NCBI GenBank assembly: GCA_012845835.1
Contig: JABAKD010000017.1
Span: forward strand, 6,317,151-6,381,150
Origin: Undaria pinnatifida
Lineage: Eukaryota; Sar; Phaeophyceae; Laminariales; Alariaceae
DNA length: 64,000 nucleotides
Direction: 5' to 3'
Part shown: positions 1 to 64,000 of the stretch, in pieces
How the letters are laid out: each line of letters starts with the position of its first letter
How positions within the stretch are numbered: the first letter of the stretch is position 1
The notes under the pieces: model-generated
The model's database searches: none
Told to the model about the DNA's origin: nothing
The model's input: the letters and a program-made list of their open reading frames with translations, nothing else
Translations under genes and position numbers: made by a program

Positions 1-75
1 ATCATGATGTTATCATGATGTTATTATCGGGTTATGGCAATGTTATGATGACGTTATTACGATGTTATGATATAT
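1..75. repeat. Degenerate ATGTTATGATG tandem repeat
   Basis: Irregular repeats of atgttat/atgatg fill the first 75 bases and are cut by the window edge. Confidence 0.6.
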
Positions 76-228
76 CCCCATTTTTTCCTCCCGTGTTTTG
101 ACGACTACCAACACTGACTCTGTATCTCGCTGTCAAAATGCTTCACAGTGCAATATTTAGTCGCGGTGTGGGTTTCCGTTCAAATGCGGATTCACAACAA
201 CGCACAAAATATGTATGACGAACAAGGG

Positions 229-352
229 GGTCACTCGTGCCAGTGACCCTCAGCCACTTCATGAAAACGGCCCAAAAGGTGTATTTGGAATAGTGTGATA
301 CTGATCTGAATGCTGGTCTGTAGGCCAAACGCAGCCCTCTCTACCGCAGCCT
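229..352. mobile_element. Family B element, remnant
   Basis: Has the palindrome form ggtcactcgtgccagtgacc at 229-248 and an end ctctctaccgcagcctt near 337-352. The left end is missing. Confidence 0.4.
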
Positions 353-356
353 TCGT

Positions 357-600
357 TCGAGGTGCACCAACCATTGATTTTGCCTTCTGGATATCCAACT
401 TTTAACTCTATGCCCAGGCCGAAAAATTATTTTTAGAAGAGTAAAAAGCGCAACTCGGCGAACAATGCTATGTGGTCCTAGATATTAGAAAACGCGAAAA
501 AGGAGTGAGATTCCGACGATTGTTTTGAGTTGAGGAGCACAGTCATTCCGACTAAAAACAAGTTAACAAACAAATAGTATACCCCAACACCTCTATCTTA
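357..600. mobile_element. Family A element, diverged remnant
   Basis: Shares gaggtgcacca at its left side, a gcccagg match, and attccgacgat...gagttgaggagc with family A, but the ends are eroded. Confidence 0.4.
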
Positions 601-619
601 GCACCAGGTCTAGTCCTCA

Positions 620-1671
620 ATCAAATATTTTTCATGGGGTGAGACGAAAGGGCAACCCGACGACGACATCCATGGCCGAGATAGACATATAAATCAGGCA
701 TATTCAAGAATGACATTCTGAAGAGTTTGGACTAGGGAGCCCCGCCATATATAAATAGCATGCACAAAGCGCTCCCTTCAAAGTAGCAAGCGTCTGCGGA
801 TGAGACAACTTCGACACATGGGTAGCAGTCCATGTGAATCCCCGAAGGATACCTACTACGGCTAATCCTCTGACCTGGAGAGAACGCCCCTCCCGGTATA
901 ATACATAGATTCGATGATCGGTGGCACAGTCAAATAATGACGCAGCATCATCCGGATTGTATAGGATAGACCCCAAGATTGAAACAAGCTCGGGTTCGAA
1001 ATATTAGAACCCGAATATCTTAAATAATGTATCGGAACCGACATCATTCGTTCGGACCTCCAATTTCAATCGGAGGGGAGAGAGAGAGGGCGCGAAGAAA
1101 TAGTTCCAGAACGCCCCACTTCCAAATCATTCATGCTTTCTACTTTTTATGACACGATTCTAGCTGCAACGATTGCTGCGCCACGCTAAGCAGTCACCCC
1201 CCCGGGGGCTTCGGTACATTGAGGTCACCACTCTCTCGATTCGTCGGCAGGAGACCTCATTCCAACCAACATTGACACCGGTTAACCTTAGGCAGACCTA
1301 CAGAACACATGGCTATAAAGTATTACGTATTATTGTTGGTACGCCGTAGATGCCGTACACTCCTATCAGGTAATATAGCACCAGGCATTTGAGTCTGTTT
1401 GCGGTGCGGCGTCTGACCCATTCCACGACACGGGTATCACCTTTCATCTCAAAAACATTCGCCGAATGACGGGGCTACTTACCCTATTATGAAAATCGTC
1501 TTAGTGTCATTTCTGCGTTCAATGTGATTAATCTTTTGTTTATACTCATGCCATGGGGTTTGTCGGCCGGGCTGCCCCTTTCAGTTCATACTTCGACACA
1601 GGTTTTTGTTGAGTTGCACCTGGAGCTACTCCAGCCAGGGGCTTCTGAAGAGAGCGTAGTTCAACTGACCG
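620..1671. other. No gene recognised
   Basis: Only short, codon-poor open frames. A gagagagaggg run lies near 1080 and a cccccgggggc palindrome near 1198. Nothing else stands out. Confidence 0.5.
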
Positions 1672-1905
1672 AAGCTACGGTAGGGGGGGGCACCCTCGGG
1701 GCCTTTCTGTTTCTGCAGCGGCCTGAGGTCGCTCGCGCGAGTGACCCGCCTGTCCCTGCCTGTGTTGTCTGGTTACCTGTATCCTTCTGTTATAATTCTG
1801 CGATGCGTATGAATCCGGAACGCAATGGTTAGCTGCGCTGCTCCAAGCGAAACATCGAAAATATTATCGGCATTGAGGTACAGTTAGTCACTCGTGCGAA
1901 TGGCG
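1672..1905. mobile_element. Family B element
   Basis: Left end gctacggtagggggggg, inner palindrome ggtcgctcgcgcgagtgacc at 1727-1746, second half-palindrome agtcactcgtgcgaa near 1888. It abuts a family A copy, which seems to have replaced its right end. Confidence 0.7.
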
Positions 1906-2161
1906 GCACGTGTTACGGTAGAGGTGCACCACTTTTTTCGGAGGTTTCCTCGAATTTGGAGCTTAAGACCTCTCCCACAAAAAAATATTTGAAGATAAGT
2001 AAAACTGCTACCGGATGAACAGGTCCCAAGGCCTAGATACACGACAAGAATCATGCCTAAAAATGACCTATTTCCGACGATAGTATTAGTAGGTTATGGA
2101 GCCTCGTCATTCAAAATCCATTTTCGCCAAAAAATGGTATACCACTACCGTGGCATGCATC
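1906..2161 (+). mobile_element. Family A element
   Basis: Left end gtgttacggtagaggtgcacc, internal gagcttaagacctctccc and ctgctaccggatgaa, right end ccactaccgtggcatgc. An open frame of 171 codons begins inside it and is not considered a gene. Confidence 0.8.
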
Positions 2162-3781
2162 TGGCTCAAATCCCTTGGTGAAAAAGTGGGTATGATAGAG
2201 TACTATACATACAATACCGTAGCCCTGGCCATTAATTCCTTACCAATCGACATCCTCCCAGTCGGTGTTGAACACCACAAACAACAACGAAAAGGGAATG
2301 CAAGTCGCGCTTCCTTAGGGAAGGCAATTCCTGCTGCGTTATGTCATGGCGAATTGAGATCGACCCGGAACATGAACCATACGGTGGTTGTTCTTGGCTT
2401 ACTATTTGGAACTGGGTGCTATATTGACTTACTGCTGTTCGATCAGAGACGCAGGCTATGCAAAATTGCACCTGGATTTCATGTCCCTGCCATAATGAGT
2501 TATCGACTTCCACGCCTCGTCGAAGACACTAACTACAATACATATGTGCGTTTATCTCGAACACACCGTATTCCAAGATCCACCAACGAAAGGAACACGG
2601 CTGAACGGTGATAATCTACCGTAGCACGGCTGGAAAACGATGCCCGAAAACCTTTCTATATTCTCGGGATTCGGTGGTCCGCTCTTGAAAAAAATAGGAA
2701 CAAGTAATTCAACGCGTTAAAACTTAGATTCATTCTGGTTTCTGGTAGTGGTTAACTACGAGTGTGGTCCAAGTCGAGGCTCATCATGTTGTCTGCATCC
2801 TGTAAGATGGCATACACAATAAACATATGTATATGTAGAGACATTCCACGGTGTGGGAGTTGCACTTTTTGGGGCAAACGTTTCCGGCCGGCGAAGCTCC
2901 CCAAGCGAGGAACTGCCGGTTAAACCGATACGCTTTCGAGTACAATGATTTGAGGACTACGAGGGCACAGAAGAGTTGTTGGTGTGATTGCGCGGGAACG
3001 AATGTATCCGAGGCCATGTTTCGGGTATGGTATTGAGCTCTTGGCGTTGGGAGCTTAGGAACGGCCACTGCACCCCTACCGTGCGATAACGCTTTATGAT
3101 ATCCACGATAAACCAAAGAGGACAAATTGGCACTCTGGATTGCCGCTGTTAAAACAATGCTCGCAATGTTGGCCTCGTACACCGGACGTAGTTTCGGAGA
3201 CATGTTACTCATCCGTCTCTACCGGAAGCAAAGAAGGTCTTCAAGAGGGCACTGCCTGAACTTGAAACGAGAGCTGATCTGTAGAAAGCACTCTGCACGG
3301 CAATCGTGGGCAGGTCAGCTAGCACGAAAATACAAGACTCCGTTGTTTTTGAAGACATCAAATCCACATCCTTTTGCATTTATCAAGGCTGCACTTGGTG
3401 AGTAGCAACCCTCTTGACCACCAGGGGAATGCTATAGATTACACTCACAACTAACTGGTACACAAAAACACAAGAAATACATGCCCCAGATATCGGCCCG
3501 CAGACGGCGGCAATTCGGCCCCCAGATGGCTAAAAATGTTTAGGCACATACATATTACCCCTACATCCCTATCGTTTACACCGAACCACGTGCAGTACAC
3601 CTGCTACATCCCCGGCAACAACGATCAAAATAGCTGGAGCGCGGTGGTCCAACTGGGGCTATCGCGATCACATATATTCTATAATTTGTCAGATAAGATC
3701 GACTGTTAAACTACGGAGGGTAAACATACGGTATCACCAGCATATGTAACCACCGCCACGACCTTTTCTCCTGCCACCAAG
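2162..3781. other. No gene recognised
   Basis: Open frames of up to 142 codons exist on both strands but have no recognisable domain, overlap each other and lack family similarity in the window. Confidence 0.45.
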
Positions 3782-3907
3782 TCCACGCAAGCGGGGCGTA
3801 CACGTATGCGTAAAAATCTAGACACATGGAAGATCAATGACAAATCCACTCAAGCGGGGCGTACACATATGCTTAACAAGCTAGACATATGGAAGAACAA
3901 TGAAAAC
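3782..3907 (+). repeat. 63-bp tandem duplication
   Basis: Two units, 3782-3844 and 3845-3907, both starting tccac-caagcggggcgtacac and both containing ctagaca-atggaag. Confidence 0.85.
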
Positions 3908-4464
3908 GAGTGCGGCTTGGCCGATTGGCGCGTTTGAGAAGGGCCGCGGTATTTGTGCACGGTCTGCGATGTCTGAATCTTGAAGAAGAAATTTAGGTTA
4001 TCAGCCGAACAAGCACAGCTCTGACAAGCCCAACCATGTAGACTGGGCCGGCTGATCGTGTCTAAACACATCCAACAATAGTCATACATCTGTTTTTCCC
4101 ATACTGATTGTATGCGCATAAAAAATCACACCATAAAAAATACACGAGGAACAAATCACTCCGGGCACAGTCAATATTTGGAGCAATGCATTCAAAAGAT
4201 GACCCAAGACCGAATAGAGCCTGAAAGCAAAGTGTACTAACGACGGCATTTCGTTTGGTTCCTGCTACCGAGGTCCCCCAAGCTCTAACCCGCCAAGGAA
4301 CACTCTAGCTGTCATACATGCACAACGAAGCTCTGCTCGAACTGGACAGGGCGCAAGCACAATGCGACTGCTCGCTGCTACACAATGTTACCGTGGGGCG
4401 GTTCGGGTAGACGTGCACACGCCATTCTTAACCACTGTTTAAAGCTAGGAGGAATTCATACAGG

Positions 4465-5369
4465 TTACTGGTGAAGCAGTGCGAAGTCAGTGCCTAGAGC
4501 ATCCAACACGCGGTAGTCCTCAACGGTTCCGCGGAACGCGCCGTACCCCTCCATAACCTCACTGCCGTTAACGTCCAAGATAGGGCGGGCCGTCTCGCCC
4601 AAAATTCCGGACAAGTTCGGATTGTCGATGGCAAGGCCGTCTAGGCCGACGTCCATCTGCCAGAACTCCAGGTAAGGGAGGACACGGCCGTCCCAGTTAA
4701 TTTCACCCCCCTCCTGGTAGCCAAAGCCGACGTTCAGACGGAGGTCGACGGTGGGAGTCATGAGCTTGAAGATGGCGTGGATGGACTGCACCTCCGCCAG
4801 GCCGTTTTCGGCAACGTATTTAGCGCACCAGTCAGGCGCCGCCATCTGGTCGAAACTGAGGACCCACTCCTCGAACGTAGCGGCCGAGAGGTCACGTCCT
4901 CCGTCCAACATCTCGGCGTACATGCGAGCCCAGAGCTTGTCCCCGCCGAACTGCCGGCATTCCACCGGCAGGTTCGAGGCGGAGATGTCGATACCGTCGT
5001 TCACGTACGCGGCTCTCGTGGGAACGAGCAGCTGGTTAGCATACTGTCCGTTTGCGACGGCGCGCAGGCCGCCGTTGGCGAGGCAGACCGATTGCCCATC
5101 AGGACAGCCGCTGGTGACGGTTGTGTAGGGATCCTTTACTTTGATCGCAAGGGAGTTCCCGTCCGAGATTAGACTGAGACCCGTGACCAGCTGGCGGTCG
5201 GGGAATTCATCGCGGTCTGGGGCAGTGAGGCGGACGTTGACGTGGAAGTCCGCGTCGGTGTCTTTGACGAGGCAGTACCATCCGCCATCGACCCCAGACC
5301 AGTTGATGCGCTGGCCTCGGAGGCCCTGCATATGCGGCTCACCGCACAGACTGCTTCCGGTCGGGCACA
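4465..5369 (-). CDS. Gene 1 exon 3 (VWD/root-cap-like domain)
   Basis: Open from the acceptor CGCAG at 5370-5374 to the TAA at 4465-4467. Visible landmarks: C-x6-C-G-E-P-H-M-Q-G at 67-81, a W-S-G-V-D-G-G-W-Y-C block at 89-98, H-V-N-V near 108-111, and a D-R-Q-L-V-T-G block followed by S-D-G-N-S-L. This order resembles the GDP-x-x-x-G start and LHxN strand of plant root-cap and VWD domains. The C-terminal half (S-N-L-P-V-E-C-R-Q-F-G-G to the end) has no domain I recognise. The exon looks GC-rich compared with its AT-leaning surroundings, and the frame stays open for 300 codons. Confidence 0.88.
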
Positions 5370-8234
5370 CTGCGGTCCGTTCATTTTTACATGCACGAAC
5401 GAGAGAGAATTGGACACGAGGTTATAACGGGCTGCTTCCGTGTGCGAGACTATGATTGTTAGAATCAACTTCCCTGCCAAAGGTACCATGCTCGTTCGCA
5501 AGTTCTGCTTCATCCCCCGAAAAAGGGGGTTACGTAAATGCCGTGGGAACGGATGTCCTCCCCGACAACGATGTGCATCCGAGGTGCACGGTTACCATTG
5601 CGCGCCCGCATAGTCTATGCACGTACGCGATGAACCGAACTATAGCGAAAACGACCTACCTATTGGGTCTTCAAGAGCGCGTTCCAGATCCAGGAAGAAG
5701 AACAAGGGCACCGGAAAAACAGACATGGGAAGCAGGGCAAACGTTGGAGGGATGCCATGTTCGGGTGTGTTTCGTGGATCATATCACAGTATTATGAGAG
5801 TATTATAAGACTAGTATAAGGCCAAAGATACGGTAGGGGGATTATGTTGTTTTGAAGTTTATTTTGTTACGGTAGCTCGGAGTCACTCGCGCGAGTGATC
5901 TCCCTGTTCCTTGCGGCGATAGGCTTTCGTGAGCTGTTTTAACTTTCCGAAATTAGTCCGTAATGGCATGGTGAGCTACGTTACGCTAAACCAACCACCT
6001 AACGTGTGATGGCCAGCGCGGTACAGAGTCCCCCCTGCGAGTATGAGAGTATGATAGTGAACACCAGGTAGAGAGAAAGGAGATATACCCGATACCGCAG
6101 CCTTGCTCACCAGTCCATGCGCACAAACAGCGCCTATCCTCGATAGCCGCACCGGTTGGGGCTGCTCGTGTAAACTCTTTACACGTGGTTGATGAAAGTT
6201 CGAGTACCGCACCCCGTGTCAGGCGATGGTTTGTTGGTCAAGCGATACCAGTGTCTTAGTTATCGAAAACAGACGTTTATATTGTTGCAGACAAACTCGG
6301 ACCTTTGGTACATGTACGGCTGAATCAATGCCTGCTCGCAAGTAAACGTGACTCCATTTGATGCTACGGCAGTTTTTGCCGTGTAATTCAATACGGTGGC
6401 ACGTGGTGACCATCTCGATCAGTCCCACGCCGAGAGTAACACGCGTTTGCTGAGACTGAGCGGCCGGAACGCTCTCTGTCGTGTAAAGGGAAGGCTATAA
6501 GATGTGTTCCCAGATGAGATCGCCTTCCTGTGATTGCGACGGATCCCCGACCGCAAGGCAACCGCTTGGAGCACGGTACCGTCGCCCCAAATAAGCGAAA
6601 TATCAGCAAACCATCCTTTCCATCTGTGCCAAGCAATGCGTGCGCCGCTCGAGCGAACATCTATCGCGCATGATTAATGTCCCTGCGCGTGCTTGGTACG
6701 TCGTTATTTAATTGCTTTCCTCGCGTATACGGACGGAATTATGGCTGCATCGATCCTGCTGCATGACACAAAGAGCTACTCCGAGTTCTGGCAGTTCTGG
6801 GCCATTTTTATCGACGTGGACAGCGACCCTGAGCTGCTTGAATCAGTATCCAGAGAAAAAATCTCCGTTGTAATTTCGAATGATGCTTTGAACAACAGCT
6901 TAGTGGGAAATGCCCTATGCGGCGAACGCAAACATATAAACAAACTCACTGCAGCAATTGTCGCCGGCCGTGTCCATCCCACAGTTGCCGGTGACCTTTC
7001 GATCCGATGAAGTGTAGTTGCACCCCTGAAAGAACAAGAACAGCAGCCGAAACATGACATTGCAGCAAAACTGTGTTGGAATTAGCGCTGCACGTCGCGT
7101 TTTCGTAGCTCCTGACAACGTTTGCAACACTAGTAGCAGGTTTAGTGTGCTGACGGCCTGGACACTTGCGGCACCACTCAAAATGGGGTAGAAAACGCCT
7201 GTGCAGTTGCTGGAGTTGCGTGGGGATGGGAACCTGCCCCGACTGCTGCAGCGTGTGTTGTTCGGTTGTCCCACCGGAACGAACCGACGGTCCTAAGGCG
7301 TAACGTTGGTGATGGCACGTTTCACGGTGGGGGTGCACGGTGCACCATCTGGTTTATGAGGTTCCTCGCTTGTCGAGCTCGATACTCAACCCTGAACACT
7401 GATTGTGACAAAAAATGAAAGTGCAACGCCCCGAACACCATCATCATGTGATCGGTAAAGCATGAAAAAAACGAGCGAAACGAAAAGGACTTTCCAACGG
7501 TGTTGGCTTAAGGAGGTGCGATGTAAACAAATCTGTTTTGATGAAAAAACAATTCCCCACCTTTTTTTGAGTTATTAAGAAGTCGCCAATTACTGAAAAA
7601 TATTGGCCATAATTAATGGCGACTCTGTCGTCGCAGCCGTTTGATGGGATGCCCTTTCCGTAAATGATCTCACAGAATGGAGTCCTTAGCTACGATAGAG
7701 CCAGCTTTTTTGCTTTTATTTTCTGATTTACGGGGCTCCTTAACCAAAACCGTCAGAAAAACGACATTTATTTTGTTTTTCATCGTTCGCGTCGTGTACC
7801 TAAACCACGGGAGTTTTCACCTGGGAGCGGTACTAACAAACTAGTTTAACTTTATCTCCGAAGCAGTTTTGGGAGAGGTCTTAAGCTCCCAAATTGAGGA
7901 ATCTCCGAAAAAAAGTGGTTGACCTCTATCGTAGCACGCGTGAGCCGTCATTTGCTCTTCGGTGAGATTCGGCCTCTTGCGCAAAGAGCGCGTTTCATAG
8001 AAGCACCAAACCGCTTTATGTAGAACACTACTGCGCCTGGTCACAAAAAGCTGAGACAGTGCGCAGTCGGTGCGATGCTTACCACTTGTATTTACTTTGA
8101 ACTCTGCGACTTACATCCCCCGAGTTCTTGCCGCTGCATGCATTTCGTTGCTTTTGCTTGGTGCTGGTTCCCATACAATGCTGCGGGCAGGACAAGGCCA
8201 GGAGCCCCATCGCCACCATCGTGGAAGTGTGCAT
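4465..8234 (-). CDS. Gene 1: secreted cysteine-rich VWD/root-cap-like protein, three exons, 366 aa
   Basis: The predicted mRNA joins 8234-8115, 7025-6950 and 5369-4465 (minus strand). Coding length is 1101 nt. Introns are 1089 and 1580 nt with donors GTAAGT and GTGAGT and acceptors TTCTTTCAG and CGCAG; phases are 0 and 1. The same structure is found independently in genes 2 and 3, which is the strongest support. The protein should enter the secretory pathway: hydrophobic N-terminus at about residues 6-16, then a four-cysteine module (41-65), then a long domain starting near residue 67 with C-G-E-P-H. Twelve cysteines follow the signal region (33, 42, 55, 64, 65, 67, 74, 98, 154, 161, 203, 247), an even number that would suit disulfides. 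The function is unknown; extracellular matrix or surface role is inferred. Intron 1 holds a family A element and intron 2 a family B element. It is divergent with gene 2. Confidence 0.8.
5825..6106. mobile_element. Family B element in gene 1 intron 2
   Basis: Left end gatacggtaggggg, palindrome gagtcactcgcgcgagtgatc at 5880-5900, right end gataccgcagcctt. Confidence 0.75.
6950..7025 (-). CDS. Gene 1 exon 2 (four-cysteine module)
   Basis: Twenty-five codons plus one base. The acceptor has a strong pyrimidine tract (TGTTCTTGTTCTTTCAG) and the donor is GTGAGT. The module starts G-C-N-Y, has the third cysteine pattern C-G-M-D and ends A-G-D-N-C-C. The leftover A joins TG of exon 3 to give ATG (Met66). 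Confidence 0.8.
7685..7940 (-). mobile_element. Family A element in gene 1 intron 1
   Basis: Left end gctacgatagagcc, internal ggggctccttaacc and gagaggtcttaagctccc, right end gacctctatcgtagcacgcg. Confidence 0.85.
8115..8234 (-). CDS. Gene 1 exon 1 (signal peptide)
   Basis: Forty codons, too short to stand out as an open frame. It starts MHTSTMVAMGLLALSC and ends S-G-D followed directly by GTAAGT. The start at 8234 was preferred over the in-frame ATG at 8219 because it aligns with the starts of genes 2 and 3 (G-L-L at residues 10-13 in all three). The exon shares the A-C-x-G-x-x-S/T-G-D ending and the lysine/glutamine-rich stretch before it with the other two copies. Confidence 0.75.
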
Positions 8235-9502
8235 TACACTGTGTCCTGTTCAAACGGCGTATGGATGGAACGGACAACGAACATGTTGTACAACCGAGCG
8301 CGGCAGAAAGAGATGAGACGCAGCGTCATGTGCGGCGTGACGAGAAATTTCATTATTACTGCATATGCCGTCGTTGCACTATCGTCAAACCTTACCAAGC
8401 CGAGGTGTGGTGCATGGCAGCAGCAGTGTATGTACGTGGTTAAATAACAGATGAGATGGCATTCGCAACACGCGCTGGCAGACGCTCGCACCAGCAAAGC
8501 AACTACTAGATGTGTGTACACTGTGCCCACCACGCCTGCGCGGACGGCTCATTAAATCGACATAGACTTTTCTTTTTACTGAGAACACAGTCTTGATTGC
8601 GGACTTGAAAATATAGGCGAGTGTATTTCGCATTGGGGTATAACGGCCTGCTTCACCCTGTGTCACTCAGCTGAGAGGCAAACGCAAAACACTCTCGGGT
8701 GTAGTGGCAGTTTCAGTACGTAAGAACCACTCGGAAGGGAGGTATGTGCTGAGAGCGAGAGGGAGAGGGGAATAAAGAGAGGTAGAGGGATTAGAGATAC
8801 GAAACAGGTGACGTTCGAGCCAACCTGTAACAACATTGGTAGAACGCTCAAGCGCAACGGATGGTGTCGACGGACGGACCACGATTTCGCCCCGCCGTTG
8901 CCAAGCATGTATGTGGCATATCTCAAAACGTCTATTCAGAGGAACGGGATGGGCAGTTACCTCATTCGTAAAACAATTGTCATGGTGTTAGTGCACGACT
9001 GACTGTGGAGTCCAAGAAGCAAGACAGTTAGAGGGCGTCGTTTGCTCGGAATGCCCAACGTAGGGTACGCCGTCAAGACTGCTTCCGTGCGTATACGACA
9101 CGAAGAAAAGTTGTAGCTGTCCCGTACGAAGATTGACCACAGTTCGTTCACTTGTCAACAAAGTGTATTGAATCTAGCGGTGGGATGCAGTCTGACTGTC
9201 TATCACCACATCGAGTCATCTTATTGTCTGTCTCGAACGTGAAGTTTCTATTCTAGGTACCGCTAGATGATTGGCGCATAATTTTCCTGGATATCTCTTG
9301 AAATCTCCGCACCTTTCTCTAATCTACTAATATAGACTACTACTGTAAACTAGAGACCAAATTGCATTCACGCAACGAGTGTACTCCGCGAGCTGTGGTC
9401 GATGTACTCCCGCGTAGAACACACGTTCACCGGCCACTCCTGGCTCGTTGCACTACCAACTGTACTGGCGCTGTTGAGAAAGCACGGACCGTCGACTGGC
9501 CT
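8235..9502. other. Upstream region of gene 1; no other gene recognised
   Basis: Holds a purine-rich run near 8740-8800 (gagagcgagagggagagg). Any gene 1 promoter would lie at its left end; no clear core element was seen. Confidence 0.4.
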
Positions 9503-9560
9503 GTGCTACGACAGAGGTAGCGCTATTGGCTGAAAACACTATTTCTGAAAAACGGGGATT
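9503..9560 (-). mobile_element. Family A end fragment
   Basis: gtgctacgacagaggtagc followed by gctgaaaacactatttctgaa matches the family A left end in reverse orientation; the rest is absent. Confidence 0.45.
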
Positions 9561-10409
9561 CAGAACCCCAAGTAGTCGAAGTTTCATTTTTTTTTGTCGG
9601 CAAATGTTTTTGATATAGTCTATGGCACAGGATTATTGTGTTTGCGGGTGATGGCGCGTTACTTTTTCTCCTCAAAAAGGTTTGGGCGGGGCATAGGTTT
9701 CCTCAAGAGAGCAGCCTGCAGGAACATAAAGAGTACCGTTGCACGCATCGACTTGTTATATTTCAACACGCGCATACCTTTGGTTTACCTGCTACGTACC
9801 AGGGGACCCGTCTTCGAATCAACCACATCGGGTTTGTCCGGAGTGCCACGTAGGCCCCCTAATCCAAAGTAACAACAACATATTTTTACCAGAAGATCGT
9901 GTGGAAAGTCGTCCCGCTTGCTTGATATTTGATACGCGAGAGAGACTGCCTACTATTTTTTGGGAGATCATCGCAGTGACATGTTGGTATGGTGGCGTGT
10001 GTGACCGCTGACGGGAGGGACACAACCCCGACACAAGTGAATTTCGTGACATTTGCCTGACGAAAATAGGGGATGACGTATCGTTCAGAGAAGGGTGGTG
10101 GAAGAAGACGACATACTACTGTAGCTCGAACCTCAAGTGTCTTCTATTGATTGTGTGCTTTCAGACGTTCACGAGAGATCAAGAACTCGCCGGGTGTTTT
10201 CCCGCCCAGTTCGCAAACTAAATTCTCGATCGATTGATGCTAATATCCAGAATCTCCACACCAATATGGCCGTCATGGTCCATACGTACATACACATACC
10301 GTGCGTGTGCGCAACAACAGTTGATGCGTACGGAAATAGCTTCACGATCATCATACCTGAGGGTAAACGCGGCGACTGAACGTAGATGTGGATAGCACCA
10401 GATGAGAAG

Positions 10410-10560
10410 ACGGTGATATTTCTGTGAGAGGGGGCGGGGAAGGGATGTGCGCCTTCCGTCGAGAAGAGGAAGGGAAGCTTAGGAGTGGCGTTGTGGGGTT
10501 GAGCAGATGTGTCGGCTTGGGGAGGAGGAGGAGAGCAGGAGGAGAGCAGGAGGGGACACG
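10410..10560 (+). repeat. G/A-rich low-complexity tract
   Basis: Purine-rich with repeated ggaggagagcagg units (near 10518-10550). The flanks 9561-10409 and 10561-10949 show no gene. Confidence 0.6.
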
Positions 10561-10949
10561 TCGTTCTAAGTTGTTGCCTACTGCTGTACCTTCGGACACT
10601 TTAATTAGCAGACAGCTTGGTTCCGATTACACAGTTGCAGTAGGCAAATGTTTCTACGTAACACTTTCATGTGGGAGGCATTTTAGTCGCACCACATAAG
10701 GGAACACATATGTATCTGGGTCTCATATATATTATAAAAATCAAATATATATACCACATACATGTCAAGCATACAAGTCTTTGTATGGCTGGAATCCTAG
10801 TTTCTGGGCACCACATGGTCATGCTCACGATATTAATATGGAAATCCTTGAGATCACGAGATCACGACAAGTGAGTTGAGCCGTCGTTTCATTTTCCCCG
10901 TTTCCGACCATCGCTCCTGTTTTACCAGGTTCGCGGAGTAACATGTTTG

Positions 10950-11665
10950 GAAAATACAATTACACTCCATCTGTCTGTGAGATCGAAGATTTTGTCAATA
11001 CTCAAATTCTTGCTAGCTGTGTGTTATGCTCCGATCGCGTTTATTACTGGGTGTGTATCCACAATAAGGATATAGGCCGGTCACTCCCCTTAGACCTGCA
11101 TTCAGTGTACCTTTTACCAGGGTCAACAGGGTGATGTCACCCTATCTGTGCGCGGACACTATAAATAAATCCCGTTTTCGAGGGCGACCACATCTGACGG
11201 CTGTGTGTGGATGGAATGCATCAGTTCATCATATACATCGCCTCAATGTCGTAACACCGGTGAGGGGAGGGCAGGGTGTTCAAGCGGAGTCCAACAGTTG
11301 ACCGATTCTTCGATCGCCCCCCCCAAGACCAGCGGTTTTCTTCAACGAACGTTCATGGCTGCTCAACAAAAGAAATGATACCATATAACGAAAAGTATCC
11401 ACATATTTCATTGTGTGCAACGGTCTATGGCTCGATGACGTCGGGGTGTCGAGGGACTCTGTATTTCAGCAGGTACGACTGGGAGCTGGTTTGAAAGCCG
11501 GCGATTTCGTGAAAGAAAGGTTGGGAGGGCTACCGTAGAGCACGACTCAGTTTCAGGTCGCACAAATATAGACTATAGGAGCTTACTGTTCGCGTGGTGC
11601 TAGATTTAGGCGATGAGGCGGGTGGCGGGAAAGGATGGGGCAAGGTGAGAGGTTAACTTAGAATT
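10950..11665 (-). mobile_element. Family C element interrupted by a family F repeat
   Basis: Starts with the conserved AT-rich end and the ctgtgagatcgaagat block, continues through gtgtgttatgctccgatcgcg, ggtcaacagggtgatg and ctgtgcgcggacactata to about 11285, then resumes as gatttaggcgatgaggcggg near 11605-11660. The interruption carries family F. Confidence 0.7.
11330..11560 (+). repeat. Family F repeat, copy 1
   Basis: Matches 46373-46612 over ttcttcaacgaacgt-tcatggctgctc, gggagctggttt and ccggcgatttcgt-aaagaaa. It lies inside a family C copy, so it is the younger insertion or a C-borne module. Confidence 0.65.
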
Positions 11666-11714
11666 GAAGAAAAACATGGTATGTAGTAGTCTATATAAAA
11701 TTCCCGACCACCTA

Positions 11715-12692
11715 CACGATCGCCTAGACCTTGCACCACGCGTATAACAAACTGCTACATATCATTGATCTCAGAGCCGAAGTGTATTTGAATATTATTT
11801 GTAACCTACACCTCCTAAAAATCCCCCCCCTCTTGCTTTCCCTTACTCAAACGCCCCACCAAATATCGAAATCCGCCACATTAATAAACACTTCACGCAC
11901 AGGATATCACCTCATTATCTTTCGAGGGCCATCTATGCCGCTGTGTTTCCCCCCCCCCCCCCCACGTCGAACGCCCCCTTTTTCCCCATCACCCGCACCT
12001 TCGCCTAGACCTAGCACCACACGTATAACAAACCCCTCACCTAAAGCCGTCCCCCCCTCCCCCCCCCCCGCCCCCACCCCTCCCCGCCCCCACCCCCCAC
12101 CCTTCTCCCCCCCCAACCCATCCCAACCCCACCCCCTCGAACACTCCACCCTATCTTTACTCACTGATTGTACGAATTACCCCAGGATATACATGATAAA
12201 CTGATGTATAATTTCCAAAAATGTCACATTTATCCCCTCAAATTAATGTATAGTTTCCAGGCACATATTGAGCTGCCCCCCCCACCCCCCCCGCCCCCAA
12301 TAATATACTGGTGCCAAAACCGTCAGATTTATCCCCTCGAAATAATTTATAGCTTACATGCACAAATGGCCCCTTTCTCCCCCCCCCCCCCCCCCGCCCC
12401 CTTCCAAACCCGCTCGATTTTGATCATAACCAGGCCCCCCCTTTCCCTTCACAGCTGTCAGATTTTGTCCCCCTCAGAAACGGGTGTTATAGTTTCCGCG
12501 CACAGACTGACTAAAATCATCCTGTTGACCCTGATAGCTACACTGTAGTTGTAAGGGGAGTCGCCTACCTATATCCTTAATGAGGACACACAACTCGTAA
12601 TGCGCGCGGTCGGAGTATCACACACAGCTTGCAAAGATGAGTTTCGACGAAATCTTCGATCTCACAGCTGGAGTGTATTTTAATTTCTATAA
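11715..12692 (+). mobile_element. Family C element with long C tracts
   Basis: Begins atcgcctagaccttgcacca, includes C homopolymers at about 11949-11964, 12043-12140, 12277-12298 and 12378-12396, repeated gtcagattt-tcccc units, and ends cacagctggagtgtatttta. Proline-rich open frames here are by-products of the C runs. Confidence 0.8.
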
Positions 12693-12979
12693 TATAATTT
12701 GCATTGGAGCTACCCCATCGATGGTTCGAAAGGTATACCAGGTATGAAGCAAGGGCGTTCAAACACAATACCAATTTTCGTTGTGAAGGGAATACAAGCT
12801 TGCGCACTAATCTACATACTATATAGGCTGCGGTAGAATGTACCGCACGGGACACAATGCTGGTTGTGCCGTCCGTGCTGCCCAGCCTATTGTTTCCGTC
12901 CCGCAAACTTTCCATATTTCTCCTCTTTCATGATGGATGGATTCAACGGGAGTCCGAGTCAGCGTAGGCACGGATACGA

Positions 12980-13882
12980 TATATCTTTCAAGAGCCATCC
13001 ATGCCGCTGCTTCCCCCCCCCACCCCCCGCCCCGAACGCCCCCTTCTTCCCCACCACCCGCAATATCGCCTAGACCTAGCACCACACGTATGACAAACCC
13101 TTCACCTAAAACCCTTCCTTCCCCTGCCCTCCCGCACCCTCCTCCCCCCCGCCCCTCCCCGAGCCCCCCCACCCCATCCCAACCCCACACCCTCGAACAC
13201 TTCGCCCTGTCTCTACTCACTGATTGTACGACTTACCCCAGGATATACATGATAAACTGATGTATTCTTTTCAAAACCGTCACATTTATCCCCTCAAAAT
13301 TATGTATAGTTTCCGCGAACATATTGAGCTACCGCACACGCCCCCCCCCCGCCCCAACCCCTCCCCCCCCCATGTAATAAACTGGTGCATTTTTTTTTTT
13401 TTGTTTCTCCCAAAACCGTCAGATTTGTCCCCTTGAAAGGATTAATAGCTTACACGCACAAATTGCCCGCCCGTCCGCCCCCCCCCCTCCCTCCCCCGCC
13501 CGCCCCTCCAACCCCGCTCGCTTTTGATCAAAACCAGGCCCCCACGTCCTTCAAACCTCCGCCCCCCCCTCACCGGTTATTCGACTTGCAGGATTCACGT
13601 GAGGAACGGATACATTTCCCTCCACAGCTGTCAGATTTTGTCCCCCTCAGAAACGGGTTTTATAGATTCCGCGCACAGACTGACTAACATCACCCTGTTG
13701 ACCCTGATAGCTACACTGCTGTAGCTGTAAGGGGAGTCGCCGACCGATATCTTTAATGAGGACACACAACCCGTAATACGCGCGATCGGAGTATCACACA
13801 CAGCGTACAAACATGAGTTTCGACAAAATATTCGATCTCACAGCTGGATGGAGCGTGCATTTTGATTTTTATAATTTAATAC
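12980..13882 (+). mobile_element. Family C element, second in tandem
   Basis: Same order as the copy before it: catgccgctg then C tracts, cgcctagacctagcacca, gtcagatttgtccccct units, ctgttgaccctgatagctac, gtcgccgaccgatat, cacagctgg and an AT-rich end. Confidence 0.8.
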
Positions 13883-14297
13883 CTGGTATTCGCTATTTCA
13901 CAGAATAGGTCATAATCAGCTGATCAGTATGTATGTAGTGCGCTTTTGTTAGCGTCTATTATGGGGGCTGCGGTGTTGCATGCACACAGGTTAAACACAA
14001 CGTTTGTTCGTGTTCATGTTTTTCCTTCTGAAGTGTCTAGTGTCCAGGTCATCAGTACGTACGCAACCCGGAATACAGTCGTCCCCGCTTTAAAGACACT
14101 CTTCTTAAGGAAACTCCCCGCTATAAAGACACATTTTTTTCCCAGAACATGGTGCCCCGCAGATGTACAATAATAAGGGGGGGGTACCTTTTCCACGTTG
14201 CGCCCCCCCACAATTTGTTTTGCTGGGGCAGCATACTGCTGTATAACATCGACAGCGATCTGCTGCAGCCCGCACTACCGCGTGTGGGTATGGAGAG

Positions 14298-14319
14298 ATT
14301 AACCCTAACCCTAACCTAG
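14298..14319 (+). repeat. Interstitial telomere-type motif
   Basis: About three units of CCCTAA (taaccctaaccctaacct), inside the pogo-like element. Confidence 0.6.
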
Positions 14320-14443
14320 GTAACTTGCGTGTACCGTATCAGAGCTAGTTCCAACGAACTGATGTGTCTCAGGTGTGTTCGCGATATCTCGGGCATGACG
14401 TTCACCGTGAGGATAACGCCTTGACAACAAGAAAAGCCTGCAA

Positions 14444-14515
14444 CAACACCAGCGCACTGCCGTACACATTACAGCAAGAGCCTGCATCAACAACAGCGAC
14501 TGCCGTACACATTAC
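14444..14515 (+). repeat. Short direct repeat
   Basis: Two units of actgccgtacacattac, each preceded by a caaca-rich stretch, inside the pogo-like element. Confidence 0.55.
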
Positions 14516-14983
14516 ACTAGGCCGTGCTGCACTCCTTCCCGCGTTTCGGTGGTGGAGGGAAATTCAAAATGTGTAAAGTATTGGAGTGTACTACAGCAGT
14601 AGTGTTGCGGCCTTTCAAATCACGTGTTGTAGTTTTTAAGCAACACAGTTTCGTGGTCGCATTCCTGCTTCAAATGCGCGTATTTTGACATATGTTACAC
14701 CTCCATTGGCCCCAAGGACGGATAGTTAGTGGCCCCGGAATCCTAAAGACAGTTCCCCACGTTAAAAACACTCCCAAAAAAAAAAGCGCGGGGTGTCTTT
14801 AAAGCGGGGTCGACTGTACGCTGATAGGTTGATAGGAACATAAACGTATAGGAGCCAAATATTGTGAATAAAGGATTTCGAACTGGGCAGCAGTAGTAGA
14901 GGATAGCCAGCAAGAAACAAAAAATCTGGCTCTCTGCCAAGATTTCTCATTGTGTTCAACGAGTGAGTTCTACACATACATGT

Positions 14984-14986
14984 GAG

Positions 14987-15026
<40 letters not shown>

Positions 15027-15031
15027 CAACA
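14984..15031 (+). repeat. (CAA)n microsatellite
   Basis: About 14 units of caa. The rest of 14817-15818 has no recognised gene. Confidence 0.95.
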
Positions 15032-15818
15032 AAAGTCGGCACAAAATCATGCACAACAGCTTCAACACCTACGTGTTTTCCTCTGAATCACAGTCTAGGA
15101 TTATATCCAGTAACCGTCTCCTTGAGTGACATGCATTGTGTATCTGCTGGGTATTCAAGGATCGTTTGGTTGGCAAATCAACCAAAAGGTTAGCATACGT
15201 ATTTGCATACATTAATAGTACAGCACCGGTATTGAGGATCGCACGCGTCGGTTTCGGCGACCGGAAACATGGAATATCTTGAATTAAGTGCGCATAATAA
15301 CCAAATAAATACAATCCGTTGTATCGAATGTAGCGATCTGTAAGTCGGTATGTCCTCTTTGAGGTTTGATAGTCAAGTAATGGTCGACCTCTATGTTAGC
15401 GTCATGAAGACCAAACGTGTAAGCCAACAAGAGCTCTACCTCCTTTGCAGGACTAGTGTTTCTGTGCTTCGAAATTTCGCAGTTCCTACCTGGTATATAT
15501 TTTACGTGATGTTTATAGTGTGAATATTCTACTCTATCTGGGGCATATAAGGACCGTTTTCGGTTCTTCGAACAACCTCTCAAACAGTCCCGACATGCTG
15601 GAGCGAGCGTTAATAGAACGGAAAATCTGCAAGGGAAAGTATCTTTTCCTGAACAAGAGTCGTCCCACAGAGTCCAAAAAGTACATCGGACTGCTTGCTC
15701 CTAATATATGCAGAACTATTTATTATCTGTTAATACGACAAATTGACGAGGATACCAGTTATGTTTTGGTCTCTAGCGCAGAGACATGGATGTGGGGTTG
15801 CGCGAAGAATAAATGTCC

Positions 15819-16111
15819 GACGCGGGCTCTACACGGTATTAGAGGTGAGTCACGTTTTTTCTGCGTTTTCCTCATTCATTTCCGGAGCATAAGACCCCCT
15901 CCCGAAAGAGACGTCTGGAGAAGTTTTAAACTGCGCTACCTTGTGAAAAACTCCATGTCATGTCCTGGCTACACGACAACGATAATCATGATAAAAAACA
16001 AAAAAATGTTTAATTTCCGACAATTTTGTGTTACGAAACACGGTCATCATACAGAAATCATTTCTCCTGACAAAAATTGACACTACTACTACCTCTATCG
16101 TAGCACGCGTC
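15819..16111 (+). mobile_element. Family A element
   Basis: Left end gacgcgggctctacacg, internal aatttccgaca, right end acctctatcgtagcacgcgt. A 186-codon open frame starting at 15520 runs into it and is not treated as a gene. Confidence 0.75.
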
Positions 16112-16889
16112 TTGTGTAAAAAGTGATGTGTCGGATAGGATATTGAGCTCCTCATCATCGTAGGAGGCCGATTTTTCCGCTCAACCTAGGAGGAGCTTGG
16201 CATGTCTCGCAGCGGTGGCCACCTCGACTATTATAGATAGTCTCGATCGAAGAGGTCGTCTTTGTCTTCGAAACCGCAAGTAAGTAAGGGATTCAGAGGG
16301 AGGCTATGACAGCGTCGCAATCATTGCTGGCGATGTGGCTCACGTTAGAACGAGGAGGAAAACGCGGAGAAAGAGTAGGTGAATAGATCATACCGGAAGG
16401 TCATCAGTAGGCACCGAACATCGGAGCAGACGCAGTGTAGCCCTTTGGTCCTAGGTGTTCGATCCCACTCTTGATGGTTTTAGGTTAAATAAAGCGGGCT
16501 ACTGAAACGCTCGAAGGAGCACGAAACAACTTTGCAATTTCATTGGACTGGTGGACTCCGCTTTTTCGTTGAGTAGCTGCAGCCTTTTGATACATTTTTG
16601 TCGGCCAGAAAGCGTTGTGTCGCGTCAAATTCAAAGCCGATTTCTGGGCTGTGTCTGCAGATAGATTACTATTTGGTGGGTACACGCTTTGCTGTTGATG
16701 GCACTAAGAGCGAAACGTTTTCCTTTGAAGACCGTACTGCCTGGTTCGAAATCAACACGAAGAATATATCATATATATGTGCTTCGAAGTATATCGTGTA
16801 GTGTTGTTGCGGAACAGGACAGCCTTTTCGCCCCGGGGTATCCGGTTGTTGTACAGTATTTTGGTGTCTGTCGAAACAAAGACCAGTAG
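16112..16889. other. No gene recognised
   Basis: Short overlapping open frames only. A gttcgatccc match near 16457 was considered as a tRNA box and rejected. Confidence 0.4.
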
Positions 16890-17140
16890 TAGGTGGGCCA
16901 CGTTTTTTTCTTTTTTCTTATTTTTCGCCGTTACTCCGTGACGCTCGCACGTGTGTCACCCGGTGATACCTTCAGCGATCTTGAGCTTTCTTGTGCTGTT
17001 TTCGTTGTGTGATATCAATCAATATGCTGCAATGGGGTGGTAAGCTTCACCTCGCCAAAAACCTCGCCTACGATCACGTTCGTCCGTGAGGAGCGGAGGC
17101 ACTAGTAGTGCGAGTGGTTCAACCCCGGTAGCGAAAACAG
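16890..17140. mobile_element. Family B element, diverged
   Basis: Has gtgacgctcgcacgtgtgtcac in place of the palindrome and a cactagtagtgcgagtgg block near the right end; terminal sequences are eroded. Confidence 0.4.
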
Positions 17141-17471
17141 GTGCTTTCACACGTATTAACATCCCCTGGTACCGTACCATTGGTCCAAAGCGAGCGCACG
17201 AAGAAAGGAACAATGTGCGGTTCACCTCGCAGCATTATGCTCTCGGCAGTCCGTTTCCTGCTTCTTCCCACGGGATGGCCTATCTATGGCTTCGCTTTTG
17301 AATATGGTCGGCGAGCAACTTTGTTAAGTCGAGCACTAGCCACATGGTTTATCGTCGAGGAACGCGAACCCGCCTCCGGATCCAAATTCCATCGCCGAAA
17401 TGTTTTTTTCACACATACATGCATGCACTCAGCGTTTTTTTTAACGATATATATGTTTGTATGGTTGAAAC

Positions 17472-17745
17472 GACGCGTGCTTCTACGATAGAGGGGCACC
17501 ACGTTTTTGTCTGGGGATTTACATCTTTTGAAGGTTAAGACCTCACTCTCCCAAAACGTGATAAGGAGAAACAAATAGAACTGCTGCTGCACCGGATGAA
17601 AGACCCTATGGCCTAAACAGGTGCACAACGAGAATCTCACGAAAAAAAAAAAAGGTTAAATTTCCGCCGATTTTGGGTTAAGGAGCGCCGCCATTCAGAA
17701 AAAAAATCAGACGAAAAGCGATACATCCCTCTATCGTAGCAGGTA
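17472..17745 (+). mobile_element. Family A element
   Basis: Left end gacgcgtgcttctacgatag, internal ggttaagacctcactctccc, caccggatgaaa and ggttaaggagcgccgccatt, right end catccctctatcgtagcagg. Confidence 0.88.
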
Positions 17746-19209
17746 GGTGCCCGAATCATGCCGTTTGTCCCGACCGCCCATTATTATTTTTGTTGTTGTT
17801 GTTGTTTTTCGTTACTACTCCGGAGGCGCAGTCCTCTTCCTGGTGCTGAGAAAGGACACCTAACACAGCCATACGATGTTCTCCTTTCTTGCTCGTGGTT
17901 CTTCTGCTGTTTTTTTTGCTTTCTGGTGTATATGTCCATGAATATATCACCCTACTGCTGTCGAACGTGTTTGATGTAGCACAATACAGTAATTGTATAC
18001 TCCACCGTATATTGGCCTGTGATAAAACGAGACGACCTGAGAAGAAAGTAGACTATAATAATAATAGTACATCATGCCCGGTATAGGGATATATATATTG
18101 TTTTATTTTATTAATAGTACATGAATGCCTGGTATGCAAACGTTATGATGTAATCGGTAACCTTCTATCTACTGCTGCATTATTAGCAGACCAATTCTCG
18201 CGAATCCACTGCAAATAGCAGTAATAATACCAGGCACATACAATACAACGTGTACTCATTTCACGTACACACTTGGCACATCAGATGGGATACAAATTAT
18301 CCCAACACCGATGAAAAAAAAACGAGGATCCGTGTGTTTATGTTTTCCGCTTGAAGGCACGGCAAAAATCGCCGCCGTTAAATCGCCGACACTACTCACG
18401 AGAGGAAGAAAATATGCGCGAGAACACCTACCTGCGCTTATTCAAAAACAAGAAAAAAAATCCAAATTGTTCATGCGCAAATATAGCCTCATCATCTCTA
18501 CAGCAGTAGTACTGTCTCCGTTGAGGCAATGCACACCCGGTGTCACAGTCTACGCTGCATAGTTTTACAGTGAACGCACTGCACAGTTTAATTCATTTCT
18601 CCAGCTACAAACTGTGGTTGTAAAATGCGTGGAAGTACCTTCTGGAAGTACAGTGTTTTTCTGGTTACTCTTATCCATTTACTCCATTTTTGTCGATTCC
18701 ATGGCCCTTCCTTGTTCAGCACAGAAATCGTTTACTAGGTACCAGGCACGGTGTTGTTGTGTTGTACCTGGTACTCCGGAGTATCAACTACGAACCTATA
18801 GTTGGCATTGGCAAAGAGGAGGGCTACCCTTGTGAGAATGATGCCATAAACTTATATACGAGTTGGAGCCTGCTTTCCAGTATTTATTTGTAGTGCCGAG
18901 AAGCGCTCGCCCGTCGCGAGGTGCGCGCCGTCCCTTTCGCCGAATGATCAACGTTCGTTGTTTGAATAGGAAAATATCAACAAAACAGCCAGTATTTCGA
19001 TGCGGTTCGACGACGGAAGATGCATCGGATGTCTTTTGCAATAAAGATGAAGGCACACGTATACGTCGTATCGTAGTGGGAATGGGGGAGAAGCGTCCGC
19101 GTGTTGACCCCGGATATGCAATTTGCGCCGAAGGAGGGAGAAGGGAGAACTAGGAAAGATGCGAAGGCAATAATAGAAGGGACGGATATATATAGTCTAT
19201 ATATAATGT
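17746..19209. other. No gene recognised
   Basis: Contains a ttgttgttgttgtt run near 17790, AT-rich stretches around 18050-18130, and several copies of the tacctggta motif (18124, 18232, 18737, 18763). Confidence 0.4.
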
Positions 19210-19380
19210 GTTCAAGACCCCGGGGATTCTTTTTTTTGTTTTTCGGAGGAGGACTAGACCAGATTCACTCGGGCGAGTGACATCCCTGACCGTTTGCAAT
19301 CCAAGCCTGTCGTGCGCGTGCGGTATGAATTCAGCGACAAGAACCCGCGCAATGGAGTGGTACCCGCTACCCTGCGCCGA
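19210..19380. mobile_element. Family B element, partial
   Basis: Has ccccggggattct and the palindrome form attcactcgggcgagtgacat near 19263; the right half is missing. Confidence 0.4.
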
Positions 19381-19522
19381 AGAAACCACTACGTGAAAAG
19401 TATCTTTTTTGTCCGCGAGATACGAAGTCAGGCTCAAACCCGGCGGTCGGTGTGGATTGAGGCACCTGTGTGTTGTTCTCAACGGAATTGACGCCAGTCG
19501 AGCCAACGTTATAGATATGCAA

Positions 19523-19800
19523 GTGTGTGTGGTACACCGACGCATGATACGGTACATATGGAGATTCGCAGTGTATCTTGAGGTACTTCACTTGGGGGAG
19601 TGCCAACCATCCACGTAGATACGATTCGGAGGAAAAGAGGTGTGATTCGAAGGTAGTAGTGTGTGTGGTACTTCGACCCAAGATATGGTACACAGAGAGA
19701 GGCGCATTATACTTTGAGGTACTTCACTCGGGGAGTGCCAAACTTCCACCTAGATATGGTTTGGAGAGAAACAAGACCAAAGCGTGATTCGCGATGAGAA
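19523..19800 (+). repeat. 136-bp tandem duplication
   Basis: Units start gtgtgtgtggtac at 19523 and 19659 and share cttgaggtacttcact and gggagtgcca. Unit 2 runs into a family A piece. Confidence 0.8.
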
Positions 19801-20044
19801 AACCCGTGGCCTAGATATAACGCGAAAACGATCGCGAAAATGTAATGAAATTCCGACGACTTTCTTAGTCGGGTAATTGACCTTTTTCCAGGTCTAGGTC
19901 CTATTCGCCCCCCCCCCGCGGACTCTAGTCTAACTCCGAGTGTTTTGTCCTTGAGCCGGGACTGCGGTGCTTAAAAGGGTTAAATTTAGGGAGCCCCGTC
20001 ATCAAGCTTCGGCCAAAACTTGCTACCTCTATCGTAGTGACACG
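19780..20044 (+). mobile_element. Family A element, left-truncated
   Basis: Has gatgagaaaacccgtggccta, gaaattccgacgac, gggagccccgtcat and the right end gctacctctatcgtagtg. Confidence 0.65.
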
Positions 20045-20344
20045 TTCTTACCCCATGCCGACCATGTACTGTCGACGCAAGACGTTGCAACCATGGAGGA
20101 GACGATGATACACCTTAATATGTCTATAATACCTTTCATGCTGTTGATGATGCGAGATTACCACCATATTCTGGTCGTTTCCTCCCGGGAGGATCAGTTC
20201 TGTTTCGGCAGTGGGAGATAACCACTAAACCACCCCACCTCCTCCCCATACCTTCACAGTAATTGAATAATCTACGCTGCTTAGACTCCGGACCTCGTTT
20301 ACGCAAAGTTTGAGATGCGCGTCTGTTACCACGGATGAAGTGTA

Positions 20345-20572
20345 TTATTGTTAATAGTGAGAGATAAGAGATAGCTGTTTTGTCTAAAATCGTTTATGAA
20401 TGACGGGCTCCTTGATCCGAAATCGTCGGATTTTTCGTTCCTTAATGTTTTCGTTAGGCTATTGATTTTCGCGGTATACCTAGGCCATGAGATTTTTCGC
20501 CGAGGATCAGTTTATTTTCCCCCAAATCATCCTTAAGAAAAGAAATGATAAATCTCGACCATTGCATGCGTC
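20345..20572 (-). mobile_element. Family A element
   Basis: Internal aatgacgggctccttgatcc, aaatcgtcgga and tatacctaggccatgagat; both ends weakened (right end aaatctcgaccattgcatgc). Confidence 0.7.
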
Positions 20573-21107
20573 CAAAGGGCGCTATAACGCACGCACGGGT
20601 GTAATTTGCAAGCAAGCGCTCGGGGCACGTATAAAGCTATGATATGCCAAGCACGAAACATGACGCATGCAGTCTATATTCTATGACCGTTTACGTGTGA
20701 AAGAGGTGTGCTGTGGGCGATGTGATTATCGTTTGACTAAAGTGAAACCTTGAAATAATATACTACGTAATATAATGCTACATCGTATGTGTATATTGAT
20801 CAGTTAGTCACCATGTAATGTTTGGTGTTGTTCTTGTTGTTCTTGTTGAACTGCATATACAGACGATCGACGATAACCGATCTATCACTTGTTCATGCAT
20901 GGAACGTCTTTGAATACAATGTCTTCTTACAGTAGGTGTTGACTCATGAGTACCACCTAAAAAACGGACGACCGGCGTGTTAGGCAGCTCACAAAGATGA
21001 GAGCATCGACTCTTAATTCGTCGAACTTACAGCTGACGTTGTTGTAATAATTGTATAGTCTATTATATAATCTAGACTAGTATAAATATATATTTATATT
21101 ATATATC
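20573..21107. other. No gene recognised
   Basis: Unremarkable sequence ending in an AT-rich stretch (21050-21105). Confidence 0.5.
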
Positions 21108-21800
21108 CTTACCACCCGCACCATCGCCTAGACCTAGCACCACGCGTATAGCAAACCCCTGTTTCTATGCTACCTAAAGCTGTCAAAACGCTCCCCCCCC
21201 CCCCCCTCCCCCCCCCCCCTCCCCCCCCCCCCCCCCCCCCGCCCCCGCCCAATCACCCCCTCGAACACTCCGCCCTCTACTCATTGGTTGTACGACTCAC
21301 AGGATATACATGATAAACTGGTGCACTCCTTCTAAAACAGTCAGATTTATCCCCTTCAAGGATTTATAGTTTCCACGCACACAGATTGAGTTGCCCCGCC
21401 CGCCTCCCCCCCCCCCCCCCCCCACCCCCGCCGCCCGCTCCCTCTTGTTCAAACTCATGCCTCCACGCGCTTCAAAACTCCGTCCTCCCCTCACTCACCA
21501 GTTTTTCGACTTATAGGATACACTTGATAAACTTGATGCATTTCCTTCCACACCTGTCAGATTTTGTCCCCCTCCAAAACGGTTTTTATAGTTTCTGCGC
21601 ACAGACCGACTAACATCACCCTGTTGACCCTGATAGCTACACGATGTAGTTCCAAGGGGAGTCGCCGACCTATATCCTTAATGAGGACACACAACTCGTG
21701 ATACGCGCGATCGGAGTATCACACACAGCTTGCAAAGATGAGTTCGACAAAACCTTCTATCTCAGAGCTGGATGGAGTGTATTTTTACTTTTTTTTTTTT
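21108..21800 (+). mobile_element. Family C element
   Basis: Begins accaccgcaccatcgcct-like text, has long C tracts at about 21190-21240 and 21403-21423, then gtcagattttgtccccctcc, ctgttgaccctgatagctac, ctatatccttaatgagga and the ggatggagtgtatttt end. Confidence 0.8.
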
Positions 21801-23212
21801 TTTCCCCATCTGATCTTCCGGCGGGTGGGGTGGGAAAAAAAAAGCTTTAGCTCACCACACTTCCACGTACTTTCATACGCGTCGTGTGTCGATTTAGCTC
21901 AGTCGCTTTCGCAGCCCAACGCTTTTACAAGATATATATCGTAGTCTATTGTACACCTCGAAACCAAAAGTATGTAGAGTACGAAGTAACTTGTAGCAAA
22001 TGGGAATAATATATGCGAGGCACCACTATCCAAATATGATGCGCCAGGTATATCATATTGCATACCGCGATAGATTATGCCCACTGCGATAATGACCAAA
22101 TACCTCGCTTTTTGAGAGACGCTGTGCTCTCCCACACGGGTAATTTTCGGCCCCATGTATGGTTCGGTGGAGGCGTGCGTTTGTAACTGTTCATCTACTA
22201 CCTGACCAAGAAACGGAATACCGGTACGTTGGCATGTATGCACCGTCGAACTTATGCCATAAAACATATCTGACTGGCTGGTGAGTACAAGCGGTGGAAA
22301 TTCTGACGACAAGCACGTCAGCCAGCAGCTCTCGGGCCTTGACATTTCGTAACGCCATCCACGATGACATGAACGAGCCCTTGCTGTAGACCACAAAGAG
22401 CGCAATATATTAGTTATATATAAATGACCTGTACGTTATTTTGTGCACCATGCCTGGTATATACTTGTTGTTGTTATTGTTTTCTCACATTAACCCTTGT
22501 CAAAAATCTAGAGTCCGTGGTCACACAAAGGTGCTGGAGCCCTAGGAAGATCCGAAAAACCAAGTGAAATCAATATACTACAGCAGTACGACTCATCTGT
22601 CATGCCAGGTGCATTCATTATACCATTATACCACCTGAAAGTAGAGCGGCTTGTGCGGTACGAGGCTGTAAAGAAGCTGTGAATTCTATCAACCGATTTT
22701 CCTCTTCATACCCCGAAGAAAATGTCCAGTCTTCTTTTCTTATTCTCACACATCGGACATATCGGAACCGTTTTGCAGGTTTCCTGAAAACGACAGATAA
22801 CGTCGGAAGGCTCTGTCCGTTCGGTCCCTGATGTCGACATTCGCCACCAACCCCCACCGCGCCACTCTGCGACAGCCAGCCCCAACGCCACTCCTCCCTG
22901 CCGGTCCCGCCGAGTCCAACGCCCTGTCGCGTCTTTAACCAGGTACGAAAACACTACACGCGGTCATTCAGGTATTATAGCAGTGCATTTGCAAGGCATG
23001 CGTGGATTCAAGCCCGGTACGTACGTAGCTATAGCATACCTGGTACCTTGGTATTCGATAATATAGTCTAGAGCTATTTTTTATCTGGCATGTCGTACAG
23101 CTATAGCTGCCCGGAATACACATTCTATCGCAACCACACAGCGCTGACTGCTGTGAGCTTCTTCAGATGCCGTGCAAACACGTTAACAAAAACATTCCAG
23201 TGGATCTGCAAC

Positions 23213-23246
<34 letters not shown>

Positions 23247-25056
23247 CACGCATCGGGACACAACCATTGGTAGGTGTACTGGCGACCCAGGGATGGGCGA
23301 TCAGCGATCATTCAATTCACGAGCACTGACCTAAATAGACTACCTCAGCAGGAGGAGTGCAAGAGTGCTGTGGAGTATATTCTTATGACAAACATTCGTA
23401 TGTGTGCATAGTCTACATACCAGTAGTTTTTACTTCGTGCAGGTGGTCTAGAGTATAGACTATTCACATACTAGACTATGTACACAGTTTGTATTTCGTG
23501 CAGACAGGCATTGCTATATAGAGAGCACATACATACGGCAGTACTAAGAACTGGTTATTACTCCTTCGTATCACAGAATGTGACCACGTACACTACTACT
23601 GTGCGGCTGTGGTAATTTCAATTGATACCGGTATCTGAAGATAGATGATGTACGTTTTCAGGACAAAACCATCAGGTGTATACCGACGACAAGCGAAGCT
23701 AAGGACAGGTAAATATTACGGCAAAACGTCAAGACGAAACGACTGTGTGTATTCCCCGCCGGCCGGCATACCGCAAAATATCCAATCCGCACCGCACCCA
23801 GCCCACCGTGGCATTCAGAAAAGACAGATAAGACAATGCAACTACTGTAGTAGCTGTTATCGGCGGGTGGGCGTCGAACAGTCGTTGATGGGGAAGCTGG
23901 TGCTGTATTATTATTGAACGGCTAGCCTTTTTTTTTTACACTGAAAACGTACCACTCCCAAACCAGATCCCAGTCACCCCCCGGCCCTCAAAGCTGGGCG
24001 CGGCCCTACACTAGGTAGGGGGGATTGGGTCATACACCACCAGGTGATTCTGCTGGCAATAACGGAAGATTGCACGCGCCTGGTTCTACACCGCCAGTGG
24101 AAAACTCCAGAACTTTGTACCATTTCTCCCAAGCTTCCCAATTAAAAGTGCGTTTCAGTGGTGCGAATGGATTTTTCATTGTTCGTTAAAACAGCCTGGG
24201 AAGACCCACACCTACCGCTGCCACCTATACATACCGGGATTCTGTACACATGTGTAGTGGCGGGATTAAATTTAGAGACACTAAAAAGTATATATCGTGC
24301 TCTCGATCATAAAGGAAAATGCATACGACGTAGTTTATCAAGACCTCTTGCTCCTAGGTTGTGTCGAATATCTGTTGTTATCATATTGAGGCAGCTGTGA
24401 ACAACACAAATTATTATCCACCCTGCTTAGCAGGGCCGTCAGCAGGGTAACCGTAATCTACTAATACCGACACTTGCGTGTTTTTTTTGCGTCAGGTTTA
24501 GCGATCCAGGTTATTCTAGCGTTGCGTTTTGCTGTCCAATCAAACACTAAATCTTTTGTAGTTAGTTGTTCTTGAGGCACTTGCGAGAAACTGAATTGTT
24601 CACCACGAAGCCGTAGAGCGACCCATACCCCGCCTGTCTGTTTGCGCAATATTCGTTGTCTACCAACATCCACCTTCATCAGTTGTTTTTTCTTAGACCA
24701 AATGAGTTGAAATTCCGGAGGAACCGGTGATTACCGAGTGTTCGATTTATTGTCACCCCTGAGAAAATATTAAATGAAGAAACCGCGTAGGAATGGAGAA
24801 ATAGCCCCCCGCCCGGACGACAAAGCAGCCAATAATACTGCCTCGACTCCGCCGAGCCGTGTGTTGTTCAAACAATTTGAAATGCTCCTCCGTCCAGACT
24901 GCGAAACAGCAACTATTTCCATCTGCTCCGCTTATCCGGGGGTTGTTCAGTGTTTGCCACTGCCCGCTATACTACATGTTGCACGTCGTGTTCTCAATGC
25001 AAAACGTGATAAAAAAGCGTACCGCCGATCGACCTTAAGGTGGTCCATCCGGACCC
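21801..25056. other. Repeat-poor stretch, no gene recognised
   Basis: Open frames up to 168 codons (minus, 21899-22405) show no domain. Small items: tacctggta motifs at 22450, 22603, 22937 and 23036, and a rough direct repeat around 23400-23520 built on tagtcta and tcgtgcag. Confidence 0.4.
23214..23247 (+). repeat. (AGT)n microsatellite
   Basis: About 11 units of agt. Confidence 0.95.
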
Positions 25057-25316
25057 AGGCTACATTAGGGGGGGTCCCCTTTTGGGCCTTTTATTTCAGT
25101 GGCAGGGGTCACTCGCGCGAGTAACCCTTTTGTTCCTATGCGATCTTACGTATTCTTCAAGTTTTACATCGACGAAATCAATCCGCAATGCAAAGGTGAT
25201 ATAAGCTCCGCCAAAACAAGTGCCTAAACCATTTTCATCCGTGGGGTACAGAGTCACTCGTGCGAGTGGCTCAAACACACCAGTGAAAATGGGGGTACCC
25301 CCCCTACCGTAGCCTT
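25057..25316. mobile_element. Family B element, near-complete reference copy
   Basis: Left end aggctacattaggggggg, right end ccccccctaccgtagcctt (complementary). Palindromes sit about 50 nt from each end: ggtcactcgcgcgagtaacc at 25107-25126 and gagtcactcgtgcgagtggctc at 25251-25272. No coding capacity. Confidence 0.88.
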
Positions 25317-25871
25317 GGTCCCGGAAAAAAAGAGAACCTATAGTCTACACGATCAAAGGCTGCCAAAAGTTGAGGAACATTCAGGGCCTTATTCTTCAGC
25401 GACTCAGGGCCACTAGCGCCAGCAGCTTCCGAATACGATTTGTCATTTACCGTTCCGACACCTGGGCGGCCAAGGTGTGCCATTGTGGGGCCTATTTTTG
25501 TTTTCTCACGGCGTCAACACGAGAGATACCGCGCCGTCCCCGGTAGTTGTTGACCGAGCCCCGTACACAGTTGAACTCACATTCGAAGTCCCTCAATGGT
25601 GCGGAATGATAAGGTCCGGTTGCGCGCTGCAGTGCCCGTGCAGTCGTTGGGGAAAGATGGGAACGACAAGTAGTCGCAGTATTCGGGAGAGTGCCGGCTT
25701 CCGTCACGTAGCCAGTAGTGCCGACAGGCACATTCCGGCAGATTATGAAGAGTCACTAATGCAGCAAAGCTCAGTACCGTAGCTCTCGTTAAATATGTGT
25801 TGACGCATTGGACTGACCGGTACACCCGTTTGCGTCTTTCCCCCACCCATCATTGACTCAGGAAAATCATC
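25317..25871 (+). promoter_or_regulatory. Presumed upstream region of gene 2
   Basis: Assigned by position only. A pyrimidine-rich stretch (cgtctttcccccacccatc) lies 40 nt before the start codon; no TATA box or other core element is convincing. Confidence 0.3.
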
Positions 25872-25994
25872 ATGGTGCGCGCTTCTGGGATCTTGGGCAT
25901 CGGGCTCCTGGCTTTGTTTCCCGCGCACCAGGCAGTGGCAGCCAGCGTCAAGGAGAAACAACGCTATGCGTGCAAAGGGAGGCGCTCTGGTGAT
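25872..25994 (+). CDS. Gene 2 exon 1 (signal peptide)
   Basis: Forty-one codons starting ATGGTGCGC and ending GGT GAT before GTAAGT. The hydrophobic core is at residues 7-17 with a likely cleavage after the A-V-A-A stretch (about residue 24). The single cysteine (Cys34) and the S-G-D ending match the other copies. Confidence 0.8.
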
Positions 25995-28900
25995 GTAAGT
26001 CGCGAACTGCCAAAAACATTTTTTTCCCCGGACCGACTCCGTGTGAAATATCAACATAGATAGGGTGGAGGACCCAAACAGTCATATATATATAAATAAT
26101 GTTGGCCAAACCTGGGCTCCCTATTCATGGGAGGGCGCGCACGTGTGACAGATCCCGAATGCCTTTTATCCCAGTATGTATCAGTAAATATCAGCCTACA
26201 CCACATGAGTACGGTACTTGATTGCGCGTCAGACCCCATGTTTCGCTACTAAGTTCGAGCCACTCTCCTTAGTGACGCTGTACCTGAAGGAAAAAGGAAG
26301 GCGTTAGGGGATTGATTTTGGGCAATGTATCTAACCATTCCAAGACTGTTTGTCATGTGGCAAAACAAAAAAAGGAAAGAAAAGCTTGCCAAACCTAGCA
26401 AAAAAGGAGGGGTCACTGCTCCGAGTGATCCCAAGAAACTGCCAAAAAGAGGGCCCACTAATGCCCCCCACACGGTAGCCACGACCCCTCCCTGTGCTAC
26501 TACCCTTTTTCTCATGAGGGTTTCTGTGCCCTGCAGTCGTTAAACATGGCGCTCAGGCCGAGGTTCGGAATTCAGAATGCGACATGTTGGGAGAACAGCT
26601 GGGTTGTAGTCTGTATCTTTTCACCGGATGTGTGCACGAAACTCAACACTTAGTCAGAAGTTTACATGGTGCTGATAGTTCAGTATGGGAGATATGTATA
26701 CCTTTTTTTTTGCTCTTGACTCTTGAAAAACTGCTAAAACTGCCCGAGACATATTGGAATGCTTTCGTTTCCCAAACTGCTCTTGATATAACTCTGAAGC
26801 CGTGTAAATAACGTGGGCCGGCCCCACAGTAGCTGTTGTGCGTATTACATCTCACCAGGCACTAGTGTGTTTTATAGCGTGTACGGGGGTTGCGTTTTGG
26901 CAATGCTGTTGGGTTGCCGTCTAGAAAAAAGAGTATTCGTTGGGAAATTTCGAGCGCCCCACGTGCTTTTCCAGAACAACTCGTAAATGGCCCATAAATA
27001 TTATAAAAATTAAAATACACTCCAGCTGTGAGATCGAAGATTTCGTCGAAACTCATCGTTGCAAGCTGTGTGTGATACTCCGATCGCCCGCATTACGAGT
27101 TGTGTGTATGTTAGAGACCCCAGCCATAATCCCAACTCTGGCACCGAGGTTGATCAATAAAACCTTGTCCGGCTAGGACAAATTCCGGATTTTTTTTTCT
27201 TCGGAATATTTGTCAACCACTTGAAAAATTAAACGGTAAATAATCCCCGACGTTCCGACCCGGGCTACGGTTGGTTGGGGGGTTTCCATGGTTGGGGATT
27301 CATTTCTCAGTGTGGCTCGGGGTCACTCGCGCGAGTGACCCCTGTGTTCATTTGCGCGGTATTAACCTCTCGTAAGGTGTTTTGATTCTATGATATACGA
27401 ATCTGCAATGCGATGTGTGGTATGAAATTCTGGGACTGCGTTCAAACATATCGTCGCGTATAGCCTGTTCGGGCTTTTGTTGAAGCACGGAGACGTTCGT
27501 GCGAGCAACTCAAACTCGATGGTGAAAAACGGAGGACGACTCCCGTAGGGGGGTGGGTGCTCGTAGATAAGTCTGGTTAACTGTATGGAATTTTGGGAGT
27601 TTATATGACGGTAGCATTCTCTGAGGACACGTGCTACGATAGAGGTATACCGTATTTTGGCGAAAATGGTTTCTGAATGACAAGACTCCTCACCCCGAAA
27701 TCGTCAGAAGTGGGATATTTTAGTTTAATATGATCCTCGCTCTATACCTAGGTCATGGTATATTTAGTCCGGTCAGCGGTTTTAGTTTTCTCTACATAAA
27801 TCCGTTTTTGGTGAGGGTCTTAATATATCAGTTTTAAGAACCCCAAAGAAAAATCGGTGCGTCTCTATCGCAGCGCGCGTCGGAGCTAAGGTCTGGGATC
27901 TCAGTGTTTCCCGAAAGGGTGCAGTAAATTGGTAGACGTGAACGCCACTCCGGGGTATCGTATACCATGTACCAGGGTAATTCGTATGGCCAGAGGGCGA
28001 TGCCCCCGTCTGGTTCCCAGTGTAGTTATTTTTTTACACATACATTTACCCCGCTATCGCAGCGTTGGTCTTCTTGATTCATCCTTTATACCATTCCAAT
28101 GGTGTGTCGTAGGCGCCACACTGGGGCAGACTGTATAGAGTGAGTGCTGCTTGTAGTCACCATCTGCGACCATAATGTAGATATGCCGTCCGCCATCTCC
28201 CACAAAGCCACATATTTGTGTGGGGCTGGTACAGGCCTCTTGGAGATGCAACAGCCCAAGAACATTGCCACTACTGCACTCGACACTCAGCTTCCTACTC
28301 CATACATTCGTGTATTTGGTACATAAATTGTTTACCGGAGAGTACTCGGGGGATATTCGTCTGTATGTCGAGTGGAAAACAATACGAAGAAGTTTCTCCG
28401 TGTTGATTTAATGCGTTTTATGTTTTGACAATTTCCCTACGGTTGTATGGACCTTGCTTGTTTCGTACCAGGGATGCAACTACTACGCTTCGAGGAAACA
28501 AATCCGAGGCAAGTGCGGCATGGACAACGCTGGCGACAACTGCTGCCGTGAGTATCTAAATCCCGTCGTTCACAGTCGGAATGCTCCAGTAGTATAGCAG
28601 TGTGTTGTAGGTTCCAAACAAGTCCCCGTTGAGGACCGGTGCTGCGATAGAAGTAGCACATTTTTGCTGAAATGCTCTCTGACGGGCTCGGTTCCTTAAC
28701 CCCTTTTAGCACCCCAAACCCCCTTCCTAATCGAATTTCAAGTACTGTTTCTTCCAACAACGGGTTTCTAGCGTAAAGGCATTCAGCTGAGATCGTCGGA
28801 ATTTCGTTCTACGCTACTTGTGGGTGTTTTTAATCTTTGTTGTACGTCTACGACAGACATAGGATTTTTCTTGGGGCAGCACTTTAACGTGCCTTGTATC

Positions 28901-31900
28901 GATTTCCAGCTATTGGGGGCGGTATTGAACCCAGGGGCCTCATAGAATAATGGGCGCACTCCACGGTAGCATACGTCTTAATCTTCTACTCTTCGCCCAT
29001 CAATTGACAGCGCGCGTGTCACAGCAAGTATCAGAGTACATGCCGAGACAAATCAATTTAACTACAGTGTGTTGGCAATCATTAATCACTAAGGTGCAGT
29101 TTTGCACGAAACACCGCGCACGTTCACGTTGCCTCGCTCTCTCGGTCCCTGCTCACTGCCGAAGGATTTCGAGAAAACCGCGGCTCGCACGCTTGACATA
29201 TACATACCACCGACATTCGTGTAGTGTACGCGCTATGCTCCTCCTACGTCGTTTTTCGTTCCACCCATTTTTTTTTTCATCATCGATGCCTTCAGAACAG
29301 AACGTTCGCGTTTGGGGACAGACCTCGGTAGAGGGTGCACTGTTGTTTCTTCTGCGGCACCTCATTCGAGGTGCTTTATATGTACCTTAGCCAAAAAGAG
29401 GTATATGGTTCGTGGGGCCAAATGAAAGCGCAACACCATCATGAACAAAATCCATGAGCTGGGGTGTACCAACAAACAACATCGTAGAGAGAGAGAGTGA
29501 CATTCCGGCGTATTCGAGTCGAGCAGCGCCGTCATGCAGAAAAAAAAAGATTAGCCTAAAAGTAGTATACCCCCTCTTGTCGCTCATGTCCCCCGAGCAT
29601 TTTCATCGTCCACCTAGAAACCACGGGAAAGCTCCTCGGGTGCAACGCTTGCTTACAGTGAAAAGTAACGTGTTTGAGGGAGGTGCAGAGCCCCTCCAGA
29701 GAGAAGAACCCGAGAACAAAAATAACGGAATGCGCCTTTGGGTAACATGCGTCTCTATCTTACCTGGCAAATGTTTGACCTTCAGGAAAGCCAAAGCGTG
29801 CACCCAATGGACACTACCATGGTGTAGGCGTAAAACGAACGCGGTACTATTGAATAGAGGCTAGTTGGCCATTTAAAGTGTGAGAGCCCCGTCCTTGACA
29901 ACCGTCTCCGCGAATAGTTTCCAATGTTTGATCGTACCACGTGTCTGTTCTGAATGTATTGTATTCTACACGATTTTCCCAGGTAGCTCATTTTACGCCC
30001 TTGGACCCCCCCTCCCTCCCTTCTCCCCGCCCCCGGCCTTCGGTACCATCGCCCGCTTTGTCTCTTTATCGGTCTGGACCTGAACGGCGCTCCTCCTGAA
30101 GGCCCTGTAGGTGCGTGGCTGTCGCTGTAACTCGGTGAGCAACATATCGTGCATCATACAATATTGACAGGATAGAGATAGTTGAGTCGTCGTATCTCGT
30201 CACATCTCATGGATGTGAGGTTTTGTACAATAGGCGGACTCGCGGTCGGTGCAGATCAGCGCATGGCGTATGTGATGCGTGCAAGGACGAGGGTAGCACA
30301 TTATTCTGCGTGATGGGTCCTCTCAAATGATGCTTCTAAGCCCATCTCGCTGGAACTTTATTTGCGCATTTGTCAGTTCTTTGTTTTAATACCTGGAATT
30401 GTGTGCGTGGGACACACGAGGCTGCTCAACGAGCTGGGTGTTCAAAGTTTTCATGACTAAACAGTATGCTTCGTATATACATCGTCTCCCTCAACGTGGG
30501 ATATCGGCACGTCCTACGAAAGAGGGAGCAGGTTTCGTCTGAAAAAAAAATCTGAACATGGAGGGGCTCCTGCGCCCAAAATCGTAGCAAATATATATAT
30601 ATATATATATATATATTGCCTGATTCTCGTTGTGTATAACTAGGCCATAGGATGTTTCATCCGGTAGCAGGTTTATTTTTGTCCATATCAGCTTGCCGGT
30701 TAAAAAGGGGCGTGTCTTACGCTCCGAACGTGAGGGACCTGCAGAAAAAAAGTGAGCACCTTTATCGTGCCACGCGCCCTGCGTTGAATGTAGCAAGCAA
30801 CCCAACCTTTGCATGCGGTATATGCTGTGAAATTACAGAACGCACTGACAAACGCTTACAAAAAACTCACGTACACGGCACACTTTCCAACCCCCCTCCA
30901 GTCTTTCAAAAACCGAACCATGTGACGGGCGGAAACACGGCCAATCACTGTCTTGAGCAGCTGGAAACAGTCGACATCATAAACCCCTCACTCTCTCGCC
31001 TCCGCCCACGTGCTCAACCTAAAACCTTAACGACAGTGTGCCCCGACGGAAGCAGCCTATGCGGCGAGCCCCACATGCAGGGGCTCCGCGGCCAGCACAT
31101 CAACTGGTCGGGCGTCGACGGCGCCTGGTACTGCCTCGTCAAGGACGAAGACGCGGACCTGCACGTCAACGTCAGGCTCACTGCCCCTCAGCCTGTCGAA
31201 TTCCCAGACCGCCAGCTGGTGACCGGCCTCAGCGTGATCTCCGACGGCAACTCCCTTGTCGTGGAGGTAAAGGATCCTTATTCCACGGTTACCAGCGGCT
31301 GCCCCAGTGGACTCTCTCCCTGCCTCGCCAACGGCGGCCTGCGTGCCTTCGCAAACGGGCAAGAGGCTCCCCACCTTCTCATTCCTACGAGGGATGCGTT
31401 TGTGAACGTCGGCATCGATATCTCCGCGTCCAACCTGCCGGTGGAATGCCGGCAGTTCGGTGGGGACAAACTCTGGGCCCGAATGTACGCCGAGATGATG
31501 GAGGGTGAGCGCGAGCTGGCCGCCGAAACCTTTGAGGACTGGGTTCTCAGCTTCGACCAGATGGCAGCGCCCGAGTGGTGTGCCAAATACATCTCCGAGC
31601 ACGGCCTCTCCGAGGTGCAGTCCATTCACGCCATCATGAAGATCATGACCCCTACTGTCGACCTGCGCCTGAACGCCGGCTTTGGGTACCAGGTTGGTGG
31701 TGGAATCAACTGGGACGGACGCGTCCTTCCTGACCTAGAGTTTTGGCAAATGGATGTTGGGATGGATGGCCTGGCCGTTGACAATCCGAAACTGTCTGGA
31801 ATCTTGGGCGAGACGGCCCGCCCAGTGGTGGACCAAGCCGGCCTCGAGGTTATGGAAGGTTATGGTGCCATGCGCGGGACCGTCCAGGACTATCGCGTGT

Positions 31901-31938
31901 CCGGCGCGCTGGGTACCGACTTCGCTCTGATTGAGTAA
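25872..31938 (+). CDS. Gene 2: secreted cysteine-rich VWD/root-cap-like protein, three exons, 366 aa
   Basis: The predicted mRNA joins 25872-25994, 28472-28547 and 31037-31938, 1101 nt in all. Introns are 2477 and 2489 nt with donors GTAAGT and GTGAGT and acceptors TACCAG and CGACAG; phases 0 and 1, as in genes 1 and 3. The product has a clear signal peptide (M-V-R-A-S-G-I-L-G-I-G-L-L-A-L-F, then small residues A-V-A-A), the four-cysteine module, and the GDPH-like domain. All 12 mature-region cysteines of the family are kept. The introns carry family B, C and A elements, including a family A copy ending about 260 nt before exon 3. It runs divergently from gene 1 and convergently with gene 3. 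Secretion is a firm inference; biological role is unknown. Confidence 0.82.
26250..26482. mobile_element. Family B element in gene 2 intron 1
   Basis: Has gagccactctccttagtgac, ggtcactgctccgagtgatccc and the right end gcccccca-cacggtagcc. Confidence 0.6.
26993..27118 (-). mobile_element. Family C end fragment in gene 2 intron 1
   Basis: Only the conserved terminal 125 bp: ttataaaaattaaaatacac, tccagctgtgagatcgaaga and gtgtgatactccgatcgc, stopping near the point where two other short copies stop. Confidence 0.8.
27261..27555. mobile_element. Family B element in gene 2 intron 1
   Basis: Left end gggctacggttggttgggg and the perfect 20-bp palindrome ggtcactcgcgcgagtgacc at 27321-27340. The right end is diverged (gactcccgtaggggggtgg). 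Confidence 0.7.
27626..27881 (-). mobile_element. Family A element in gene 2 intron 1
   Basis: Left end gacacgtgctacgatagagg, right end tctctatcgcagcgcgcgtc; internal ctgaatgacaagactcctca and tatacctaggtcatgg. Confidence 0.9.
28472..28547 (+). CDS. Gene 2 exon 2 (four-cysteine module)
   Basis: Twenty-five codons plus one base between a TTTCGTACCAG acceptor and a GTGAGT donor. It reads G-C-N-Y at the start, K-C-G-M-D in the middle and G-D-N-C-C at the end. The final C joins TG of exon 3 to make a Leu codon. Confidence 0.82.
28633..28978 (-). mobile_element. Family A element, 346-bp subfamily, in gene 2 intron 2
   Basis: Ends gaccggtgctgcgatagaag and ccacggtagcatacgtc. After cttaaccc it carries about 80 extra bases starting ttagcaccccaaacccccttc that are also present, diverged, in the copy at 35516. 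Confidence 0.75.
29320..29590 (+). mobile_element. Family A element in gene 2 intron 2
   Basis: Left end gacctcggtagagggtgcac, internal gacattccggcg and gagcagcgccgtcat, right end accccctcttgtcgctcatg. Confidence 0.65.
30504..30779 (-). mobile_element. Family A element in gene 2 intron 2
   Basis: Left end gcacgtcctacgaaagaggg, internal ggccataggatgtttcatcc, right end gagcacctttatcgtgccac. It contains an (AT)n run. Confidence 0.8.
30590..30617 (+). repeat. (AT)n microsatellite
   Basis: About 14 units of at, inside a family A element, where the other copies have an A/T-rich stretch. Confidence 0.9.
31037..31938 (+). CDS. Gene 2 exon 3 (VWD/root-cap-like domain)
   Basis: Begins after CGACAG preceded by a pyrimidine-rich stretch (ctcactctctcgcctccgcc) and ends at TAA 31936-31938. 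It has C-G-E-P-H-M-Q-G, W-S-G-V-D-G-A-W-Y-C, L-H-V-N-V-R-L and the S-N-L-P-V-E-C-R-Q-F-G-G block. The reading frame is also open for 385 nt upstream into the intron, but that stretch begins inside a family A element and lacks family similarity, so it is treated as intron. Confidence 0.9.
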
Positions 31939-34900
31939 ACTTGCGTACAGATGTTGACATATTGTTGGCTGATGGTGTAGAGTTAGCATGCGCGTTGACT
32001 GTTTTTTTCGTAGTGGCTTTGAATATGTTGTAAGTCTACCAACGTCCTTACTATGGTCGAGGAATGTGCTGGCTAAACAGGCGTACGTTTCCAAAGTGTT
32101 TTGTATGAATATAACCTTTTATGGGTATCAATCTTCACGCGTAAAATCTGTATACCTTAGCATCAACATGTAACATACCGTCGTTGTGCTCCGAGTATCT
32201 TATGGCATAGGCCGGCCGCATTCCCCTCTCAAGCAGTGGCTCGAGGAGCAATGCTCGTACGTGCGGGAATTTTGCACGAGTGTTTCTTTTTCGTGTCACG
32301 AGCCAGGAGTTTCTGACATTTTGTGTTAGTCGTGGTTTGAATGCGTTTTAATTTCAGTTTTTTTCCTAATATATGTGTTCATCGGCAACGTGGAACATTT
32401 ATTCCACGGAGAACGTTTTCCTATGTTGTTGGTGGTATTTTAGTATAAGTACCCGATATGTGTTAAGGTTTTGGATACGTCAGACGACGTCCTTGAAGTT
32501 GTTACGCTTGGGATGAAGGTATCATAGTGACAACGCTTCTGCGTTAAGTAGGCATCGCCATATAAGGGCAGTACATTCACCAAACGTGGTCCTTCCTGTG
32601 CAGCTGACCGAAGCGCCAAGTCGTGTGTCAACGCTGCCCCCCACTCGTGCGGTGGACAACCTGTGCTGTGGTCAGTGATGCACATCAACTTGTGTCGATG
32701 TGCACGGATGAAGGCCTCGCGTCAAGGAATCACGGAACTACGTACGTGTAAACATCGTACACGGGGAACGGTTACGAATTTTAGTCGTGGCGTAACGGAA
32801 TCAATTTTGGGCCCTGAAGTATATTGCAATTGTATTTTCGATGTTCGTGTGTATGTTACTGTTTTTGTCGGTTACCTGGTATGAAATAACGACATCGCGG
32901 TCAAGAATCTGACTGAGTGAGATAGGCCCTGCTTTGTAGTAGTCCGCATTAAAAGCTGGCTGGTGTGTGTTTTAGGTTCTTGGCTGCATGTCCCTTTCGT
33001 GAACATACAAACGCGTCGACATTGCGTTGAAGCGATACGATTCCGCTCATTCAGTAAAATATATCGTATTTTACTGTGGTCCGCATGGATAAACTAGGGC
33101 ATGTGTGCGTTACATGTTCGTGCGTGCGTTCCTCTCGTGAAACGGTGAGCAATAGAGGAGAAGAAAGAGGTTGTCACTCACACGAGAAATTTTGCATTAC
33201 GATGGAGCAACTCCGGTTATGAACAGCAGGGGCGTGTACTTATACGTTTTCACGTTTATGTTTCGTTTGCAGTTGTATGATAAAGTAGGGTGGTGAAGAA
33301 ACGGCTTCCTGTTCAGGTCCCGTTCTGTTGTGTAAGAGTCCACCTCAATATTTGAGCCATGTGTTTTGGATGTTCGCGAACACGGTTCCCTTAGGATTGA
33401 TAGAGTACGGATCAGCGAGGTTGCAGTGGGTATAGAGGTTTCTACACTCTCTATGGCCTAGACTACGAGTACGTGCTGTTTGGCTTCGGCCCGTTGTATC
33501 AATACCTAGGACGTGCCTTGTACACTTTCGCGTGTATGGTTTTCTTTGCGAGTGTACGAGGCACAGTGGTGCTGACTCCATTATGTTCGAGTTTGGCCTA
33601 GGCTAGTTTTTATTAATGACAGGGGTGTGTGAATTTGAAATTGGCGGGATTTTTCCCTCTTGTGAAGCGTAGTAAGCGACGACGTTATCGTGGAGAAGGG
33701 AGCTCGTAGTTTACTCCGTGAAATTGGTCTTGGTGTGATTCCAGTGCTCGGGACATGTGATGGAAATGGTCGAGCATATGCTCCGGTTGTGCGGGTTTTT
33801 GGCATGCTGATGTGATTGGTGAAATGTCAGACTCTTGACTCTGTTTGTGAAACTGAGTGTTTGTTTGGTTTGGTCGGCTCGGTGGTGCTTTGATATTTTG
33901 CGTTCTTGTTCCCTTCTTTGAAGTGTACTTAATACCAGGTTAAAAAGCAGGATTCGCAATGAAGCAGTAAACAGTTTCTTTTGTTGGGTCCATTCTTCGC
34001 GGATATCTTGGGTGTACGTGTTTTGATGATCTCGTGCGTGTTCTTCCTGCTCTTGCGAGTATACGAGGTGCCATGGCGCTGAAGGGTCTTTCGTAATCGG
34101 TGGAAGAGTTCCTTTATTTCATCCCCCTCAACATGATAGGACACGTGACCTAAATGTTATCGTTCAAGTTCGTCTCGCGAACATGTCCCGGTGAAACTAA
34201 TGTTTCGTAGTCATGCATTTTATTCGAAATATGTAAGATATGGCTGTATTCCACTTGGGGCAACAGGACATGTTGTTTAATGTTTCACGGGTACATTGCC
34301 AGCACGAACCTACGAGGCACCGAAATGGTCACGAACGAGAATCCATGTCAAATATCGCATTACAAAATATGAATAGGACACGAAGAAGAAATTCTGGCGT
34401 CTCGAAGTGCTCTACCGATTGTACACAGCAACATGTCACCTGAATTCGCCTGTCGACTCGCTTGAAACGTCTTGGACACGATACACGACTCCAATGCGGA
34501 TGTCAGACAAGCATTCGTTGTACATGCTCCAAAGGGAAACGTGACCCATGTGGGAAATGTTGTGGCCTTAGCGAAGGGCGTATTGGTTTGTTTCAGCCTT
34601 TAGGACCGCAGTCCAGTTTGTCGGGTGCCGTCACAATCTCGATAGCCTGAACCAGCCATGCGGATGGTTTGTCGAAAACAACCTGCTGGTTCGTTTGGAG
34701 GGCTTACCCCCGCAACAAATGCTTCAGTCCGATATCCGAAAAGTTTTTTTTTTCGTTCGTTCGTTCGTTTGTTGGAACGTTCGTTCGAGGCATTTTCACC
34801 CACAAGAACGGCATCCTCACGGATTTCGAATGTCGAGATTCTCGGTCACTGCCTCAACGCCACGCTCCAGATGCCGCAGACCACATTATCACTTTTCCAC

Positions 34901-35515
34901 AGCAGATCTTCGCGGTGATAACCCTTGGTGGCTGGTTGTAGTGCTGTTCATGGCAGTGTTTAACCCTCGTGGAGTTTGAAACAGTCAAACCACATGAAGT
35001 GTAGGGAGTATTTCTGTTTTGCTCCCGTCTTTGTTGTTTCTCCACTTCATCGGCACAATTTTGGGCAGAACACAGTACTCACGGGGAAACAAGAAACATC
35101 ACGGTGCAATGATGCACATACCGACGAGAGAGTTGTGTTATTAGTACAGTGGACTGGTCGGATACGTCGCGTTTAGTGGTCGAACGTCGATCTTCGGTAA
35201 ACATGATCAGCGATCGTATGCCCCGACCACACACGCACGACTACTAGAACTGCGCTACACGTCCGTATCGTATGATATCCAACGCCTTATGTCATCGCAA
35301 AATCTCCACATGGTGTGCTATCCAAGCACAAGTTGTTTTCAGTGTGTTTGGTTGCGTTTCCGTGTCGTAGGCTACTGTTAACGACAAGTACTGATACCCC
35401 TACTGCTCTTTTATAGCATACTGTTGGTATGCATTTTCAATGCACGAGTACACCAGGTATATGTCTCTCAATTGTTGAACACACTGCTTATACTCTTCGT
35501 TCGAATAGCTCCATG
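31939..35515. other. Intergenic, downstream of gene 2
   Basis: No gene or dense MITE copies recognised. A weak direct repeat (ttgcgagtgtacgaggcac at 33546 and ttgcgagtatacgaggtgcc at 34053) and a ttcgttcgttcg run near 34750-34790 are present. The gene 2 3' UTR should start here; no poly(A) signal is clear. Confidence 0.4.
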
Positions 35516-35870
35516 GACGTGAGGTGCGACAGAAGCAGAACACATTGTTTGTGGGGAAAACACTCCCTGGATGACGGGCCTCCTTAGCCCCATTAGAGCC
35601 CCGAATTCCTTCCCAGAACTATTCCCAAGTAAGCTTTCGTCAAAGGCGAGGTTCCGGTTGTAGTCTAATGGCGTTAAGTCAAAATCGTCGGAATAATGAC
35701 ATTGTTGTTTTGCAGCCGAATCTTATGAGCACTGAGAACATGGGATATTTTTCATTGGAATTCACTTTCTTATTTTATTTTCTGAACGTATCGTCCGGTA
35801 GGGTGTATGACTCCCGCCAAGCCTCAGAATCAAGGGGCTACGGGATCTCTACCGTCGGATGCATATGCGT
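35516..35870 (-). mobile_element. Family A element, 355-bp subfamily
   Basis: Left end gacgtgaggtgcgacagaag, internal tggatgacgggcctccttag, extra block starting ttagagccccgaattccttcc, aaaatcgtcgga; right end eroded (gatctctaccgtcgga). Confidence 0.6.
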
Positions 35871-38811
35871 AGGAGATCTCAAGACGGACACTCTATGTGT
35901 AGGATGCCGACGGTTACAGAGGCGGTATTGCATACATGGACACTAGACGAAGGCATGCGCGGTAATTTTAGTTCCCATCTCTCCATCTCCTTTCGTTTTG
36001 TCTGAGGTGCGGGTTCGCGCGTTCCTGGCGCATGTGTAAGGTGCGTGTGGCTTTTTCACATGACCAAACTTCCTGCTGCCGTTTTACGATGCATTTCCAT
36101 CTACTGAGGTGATTGAGACCACACGAGCCGTCTACACTTCTTTGTGGCCGGAAAAAAACGGAGATCCTGGATGTGATTGAGGGTTTTTATATATATATAT
36201 AGAATGGCATTCAGTGGCAAGGACACACAGACAGGAATACCAGCTGCGGGGGTCGTTTGATTTCAAAACGTGTTCGCCCGCTTAGTCCCACCAAATTGTA
36301 CATCGGTTTAGTGTTTACACTTCTACATTGAACTAGTTTCGAAACGATAGTACTTGTTGCGGGGAAGGCTTTTATTTCGCAAATGGGCCCATACGACGGT
36401 AGGTCGGGAGAAGCGTCGTTCGGGTTTTCCCAAATGAGGAACTACCGAGGTCGCCCACATCCCGCTTGTGATAACCGTGAAACTGGTTATACGGTGAACT
36501 GTTCCGATGGCCAGACACAGCACGAAATGATTTTCATTCAAGATTTTAAGGGCAACTGAAAACGATGGATAAGGCTTCGAGGGATATACGGCCCAGCATC
36601 ACTCTCAGACTAAGTGCTTTGGGCCCCCAAACCCACCGCCACTCTTCACGCAACAGGAGCATCAACCACGCCGTAGGAGATAAAAACAAGGCTAATTGTG
36701 TATGTCCCATTGATGCGTCGGAAGGTATACAACTGTTTCGCCCACGTTCCACACACGCCAATACGGCTTAAGCCAACACGCCCCCGTGTAATGCCGTGTA
36801 ATGCCCTGCGCAAAAAAGCAGCATACTCTGGCAGGAAGCACGCAAACCATTGAAAAACGGGCCGGCCCATCCATGGAAGACCGCCTAACGCCCAGACCGA
36901 CTCCTGTCGGGTGCTTGGTACCGTCCCCGAAACAGAATCTCGATGCTGGTGCTTGGTCTTGGTTGATGTCTGCGACACTGAATACCCACAAGGAAGAGCT
37001 CTAGTCTACAAGTAATTTTCTTCGCTCTCCTCACGCCATCGCATCGCCACAACCTTATCCATTATTGTAAGAGAGGATGTAATAACTCTGGAATGAATGA
37101 TTTTTAAGATACATCAAAGATAACGCAAACTGAAACAAAAGGTTACACCCGAACTGAAGAAAATACTACACCGCACATCCAGAGCCAAAAACAAAAAATC
37201 ATCTCCGCGGTTTGTGGTCACCACGCGCGTTAATGAATAGTGTATTGACGGTCATGCACCGAGTCAACATGCACACGTAAGGTGAAATGTACCAGGTATA
37301 CGTTCGATACAATTTGAACCACAATGGTTGGTACTGTCCTAGACAAACCAACCTAAACAATCGTGTTACGTGTCCCCTTTTCACGCCTGCACCAATCAAA
37401 CAAAAAGAAACGGCGAGATAATATGCATGGTCACCGCATATGCTTACAGCTACAATGAGAAGCTAACAGAGCAATCTGGCAATACGACAACAAAATCTTC
37501 CCATGGGTTCACGACGCTCGCCACACACGTTGTGCATATAACCCGCAACAAAAGTAATCATCGAAATCTCGCAGGAAACCACCAACCCCAGCTACCGAGA
37601 AATATCGACCCCAAACAATTTCCAGACGTCTACGACATGTACGTTCGCCAGAACAGTCACGGCAACTGACACGCCGTTGTTTTTGCCCGCCTTGACATTC
37701 AGCAGGGGCTTAAAACGACCACAGGCCCCCCCGTGGATGCACCAAGCAACAAGGGGATGTTCGGGGTTGGAACGGTAAGGCGTCACGAATGCCATTTGTG
37801 GCGAAGCCATACATTCACCCCTAAATCACCACTCACTGAAGCACAGCGGCCGTCAGCACTAACCGAACATGTTGATGTTCCTTAACGACTAAAAGTACCC
37901 CGAAGCATAACGATTCGCGGTCGACCTATCCTTCGAACCGACTCACACATGTCAATACACGACGACGTACGCACCTACGGGTCAGCGACCGTTCCGGTGC
38001 GGCGCTCGAGAGATGAATGGCTCGTTCTAAAACTCAACCAGCAAAAGGGAAAAATTAGTCGTTCGCGGGAAACCCCTATGTACCGACCCATCAAACCACG
38101 GCCATAATTCACCACGAAATCAGGGATGGCGGTTAACGCTCGCCCGAGCCGACTGTGTTCTGATACCCTAACGGTTCAAAAATATAACAAAATAGAATTA
38201 CAGTTAGTCGTTCCAACGAGCATAACGTGTGGAAATTCCATACGCCACGGACCGCACCGGAATGGTGAAACGTGCGAGACTGAGGGAGGGTCTCGTTTGT
38301 CTCCCACTACCCCACGCTTCGCCACCGTCTTCACGTCCACCGTCCAGGTTAGACACGTGTGGAAAAATCACCTTCGAAACACATGAAGCACCGCGTCACA
38401 CTGTGGGTTTCATAGACCACCCAGACACCGATTCCGAGGGATATTGTTAAGATACATGGCGATATACGAACCAAAAAGGCTTAGGCATTCAACGACCCAT
38501 GCTGCAACAAGCAGACAACATAAGGCTACAACCACACATGCTGAAACATGCAGACAGCATCTCAGTAACATCACGTTTTTCGTTGTGGATATGTCCCCTC
38601 AGAATAAATTGTTCGACTTACATGTGCGACTTACATGTGCTGCCGCTACCGCAATGCGTGTCCGTCATTCCAAGTACTATTCCAGAAACTGGTCCGATCG
38701 GTGGGCATGTTGTGACACAACAACTTGGTGGACGTCCAGTGTGACGTTGGAGCAGTGGGTGCTAACCGCACCCAAAACCGGCAAGGCTATGACCATGAAC
38801 ACATGTTCGCT
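35871..38811. other. Intergenic between convergent genes 2 and 3
   Basis: Short overlapping open frames without recognisable domains, one (TA)n run near 36189-36201, and a tgtaccaggtata motif at 37289. Nothing else seen. Confidence 0.4.
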
Positions 38812-39713
38812 TTAGTGGAGCAGCGCAAAGTCGGTGCCCAGAGCATCCGAGACGCGGTAGTCCTCAGCACCTCCACGGAACGCGTCGAACCCTTCCATGA
38901 TCTCGACGCCGTTTTCGTCCACCACTACACGAGCAGTCTCGCCCAGGATGCCAGAAAGTTTCTCGTTGTCGATGTCCAGACCCTGGAGGCCGACGTCCAT
39001 CTGCCAAAAGTCGAGCCCAGGCAAGACGCGGCCATCCGAAGTCTGCTCCCCCTCGACCTGGTACCCGAACCCGCTGTTCAAGCGCAAGGTGACAGTGGGC
39101 CCCACGATCTTGAATACCGCGTGTGCGGATTGCACGGCGGCGAGTCCGTGCTGAGCGATGTAACGCGCGCACCACCCTGGGGCGGCCATCTCGGCGAAAC
39201 CCAGCACCCAGTCCTCGAAGTTCTCCCCGCGAAGATCCCTCCCACCCTGCAGCATTTCCGCGTACATGCTGGCCCAGAGCTTGTCAGCTCCGAATTGCCG
39301 GCACTCCACCGGTAGGTTCGAGGCGGAGATCTCGATACCATCGTACACCAGGACATCCCTCGTGGGGACGAGGAGATGCTCGGCGTCCTCTCCGTTCGCG
39401 ACAGCACGCAGCCCACCGTCGGCGAGGCAAGGCGAGACCCCGGCTTGACATCCGTCCGTGTGGATGGTGTAAGGGTCTTTTACCTCCACCACAAGGGAAT
39501 TGCCTTCCGAAATGAAGCTTACCCCCGTGACCAGCTGGCGGTCGGGGAATTCCACGGGCAGGGGAGCAGTGAGGCGGACATTGACGTGGAGATTTGCGTC
39601 TTCGTCGGCGATCAGGCAGTACCAGCCGCCGTCGACGCCGGACCAATCGATTTTTTGGCCGCGCAGGCCCTGCATGTGCGGGTCTCCGCACAAGCTGCTT
39701 CCGCTTGAGCATG
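38812..39713 (-). CDS. Gene 3 exon 3 (VWD/root-cap-like domain)
   Basis: Starts after TCTGCAG and ends at TAA 38814-38812. It carries C-G-D-P-H-M-Q-G-L, W-S-G-V-D-G-G-W-Y-C, N-L-H-V-N-V-R-L and V-E-C-R-Q-F-G. Length equals gene 2 exon 3 exactly (902 nt), which argues for purifying selection on the reading frame. Confidence 0.9.
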
Positions 39714-42700
39714 CTGCAGATCAAAGTGCAAACCAGTACGAATTAAATTCAAAGTGCATAGCAGTAGGGATAAAAATGTAAGTACGAAATAGGACGCTGT
39801 CTGAATATTTTAGCTTCCTTCGCAGTGCGATTCAATCACGGCACGAGATGCTTTACCGTGATAACGCGGCATGATTTATCAGTGCGAAAGGACGTCATGT
39901 GATCGACTGATCGGCGGGCGGGCGGGCGGGCGGGCGGGCGGATGTTCTTGGGTCGCGTGCTACGGTTGAAGAGATGAAGGCCCCCGTAGGATGGATACCA
40001 CCGTTTTCATACAGGATCAGAGTCACTCGCACGAGCGACTCCGCGCCTAACGGACGCGAAGACGCTAGGCGGTTGCTTTGGACGCAGAAGATCATATCAT
40101 TCCAGTGCGGATTGCTGTCGCCAAAATGAAATCAGCTCGGAGGATTAGAATCGCATCCCAAAAAGGAGCCGGGCGGAGGTCACTCGCGCTAGCGACCTCG
40201 AGCTGCTGCCAACATAATGCGATAAGTATTACTCCTCTATGCCGTAGCCCTGGTTACGAGTACCCTTTTAGTGGAACCGGTATGTTAGTTTTGAGGGGCG
40301 GCTGCTGTAGATGTCGTTGGCTACGTTTTGTCGGATGATCAACCATGACGCGTGTCTCAGTGGGTTGTGCACCTGTGTATCCGAAGCTCATGCCGTCAGG
40401 GCTCAAACTTCGATTGGGAAAATATTTGAACAGTTTCACTAATGAACTACTCAACGGCGTAGGTACACCCCTCAATTAGGACAACTGATGCTATTGCAAA
40501 AGTTTTCGACGTCAAATTAGATTCGTTCTATGTGTGTGGAGGGGTCCTGAGTACGAAAAGCTTTGTTCGGAACACAGCATCGGTGGCGGACGCATGCGCA
40601 ACCATTGTCCAAGTCGATCGGCAGCAGGCAGGCTTCAACACACATGCTAAACGTGTTCGTGGCCAGCTGTGGTAAGGGGCGTGGAGAAATGGCTCGTACC
40701 TAGGTGATGTACTGGCTGAGATCTCCCGTTTCTCTCTACCACGCACATCGTCGTTCGACGTTAAAATATCAACACATCTACACTAACCACTTCATACCTG
40801 AAGAGTCTTTGTCAAGGGGTTCGCCCAGGTGTCGGGGCGCAAGGGAGTGGTTGCCGAACATGTTCGAGAGCAAGAGAGGAGGTCAAACGAAGCGTTGTCA
40901 GATGGGCATGATTGTGACCGTGTGGCTATCAAATAGCTAACATGGGGCAAATTTTTGTTGACCAACACCACGGCACTTTTTTGTTATCAGTCGTTTCTTT
41001 GAAGGGTCTAGAGCAGCACCACGCTCAGCATGGTCTACGCATGTTGTGTACTCCTAGTATCGCAAACTCGGAGACATGCACCACCTCAGTAGTACGGGCT
41101 TCTTCGCGTGGAAGGACGCCGCAATCGCATATATGTACATAGGGTTCGACCCCGGCTGGGTCACAAAATGTCGCAACATCAACGGTGTGTCACGCCGCTT
41201 TACAAGGTGGGCGCAAGAATTAGCTGCCATGTGCGTCATCGTTGGGTGTTGGGAAACGACACGCTCGTCGAAAACACGAAACGTGAAACAACAACGTGTA
41301 AGAGTATGTGACTTCGGAGAGGTATATTTTGTTTTCCGTTCTCAGCTGAGGGCGTGGTCGGTTTGTAACGATTTTTTCTACACCATTTCTGATATCGCTC
41401 CATCTCGCTTAATGCATGAGGTGGAAACATGGTTTACACCTTTGAAGCCGATTGATACAGGCCAATAGGCAACGACGGTCGCGATCTTATCAAGCCACTA
41501 GAGAGAAAGCTTGAGATATTTCGAGATATTTAACGTCAAGCCCCACGCTTGCCTCACGGCTTCCTGAGTTCTAGTTTGAACGCACCTCCTACACCAGCAG
41601 CTCTGGTTGCTCGATGTGGTCAATATGCGGTAACCGCCAAAATATTCATTTTTTTTCGTGATTTGTTGCGTGTGGTGCCTAACGTGGCATTCGCCACCAA
41701 AAAAAGCCCGACGAAACACTTGTTACGGTCGATAGCGAGAAACACCACGCCAACACAGACTCACAGCAACACTCGTCTCCGTTGCTGTCCATCGAACACG
41801 CCCCCATGACCAATTTTCCCGACGAATAGTACCTGCACCCCTGCAAGTATATCGGAGGGGGCAGAACGGCCATATATTCAGCATTTATCTTCCTCTAACA
41901 CGCTAGGTAGACTCGCCCGCTTCGCTCATGTGTACCCCGCCTCGCCCGTCGTCAAAATAACGTGTTTCAGCCACAAACAACTCTGCGTATATTATATACA
42001 CTACCTAGTCTACATTGACAACATAAAAAAGTATTGTCGTAGGCAAAAGTGCAAGTGCCCAGGTAATTCATCGCTGATAGTCAACACAAATATCACCACA
42101 ATGAACTACGACTGTGTAATAGTCCTGCTGGACTTCAGTATATCACTATGCATAGACACTGCTGCTGGCAATACTTCAACAATTATCTTTATAAGTACGC
42201 ACGACATCTACGTGGAACAATCAGATTAAGGCCAGCGCGTGGACCATGGGCTAGATGCTACGTTCCAGCACACGTACGTGGGAGTCTTTTTTCGTCCTGT
42301 GGGAGATGGACCTTTTTTCTTGTTTCTAAGATACCGGCCTCCCACTACTGGTGCTTGGGAGCACCACCGTCCCCACTGCCGCACTCCTCTGACCTTTACT
42401 ACCGCACGTACTGCTGCACTGCCGTACTGCTGCCCTCTATTCATTTTGTTTTATTAGTACAGTAGTGACTACGGTTTAGGAGACTTTTTGTAAGAGAAAG
42501 TACGGTTCGAAGAGAATTTTCGGGCTGGTACCGATCAAAATCGATTCAAGACAATATTTATTATAAAAAATGAAAATACACTCCAGCTAGCTGTGAGATC
42601 GAAGATTTGTCGAAACTCATCTTTGCAAGCTGTGCATGCGATACTCCAATCGCGCGTATTACGAGCTGTGTGTCCTCATTAAGGATATAATATTTGGGCT

Positions 42701-44004
42701 GTTTCAGTGAAATTCTCTTAATTCGTAACCCCGCCATACTCAGAAGTAGCAAAAAACATTCAGTCAACCCCACGACGTCGCAGAGAAGGGCCACATACGT
42801 GCCCGACGTATCCTACCGCCTTCGCAAGGCTAAGCTAGCTTGGATGAGTGCCCGTCGGTGGAGAGAAACAAAGCAGACGTGCACGGGATACTTTTTTCAG
42901 TAGTATGTAGCGGTTCACCAGGGAGGCCGAGAGAGACGAGTCGTCGGCTTGCTGCGCTTCGGTTGACTTTTAGCGCGTTCGTTCTTTAGCACCTACCTGC
43001 AGTCAGTAGTAGCTAGTAGTGTGTTTTAGCTTTTTCCCGGTGAACCATTTCAAAGGTTGTTACATGTATGTATAGTCCTCTAGACTATATATTATAAAAA
43101 TTGAAATACACTCCAGCTGTGAGATCGCATAAATTGTCGAAACTCATCTTTGCAAGCTGTGTGTGGTGCTCCGATCGCGCGTATTACGGGTCGTTTGTCC
43201 TCATTAGGATACAGATCGTATAGCCAACATATCATATTTACGATATTCGCCGCCCATAACGTTTCCTTTGTGTAATACATACCCAGGCTTTTCCATCGCA
43301 CAGGGACCCGACGAAACATCGACTTGCTGCTGCTAACGAATACCCCGGTCTTTGACTATAGCTATTCCCTACTTGTTCATGGCACATGCCCCCAGACTCT
43401 CCGTTTTCAGCCCTCTCAAATCAAGAGACCAAACGTGTAGACTAGAGGTCGAGCCCGCGGCCGAAATGCCACGGGGCCCACAAACAACATGGATACGTAA
43501 AACAATCCGAAAAATACCGAGCCGTTATAAAAATTTTGTTATGTGCAATTACCTTCACGTCTACCCACAGCAGTGGCTTCAACAAATAATAGTTCAATGG
43601 TTTGGTGCATCTATTCTTCGCTTGTTGATATTTTGATGCTTGTACTTGAGTGTTGTGCTGTATACGCCTATCCCTAATTGTTAATAGTCTAACTAAAACG
43701 GAACAAATGTATGCACGATAGGATAGGAGGTTGCCTGCTACCCCATAACATCACATGCCAAGCATTTCCATACGTCTGCTTGCGCACACGTCTCAACTGT
43801 GTATACGTTACTGGCACGGCGGAAAGCGGGTCGGGTTAGGTTGGAATGTAGGCATCGCAGTCAGACACGTTTGCTCACATCTCCAGTGCCTGAGCCTCTG
43901 CATGCCGCTACTTGACGCTCCTTCATGCTTGTCCCAGACACTTGATGCGAGAAGGGGAGGACCACCAGTAGCCCGACCGCAGCTATCCCCGAGGTGTACC
44001 CCAT
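38812..44004 (-). CDS. Gene 3: secreted cysteine-rich VWD/root-cap-like protein, three exons, 367 aa
   Basis: The predicted mRNA joins 44004-43879, 41840-41765 and 39713-38812 (minus strand), 1104 nt. Introns are 2038 and 2051 nt with donors GTGAGC and GTGAGT and acceptors ACTTGCAG and TCTGCAG; phases 0 and 1. The product has a signal peptide, the four-cysteine module and the GDPH domain with the canonical C-G-D-P-H spelling. The 12 family cysteines are present. Intron 1 holds two truncated family C elements, and intron 2 holds a family B element and a GCGG microsatellite. The gene is tail-to-tail with gene 2 (6.9 kb apart), and the decayed gene 4 lies beyond its 5' end in the opposite direction. 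Confidence 0.82.
39913..39942 (+). repeat. (GCGG)n microsatellite
   Basis: About seven units of gcgg in gene 3 intron 2. Confidence 0.95.
39960..40253. mobile_element. Family B element in gene 3 intron 2
   Basis: Palindrome forms gagtcactcgcacgagcgactc at 40019-40041 and aggtcactcgcgctagcgacct at 40177-40198; right end ctctatgccgtagccctgg. Confidence 0.7.
41765..41840 (-). CDS. Gene 3 exon 2 (four-cysteine module)
   Basis: Twenty-five codons plus one base between ATACTTGCAG and GTGAGTCTG. It starts G-C-R-Y-Y, has A-C-S-M-D in the middle and ends G-D-E-C-C. The final T joins CA of exon 3 to give Ser. It is the most diverged of the three modules yet keeps all four cysteines and the M-D and G-D pairs. 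Confidence 0.8.
42556..42692 (-). mobile_element. Family C end fragment in gene 3 intron 1
   Basis: ttataaaaaatgaaaataca, tgtgagatcgaagattt, and gtcctcattaaggatata at the break. Confidence 0.8.
43090..43212 (-). mobile_element. Family C end fragment in gene 3 intron 1
   Basis: ttataaaaattgaaatacac, tgtgagatcg, gtgctccgatcgcgcg and a break at gtcctcattaggata, nearly the same break point as the copy at 42556. Confidence 0.8.
43879..44004 (-). CDS. Gene 3 exon 1 (signal peptide)
   Basis: Forty-two codons starting M-G-Y-T-S-G-I and ending T-G-D before GTGAGC. Hydrophobic core at about residues 7-18. The frame is open further upstream into a family C element, but the start at 44004 aligns with the starts of genes 1 and 2. 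Confidence 0.78.
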
Positions 44005-44124
44005 TCTGATGGGTCTCGATGTCACCTTCTTATTTTTGTGGTGAAAGAGTACACGCGCCGACTGAATCTTGAACGATGGGCAACTTTTCCGATGAAGGAC
44101 AGATAAACGCCGTAAACAGTGGAC

Positions 44125-44945
44125 AATACAATACAAACAAAAGTACACTCCAGCTGTGAGATCGATGATTTCGTCGAAAATCATATTTATTTGCAAGCTG
44201 TGGGAGATTCTCCGATCGCGCGGACTACTGGATATGATGTGTCGCTATTCAGGATTTACGGTCAACTACTTCCCTGAGAACTACCGTGTAGCTTGTACCA
44301 GAGTCAAGAGGGTGATGTTAGTCAGTCTGTGCGCGGAAATTACAAAACCCGTTTTTGAGGGGGACAGAATCTGACAGCTGTGGAAGGAAATGCATCAGTT
44401 TATCAAGTGAATCCTGTAAGTCGTATAACCGGTGAGGGGAGGGGGGAGTTTTGAAGGACGTGGGGGGCTGGGTTTGAGCAAGAGGGGGCGGCGGGGGGGG
44501 GCGGCAGGGGAGGCAGGGGGGCGGGGGGGGGCGGAGCAACTCAATCTGTGCGCGGAAACTATAAATCTTTCAAGGGGACAAATATGTCGGTTGTGGGCGG
44601 AATGCATCAGTTTATCATGTATATCCTGTGAGTCGTACAGCCAGTGAGGAGAGTGCGGAGTGTTCGAGGTGGTTATTTGTTGTTTTTGAGGGGGGGGGGG
44701 GGGGGGTGGTTCGGAGCTACGGCATGGATTGCTAGACAGGTAATGAGGCGTGATATCAACTGCCTGGTAGTGTTTATCACTCTGGCAGATTTTGATTTGT
44801 GGTGGGGCGTTTAAATATGAGGGAGCGCGGGAAAAAAACTGGGGAGGGAGGGGGGGGGGGGAAAGAATTGGAGCTACGGCATGGATATCTAGAACAATAA
44901 CGAGGTGATGCCAACTGCCTGGAAGTGTTTATTACTCTTGTACGG
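44125..44945 (-). mobile_element. Family C element with long G tracts
   Basis: Full-length order in reverse: agtacactccagctgtgaga, tctccgatcgcgcg, agagggtgatgttagtc, ctgtgcgcggaaattac, G tracts at about 44440-44535, 44690-44706 and 44845-44862. Its far end holds a 158-bp direct duplication marked by gagctacggcatggat at 44714 and 44872. Confidence 0.8.
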
Positions 44946-46009
44946 CACGGGTATGCGTTCGAAGTATAAAAACAATAACATCCCCATTCATTGGAGGAAT
45001 ACGAAAATTATTTCAAATTGTTTGGGCAACGTTATGATGAAACTTTACCAATCGGAGTCGCCGGTCGATCTGGTCTTCGTGTCAACCGTGTTCACGGTCG
45101 AGGAGTGTACGCGCACGAACACAACCGGAGACGAACGCCGTCTATACGGTGCACCCCGCCACTGCAGGAAGGGCGGCCGAGGCGAATGCTAACGGCAACG
45201 CACGTATGTCGAAACCGCTGCCACGCCCGAGATACCCACCATGTTTCCGATGGAGTGGGACATTGGACAAAATGTGTAAATCGAGAAAGTTCACCTGGCC
45301 CACTTGGACTTCCAGTAATATGAAATGTAAACACTGCCCAAAACATCGTGTTTAGTCCGTAGAACGCTAACTCTTATGTTTAGCCTGAAACCCGACCGTG
45401 GAACCTACTATCAACATCACCTCTTGTTAAAAATATAACTGGAAAATCTGTTCTAGAAACTAGGTATATTGTCAGTCAGGGGGGGGCGGGGATTGTGATA
45501 GCGTATTGCTTTCACCTTCCCGTAAACGAACTCGTGCAAGTCTTACGTGCATCGACACGATTTGTCACTAGGTGGCAAATGAAACAACCTTTTTGACGCA
45601 CCGATATCGAAACACCTGCGTGTAGTAGGCCCCTGATGTCGACCGGGCTTGGCACCGCCAGCTGAAGGTCAGAACTTGGGGAGATGAGAGAATGGACGCC
45701 TTGTGCCAGACCTTCTTAACGATGGCAGCTGTTTGACAATGGACGGCTGTGGGTGTGTGCCAGTAGTCCTTGGTGTCTGCCCGAAAACCCAGAGGGTGGA
45801 GACAACACAAGAAGTATAAAGTGCCGTGACGGTGCGACGAAGGATGGGTGTTATGTAGCCGCCGCCGGGATATTGATAGTTCTCCGCGCGTTCGATGAAC
45901 GCGTAACATTGCTGATGGAGTCCCAGTCATTCTCGGACTTCTCTCGGACTGAAGGTGTCACTTAGATGGCATTCCAGACCCCGTTGTGACTTTGGGCACT
46001 GGGTCACGC
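44946..46009. other. No gene recognised
   Basis: Several open frames of 70-120 codons overlap on both strands (44991-45323, 45568-45930). None has a recognised domain or a partner elsewhere in the window. Confidence 0.4.
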
Positions 46010-46220
46010 GTATTGTCTATGACATAGACTATGGCATAGTCTATGACATAGACTATGACATAGTCTATGATATAGTCTATGACATAGTCTATGATATAGT
46101 CTATGACATAGTCTATGACATAGTCTATGGCATAGTCTATGACATAGTCTACGACATAGTCTATGGCATAGTCAATGACATAGTCTATGACATAGTCTAT
46201 GACATAGTCTATGACATAGG
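46010..46220 (+). repeat. 12-bp minisatellite (TATGACATAGTC)n
   Basis: About 17 units of tatgacatagtc with a few gaca/ggca and tagtc/agact variants. Both half-units (catagtctatg, ctatgacatag) are nearly self-complementary. Both strands stay open in frame. Confidence 0.95.
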
Positions 46221-46372
46221 ATTCGCGCGTTAAAGTGTGTTGCAACTGGTGTTTTGACATACTCGGAATGAAAGGTGTCTGTTAGATCGGAAGGCTGAGG
46301 TTTCTCGCGGTAATATATTTTGTAGGAGGTTTTTTCACTAGACCAATTATGCGATACCTCCCTAAAACCGGG

Positions 46373-46612
46373 GATATTCTTCAACGAACGTTTCATGGCT
46401 GCTCGACACAAGAAAGGATACAATTGAAACACAAAGGATTAATACATTTTCTTTTGTGAAACGTGCTATCGATCGATCAACGTCAATGTTTCGAGAGACA
46501 CCATATCTCAGGGGATACAACCGGGAGCTGGTTTTGACACCGGCGATTTCGTTAAAGAAACGTTGGGGGGGAGGTGCCCGAGAACGACTCACTAGCCCCC
46601 TCCAATTTAGTA
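46373..46612 (+). repeat. Family F repeat, copy 2
   Basis: Matches 11330-11560 over ttcttcaacgaacgtttcat, gggagctggttttgacaccg and gcgatttcgttaaagaaa. Confidence 0.65.
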
Positions 46613-48077
46613 TGAGGCGTCTCGTGCGTGAACGTCGTTGTAAGTAAATGTCTTGAATTAGATTGAAAGCAAGTAATCCCCCCTCCCCACACCGTTTGAT
46701 ATTGTTAATATATCCGTTGTCTCCGTCGATATCGTCTGCCTCAAATACGGCAAAACATTCCACCTACGTGTCTCCAGATAGCACGTGCTGATTAATGTTT
46801 ATCTCCCCTTACCCCATCTAAATATATGGCACTATAGTCTGAATGTACATGGATAGGGGTATCTTGTACGTATTTGTGGATTGTATCGCCTCGGTCGACG
46901 ACGGACAATTATATAATAATGTAACGAGTTCCTGTAGATTTTTTTGTCCATCCCATTTACTATATTAGCGCATTTTGTTTCTCCTGCTCCGTCCCTGGAA
47001 GCAAGTCAGACCCGAGGTCACCAAGCAGGCTTTTCTCCCCCCCCCTCCCCCTAATACGGTGCGAATCCGCGCCGTAGTTCTTATCTAGATTAAAACTTGG
47101 ATACTTTCCTCCCCCGTCGATCCCCCGTCGAATTGTGCAGAAGAGCGTTTTTTTTTCATTTCGTGACGGCAATAATATACCTTCGAACCTGGAGGTGAGC
47201 TAGCTGCCTGTATACAATTTTTTCATATCCAAATGTTTTAAGTTCCTTTCCAAGCTATTCGATTGCTCCGTCTCCACAGTACACAGTTTAAATGCTATTA
47301 AAATGCTCAATACCTGATTTCCTTACAGCGGGCCGTAAATATATGCGCGTCGTGCACTCACTTGTCACCATTCCCAGGTGTCCTACTGTATAGCTGGATG
47401 CCAGGTTCATGCGAGAATCCCAACGGACCCGTGCGAATATTGTGGAATACTACTAGTGTTATACCGCACCACCATGGTTAATTATGGATAAGTATACCTA
47501 TGGTCGGATTGCGTGACAGGGCCTCCTATTTAAGCAAGTGGCTAGTACTACAAACATGTGTCTGGTACAAGTAGGGATAAGAGTACTACTCGATGTCGGG
47601 GGCAATCCTCTAGAATCTTTTTCCATCATCAGCAAAGTTTGGTTTGTACATTCCTTTTGCTCGCGGGCTATCTTCACAAAATTTACTGTACGCAATACGA
47701 GACCATAATCCTACAGAATCAACAGGAGGTGTGTATATCAAACGAAGTTGCATGCACATGCACGCTGAACTGCAAGCCCTTCGTTCATCTTTCGGCTTTG
47801 GGTGTGTAATAAATGCACCGCACAACAAAGGAGGGGGGTTGTGTTGGACGGCATGATGCCAATTTTGCCTTGCTTACACGGATATTCTGCGAAAAAAAAA
47901 TGTAAGAATATCGTTACACCCGTACCCGCTAATAAACATGTTAAAAACAAAGTGGCTAGTTGTGTGCACACCCTTCATTACGCACCCACATCAAACCTGA
48001 CAAGAATTTATCGAGATGGGCCTTGCAGTAACGGAGTGGCTTCCGGATGAAGATGTTAGTAAATTGATACGCACTAG
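46613..48077. other. No gene recognised
   Basis: Contains a C/CT run near 47036-47051. Open frames up to 83 codons (47558-47809, plus) show nothing recognisable. Confidence 0.4.
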
Positions 48078-48625
48078 TCTATATCTATGAGATCGAAAGA
48101 ATATTCATCGAAGCACGTATTTTCAAGCGGTGTGTGATACTCCGATCGCGCGTGTTACATGTGGTGTGTGTGTCCGCATTAAGGATACAGGTCGGTGACT
48201 CCTCTTCGAATTAGGTTGTACTAGCGTCATCAGGGTGACGCTAATCAATCTGTGTACGGTAGCTACAATACCTCCTTTTGGAAGATCAGAGTATGGATAT
48301 GTTCAAATGACCGGTGTGGGGTGGGTGGCTGGTCTGCCGGGAGGAGGTTGTAAGGGGGGGCGATTTTTTTCTACATTTTTGTAGATCGAATAGATGAATA
48401 GGTGTCTACTACACGCACGCGTGGTGTCTTAGGCGATCTTGGAGGCGGCGGGAAAGCGAGGGGAGGGTTAATTACGACTCGAACGCCATATAAATAAGTT
48501 AGAGCTACTGTAGGGATAGCTTGAAAGGCGAAGAGATGGTGTCACCTGTGAGGGGTTTGTATGTCTCTCGCGGATTTTGATTTTGGGTGGGGCGGCGGGG
48601 GAGGGTGTATGTGGATGATCGTGAC
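48078..48625 (-). mobile_element. Family C element
   Basis: tgatactccgatcgcgcg, cattaaggatacaggtcgg, catcagggtgacg, ctgtgtacggtagctac, then ggtgtcttaggcgatcttgg and gcagattttgat-like text. The conserved terminal 30 bp are eroded. Confidence 0.65.
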
Positions 48626-48716
48626 ACAATGCACAGATTTCAATGATAGACGTATCTTGAAAATGAAATTCGTCTGAGAAAAAGGGCCGCCAGAAAAAAA
48701 CACACCTTGCAAAAAA

Positions 48717-48997
48717 GACGCGTGGTACGATGGAGTTAGCAGTTTTCGTCTGAAATGTTGTCTGAATGACGGGGCTCCTTAACCAAATATCGTCGGAAAA
48801 AATATAAACAATAATAGGACGTTTTTCTTGGATGATTTTCGTTGTATATTCAGGTCATGAGATGTTTCATCCGGCGAGCAGTGTTTTTTTTTTGCTCCAC
48901 ATGATGAGTTGTTTAGGGGGAAGAAGACTTGAAACTCCTCATGTTAGGCTGCTAAAATTCCAAAATTAAGGGGTTCGCCTTCACGGTGCCACGCGTC
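48717..48997 (-). mobile_element. Family A element
   Basis: Ends gacgcgtggtacgatggag and tcacggtgccacgcgtc are well paired and show the outer GACGCG / CGCGTC; internal ctgaatgacggggctcctta and gatgtttcatccgg. AAA lies on both sides and may be the target duplication. Confidence 0.88.
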
Positions 48998-49512
48998 AAA
49001 TATGTGAGTTTTGACCGAAAAGTTAATCGAACGCACGGCCTACTACTACTCCAAAACATACTATTGGGTATATTGTGCACAACGTTATTGACTGCTCGTG
49101 ATACAGACCGTATTAATTACCCATCACATAATGTGACAATGCAGTGAAGGGGTTGATGGAGAGGTATTCATTATCATAACATGTGTACCTGGCGTTGCAT
49201 TTTCTGTTATTTGTTGCTGTTGACACACGTTCGATCAAGTTCTTCGAAGGTACAACCCAGCCTAAAAAATAGCAGTATCAATTGTATGTTCTTCGACCTA
49301 AGATCCAATCGAGCCGCGAATAAATAGCAAACGCAGACATGGATGCACTCTAAGTGGGTATACTACACTATCCCTGTTGTCCTCGTGCCCAGAATGCCGA
49401 AGGGCGCAAGAAACGAAAAACGTACAAAATATTTGATAAATAGCAAAGACGGAGGAAAAGAAGGAAGCAACAAAGCGTTTTCTGTGTTTTTTTTTCGTCT
49501 GGACGCTTCTTT

Positions 49513-50061
49513 GTGGATTATGTTGAAGGCTTCCCCATGATGTGCTTGCGCGTTAGCCCCCACTCCGTGGTCATACGCTGGTGGTGGTTGACGTCTCTTA
49601 TCGTCGTCCTTCTAGAGAAATGTTTTCGATGTGGCGTAGCACCACACCCCCGGCCCCAACTCCCACCTGTATCTCCTCGCAAATGGAGGGCGTCGGCAAA
49701 ATACCCCAGACAGATGGTGCGGGTGTATCGCAACCGCTGCTGCCGCGACCACCTCTGCTGCGGGTGTATCGCAACCGCTGCTGCCGCGACCACCTCTGCC
49801 CCCACGTCAACTGTTTCCGGTACCATCGATGCCGCCGCCGCTTCCACGTCAATCGGTTTCGGTATCGTCCCAACCCTGTCACCACCTCACTTGCTGGGTT
49901 TCCGGCGTCATCGGCCTTGCCACCGAAGCCGCCGACCCCAGGTCAACCGATCCCTGTGCCCCCAGGTATGTCCTACTGAAGAATCTAAAGATGTGATGTT
50001 CTCACTGGCTAAAGTGCCTGCCCACGACAATCCGACAATCAAGTACCCTGGCATCGAGTAG
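49513..50061 (+). other. Possible proline-rich coding remnant with 41-bp tandem duplication
   Basis: Several frames are open. One ends in a proline-rich stretch (F-P-A-S-S-A-L-P-P-K-P-P-T-P-G-Q) near 49900-49970. A 41-bp exact-looking duplication (units 49718-49758 and 49759-49799, starting tgcgggtgtatcgcaaccgc) shifts the frame. No start, domain or splice support, so a gene is not claimed. Confidence 0.25.
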
Positions 50062-50106
50062 TGTACTCGTATAAGTAGGTTTTCCGAGTTGTCGTTGCTG
50101 TTATTA

Positions 50107-50148
50107 GGTTGCTGTTGTTGTTGTTGTTGCTGTTGCTGCTGTTGTTAT
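50107..50148 (+). repeat. TTG/CTG trinucleotide run
   Basis: Alternating ttg and ctg units. Confidence 0.8.
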
Positions 50149-50484
50149 CGTGGCTGTTGATTATTGGTGTTTCTGGCATTCATATAGACCACGTTTTGAA
50201 ATATTGCAGTTTGCTGCTTCTGCTGCTTATTTATGCCGCTGTCATGTTCTTTGTATTAAGGAATTGCCGCTACACGATGACTTCCATCACCCCCAGGCGC
50301 CGTAGACGAGTGTCCTCGCACGCCATTGGCTGTGATAACGTAGACACGTAGCAAATGCGTCGCATGCTAATCCAAATGAACTGAAATTGGTAGTGGGTAG
50401 GAAAGATTTAAGCGTGCACACGTCGTCCAGGATGCACAACTGCAACGATTAAACAAATGGTTAGTGCGGCAATACGCTACAGGC

Positions 50485-50722
50485 GCTTGCTAAGATAGAG
50501 AGGCATGTTCGTTTTCGCTGGAGCATTTTCTGAATGACGGGGCTCCTTAACTCAAAGTGGCCGGAATGTGTCATGCTTGTTACGCAAGATGTTTTTCGAT
50601 ACCAAGGCCGTGTCATAGTTCATCGTGTTTCCCCTTCATTTTCCGGAATATTTTGGGTTGAGCAGTAGAGCTCCTCATGTGACGAGTTTTACAGAAAATA
50701 TGCAACTCTACTGTGGCACGTG
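50485..50722 (-). mobile_element. Family A element
   Basis: Left end cttgctaagatagagagg, internal tctgaatgacggggctcctt, right end aactctactgtggcacg. Confidence 0.8.
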
Positions 50723-50904
50723 TTTACATGTTCTTTTCTTGTGCAGCAGGTAGTCCATCGATTTCTGCACGATGCCAGGGCCGCATCATGTTGCGCCTCA
50801 TGATCGCACGTATTGTCAAGCGTAATATAGTAACCAATGCCCTTGCCACCATCATACCGTCTATGTTGTCTCGGCAATATTATCGCCGCCGGTAGCGTCT
50901 CCAA

Positions 50905-50946
50905 ATGTTACCCGTATCTGTGCGGCGATCCCCACTTGCAATAACT
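50905..50946 (+). pseudogene. Fragment resembling the start of the GDPH domain
   Basis: The bases at 50921-50934 (TGCGGCGATCCCCA) are identical to 51133-51146 in gene 4. In frame they read K-C-Y-P-Y-L-C-G-D-P-H-L-Q and then a stop. It keeps the His that gene 4 has lost, so it is not a simple recent duplicate of gene 4. Probably a remnant of another copy; chance is possible given the short length. Confidence 0.4.
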
Positions 50947-51109
50947 GTTATCGCGCGATGCCACGGCGATCATATTCATCGATACGTACGACGCATTCGC
51001 CGCCCCCGTGGTACCTGCTGATACGTGCAGACCAAATGAGTCAAGTTTCCCACGTCGCGTAATGCCCATTTTATTCGTGAAACCATGTCGCTGTTCGTGG
51101 ATGGCGCAG

Positions 51110-52004
51110 CGTTCCCGGATGGAAGCAGTCTCTGCGGCGATCCCCAAATGCAGGTAATGCGCTGTCAAAAACTAAATTGGTCCGGAGTCGACGGTGGCTG
51201 GTACAGCTTTATCGCCAACCTCCACGTGAACGTCCGTCTCACAGCCCCACTGCCAGAGGCGTCACCCGCACGGCAACTCGTCACCGGTGTGAGCGTGATG
51301 ACAGAGGGAAAATCTATCGTTCTGGAGGTTAAGAACGCCTACACCATCAAAATCCCGGGCTGTCCGGAGGGCGTTTCCGTATGTCTCGCGGAATGGAGGC
51401 CTTTAAACCTTCGTAGATGGGAAGGAAACAACCGACTCACTTCTTGTCTCAATACGGGACGAGTTCGTCACGGAAGGCATCGAGGTCTCCGCCACAAATG
51501 AACCCATAGAGTGTCGCCAGTTTGGGGGCCGGAAGCTCGAGGCGAAAATGTACGCAGAAATGCTCCGAAGAGGACGCGAGCTTAGCAACGAGACTTTTGA
51601 AGAGTGGGTCTTAGGATTTGATGGTATGGCGGCAGGGGGTGGTGCGCAGACTACATCTCCCATAACGGTTCAGAAGACGTCCAATCCATTCACATTGTTT
51701 TCAAGATCGTGACACCCACCGTAGATGTGCGCCTTAACGTAGGGTTAGGGTTCCAGGCAAGCGGTGGGGTGGCTTGGGACGGGTGGGTGCTACCATGCAT
51801 TGATTTCCGACAAATGGATGTGGGTCTAACCGGCTTGATCCTGGATAACGAGCACCTGTCGGGCATTCTAGGAGAAACCGCTCGACCTGTATTTGATGAA
51901 AATGGTCGCGGGATTATGAAAGGGTATGGCGCGTTTCGCGATAGAGCGTTGGGGATTATCGCGTTTCGGACGCGCTGGGCACCGATTTCGCCCTAGTACT
52001 CTAA
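51110..52004 (+). pseudogene. Gene 4: decayed copy of the VWD/root-cap-like exon 3
   Basis: Begins after GGCGCAG, at the same acceptor position as the other exon 3 copies, and ends with the family C-terminus ...D-Y-R-V-S-D-A-L-G-T-D-F-A and a TAA at 52002-52004. Similarity runs through three frame changes, near 51395-51410, 51640-51665 and 51940-51955. The first cysteine is replaced by Phe, GDPH reads GDPQ, and the cysteine after W-Y is Ser. No convincing exon 1 or exon 2 was found upstream on the same strand. The copy is therefore probably non-functional, though a shorter product from 51085 to about 51501 cannot be ruled out. Confidence 0.75.
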
Positions 52005-52149
52005 GAAAATAAGACTCAATGAGAGTTTTTCTTCCGTTCGGAGTAGATTGCTGGCCATCGAATGGCTCTGGTTTACTGTATACGAAAGCTCCCCAGAGAG
52101 TGCTCCACCAGCTCTCGAACACCATTTCGTCGGAGGGTCATTCCTATTT

Positions 52150-52250
52150 GCTTGCGTACCTAGGCCATGGGCTTGTTTACCAGCTGGCATTCACAGTCTG
52201 GTCGATTTGTTTGGGTGGTGGTAGTGTTTAGAGCTCCTCAGGCTAGGACA
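52150..52250 (-). mobile_element. Family A fragment
   Basis: gtacctaggccatgggctt and gagctcctcaggctagga match the right half of family A; the ends are missing. Confidence 0.45.
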
Positions 52251-52284
52251 CAGGCTACGGCAAATGTGCACGATGTGTGTGTTC

Positions 52285-52500
52285 TGAGGCTCCTAACCTC
52301 TTGAGGATCTCCAAACCTCGTCCAAATCTGTGTTTTCAGTAACCTGAAAGTTCACCCCCCTATGACCGAACCCATGGCAGAGGTATAACATTATTGCTGG
52401 TATAAAGGAAGAATAACATTCCCGACGATATCGGGTTAAGGAACCTCGTCAAATTCAGACCATATCTTTGCCGAAAAACGTTACTTCTATCGTAGCAGCC
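52285..52500 (+). mobile_element. Family A element
   Basis: Internal attcccgacgatatcgggtt and aaggaacctcgtcaaattca, right end gttacttctatcgtagcag; left end eroded. Confidence 0.65.
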
Positions 52501-52544
52501 CCAGAAACAAGCTAGTCAACCTCTAGACACCGTATGCCAAGGTA

Positions 52545-52785
52545 ATGGTCGGGGGGGCGGGGGAGGCGGGGGGGGGGGGGGGTGTCCCTACCTGGATTTC
52601 CCCACTCGCACGATTGACTTTGCACCTCGCTAATAAAAACAATCTCTAGGCGATTTACATGGGGCAGTTTTGTGTACCTAAACGTTCCAGTGCCGATTAA
52701 TCTCGCAAAATTGAAGAATCACGAAATAGCCCACGACTACAAACGAGGAAAGAGGGGGGTCACTGCCCCCCAAAAATCCCCCAAG
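52545..52785. mobile_element. Family B element, diverged
   Basis: G-rich left end (52550-52585), cactcgcacgattgac in place of palindrome 1 and ggggtcactgcccccc near the right end. It abuts the family A copy that follows. Confidence 0.45.
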
Positions 52786-52786
52786 A

Positions 52787-53041
52787 GACGCTTGCTACGA
52801 TAGACGTGAACCTTTTTTTTCCTGGGCTTCCCCAGAATTTGGAAGCTTAAGACCTCTCCCAAAAACCGATTTGAGGAAGAAAAAAATCTGCTACCATGCC
52901 GGATTAAAAATCCCGTGGCCTAAGCGCACCACGAGAATCGCACACAAGATGAAGTCGTCTGTATCCGACTAATTTGTGTTAAGAAGCCCGTCATTCAGAA
53001 ATAAAATAGATAGAAATGCTACTTCTATGGTAGCATACGTC
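52787..53041 (+). mobile_element. Family A element
   Basis: Ends gacgcttgctacgatagacg and acttctatggtagcatacgtc; internal ggaagcttaagacctctccc and agaagcccgtcattcag. Confidence 0.9.
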
Positions 53042-54729
53042 ACATAGTAAGTACGTCCACCGTGCCTTTAGCATGCGTCTATCGTACCATGTATCTCACC
53101 TCGATAGAAACTTGGGGGTGCCTTCTGCAGGCCTCTACCGCAGCGTTAGTTCGTCGCTCTCAGCACTGCTTCGCGTCTGAACAGACGTTTGTATAAAAGC
53201 GGTGCAGTGGTTCCCGCGGGCGTACCGACCAGCTCTTCGTAGTTTTCAGACTTGTAAGATGCCTTGCCATGGATAGACATATTGACGACGAACAAGGTTT
53301 TTGTGGCAGAATCCGAGGTATTCAAAGCGAATGAACTCGTGTGCCGGTGATGTTGAGGCGTGTTGCCGAAGAGGGGTAGCGCACTTGCTCATCCTAGGAC
53401 ACCTGTCCTTGGCGATATATTTATATCAGCAACGATGGCTTTCAGATACGGAAACCCATGGTGGGTTCGGATCGTATCGAACACTTTCAAAATATTGCGA
53501 GGTGGGCCCAAGTAATTGGGGCATCACCTTGGTGTCGCGAATGAATTAAGTTACCCCCCTCCCCGACCACTTGCAGGGAAGAACCCACGTCAGTCACCAA
53601 ATGCACATTTCACTACGTTAAACACGAGGATGCCATCGCTTGAAGTAGTAACCCCGTGGGAAATCATGCGACGAAAAAATCTAACCCTCGCGGCAACACG
53701 TGGCGGCATACCTACCATTATTTCGTCGCCCCCTTAGCGTCAGCGATGAACAACACATTGTGCCCCGCCAGCATCTCCAACCTTCCAAAGACCCCCCCAA
53801 CGAAATACTGACATAAAGTTAACGGCAACACAATTTCCCCTTAAATATGGCCCTACGGTGCGGGACCGTGTGGGTATTTTATACTCTTATCCACACCTTG
53901 GTGCCGGGAAATGCTACGACGACGATCCTGACGGATATAGCTGACCCCCAACGTAAACCCCAACCCCCCCGCGACCGAGTAAGATAAGACGCGCTGCGTA
54001 AGTTTCACGACCCTACCCGGCCCCGATGGCACTACCTTGTGTCAATCCATTGATCAAGCCAAGACGGGCGGAGTACACATCGCCACCCAGCCGTCTTCGG
54101 TGCACCTACGGCGGGGCGATCGTTCGACCGAACAGGGAGACTAGCGGCGAGCGCTTCGCCACCGATGTCGGCCCCGATGAATTTAATTCCCATGATCACA
54201 CCAGGAGGCGTGCCGCGCCCTCACCACCCACGCTAGTCAAACCCAGAGGTACAAGCCCAAACCAAAAACCGACGGCATACATACGCGTGGTACGACAAAG
54301 GTATACCATTGCTAGACCACATGGGTTCCTTCGCTTACTATCTTCGGAGCGTCCTCAGCTTCGTTGTGCAGTATCTTTCGTTTTATGTAACCTAGGCCAT
54401 GGCATCGTTCATCTGGTTTTACCCTCTCAATTTACTCAGAACCAGTATCTTAGGTAAGAGGTATGGAATTTGCTCATGTGAGAAGTCACAGAACCCCCAG
54501 CAGAAACACCTCGACCGTACAATTACCAACTAGTTGTACCGTGCGTCGCCCGCATACAGGTAACTATAAACCTAGCCGCCGCTGCTGGAACATCAATCCT
54601 TTGATTGAACCACGACGCGCACTGCGTAACCCCTCCCAATTTAGGCAGTTTTCGCTGCAACTACGGTGCCGCAGTCGCTCGACAAAACTGGGAGACGCGT
54701 TGCATCCACGCAACAACCCTACCCGGTAC
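53042..54729. other. No gene recognised; diverged repeats
   Basis: A short family B-like end (cctctaccgcagcgttagtt) lies near 53140. From 53930 the text contains diverged repeat units described separately. Open frames of 143 and 109 codons (54026, 54463) lie in these repeats and are not claimed. Confidence 0.4.
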
Positions 54730-55260
54730 CAAGGCTGCGGAGAGGGGGGTACCCCCCTTCTTTCCTGCCGGATTAATAAGCCACACGAGTGACTCTGTAC
54801 CTCACCGAAAACAAACACTTAGATCATCATTTTGCCGTAGCGTAGATGCGTAGCCGTTCCATACCGGATCCATACAGCAAAACTAAACCAGAACGAAAGC
54901 TCAAGACCGCAAGAAAGAGGGGGGGTAACTCGTACAAGAGACGCTGCGCCGCCGCAAAGACAATCTCCAAAGGCGACCACCCTACCGAAGCCTTGGTCGC
55001 GCGACCCTGCTTGAATATCTCCAGCGCAATCCCTCGACACGCAATCAGATAACTCGAGTCGCGGCGCACATCGCCACCTCAGCCGCCCTCGCTGGAACTA
55101 CGCCGGATTACATGCGCCGGCCATCCACATGTGACACGCGCCGCGTACGCCCCACCACTCTACTCGGACCACCTAAGGCTGCGGCGAGCATAAATTGTCG
55201 ATCGAACCAGGTGCGACGCGCTGCATTCACACCACCGGCCTAGTCGGCCCCGCTCGTGGA
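53960..55260 (+). repeat. Diverged repeat units around an acgcgctgc core
   Basis: Similar units near 53975-54020, 54125-54180, 54680-54735 and 55200-55255 share a pattern like gagacgcgctgc-t...cac-ac-accctacccgg-ccc. Also aatccattgatcaagccaag (54045) resembles aatcctttgattgaaccacg (54595). Confidence 0.4.
54730..55003. mobile_element. Family B element
   Basis: Left end aaggctgcggagaggggggt, right end accctaccgaagcctt; inner cacacgagtgactctg near 54782. Confidence 0.65.
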
Positions 55261-55433
55261 AAACGCGCGCCGCTCTACGCGCAACGCTGTGGTCACCTCC
55301 GACAGAAAGGAGTTCAGCTCCACCGGTATCATCGCAGGGTAGTGCCTGGCGTGTAGTAAAGTAATTTGGGTGGGGGCCAGGATCAGCGTTAGGTGTGGGG
55401 TCGGGTCAGGCCAGTCTGGGCTGCCATGCATGG

Positions 55434-55739
55434 GCGCATGCTACCGGTAGAGGCGCACCGCTGTTTTTACCGAGGCCCCCCCTGGTTGAGGAGCTCTTTT
55501 GCCTTCTGAGGCCAAGAAGCTGACTGCAGTAGGAGAATTATGTTAGAAGCGCCCCACGAGGAACTACTCATTGGCCTACAGTGGGGTTAGGGTTGGGGTC
55601 AGGGATAGGCGCACAACGAAACGTTTTGTTTTCTGTTATTTTTTTCGAAAAATTTTGACGATTTTGGGGTTAAGAAGTCCCGCCAATCGGAACATTTTTT
55701 TTCCCGCCAAGCAGTGTTACCTCCATGGTACCACGCGTC
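55434..55739 (+). mobile_element. Family A element
   Basis: Left end gcatgctaccggtagaggcg, internal gacgattttggggttaagaa, right end ttacctccatggtaccacgc. It has an internal gain (ggggttagggttggggtcag). Confidence 0.7.
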
Positions 55740-56096
55740 CGTGATTGAAATCGACCACCGGTTTCCCCGTGAAGGGGACGTCGCTGGATGGTCGTGCGGA
55801 TTTGTCTTCAAGCATAGTCTAAAGAGATATCGTGAATTCACAGCTGTCTACGGCATTTGCGCTTAGCATTTTCCTTGTAAAAATGGGATCGCGAAGAGTG
55901 TGGGAAAGCGACGTTATATAAGGCGCACTGTTTTGTCAAACGGGCACGAGATATTCGACCCCCGCGAAGCATGCTTCGGAAACGTGACGAGAGACACATG
56001 CAACGGTAGAGTCACGCCGCTTCGTTCAGGTGGCTCCTTACCGATGGAGCTCGACACCTCGACTCAACTCAAACCCGTGCTTGATTTGACACTTAA

Positions 56097-56367
56097 GACC
56101 CGAGCTACGACAGAGGTAGCACTTTTAGTCCGAAACATTTTCTATACTGACGGCGCTTCTTAACCCAAAGTCGTCGGAAAAAGCTCACTTTTGTGCCTTA
56201 TTCTCGTTGTATGCCTAGGCCTAGATTATCGTTGTATGCCTAGGCCATGGGATGTTTCATCCGGTGGCAGTATTACGCTTCTTCAAAACAGTTTGTGAGA
56301 CATGTCTCAAGCTCCTAAAACGACGAACCACAGAAAAACGTGGTGCACCTCTGTCGTAGCATTCGAC
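56097..56367 (-). mobile_element. Family A element
   Basis: Ends gacccgagctacgacagagg and acctctgtcgtagcattcg; inside, cgttgtatgcctaggcc is duplicated at 56207 and 56230. Confidence 0.88.
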
Positions 56368-58115
56368 TGAAAGAGGAACCTAAAAACAACTTTATGGCAT
56401 GAGTACCATAAAAAACATTGCTAACAAACAAGATTGGTATTCTGACGAATTTATTAATAGGGTAGGGAGCCCCGCTCCGTCAAACAGAAAACATTCTGAC
56501 ATGCTGCCAAAACATTGTTCTACCTCCGTTGTGGTGCGCAAAGATGTTGGCTTTGTATCCGCTCACCGTCCATCTTCAGGAAGAGTAGCCCACAGCTGAC
56601 CTCGTGTGATATCGTACCCTCGGACCATTGGCACGCCGAGTCGGGCCATCACTGGTTCCGCCCGCCTGTTCAAGTCCAAGACACCGGCTGCGTCGAAGGT
56701 TCCTGGGTCGCGGACCAAACAAACAAAGCAAGATACATATGTTTTCTTGCGAGCGCATGACTATCGTTGGTAGAGGTGCTTCTGGATTCCTGAGACTCAT
56801 GGCATTGCTCTGTGTACACCATGCACTATAAATCGATACTGAGATGTGGGGTACGCTTGACTCGGTGGGCAATCAATATCCCCTGCAACACAGGTTTTGA
56901 GATTTCGACAAAAAATCAGAAAACGCGTCCCGATGAAAAATCACATGGGCTAACTACTTTGGACAAACAACAATATATAGCAACACAATGATGGCATTTT
57001 CGACGATTTTGGGTCAAGGAGCTCCGTCAGTCTGTCGAAAAACACTTCAGTCAGAACGTGCTACGCCCGCTGTCGTAGACCGCGTGAGGATTGCTCGTGC
57101 TCACCGTGCGTGCATATGTCTTCGGGCTTGTACTGGCTTTCCCACTCGCCATGGAGTGGCTTCTTATCTTCAACCTGAGAAGTGGTCACGGACGCAATAA
57201 GGTATGACGCTTGTTTTTTGGGTGATTCCTGCCGATGTAAGCTTTGTCGAAGAAATACCACTAGAAAAAAACGAAATGCAACATATCTAAGGTTTATGCC
57301 AGAGAGTTAAGAAATTTATGAATTAAAGCCTTCCATTTTATATTGCGCCGCCGCCTCCGCTTTTAGACAAACATTACGACAAAGTTGTTTTTTGTTTGGG
57401 AGTATGAAGGCCTCGATGGCACTGCAATGTGTAAACTACATTACATTCAACGGGTTTGTCTCCAAAAAAGGTGAGAAGATCGTTCCAATCTAAACCAAAG
57501 CTCAACACACGTGGTAAGTTGTCCCCTACGGAGAGGATTCGATTCTATTTTTTTAACGCGGTTAGGCAGAGCCATCGACGGGTACCTTCACGCCCAAGTG
57601 AGAGGAAAACCCTTTCTCTCAAGTCCAGGACCAACGTTTGGCCGACGTGGACAGTGGTCGACAGTGTCACTCTACAGGTATGCTATGGTCGGGTGATCAT
57701 TACACGAAACGCCTTCGACGTTTGTCCAACATCAACTGGTATTCGAGACGGCGTTAGTGTGGTCAACGCCCCGTGGGCACTCTATACGCATGCTACGGTG
57801 ACGGTGAACCAAACAATTCGGAGGCTCTCCACGTGGAGAGCTGTGCGGCCCACCCAAACATTTTCTGGCTGAGAAATAAGTGAAACTCCAACCCGGAGAC
57901 AACAACTCAATGGCCCGGATATATAGCAACTGATTCTGTACAACACAAATGGCCACCCGACGGTGTTGGCTAGCCCCTGAATACAGGATTCCAGCCCGTA
58001 TGTGACATGCTTTCGCTAGAACGCGGCTCCCCATTCGTACCACGCGTCTTGACTTGGCACATCGCCTTGCTACACCTGGATACCCCGTTCGGTCGACTTG
58101 CTCCTCCTGGGCAAG
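56368..58115. other. No gene recognised apart from a family A piece
   Basis: Open frames up to 138 codons (57456-57872, plus) have no recognisable domain. Confidence 0.4.
56880..57087 (+). mobile_element. Family A element, left-truncated
   Basis: Has ccgatgaaaaatcacatggg, gacgattttgggtcaaggag and ctgtcgtagaccgcg at the right end. Confidence 0.6.
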
Positions 58116-58394
58116 GACGCGAGCTACAGAAGAGGTGCATGGAAATGCACCCAACATATTGTGAGGGCGATCACTCGAGGACCTCTATACCTGCCCACCG
58201 AAAAAACGGGTTGGGAAGCAAAAATGAAAACGAGACTTGATGAGCAATCCCGTGGCCCGGGCATGATGTAAAGCAAAGTTGCGAAACATATACGGTACTC
58301 CAACGACACTAGAGGCGTTTTTGTTCGACAGAGGAGCCCTGTTGGGCAGATTTTGTTTCAACCCAAACGTGTTACCTCTATCGAAGCCGCAGTC
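58116..58394 (+). mobile_element. Family A element
   Basis: Left end gacgcgagctacagaagagg, right end gttacctctatcgaagccg; interior diverged. Confidence 0.7.
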
Positions 58395-59299
58395 TGCGGC
58401 AGATACGTGAACCATCCAAGCAACCCAGCTGGGTTAGCAACCAATATGGTGGCTCTTGGTCTTGCTCTCTGACGGCAGGTAGCCATCATGGGCTCTATTC
58501 ATCCCATTTGTCCACCCACCCAACCCATCAGGTAAAACCTTTCCGCTTAAACCTCGGTACCCCCCGCAGCAAAAAACAGTACCCGCTCCAGCCCCCAAAT
58601 CAAACCTAAAGGGTTACCTCCCGCAAATGTAGCATGGGACCCACCGAAAAGAGAAGTCTACAAAAAATGGCATCTAACGCGTGTGCTTACCTCCTTGCGG
58701 CACTTGGCCAACAGAGATTCTTCCTCATCCTCGTACTCCCGCACGCGAGCTTCATATTCTCCGTCCAACACCTCGTCCGCGAAGCTGTGGGTAGTCATGA
58801 ACGCCTCCCCCACTGGAACCCTTCTCCCACCACTACCCCCCCCGGAACGGTAATATAGCACTGCTTCTTCCAGAAGACGTTCATAGTTTACCCATCTACG
58901 GCCGCGAAGGGAAGACGAGCGGAGGAGACGAGGGTAAGCGATGGTATGGGAGGGGTTGGTAGGCGAGGAAGTGAAGCAGGGGGGGGGGGGGGGGTATTCA
59001 CCGTCACTAGCCGTGGTCACTTCCCTGTGGACTACCCGCATCCCTTAAGAGACGGAACACCGTTCGTATTCCAAATCATGGCACATTCAAGGTTTGTGCG
59101 CACATTACGATTCTTGATAGAGGCTATATACTGTATGATAGGACGGTCAAGTAACAGGTTTCGTTTTAGCGACCCATGGGCGCTCACCGCATGAGTGGCC
59201 TTCAATGCTTTTCAAATTTCGCGATATACAACGCTATCCAACTGTTCCAAAGTACTATTACACTCTATGCCAACAACACCATGGGTAAAGTCTCTTTCC
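58395..59299. other. No gene recognised; G tract
   Basis: A run of about 16 G at 58979-58994. Open frames 58634-58858 (plus) and 58658-59041 (minus) oppose each other and neither is recognised. Confidence 0.4.
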
Positions 59300-59402
59300 G
59301 TATTAAGATGCATCTGGCCACTCGCGCGACTATTCCTCAACTCAGAGGCAGGGGAAAAGGGGGTGTCCACCCCTAACGTCGTCTTCGTCGTCTATCGTAG
59401 CC
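59300..59402. mobile_element. Family B end fragment
   Basis: ccactcgcgcgactatt, gggggtgtccacccc and ctatcgtagccctg. Confidence 0.4.
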
Positions 59403-59479
59403 CTGTTCATAATGTCTGTGAAGTGACTTGGCACCGATGGGAACAGACGCCGGCCACCAGAGAGCTTGGTAGCATTCGT

Positions 59480-59698
59480 TGGATTTCTTGTTTATGAATG
59501 ACGGGCTTCTTAAGCCAAAATCGTTGGAATTTCCTTTTCATTCTGACTCTTTCAGGTGCCCAGGCCATGGGTTTTGGCATCGGGTCGCACTTTTAGTCTG
59601 CCCCAAACCAGTTCATTTCCCGTAGAAGGCATAGGGCCCTTAACTGGTTACGAGCCTCAAAAAAACAAATCGGCCCACCTCTACAGCAGCATGTGTCA
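59480..59698 (-). mobile_element. Family A element, left-truncated
   Basis: tatgaatgacgggcttctta, aaaatcgttgga, cccaggccatgggtt and the right end cacctctacagcagcatg. Confidence 0.7.
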
Positions 59699-59746
59699 AC
59701 AGCAAAAGTATGCACTACGGGGAGTAGCGCCGGTCGCCGCTATAGT

Positions 59747-59899
59747 GCAGGCATTTCCGACTGGCACATACCGGCACTATAGAGGGACCACTACTCCATT
59801 GTCATCTGGAACGGCCCTGCGAACATGGAGAACACATGGAGAACCCCGGCCAACCCTCTTGCATGTTACCGGTTTTTCCGACTGGCCCATACCGGGGTT
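59747..59899 (+). repeat. Direct repeat of tttccgactggc-cataccgg
   Basis: Two copies, about 59754-59773 and 59876-59895, 122 nt apart. Confidence 0.6.
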
Positions 59900-60069
59900 A
59901 TCTCACCTTTGACCGTTGGGGTCACGTTTTCGGAGGTTTGCGGTCACGTTTCCGGAGGTTTGGTCGCGATCCGTGCAGTGTATCGTGCGTGGCAAGCCTT
60001 TTACACGTTTTGGCGTTGAACACACGTCAGGCAAGTCTCCGGATTTCCGCAACATCCCCCGGGACGGTG

Positions 60070-60160
60070 TTTCCGCATCCCCCCGGAGATTGGGTTTCCC
60101 CATCCCTCCGTGAACTGGGTTTACGCATTCCCCCGGTGATTGGGTCTCCGCATCCCCTAC
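60070..60160 (+). repeat. 25-bp minisatellite, 3.6 units
   Basis: Units at 60070, 60095, 60120 and 60145 follow the pattern tttccgcatccccccgg then agattggg. Confidence 0.85.
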
Positions 60161-60239
60161 CCCCGCATACGCACGTGAGATTGGATGCACACCGGGTTTC
60201 CTGCTCGTAGAGGGTACACGTACGTTTCCCTATTTTTGC

Positions 60240-61070
60240 ACAGAGCGCATTGCTACGCGCCCAGCAGCAGTACAGCCCCCTAGCAGCAGCAGCCTGCAAC
60301 TCTATGCGCGTGTGGCTGCTGTTGTAGTGGCTTATTGCTTTGATAGGAGCGTGCCATTTGTCACCCCACCATACCCCATATTTCTGCTGTGCTGCCGCTT
60401 CGTGCGTATGTCCATATCATGTCCAGAGATCGCGCCAACTGGGGCGCTAATGTAGGAACATTTTTGATAGTAATATATACATACCAAACCATCCAAAAAT
60501 TCAAGTCCACATGTTTTGTGTCGGAGATTTTGCCCAAACCATAGATGACAGGCACCAGACAACATGAGGACAGCACCACGCTACGTAGGTGTACAACCCC
60601 GCCGCACAGCAGCAGTAGCAGGATACATCACGTACGTGCGCGTGGCGATTCCTCGCTATGCCGCGGTGAGTTGTTTTTGTCGGAGCTTGTGATGTGTCAC
60701 TCCACACTACCGCATCTTTCTGCTGAGCTGCCGCTGCGAGGGTGTGATCAAGATCACTGGTCGCGTTACTTTGGAGGGAAATACGGGGAGGCATCTTTGC
60801 AAAAGTAATGAGATACAAGCCGATCTTTACATATTAGTTCACAGAGGCAGTTTTTTTACGTATATCAACTTTACGGGGGGTTCTTGCCTACGTCACAGAT
60901 GATGACAAGACACCAAACAAAATGCGGGGAGCACGACGCCGTCTGTACGACCCTGCCGCCCAGCAAGCAGCAGCAGCAGACAGGGCCATGTGCGCGTGCC
61001 GTGTGCTCACCATACTGGGGCGAGTTTCATTTGTCATTGCTAGTCTGTCATGTATTGTCCTCTTGCTCGC
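60240..61070 (+). repeat. Tandem repeat of about 350 bp, three diverged units
   Basis: Each unit carries a cgcc(g)cccagcagcagcag-like block (60261, 60597, 60956), then a tgtgcgcgtg block, and the first two a tttctgctg-gctgccgct block (60382, 60717). Trinucleotide-rich cag stretches occur in each. Confidence 0.6.
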
Positions 61071-61089
61071 TCGTTCTCAATATGTTTGC

Positions 61090-61814
61090 TTCTTGAAATT
61101 TTGTTCTACAGTAATTACGAGTCACATTGCACGCCATCAGTGTGGATCTGTTATACCCTCCCAACAGTACGAGCCGCTTCTTGGCAATCCCTAAACAGCT
61201 GGAATTCGAAGCGTGGCGCTCTGCTCTGATTTATCCATACGTATCCTACAAACGGTCTGAAAATACATGATGGGTTTTGAGAGTGAGTGTTTGCTCAATA
61301 ACGATATAACCGATCGCGGTCATGGGCACGTCTATCGAGTACCCAAAAGGTGTAAAAGGTACTGCTATTGAGCACACCCAAGAGGGTACCGGATAAATGC
61401 GAAATCAACTTTTTTTTCGGGGAAAGTTTCACCTTGTATGTACAATGGATGGTCATCGCGCCCGGCAGTGACAATATTGTGTTCTTGCGCCACTCTCCAT
61501 TAAATTAATAGCTTCCCGAAGGGGAACCTCATATTGTATATCGTACAACACAACCCCCCTACCGTAGCCTGCGTCAAGGGGGAAGCACTACTCTGTCGTT
61601 GATGGGGAGGGGGCACCATTGAGGGATGTGCCAAATGTTTATGTACATGACGTACGGAGCAATACGGAGCAACTCGCGCGGGTGCGCTATACTCAGTAGT
61701 GGCAAGGAAGGTACACTTTCCCTAAAATAGTAACCTTGGCTCCAAACTAAGCTTGAGCATGCACGCGCATACGCGAGACCCTGACAATACCATGTTCGCC
61801 TGTTATTATCAAGG
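61090..61814. other. No gene recognised; possible family B end
   Basis: acccccctaccgtagcctgc near 61554-61573 looks like a family B right end with little of the element before it. Confidence 0.35.
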
Positions 61815-62070
61815 GACGAACATATGCTACGATAAGGCGGCACGCTTCTAACTGCAAAAGGACTCTCACGTTCGGCGTTCTGCGCCCCACACAAAAATGA
61901 TTTTGTCTAGGAATCGTAGAGTCCAACTCAATGAACAAACCCATGGACTAGGTATACAACTGCTATTGTTTAAAAAAAAAGGAAAGGCATTCCGCCAAAA
62001 TTGGGTTAAGAAGACTTCCAATCGTAAAATATGCTATCGAAAACGTGCTACTTGAATCGTGGCACGCGCC
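61815..62070 (+). mobile_element. Family A element
   Basis: Left end gacgaacatatgctacgata, internal cccatggactaggtatacaa and attccgccaaaattgggtta, right end ctacttgaatcgtggcacgc. Confidence 0.8.
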
Positions 62071-63154
62071 CGGACACAGGAGAAAGCTTGGGGGTTCAAG
62101 AGCGGCCCCATGACGCGTCTTCTCCAACACGACCCCTCAATAGAAATTGCAAAGCTTTTACGTCGTTGTTAGTATTGTTTAGAGTTCGAACTACCAGGAG
62201 TGATTTTGGGACGAACCTCTCGCAACGTGCATGGGTAGTGCATGCAGTGGGGAATAGAGAAGGGTTATATCTCTCAAATAGGAGTTGCCGAATCAACTTG
62301 GTGAGTTGTAGTCATGTCAGATTACTCTACTGCGACATTTTAACTGGTAACGAAACTACGGAAGAGGTCCACCTAATGATTCATGTCGGTCCTCACAAGC
62401 TCAACACCCCACCCGAAACTCGAAGTTGATGAACATTGCGTGCTGCGCCCGACGAAATTTACCCAATGGGCCTGGAGCTATCCCGCGTTAGGGTTTCAGC
62501 GGAACTTCCTGAGCTCCTAACATGAGGAGCTAACGCCACATATTTCCCGAAAGATGGGTTCGAGCACGTTCGTTCGAACAAGCCGACAAGGAGGTGCATG
62601 CCCTTGGTCGAAAACAAGCATGCTCGTAAAATCACCTCACTCGCCCATAGCTTCTCATTTGAGGGGCTCCACCGTTCAGAAATGTTTATGGCAAAGGTGC
62701 GACCCCTACCTTGGGACGCCTCATTGTTTTGCGTACAACTACCTAGGCTATGAAAATGTAGTGGGCATTCGTACTGACAGGGCAGCTCGCCCAGTTGACG
62801 AGCGAGCCACTCAGAAAATGCCTGGCTCAAAAGTGCTACGTCCTCTACCTTGGCATGATTTTCACCCTCTCACGTGTCTAGAGCCGCCGCCGACTCTTCC
62901 CGGTCGGGGATGAGCTGCAGGAGACGAAGCCCGCACCCGAAGTACACGAAATCTGCCTCCACGCTCTCTCCCTGGCAGCTTTCTATTGTCTGCTTCGACG
63001 CGCAGGAAACCGCGAAACAAGTACGTCAGACAACTCATGCTACGACCTGGGACGCATGCCACACGGTAGGGGATATGTGTTACGATCTACGACAGATGTG
63101 GCACTTTCTGTGGCGGGAGTATGTCTGACTGTGCGAGCAGACGTTAATGGCAAG
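62071..63154. other. No gene recognised
   Basis: Open frames of 119-132 codons (62031-62429, 62554-62913 plus; 62459-62830 minus) overlap and are unrecognised. A gagctcctaacatgaggagc palindrome lies at 62511-62530 and resembles part of family A. Confidence 0.4.
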
Positions 63155-63442
63155 TAAGTGCTAAGATGGCGGTGTCACCATTTCTCCCCCGAAAATGATA
63201 TCTCCGATTGATGGGGCTTCTTCACTCCAGGAGTTTACCTAGATCATCGTGGGAACACCATGTAGTTTTGCGTTGTCCGTCGTGTACCCCTATGCCATGG
63301 GACTGCTATACAATAGTCGGGTGTTGCACTTGTAAATTTATCTCTATCAAAAGAAGCTTTAGGGTGAGGTACAAAAGAGAGTTCCTCAAGACACTGGAGC
63401 CTTGAAAATAAACAGGCGCATCCTTTTATCGTGGCACGCGTC
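63155..63442 (-). mobile_element. Family A element
   Basis: Left end gtgctaagatggcggtg, internal gattgatggggcttcttcac and ctatgccatggga, right end ccttttatcgtggcacgcgt. Confidence 0.75.
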
Positions 63443-63725
63443 GTCAAATCGAACAAATCGTCGGCACGAGGTTCAATCTCAGACCTCGTGCGCGTGATAT
63501 CTCCGTTATATTTGCAATCTCGAATACTGACTTTGTATTGGCATCGCGTTCGCGATGTGTGCCGCCAACGACACGGAGGATTGATTTAACAGTTCACCAC
63601 GCACCGAAAACAAAAAGACAGCACCAGGTATTCCTGTGGCAGGCAGAATTTAGCGAGTCACCGATAGACTCACCGCGAATGTACTATAGTCGAACACGCT
63701 ACGGTAGAGGATAAACACTCTGGAC

Positions 63726-63989
63726 AAAGGCTACGGTAGGGGAGGGGCGCCCCCATTTTCACTAACCTTGGAGCTGAGGGTCATTCGGCGCGAGTGGCTG
63801 GTTGCACCTCAATCATATATAGAGCGTAAACATTGGTTTAGTTGGCGTAGAGTAATTAACAGTTGTAAAGTATAGCGGAGATTATTGCGAAACTAAAACG
63901 CCCTAAAGGTCTTTCGCGCGGTGGGCACCTCTCTCTGGTCCGCCGTAATCAATTGCCTTAAAAACTAACCCACCTTCCCCGCAGCCTTC
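63726..63989. mobile_element. Family B element
   Basis: Left end aaggctacggtaggggaggg, inner ggtcattcggcgcgagtggc near 63780, right end caccttccccgcagcctt. Confidence 0.75.
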
Positions 63990-64000
63990 ATCGTTTGGAC

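Follow-up and report, generated by a model that had tools for sequence, protein, structure and literature searches.

Annotation often overlooks microexons of up to 15 nt, and 9-nt cases have been named in plants (PMC8831610). Neuronal microexons of flies were described as having AG exclusion zones and pyrimidine tracts that are both long, together with weak donors (PMC8797185). The DPH domain of plant proteins was described as a unit of about 280 residues with DPH at its start and a root-cap motif at its end and, in the available portion of that source, its nr matches were all in streptophytes (PMC10796529). A literature search gave no paper tying root-cap domains to VWD domains, or to brown algae or oomycetes, among the matches listed. 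A family of genes within a single 64-kb stretch of DNA (the window) was compared with these systems.

Gene A (minus strand) was composed of exon 1 at 8234-8115 (120 nt), with the start codon, a hydrophobic signal-peptide-like stretch, the first shared cysteine and donor GTAAGT; exon 2 at 7025-6950 (76 nt), with the cysteine module GCNY...CC and donor GTGAGT; and a last exon at 5369-4465 (905 nt), encoding a putative VWD-type domain and the stop. Gene B (plus strand) had exon 1 at 25872-25994 (123 nt, donor GTAAGT), exon 2 at 28472-28547 (76 nt, donor GTGAGT) and a last exon at 31037-31938 (902 nt), and gene C (minus strand) had exon 1 at 44004-43879 (126 nt, donor GTGAGC), exon 2 at 41840-41765 (76 nt, donor GTGAGT) and a last exon at 39713-38812 (902 nt), the last exon in both again encoding the putative VWD-type domain and the stop. 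When the junctions were rebuilt from the sequence, the three-exon lengths reported in the first-pass annotation agreed base for base, as did the phases (0 then 1) and the GT-AG introns of A, B and C. All six donors were reproduced, six of six acceptors ended in CAG, and the 12 cysteines described as equivalent fell in 12 columns common to the three proteins; two cysteines of gene A beyond the shared 12 were both in the signal-peptide region.

The conceptual mRNAs of A, B and C were translated to 366, 366 and 367 aa, with a single terminal stop in each. In tblastn searches of the 64-kb window, the matches of each exon to its two paralogs had E values of 1.7e-5 to 7.3e-8 for exon 1, 8.4e-8 to 6.1e-11 for exon 2 and, among the matches listed, <=2e-147 for exon 3. 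Exon 1 was picked from the candidates of a scan for an ATG, a hydrophobic start and a GT border (8, 5 and 3 in A, B and C) and was then confirmed by these paralog matches, while exon 2 was found again, independently of earlier coordinates, by blind frame-by-frame comparison. Protein identity among the genes was 42-46% in exon 1, 54-62% in exon 2, and 81, 73 and 73% in the last exon. Ka/Ks over the whole CDS was 0.16 (A-B), 0.22 (A-C) and 0.14 (B-C), values for the short exons on their own being unreliable, and the comparison of sequences argues firmly for purifying selection on the coding sequence. A, B and C are genuine genes, correctly seen in the first pass, probably with four exons each: the paralogy and the shared plan stood, and the tally of three exons probably omits one, a 9-nt microexon within intron 2 of each gene.

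"Intron 2" of A, B and C probably harbours this 9-nt exon in frame. The candidates were ACCCAATAG in gene A (5668-5660, minus strand; acceptor AAG, donor GTAGGT, with an AG-free zone at 5671-5810 ahead), GCCCTGTAG in gene B (30102-30110, plus strand; acceptor AAG, donor GTGCGT, AG-free zone 29987-30099 ahead) and ACTCTTCAG in gene C (40806-40798, minus strand; acceptor AAG, donor GTATGA, AG-free zone 40809-40925), the last being the weakest of the three. The element was first spotted by eye as a shared block of intron 2 ending in AG|GT, before the AG-zone test had been designed. The zones measured 140 nt in A, 113 nt in B and 117 nt in C; each ended exactly at the acceptor AAG of the element, and they were three of the top five by length among the 627 AG gaps of the six introns. 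The AG-free length before the six known acceptors was 43-81 nt, and AG gaps of at least 110 nt numbered 19 of 6,911 in the entire window, counting both strands. The spacing from AAG to donor was exactly 9 in A, B and C. Each element was in frame with stop-free joints, reading DNCC-NPI-V-CPT (A), DNCC-RPV-V-CPD (B) and DECC-YSS-A-CSS (C). The microexon donors fitted GTRAGT at 5, 5 and 4 of 6 bases (A, B and C) and the exon 2 donors at 6 of 6; the AAG acceptor was unlike the six others, which end in CAG.

Conservation of the element was assessed in several ways. The three copies of intron 2 contained 2, 2 and 3 YAG|GTR sites, giving 12 triples, and the microexon triple was top with a score of 18, against 2 for the runner-up and 4 for the highest in 200 Markov shuffles, a null weakened since many shuffles contain no complete site triple. 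Between intron 2 of A and B, the microexon block was the best unbiased local alignment (52; shuffle maximum 39, n = 400); the gene C element was not the top local alignment with A or B (scores of 14 versus 38 and 34 elsewhere). A profile of two copies put the remaining copy first within its own intron in three of three cases. Window positions matching the profile score or better were 4, 4 and 28 of 127,964 for A, B and C, and the gene C microexon is therefore weak by itself. The element was short, bordered by AG and GT, frame-keeping and conserved among the paralogs, more weakly in C. These comparisons argue strongly that each of the three genes has a conserved 9-nt element, in frame and preceded by a long AG-free zone, and we infer that it is used as an exon in the mRNA.

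The main rival to a microexon is a zero-length recursive splice site at the 9-nt element, whereby intron 2 would be removed in two steps, by splicing to TAG, TAG or CAG (A, B and C) and then from the adjoining GT, to leave a three-exon mRNA. As expected of a ratchet point, the YAG end of every element does abut GT (GTAGGT in A, GTGCGT in B, GTATGA in C), and zero-nucleotide recursive splicing is already known in flies. Against it, the AG-free zones stop at the AAG exactly 9 nt upstream in three of three genes; a recursive acceptor needs no such AAG, whose conservation at a fixed spacing would be left unexplained, and the introns are just 1.6-2.5 kb. With the constant upstream AAG speaking against it, recursive splicing is considered unlikely.

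Less probable again is a conserved intronic enhancer, structured RNA or residual similarity in genes with three exons only: the A-B likeness extends approximately 40 nt beyond the donor and is broken there by single-base gaps of non-coding appearance, C has little in common beyond the AG|GT signals, and the A-B score downstream of the genes was slightly high too (36 versus a maximum of 35 in 30 shuffles), whereas the exact 9-nt spacing, the frame and the AG-free zones recur in A, B and C, an Rfam search gave no match within the window, and the one further elevated intron match that was examined (intron 1, A-B) was a dispersed repeat motif. That match scored 42 (maximum 37 in 40 shuffles); the motif had 17 matches in the window, and intron 1 was rejected as the site of a hidden exon. 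Two other long AG-free zones of intron 1, in B (132 nt) and C (109 nt), showed no visible shared counterpart. The initial comparison of the introns had given short matches only. These were a 20-nt match between A and B in intron 1 (E 6e-4), discarded as a motif repeated through the window, and a 27-nt match between A and C in intron 2 (E 0.009), discarded as a palindromic repeat motif matched 11 times across the window.

In the first-pass annotation the exact three-part protein had not been recognised from any named family. This held for library models, with nothing above family cut-off in Pfam, NCBIfam, PHROGs and PDB sequence searches of the A, B and C proteins; the last exon does have kin, and appears to encode a divergent VWD-type domain with a root-cap-like end. 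Weak rows for DUF5943 (E 0.14-0.19), EBA-175_VI (2.3) and phrog_349 (0.07-0.25) were taken as chance, and searches for relatives in the prokaryote and viral collections gave 22 and 31 pattern matches, of which none was confirmed. The VWD search that had been proposed was negative using Pfam PF00094, which left A, B, C and their consensus without a match up to E 10, and positive using a more sensitive profile. At least 118 stretches selected on GDPHxxTFDG were harvested by a pattern scan of prokaryote genomes, 117 sequences being usable; three of three harvest rows tested with Pfam were VWD (51-73 bits). The 117-sequence profile scored A, B and C at 10.7, 4.4 and 11.9 bits, which 0, 1 and 0 of 2000 shuffles equalled; with the selection motif removed from the profile, 0, 4 and 13 of 2000 were as good. 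Comparison with VWD by hhalign gave E 6e-5 with the motif and 0.0025 without it, and in an alignment of 62 rows GILG was aligned with the GLLG end of VWD.

An AlphaFold model made from the three paralogs only was poor, with a pLDDT of 31.8 and a pTM of 0.22. With 59 bacterial VWD rows added (of 60 listed) these values were 58.3 and 0.61; residues 11-80 were at pLDDT 75-89 and residues 231-260 at 74-82, and pLDDT was below 50 at 128 of 299 residues. In a Foldseek search of the PDB with the enriched model, ranks 1-8 were chains of MUC2, MUC5AC and Cypridina luciferase. Their E values ran from 1.8e-3 to 3.7e-2, with none <=0.001, at TM 0.19-0.35 and rmsd 8-11 A. Cypridina luciferase is taken here to contain VWD domains. 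The fold search lends support short of proof and is partly circular, because the alignment behind the model was filled with VWD rows. The profile comparisons make a convincing case, at the level of sequence statistics, for kinship to VWD and for a divergent domain of that type in the last exon.

For the root-cap comparison a single plant sequence was used, whose end is Root_cap by Pfam (96.7 bits). The root-cap profile search also proposed in the first pass was negative for PF06830 (Root_cap), which up to E 10 matched none of A, B, C, the consensus and the C-terminal piece, and a C-terminal likeness to the plant sequence was found. A PF06830 scan of the lambda record and 14 control genomes gave zero matches and was hence uninformative. 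The last 75 residues were matched to the plant piece as well by 4, 1 and 12 of 5000 shuffles (A, B and C) and the first 60 residues by 108, 12 and 2 of 5000; for the tail after GILG the counts were 439, 87 and 2 of 5000, significant only in C. The middle of the domain was unlike the plant protein, and hhalign with this one sequence reached only E 0.024 and 0.034. The A, B and C domain probably works like the root-cap/DPH group and may be kin to it.

It is improbable that the last exon is a separate lineage-specific domain, unrelated to VWD or root-cap proteins and with a convergent GDPH-like start: no library family and no sequence of the PDB or of the prokaryote and viral collections matched it, and its middle matches nothing (221, 58 and 72 of 500 shuffles as good), but the start and end blocks match VWD and the plant protein with their order kept, removing the GDPH motif leaves support for A and weak support for B and C, and the fold search with the predicted model was led by mucin D-domain and Cypridina luciferase chains.

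The family had been described as three genes at 4465-44004. The three genes stood, and a decayed fourth copy was located outside that range. This copy D, at about 51110-52000 (plus strand), was a decayed last exon; its DNA was 64-66% identical to that of A, B and C and was disrupted by a 12-nt deletion, three or more frame-breaking gaps and an internal stop. Neither exon 1 nor exon 2 could be recognised convincingly upstream of it, and a microexon was sought in D and not found. The strand order along the locus was A minus, B plus, C minus and D plus. Just ahead of D, LCGDPHLQ at 50918-50941 (plus strand) is a possible scrap of a further copy (E 0.8-2.4). Among the neighbouring open frames, 10 of the 109 others of at least 95 aa were scanned with Pfam (best E 0.057). 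Two stretches resembling exons of a further gene were picked out by eye at 56579-58870 on the minus strand (LNRRAEPVMARLGVPMVRGYDITRG; VNYERLLEEAVLYY...), with nothing above the Pfam cut-off. A tRNA search of the window gave no match.

Repeats were present between the genes. A 12-bp satellite, GTCTATGACATA, was present in 17 copies at 46015-46219. The motif CGTGCTACGATAGAGGT (for example at 7922-7938, 16091-16107 and 27630-27646) was matched 17 times across the window when up to 3 mismatches were allowed, versus 0.12 expected, and is likely to be the end of a mobile element. A palindromic motif, ACTCGCGCGAGTGA, had 11 matches in the window versus 0.04 expected (for example at 5880-5897, 25106-25127, 27320-27341 and 40020-40041). 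A dispersed repeat of approximately 110-130 bp was located at 12570-12701, 13747-13875, 21666-21794, 26995-27107, 42552-42689 and 43086-43218, close to C-rich low-complexity stretches in several places.

The reading we favour, with reasonable though not high confidence, is that A, B and C form a secreted, disulfide-rich family with a four-exon plan including a microexon, a divergent VWD-type domain and a role at the surface or in the matrix. Exon 1 would supply the signal peptide and the first cysteine, the signal peptide having been judged from hydrophobicity alone, with the hydrophobic stretch itself a criterion of the search script. Exon 2 and the 9-nt microexon would combine with the beginning of the last exon into a small module, containing a CC pair plus three further cysteines directly ahead of the domain, the microexon inserting NPI, RPV or YSS and altering the junction residue with the frame kept. 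The remainder of the last exon would supply a beta-rich domain with a GDPH/GEPH start, a G-ILG end, a long insertion and a C-terminus like that of plant root-cap proteins. We infer export, disulfides and a matrix role from the protein sequences; exported and folded via disulfides, the proteins are most likely surface or matrix components that stick to one another or to polysaccharide.

If these readings are correct, comparison of paralogs within one raw window exposes a 9-nt exon missed by open-frame and standard gene finding, and the signature of long AG-free zone, exact spacing and frame would be usable for genome-wide scans. Secreted proteins of the root-cap/VWD type would reach beyond the sight of the Pfam models, bearing on the origin of plant root-cap proteins and on the surface proteins of this lineage. 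That a eukaryote outside the streptophytes has VWD proteins of the root-cap/DPH type, with a domain older or more mobile than thought and an obligatory 9-nt microexon kept through several duplications, is a tentative proposal that we regard as possible and rather doubtful.

Compared with VWD domains (PF00094; found in mucins, VWF and bacterial proteins), the present domain shares a C-GDPH/GEPH-like start, a strand-rich first 80 residues and a GILGE that lines up with the GLLGN end, and mucin D domains topped the fold search with its VWD-enriched model; it differs in giving no Pfam match, in having the TFDG part replaced by a GLRGQ-type stretch and in its poorly modelled middle of about 150 residues. 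Root-cap/DPH proteins (PF06830) have what looks like the same layout, as set out in the available portion of PMC10796529, of a domain of about 280-300 residues running from a DPH start to the C-terminus of the protein, and GVLGRTYRP in the plant protein corresponds to GILGETARP here; PF06830 was without a match even using the consensus, and the DPH matches reported in that portion are all from streptophytes. Conserved short microexons of plants and animals differ in that the present candidate has an AAG acceptor, is known from paralog comparison alone and lies in a protein family other than AP2, GH32 and the others named for known cases in the available text. They resemble it in the length of 9 nt, the keeping of frame, the weaker donors and the long AG-free zones (PMC8831610, PMC8797185), and the pattern in A, B and C is of this kind.
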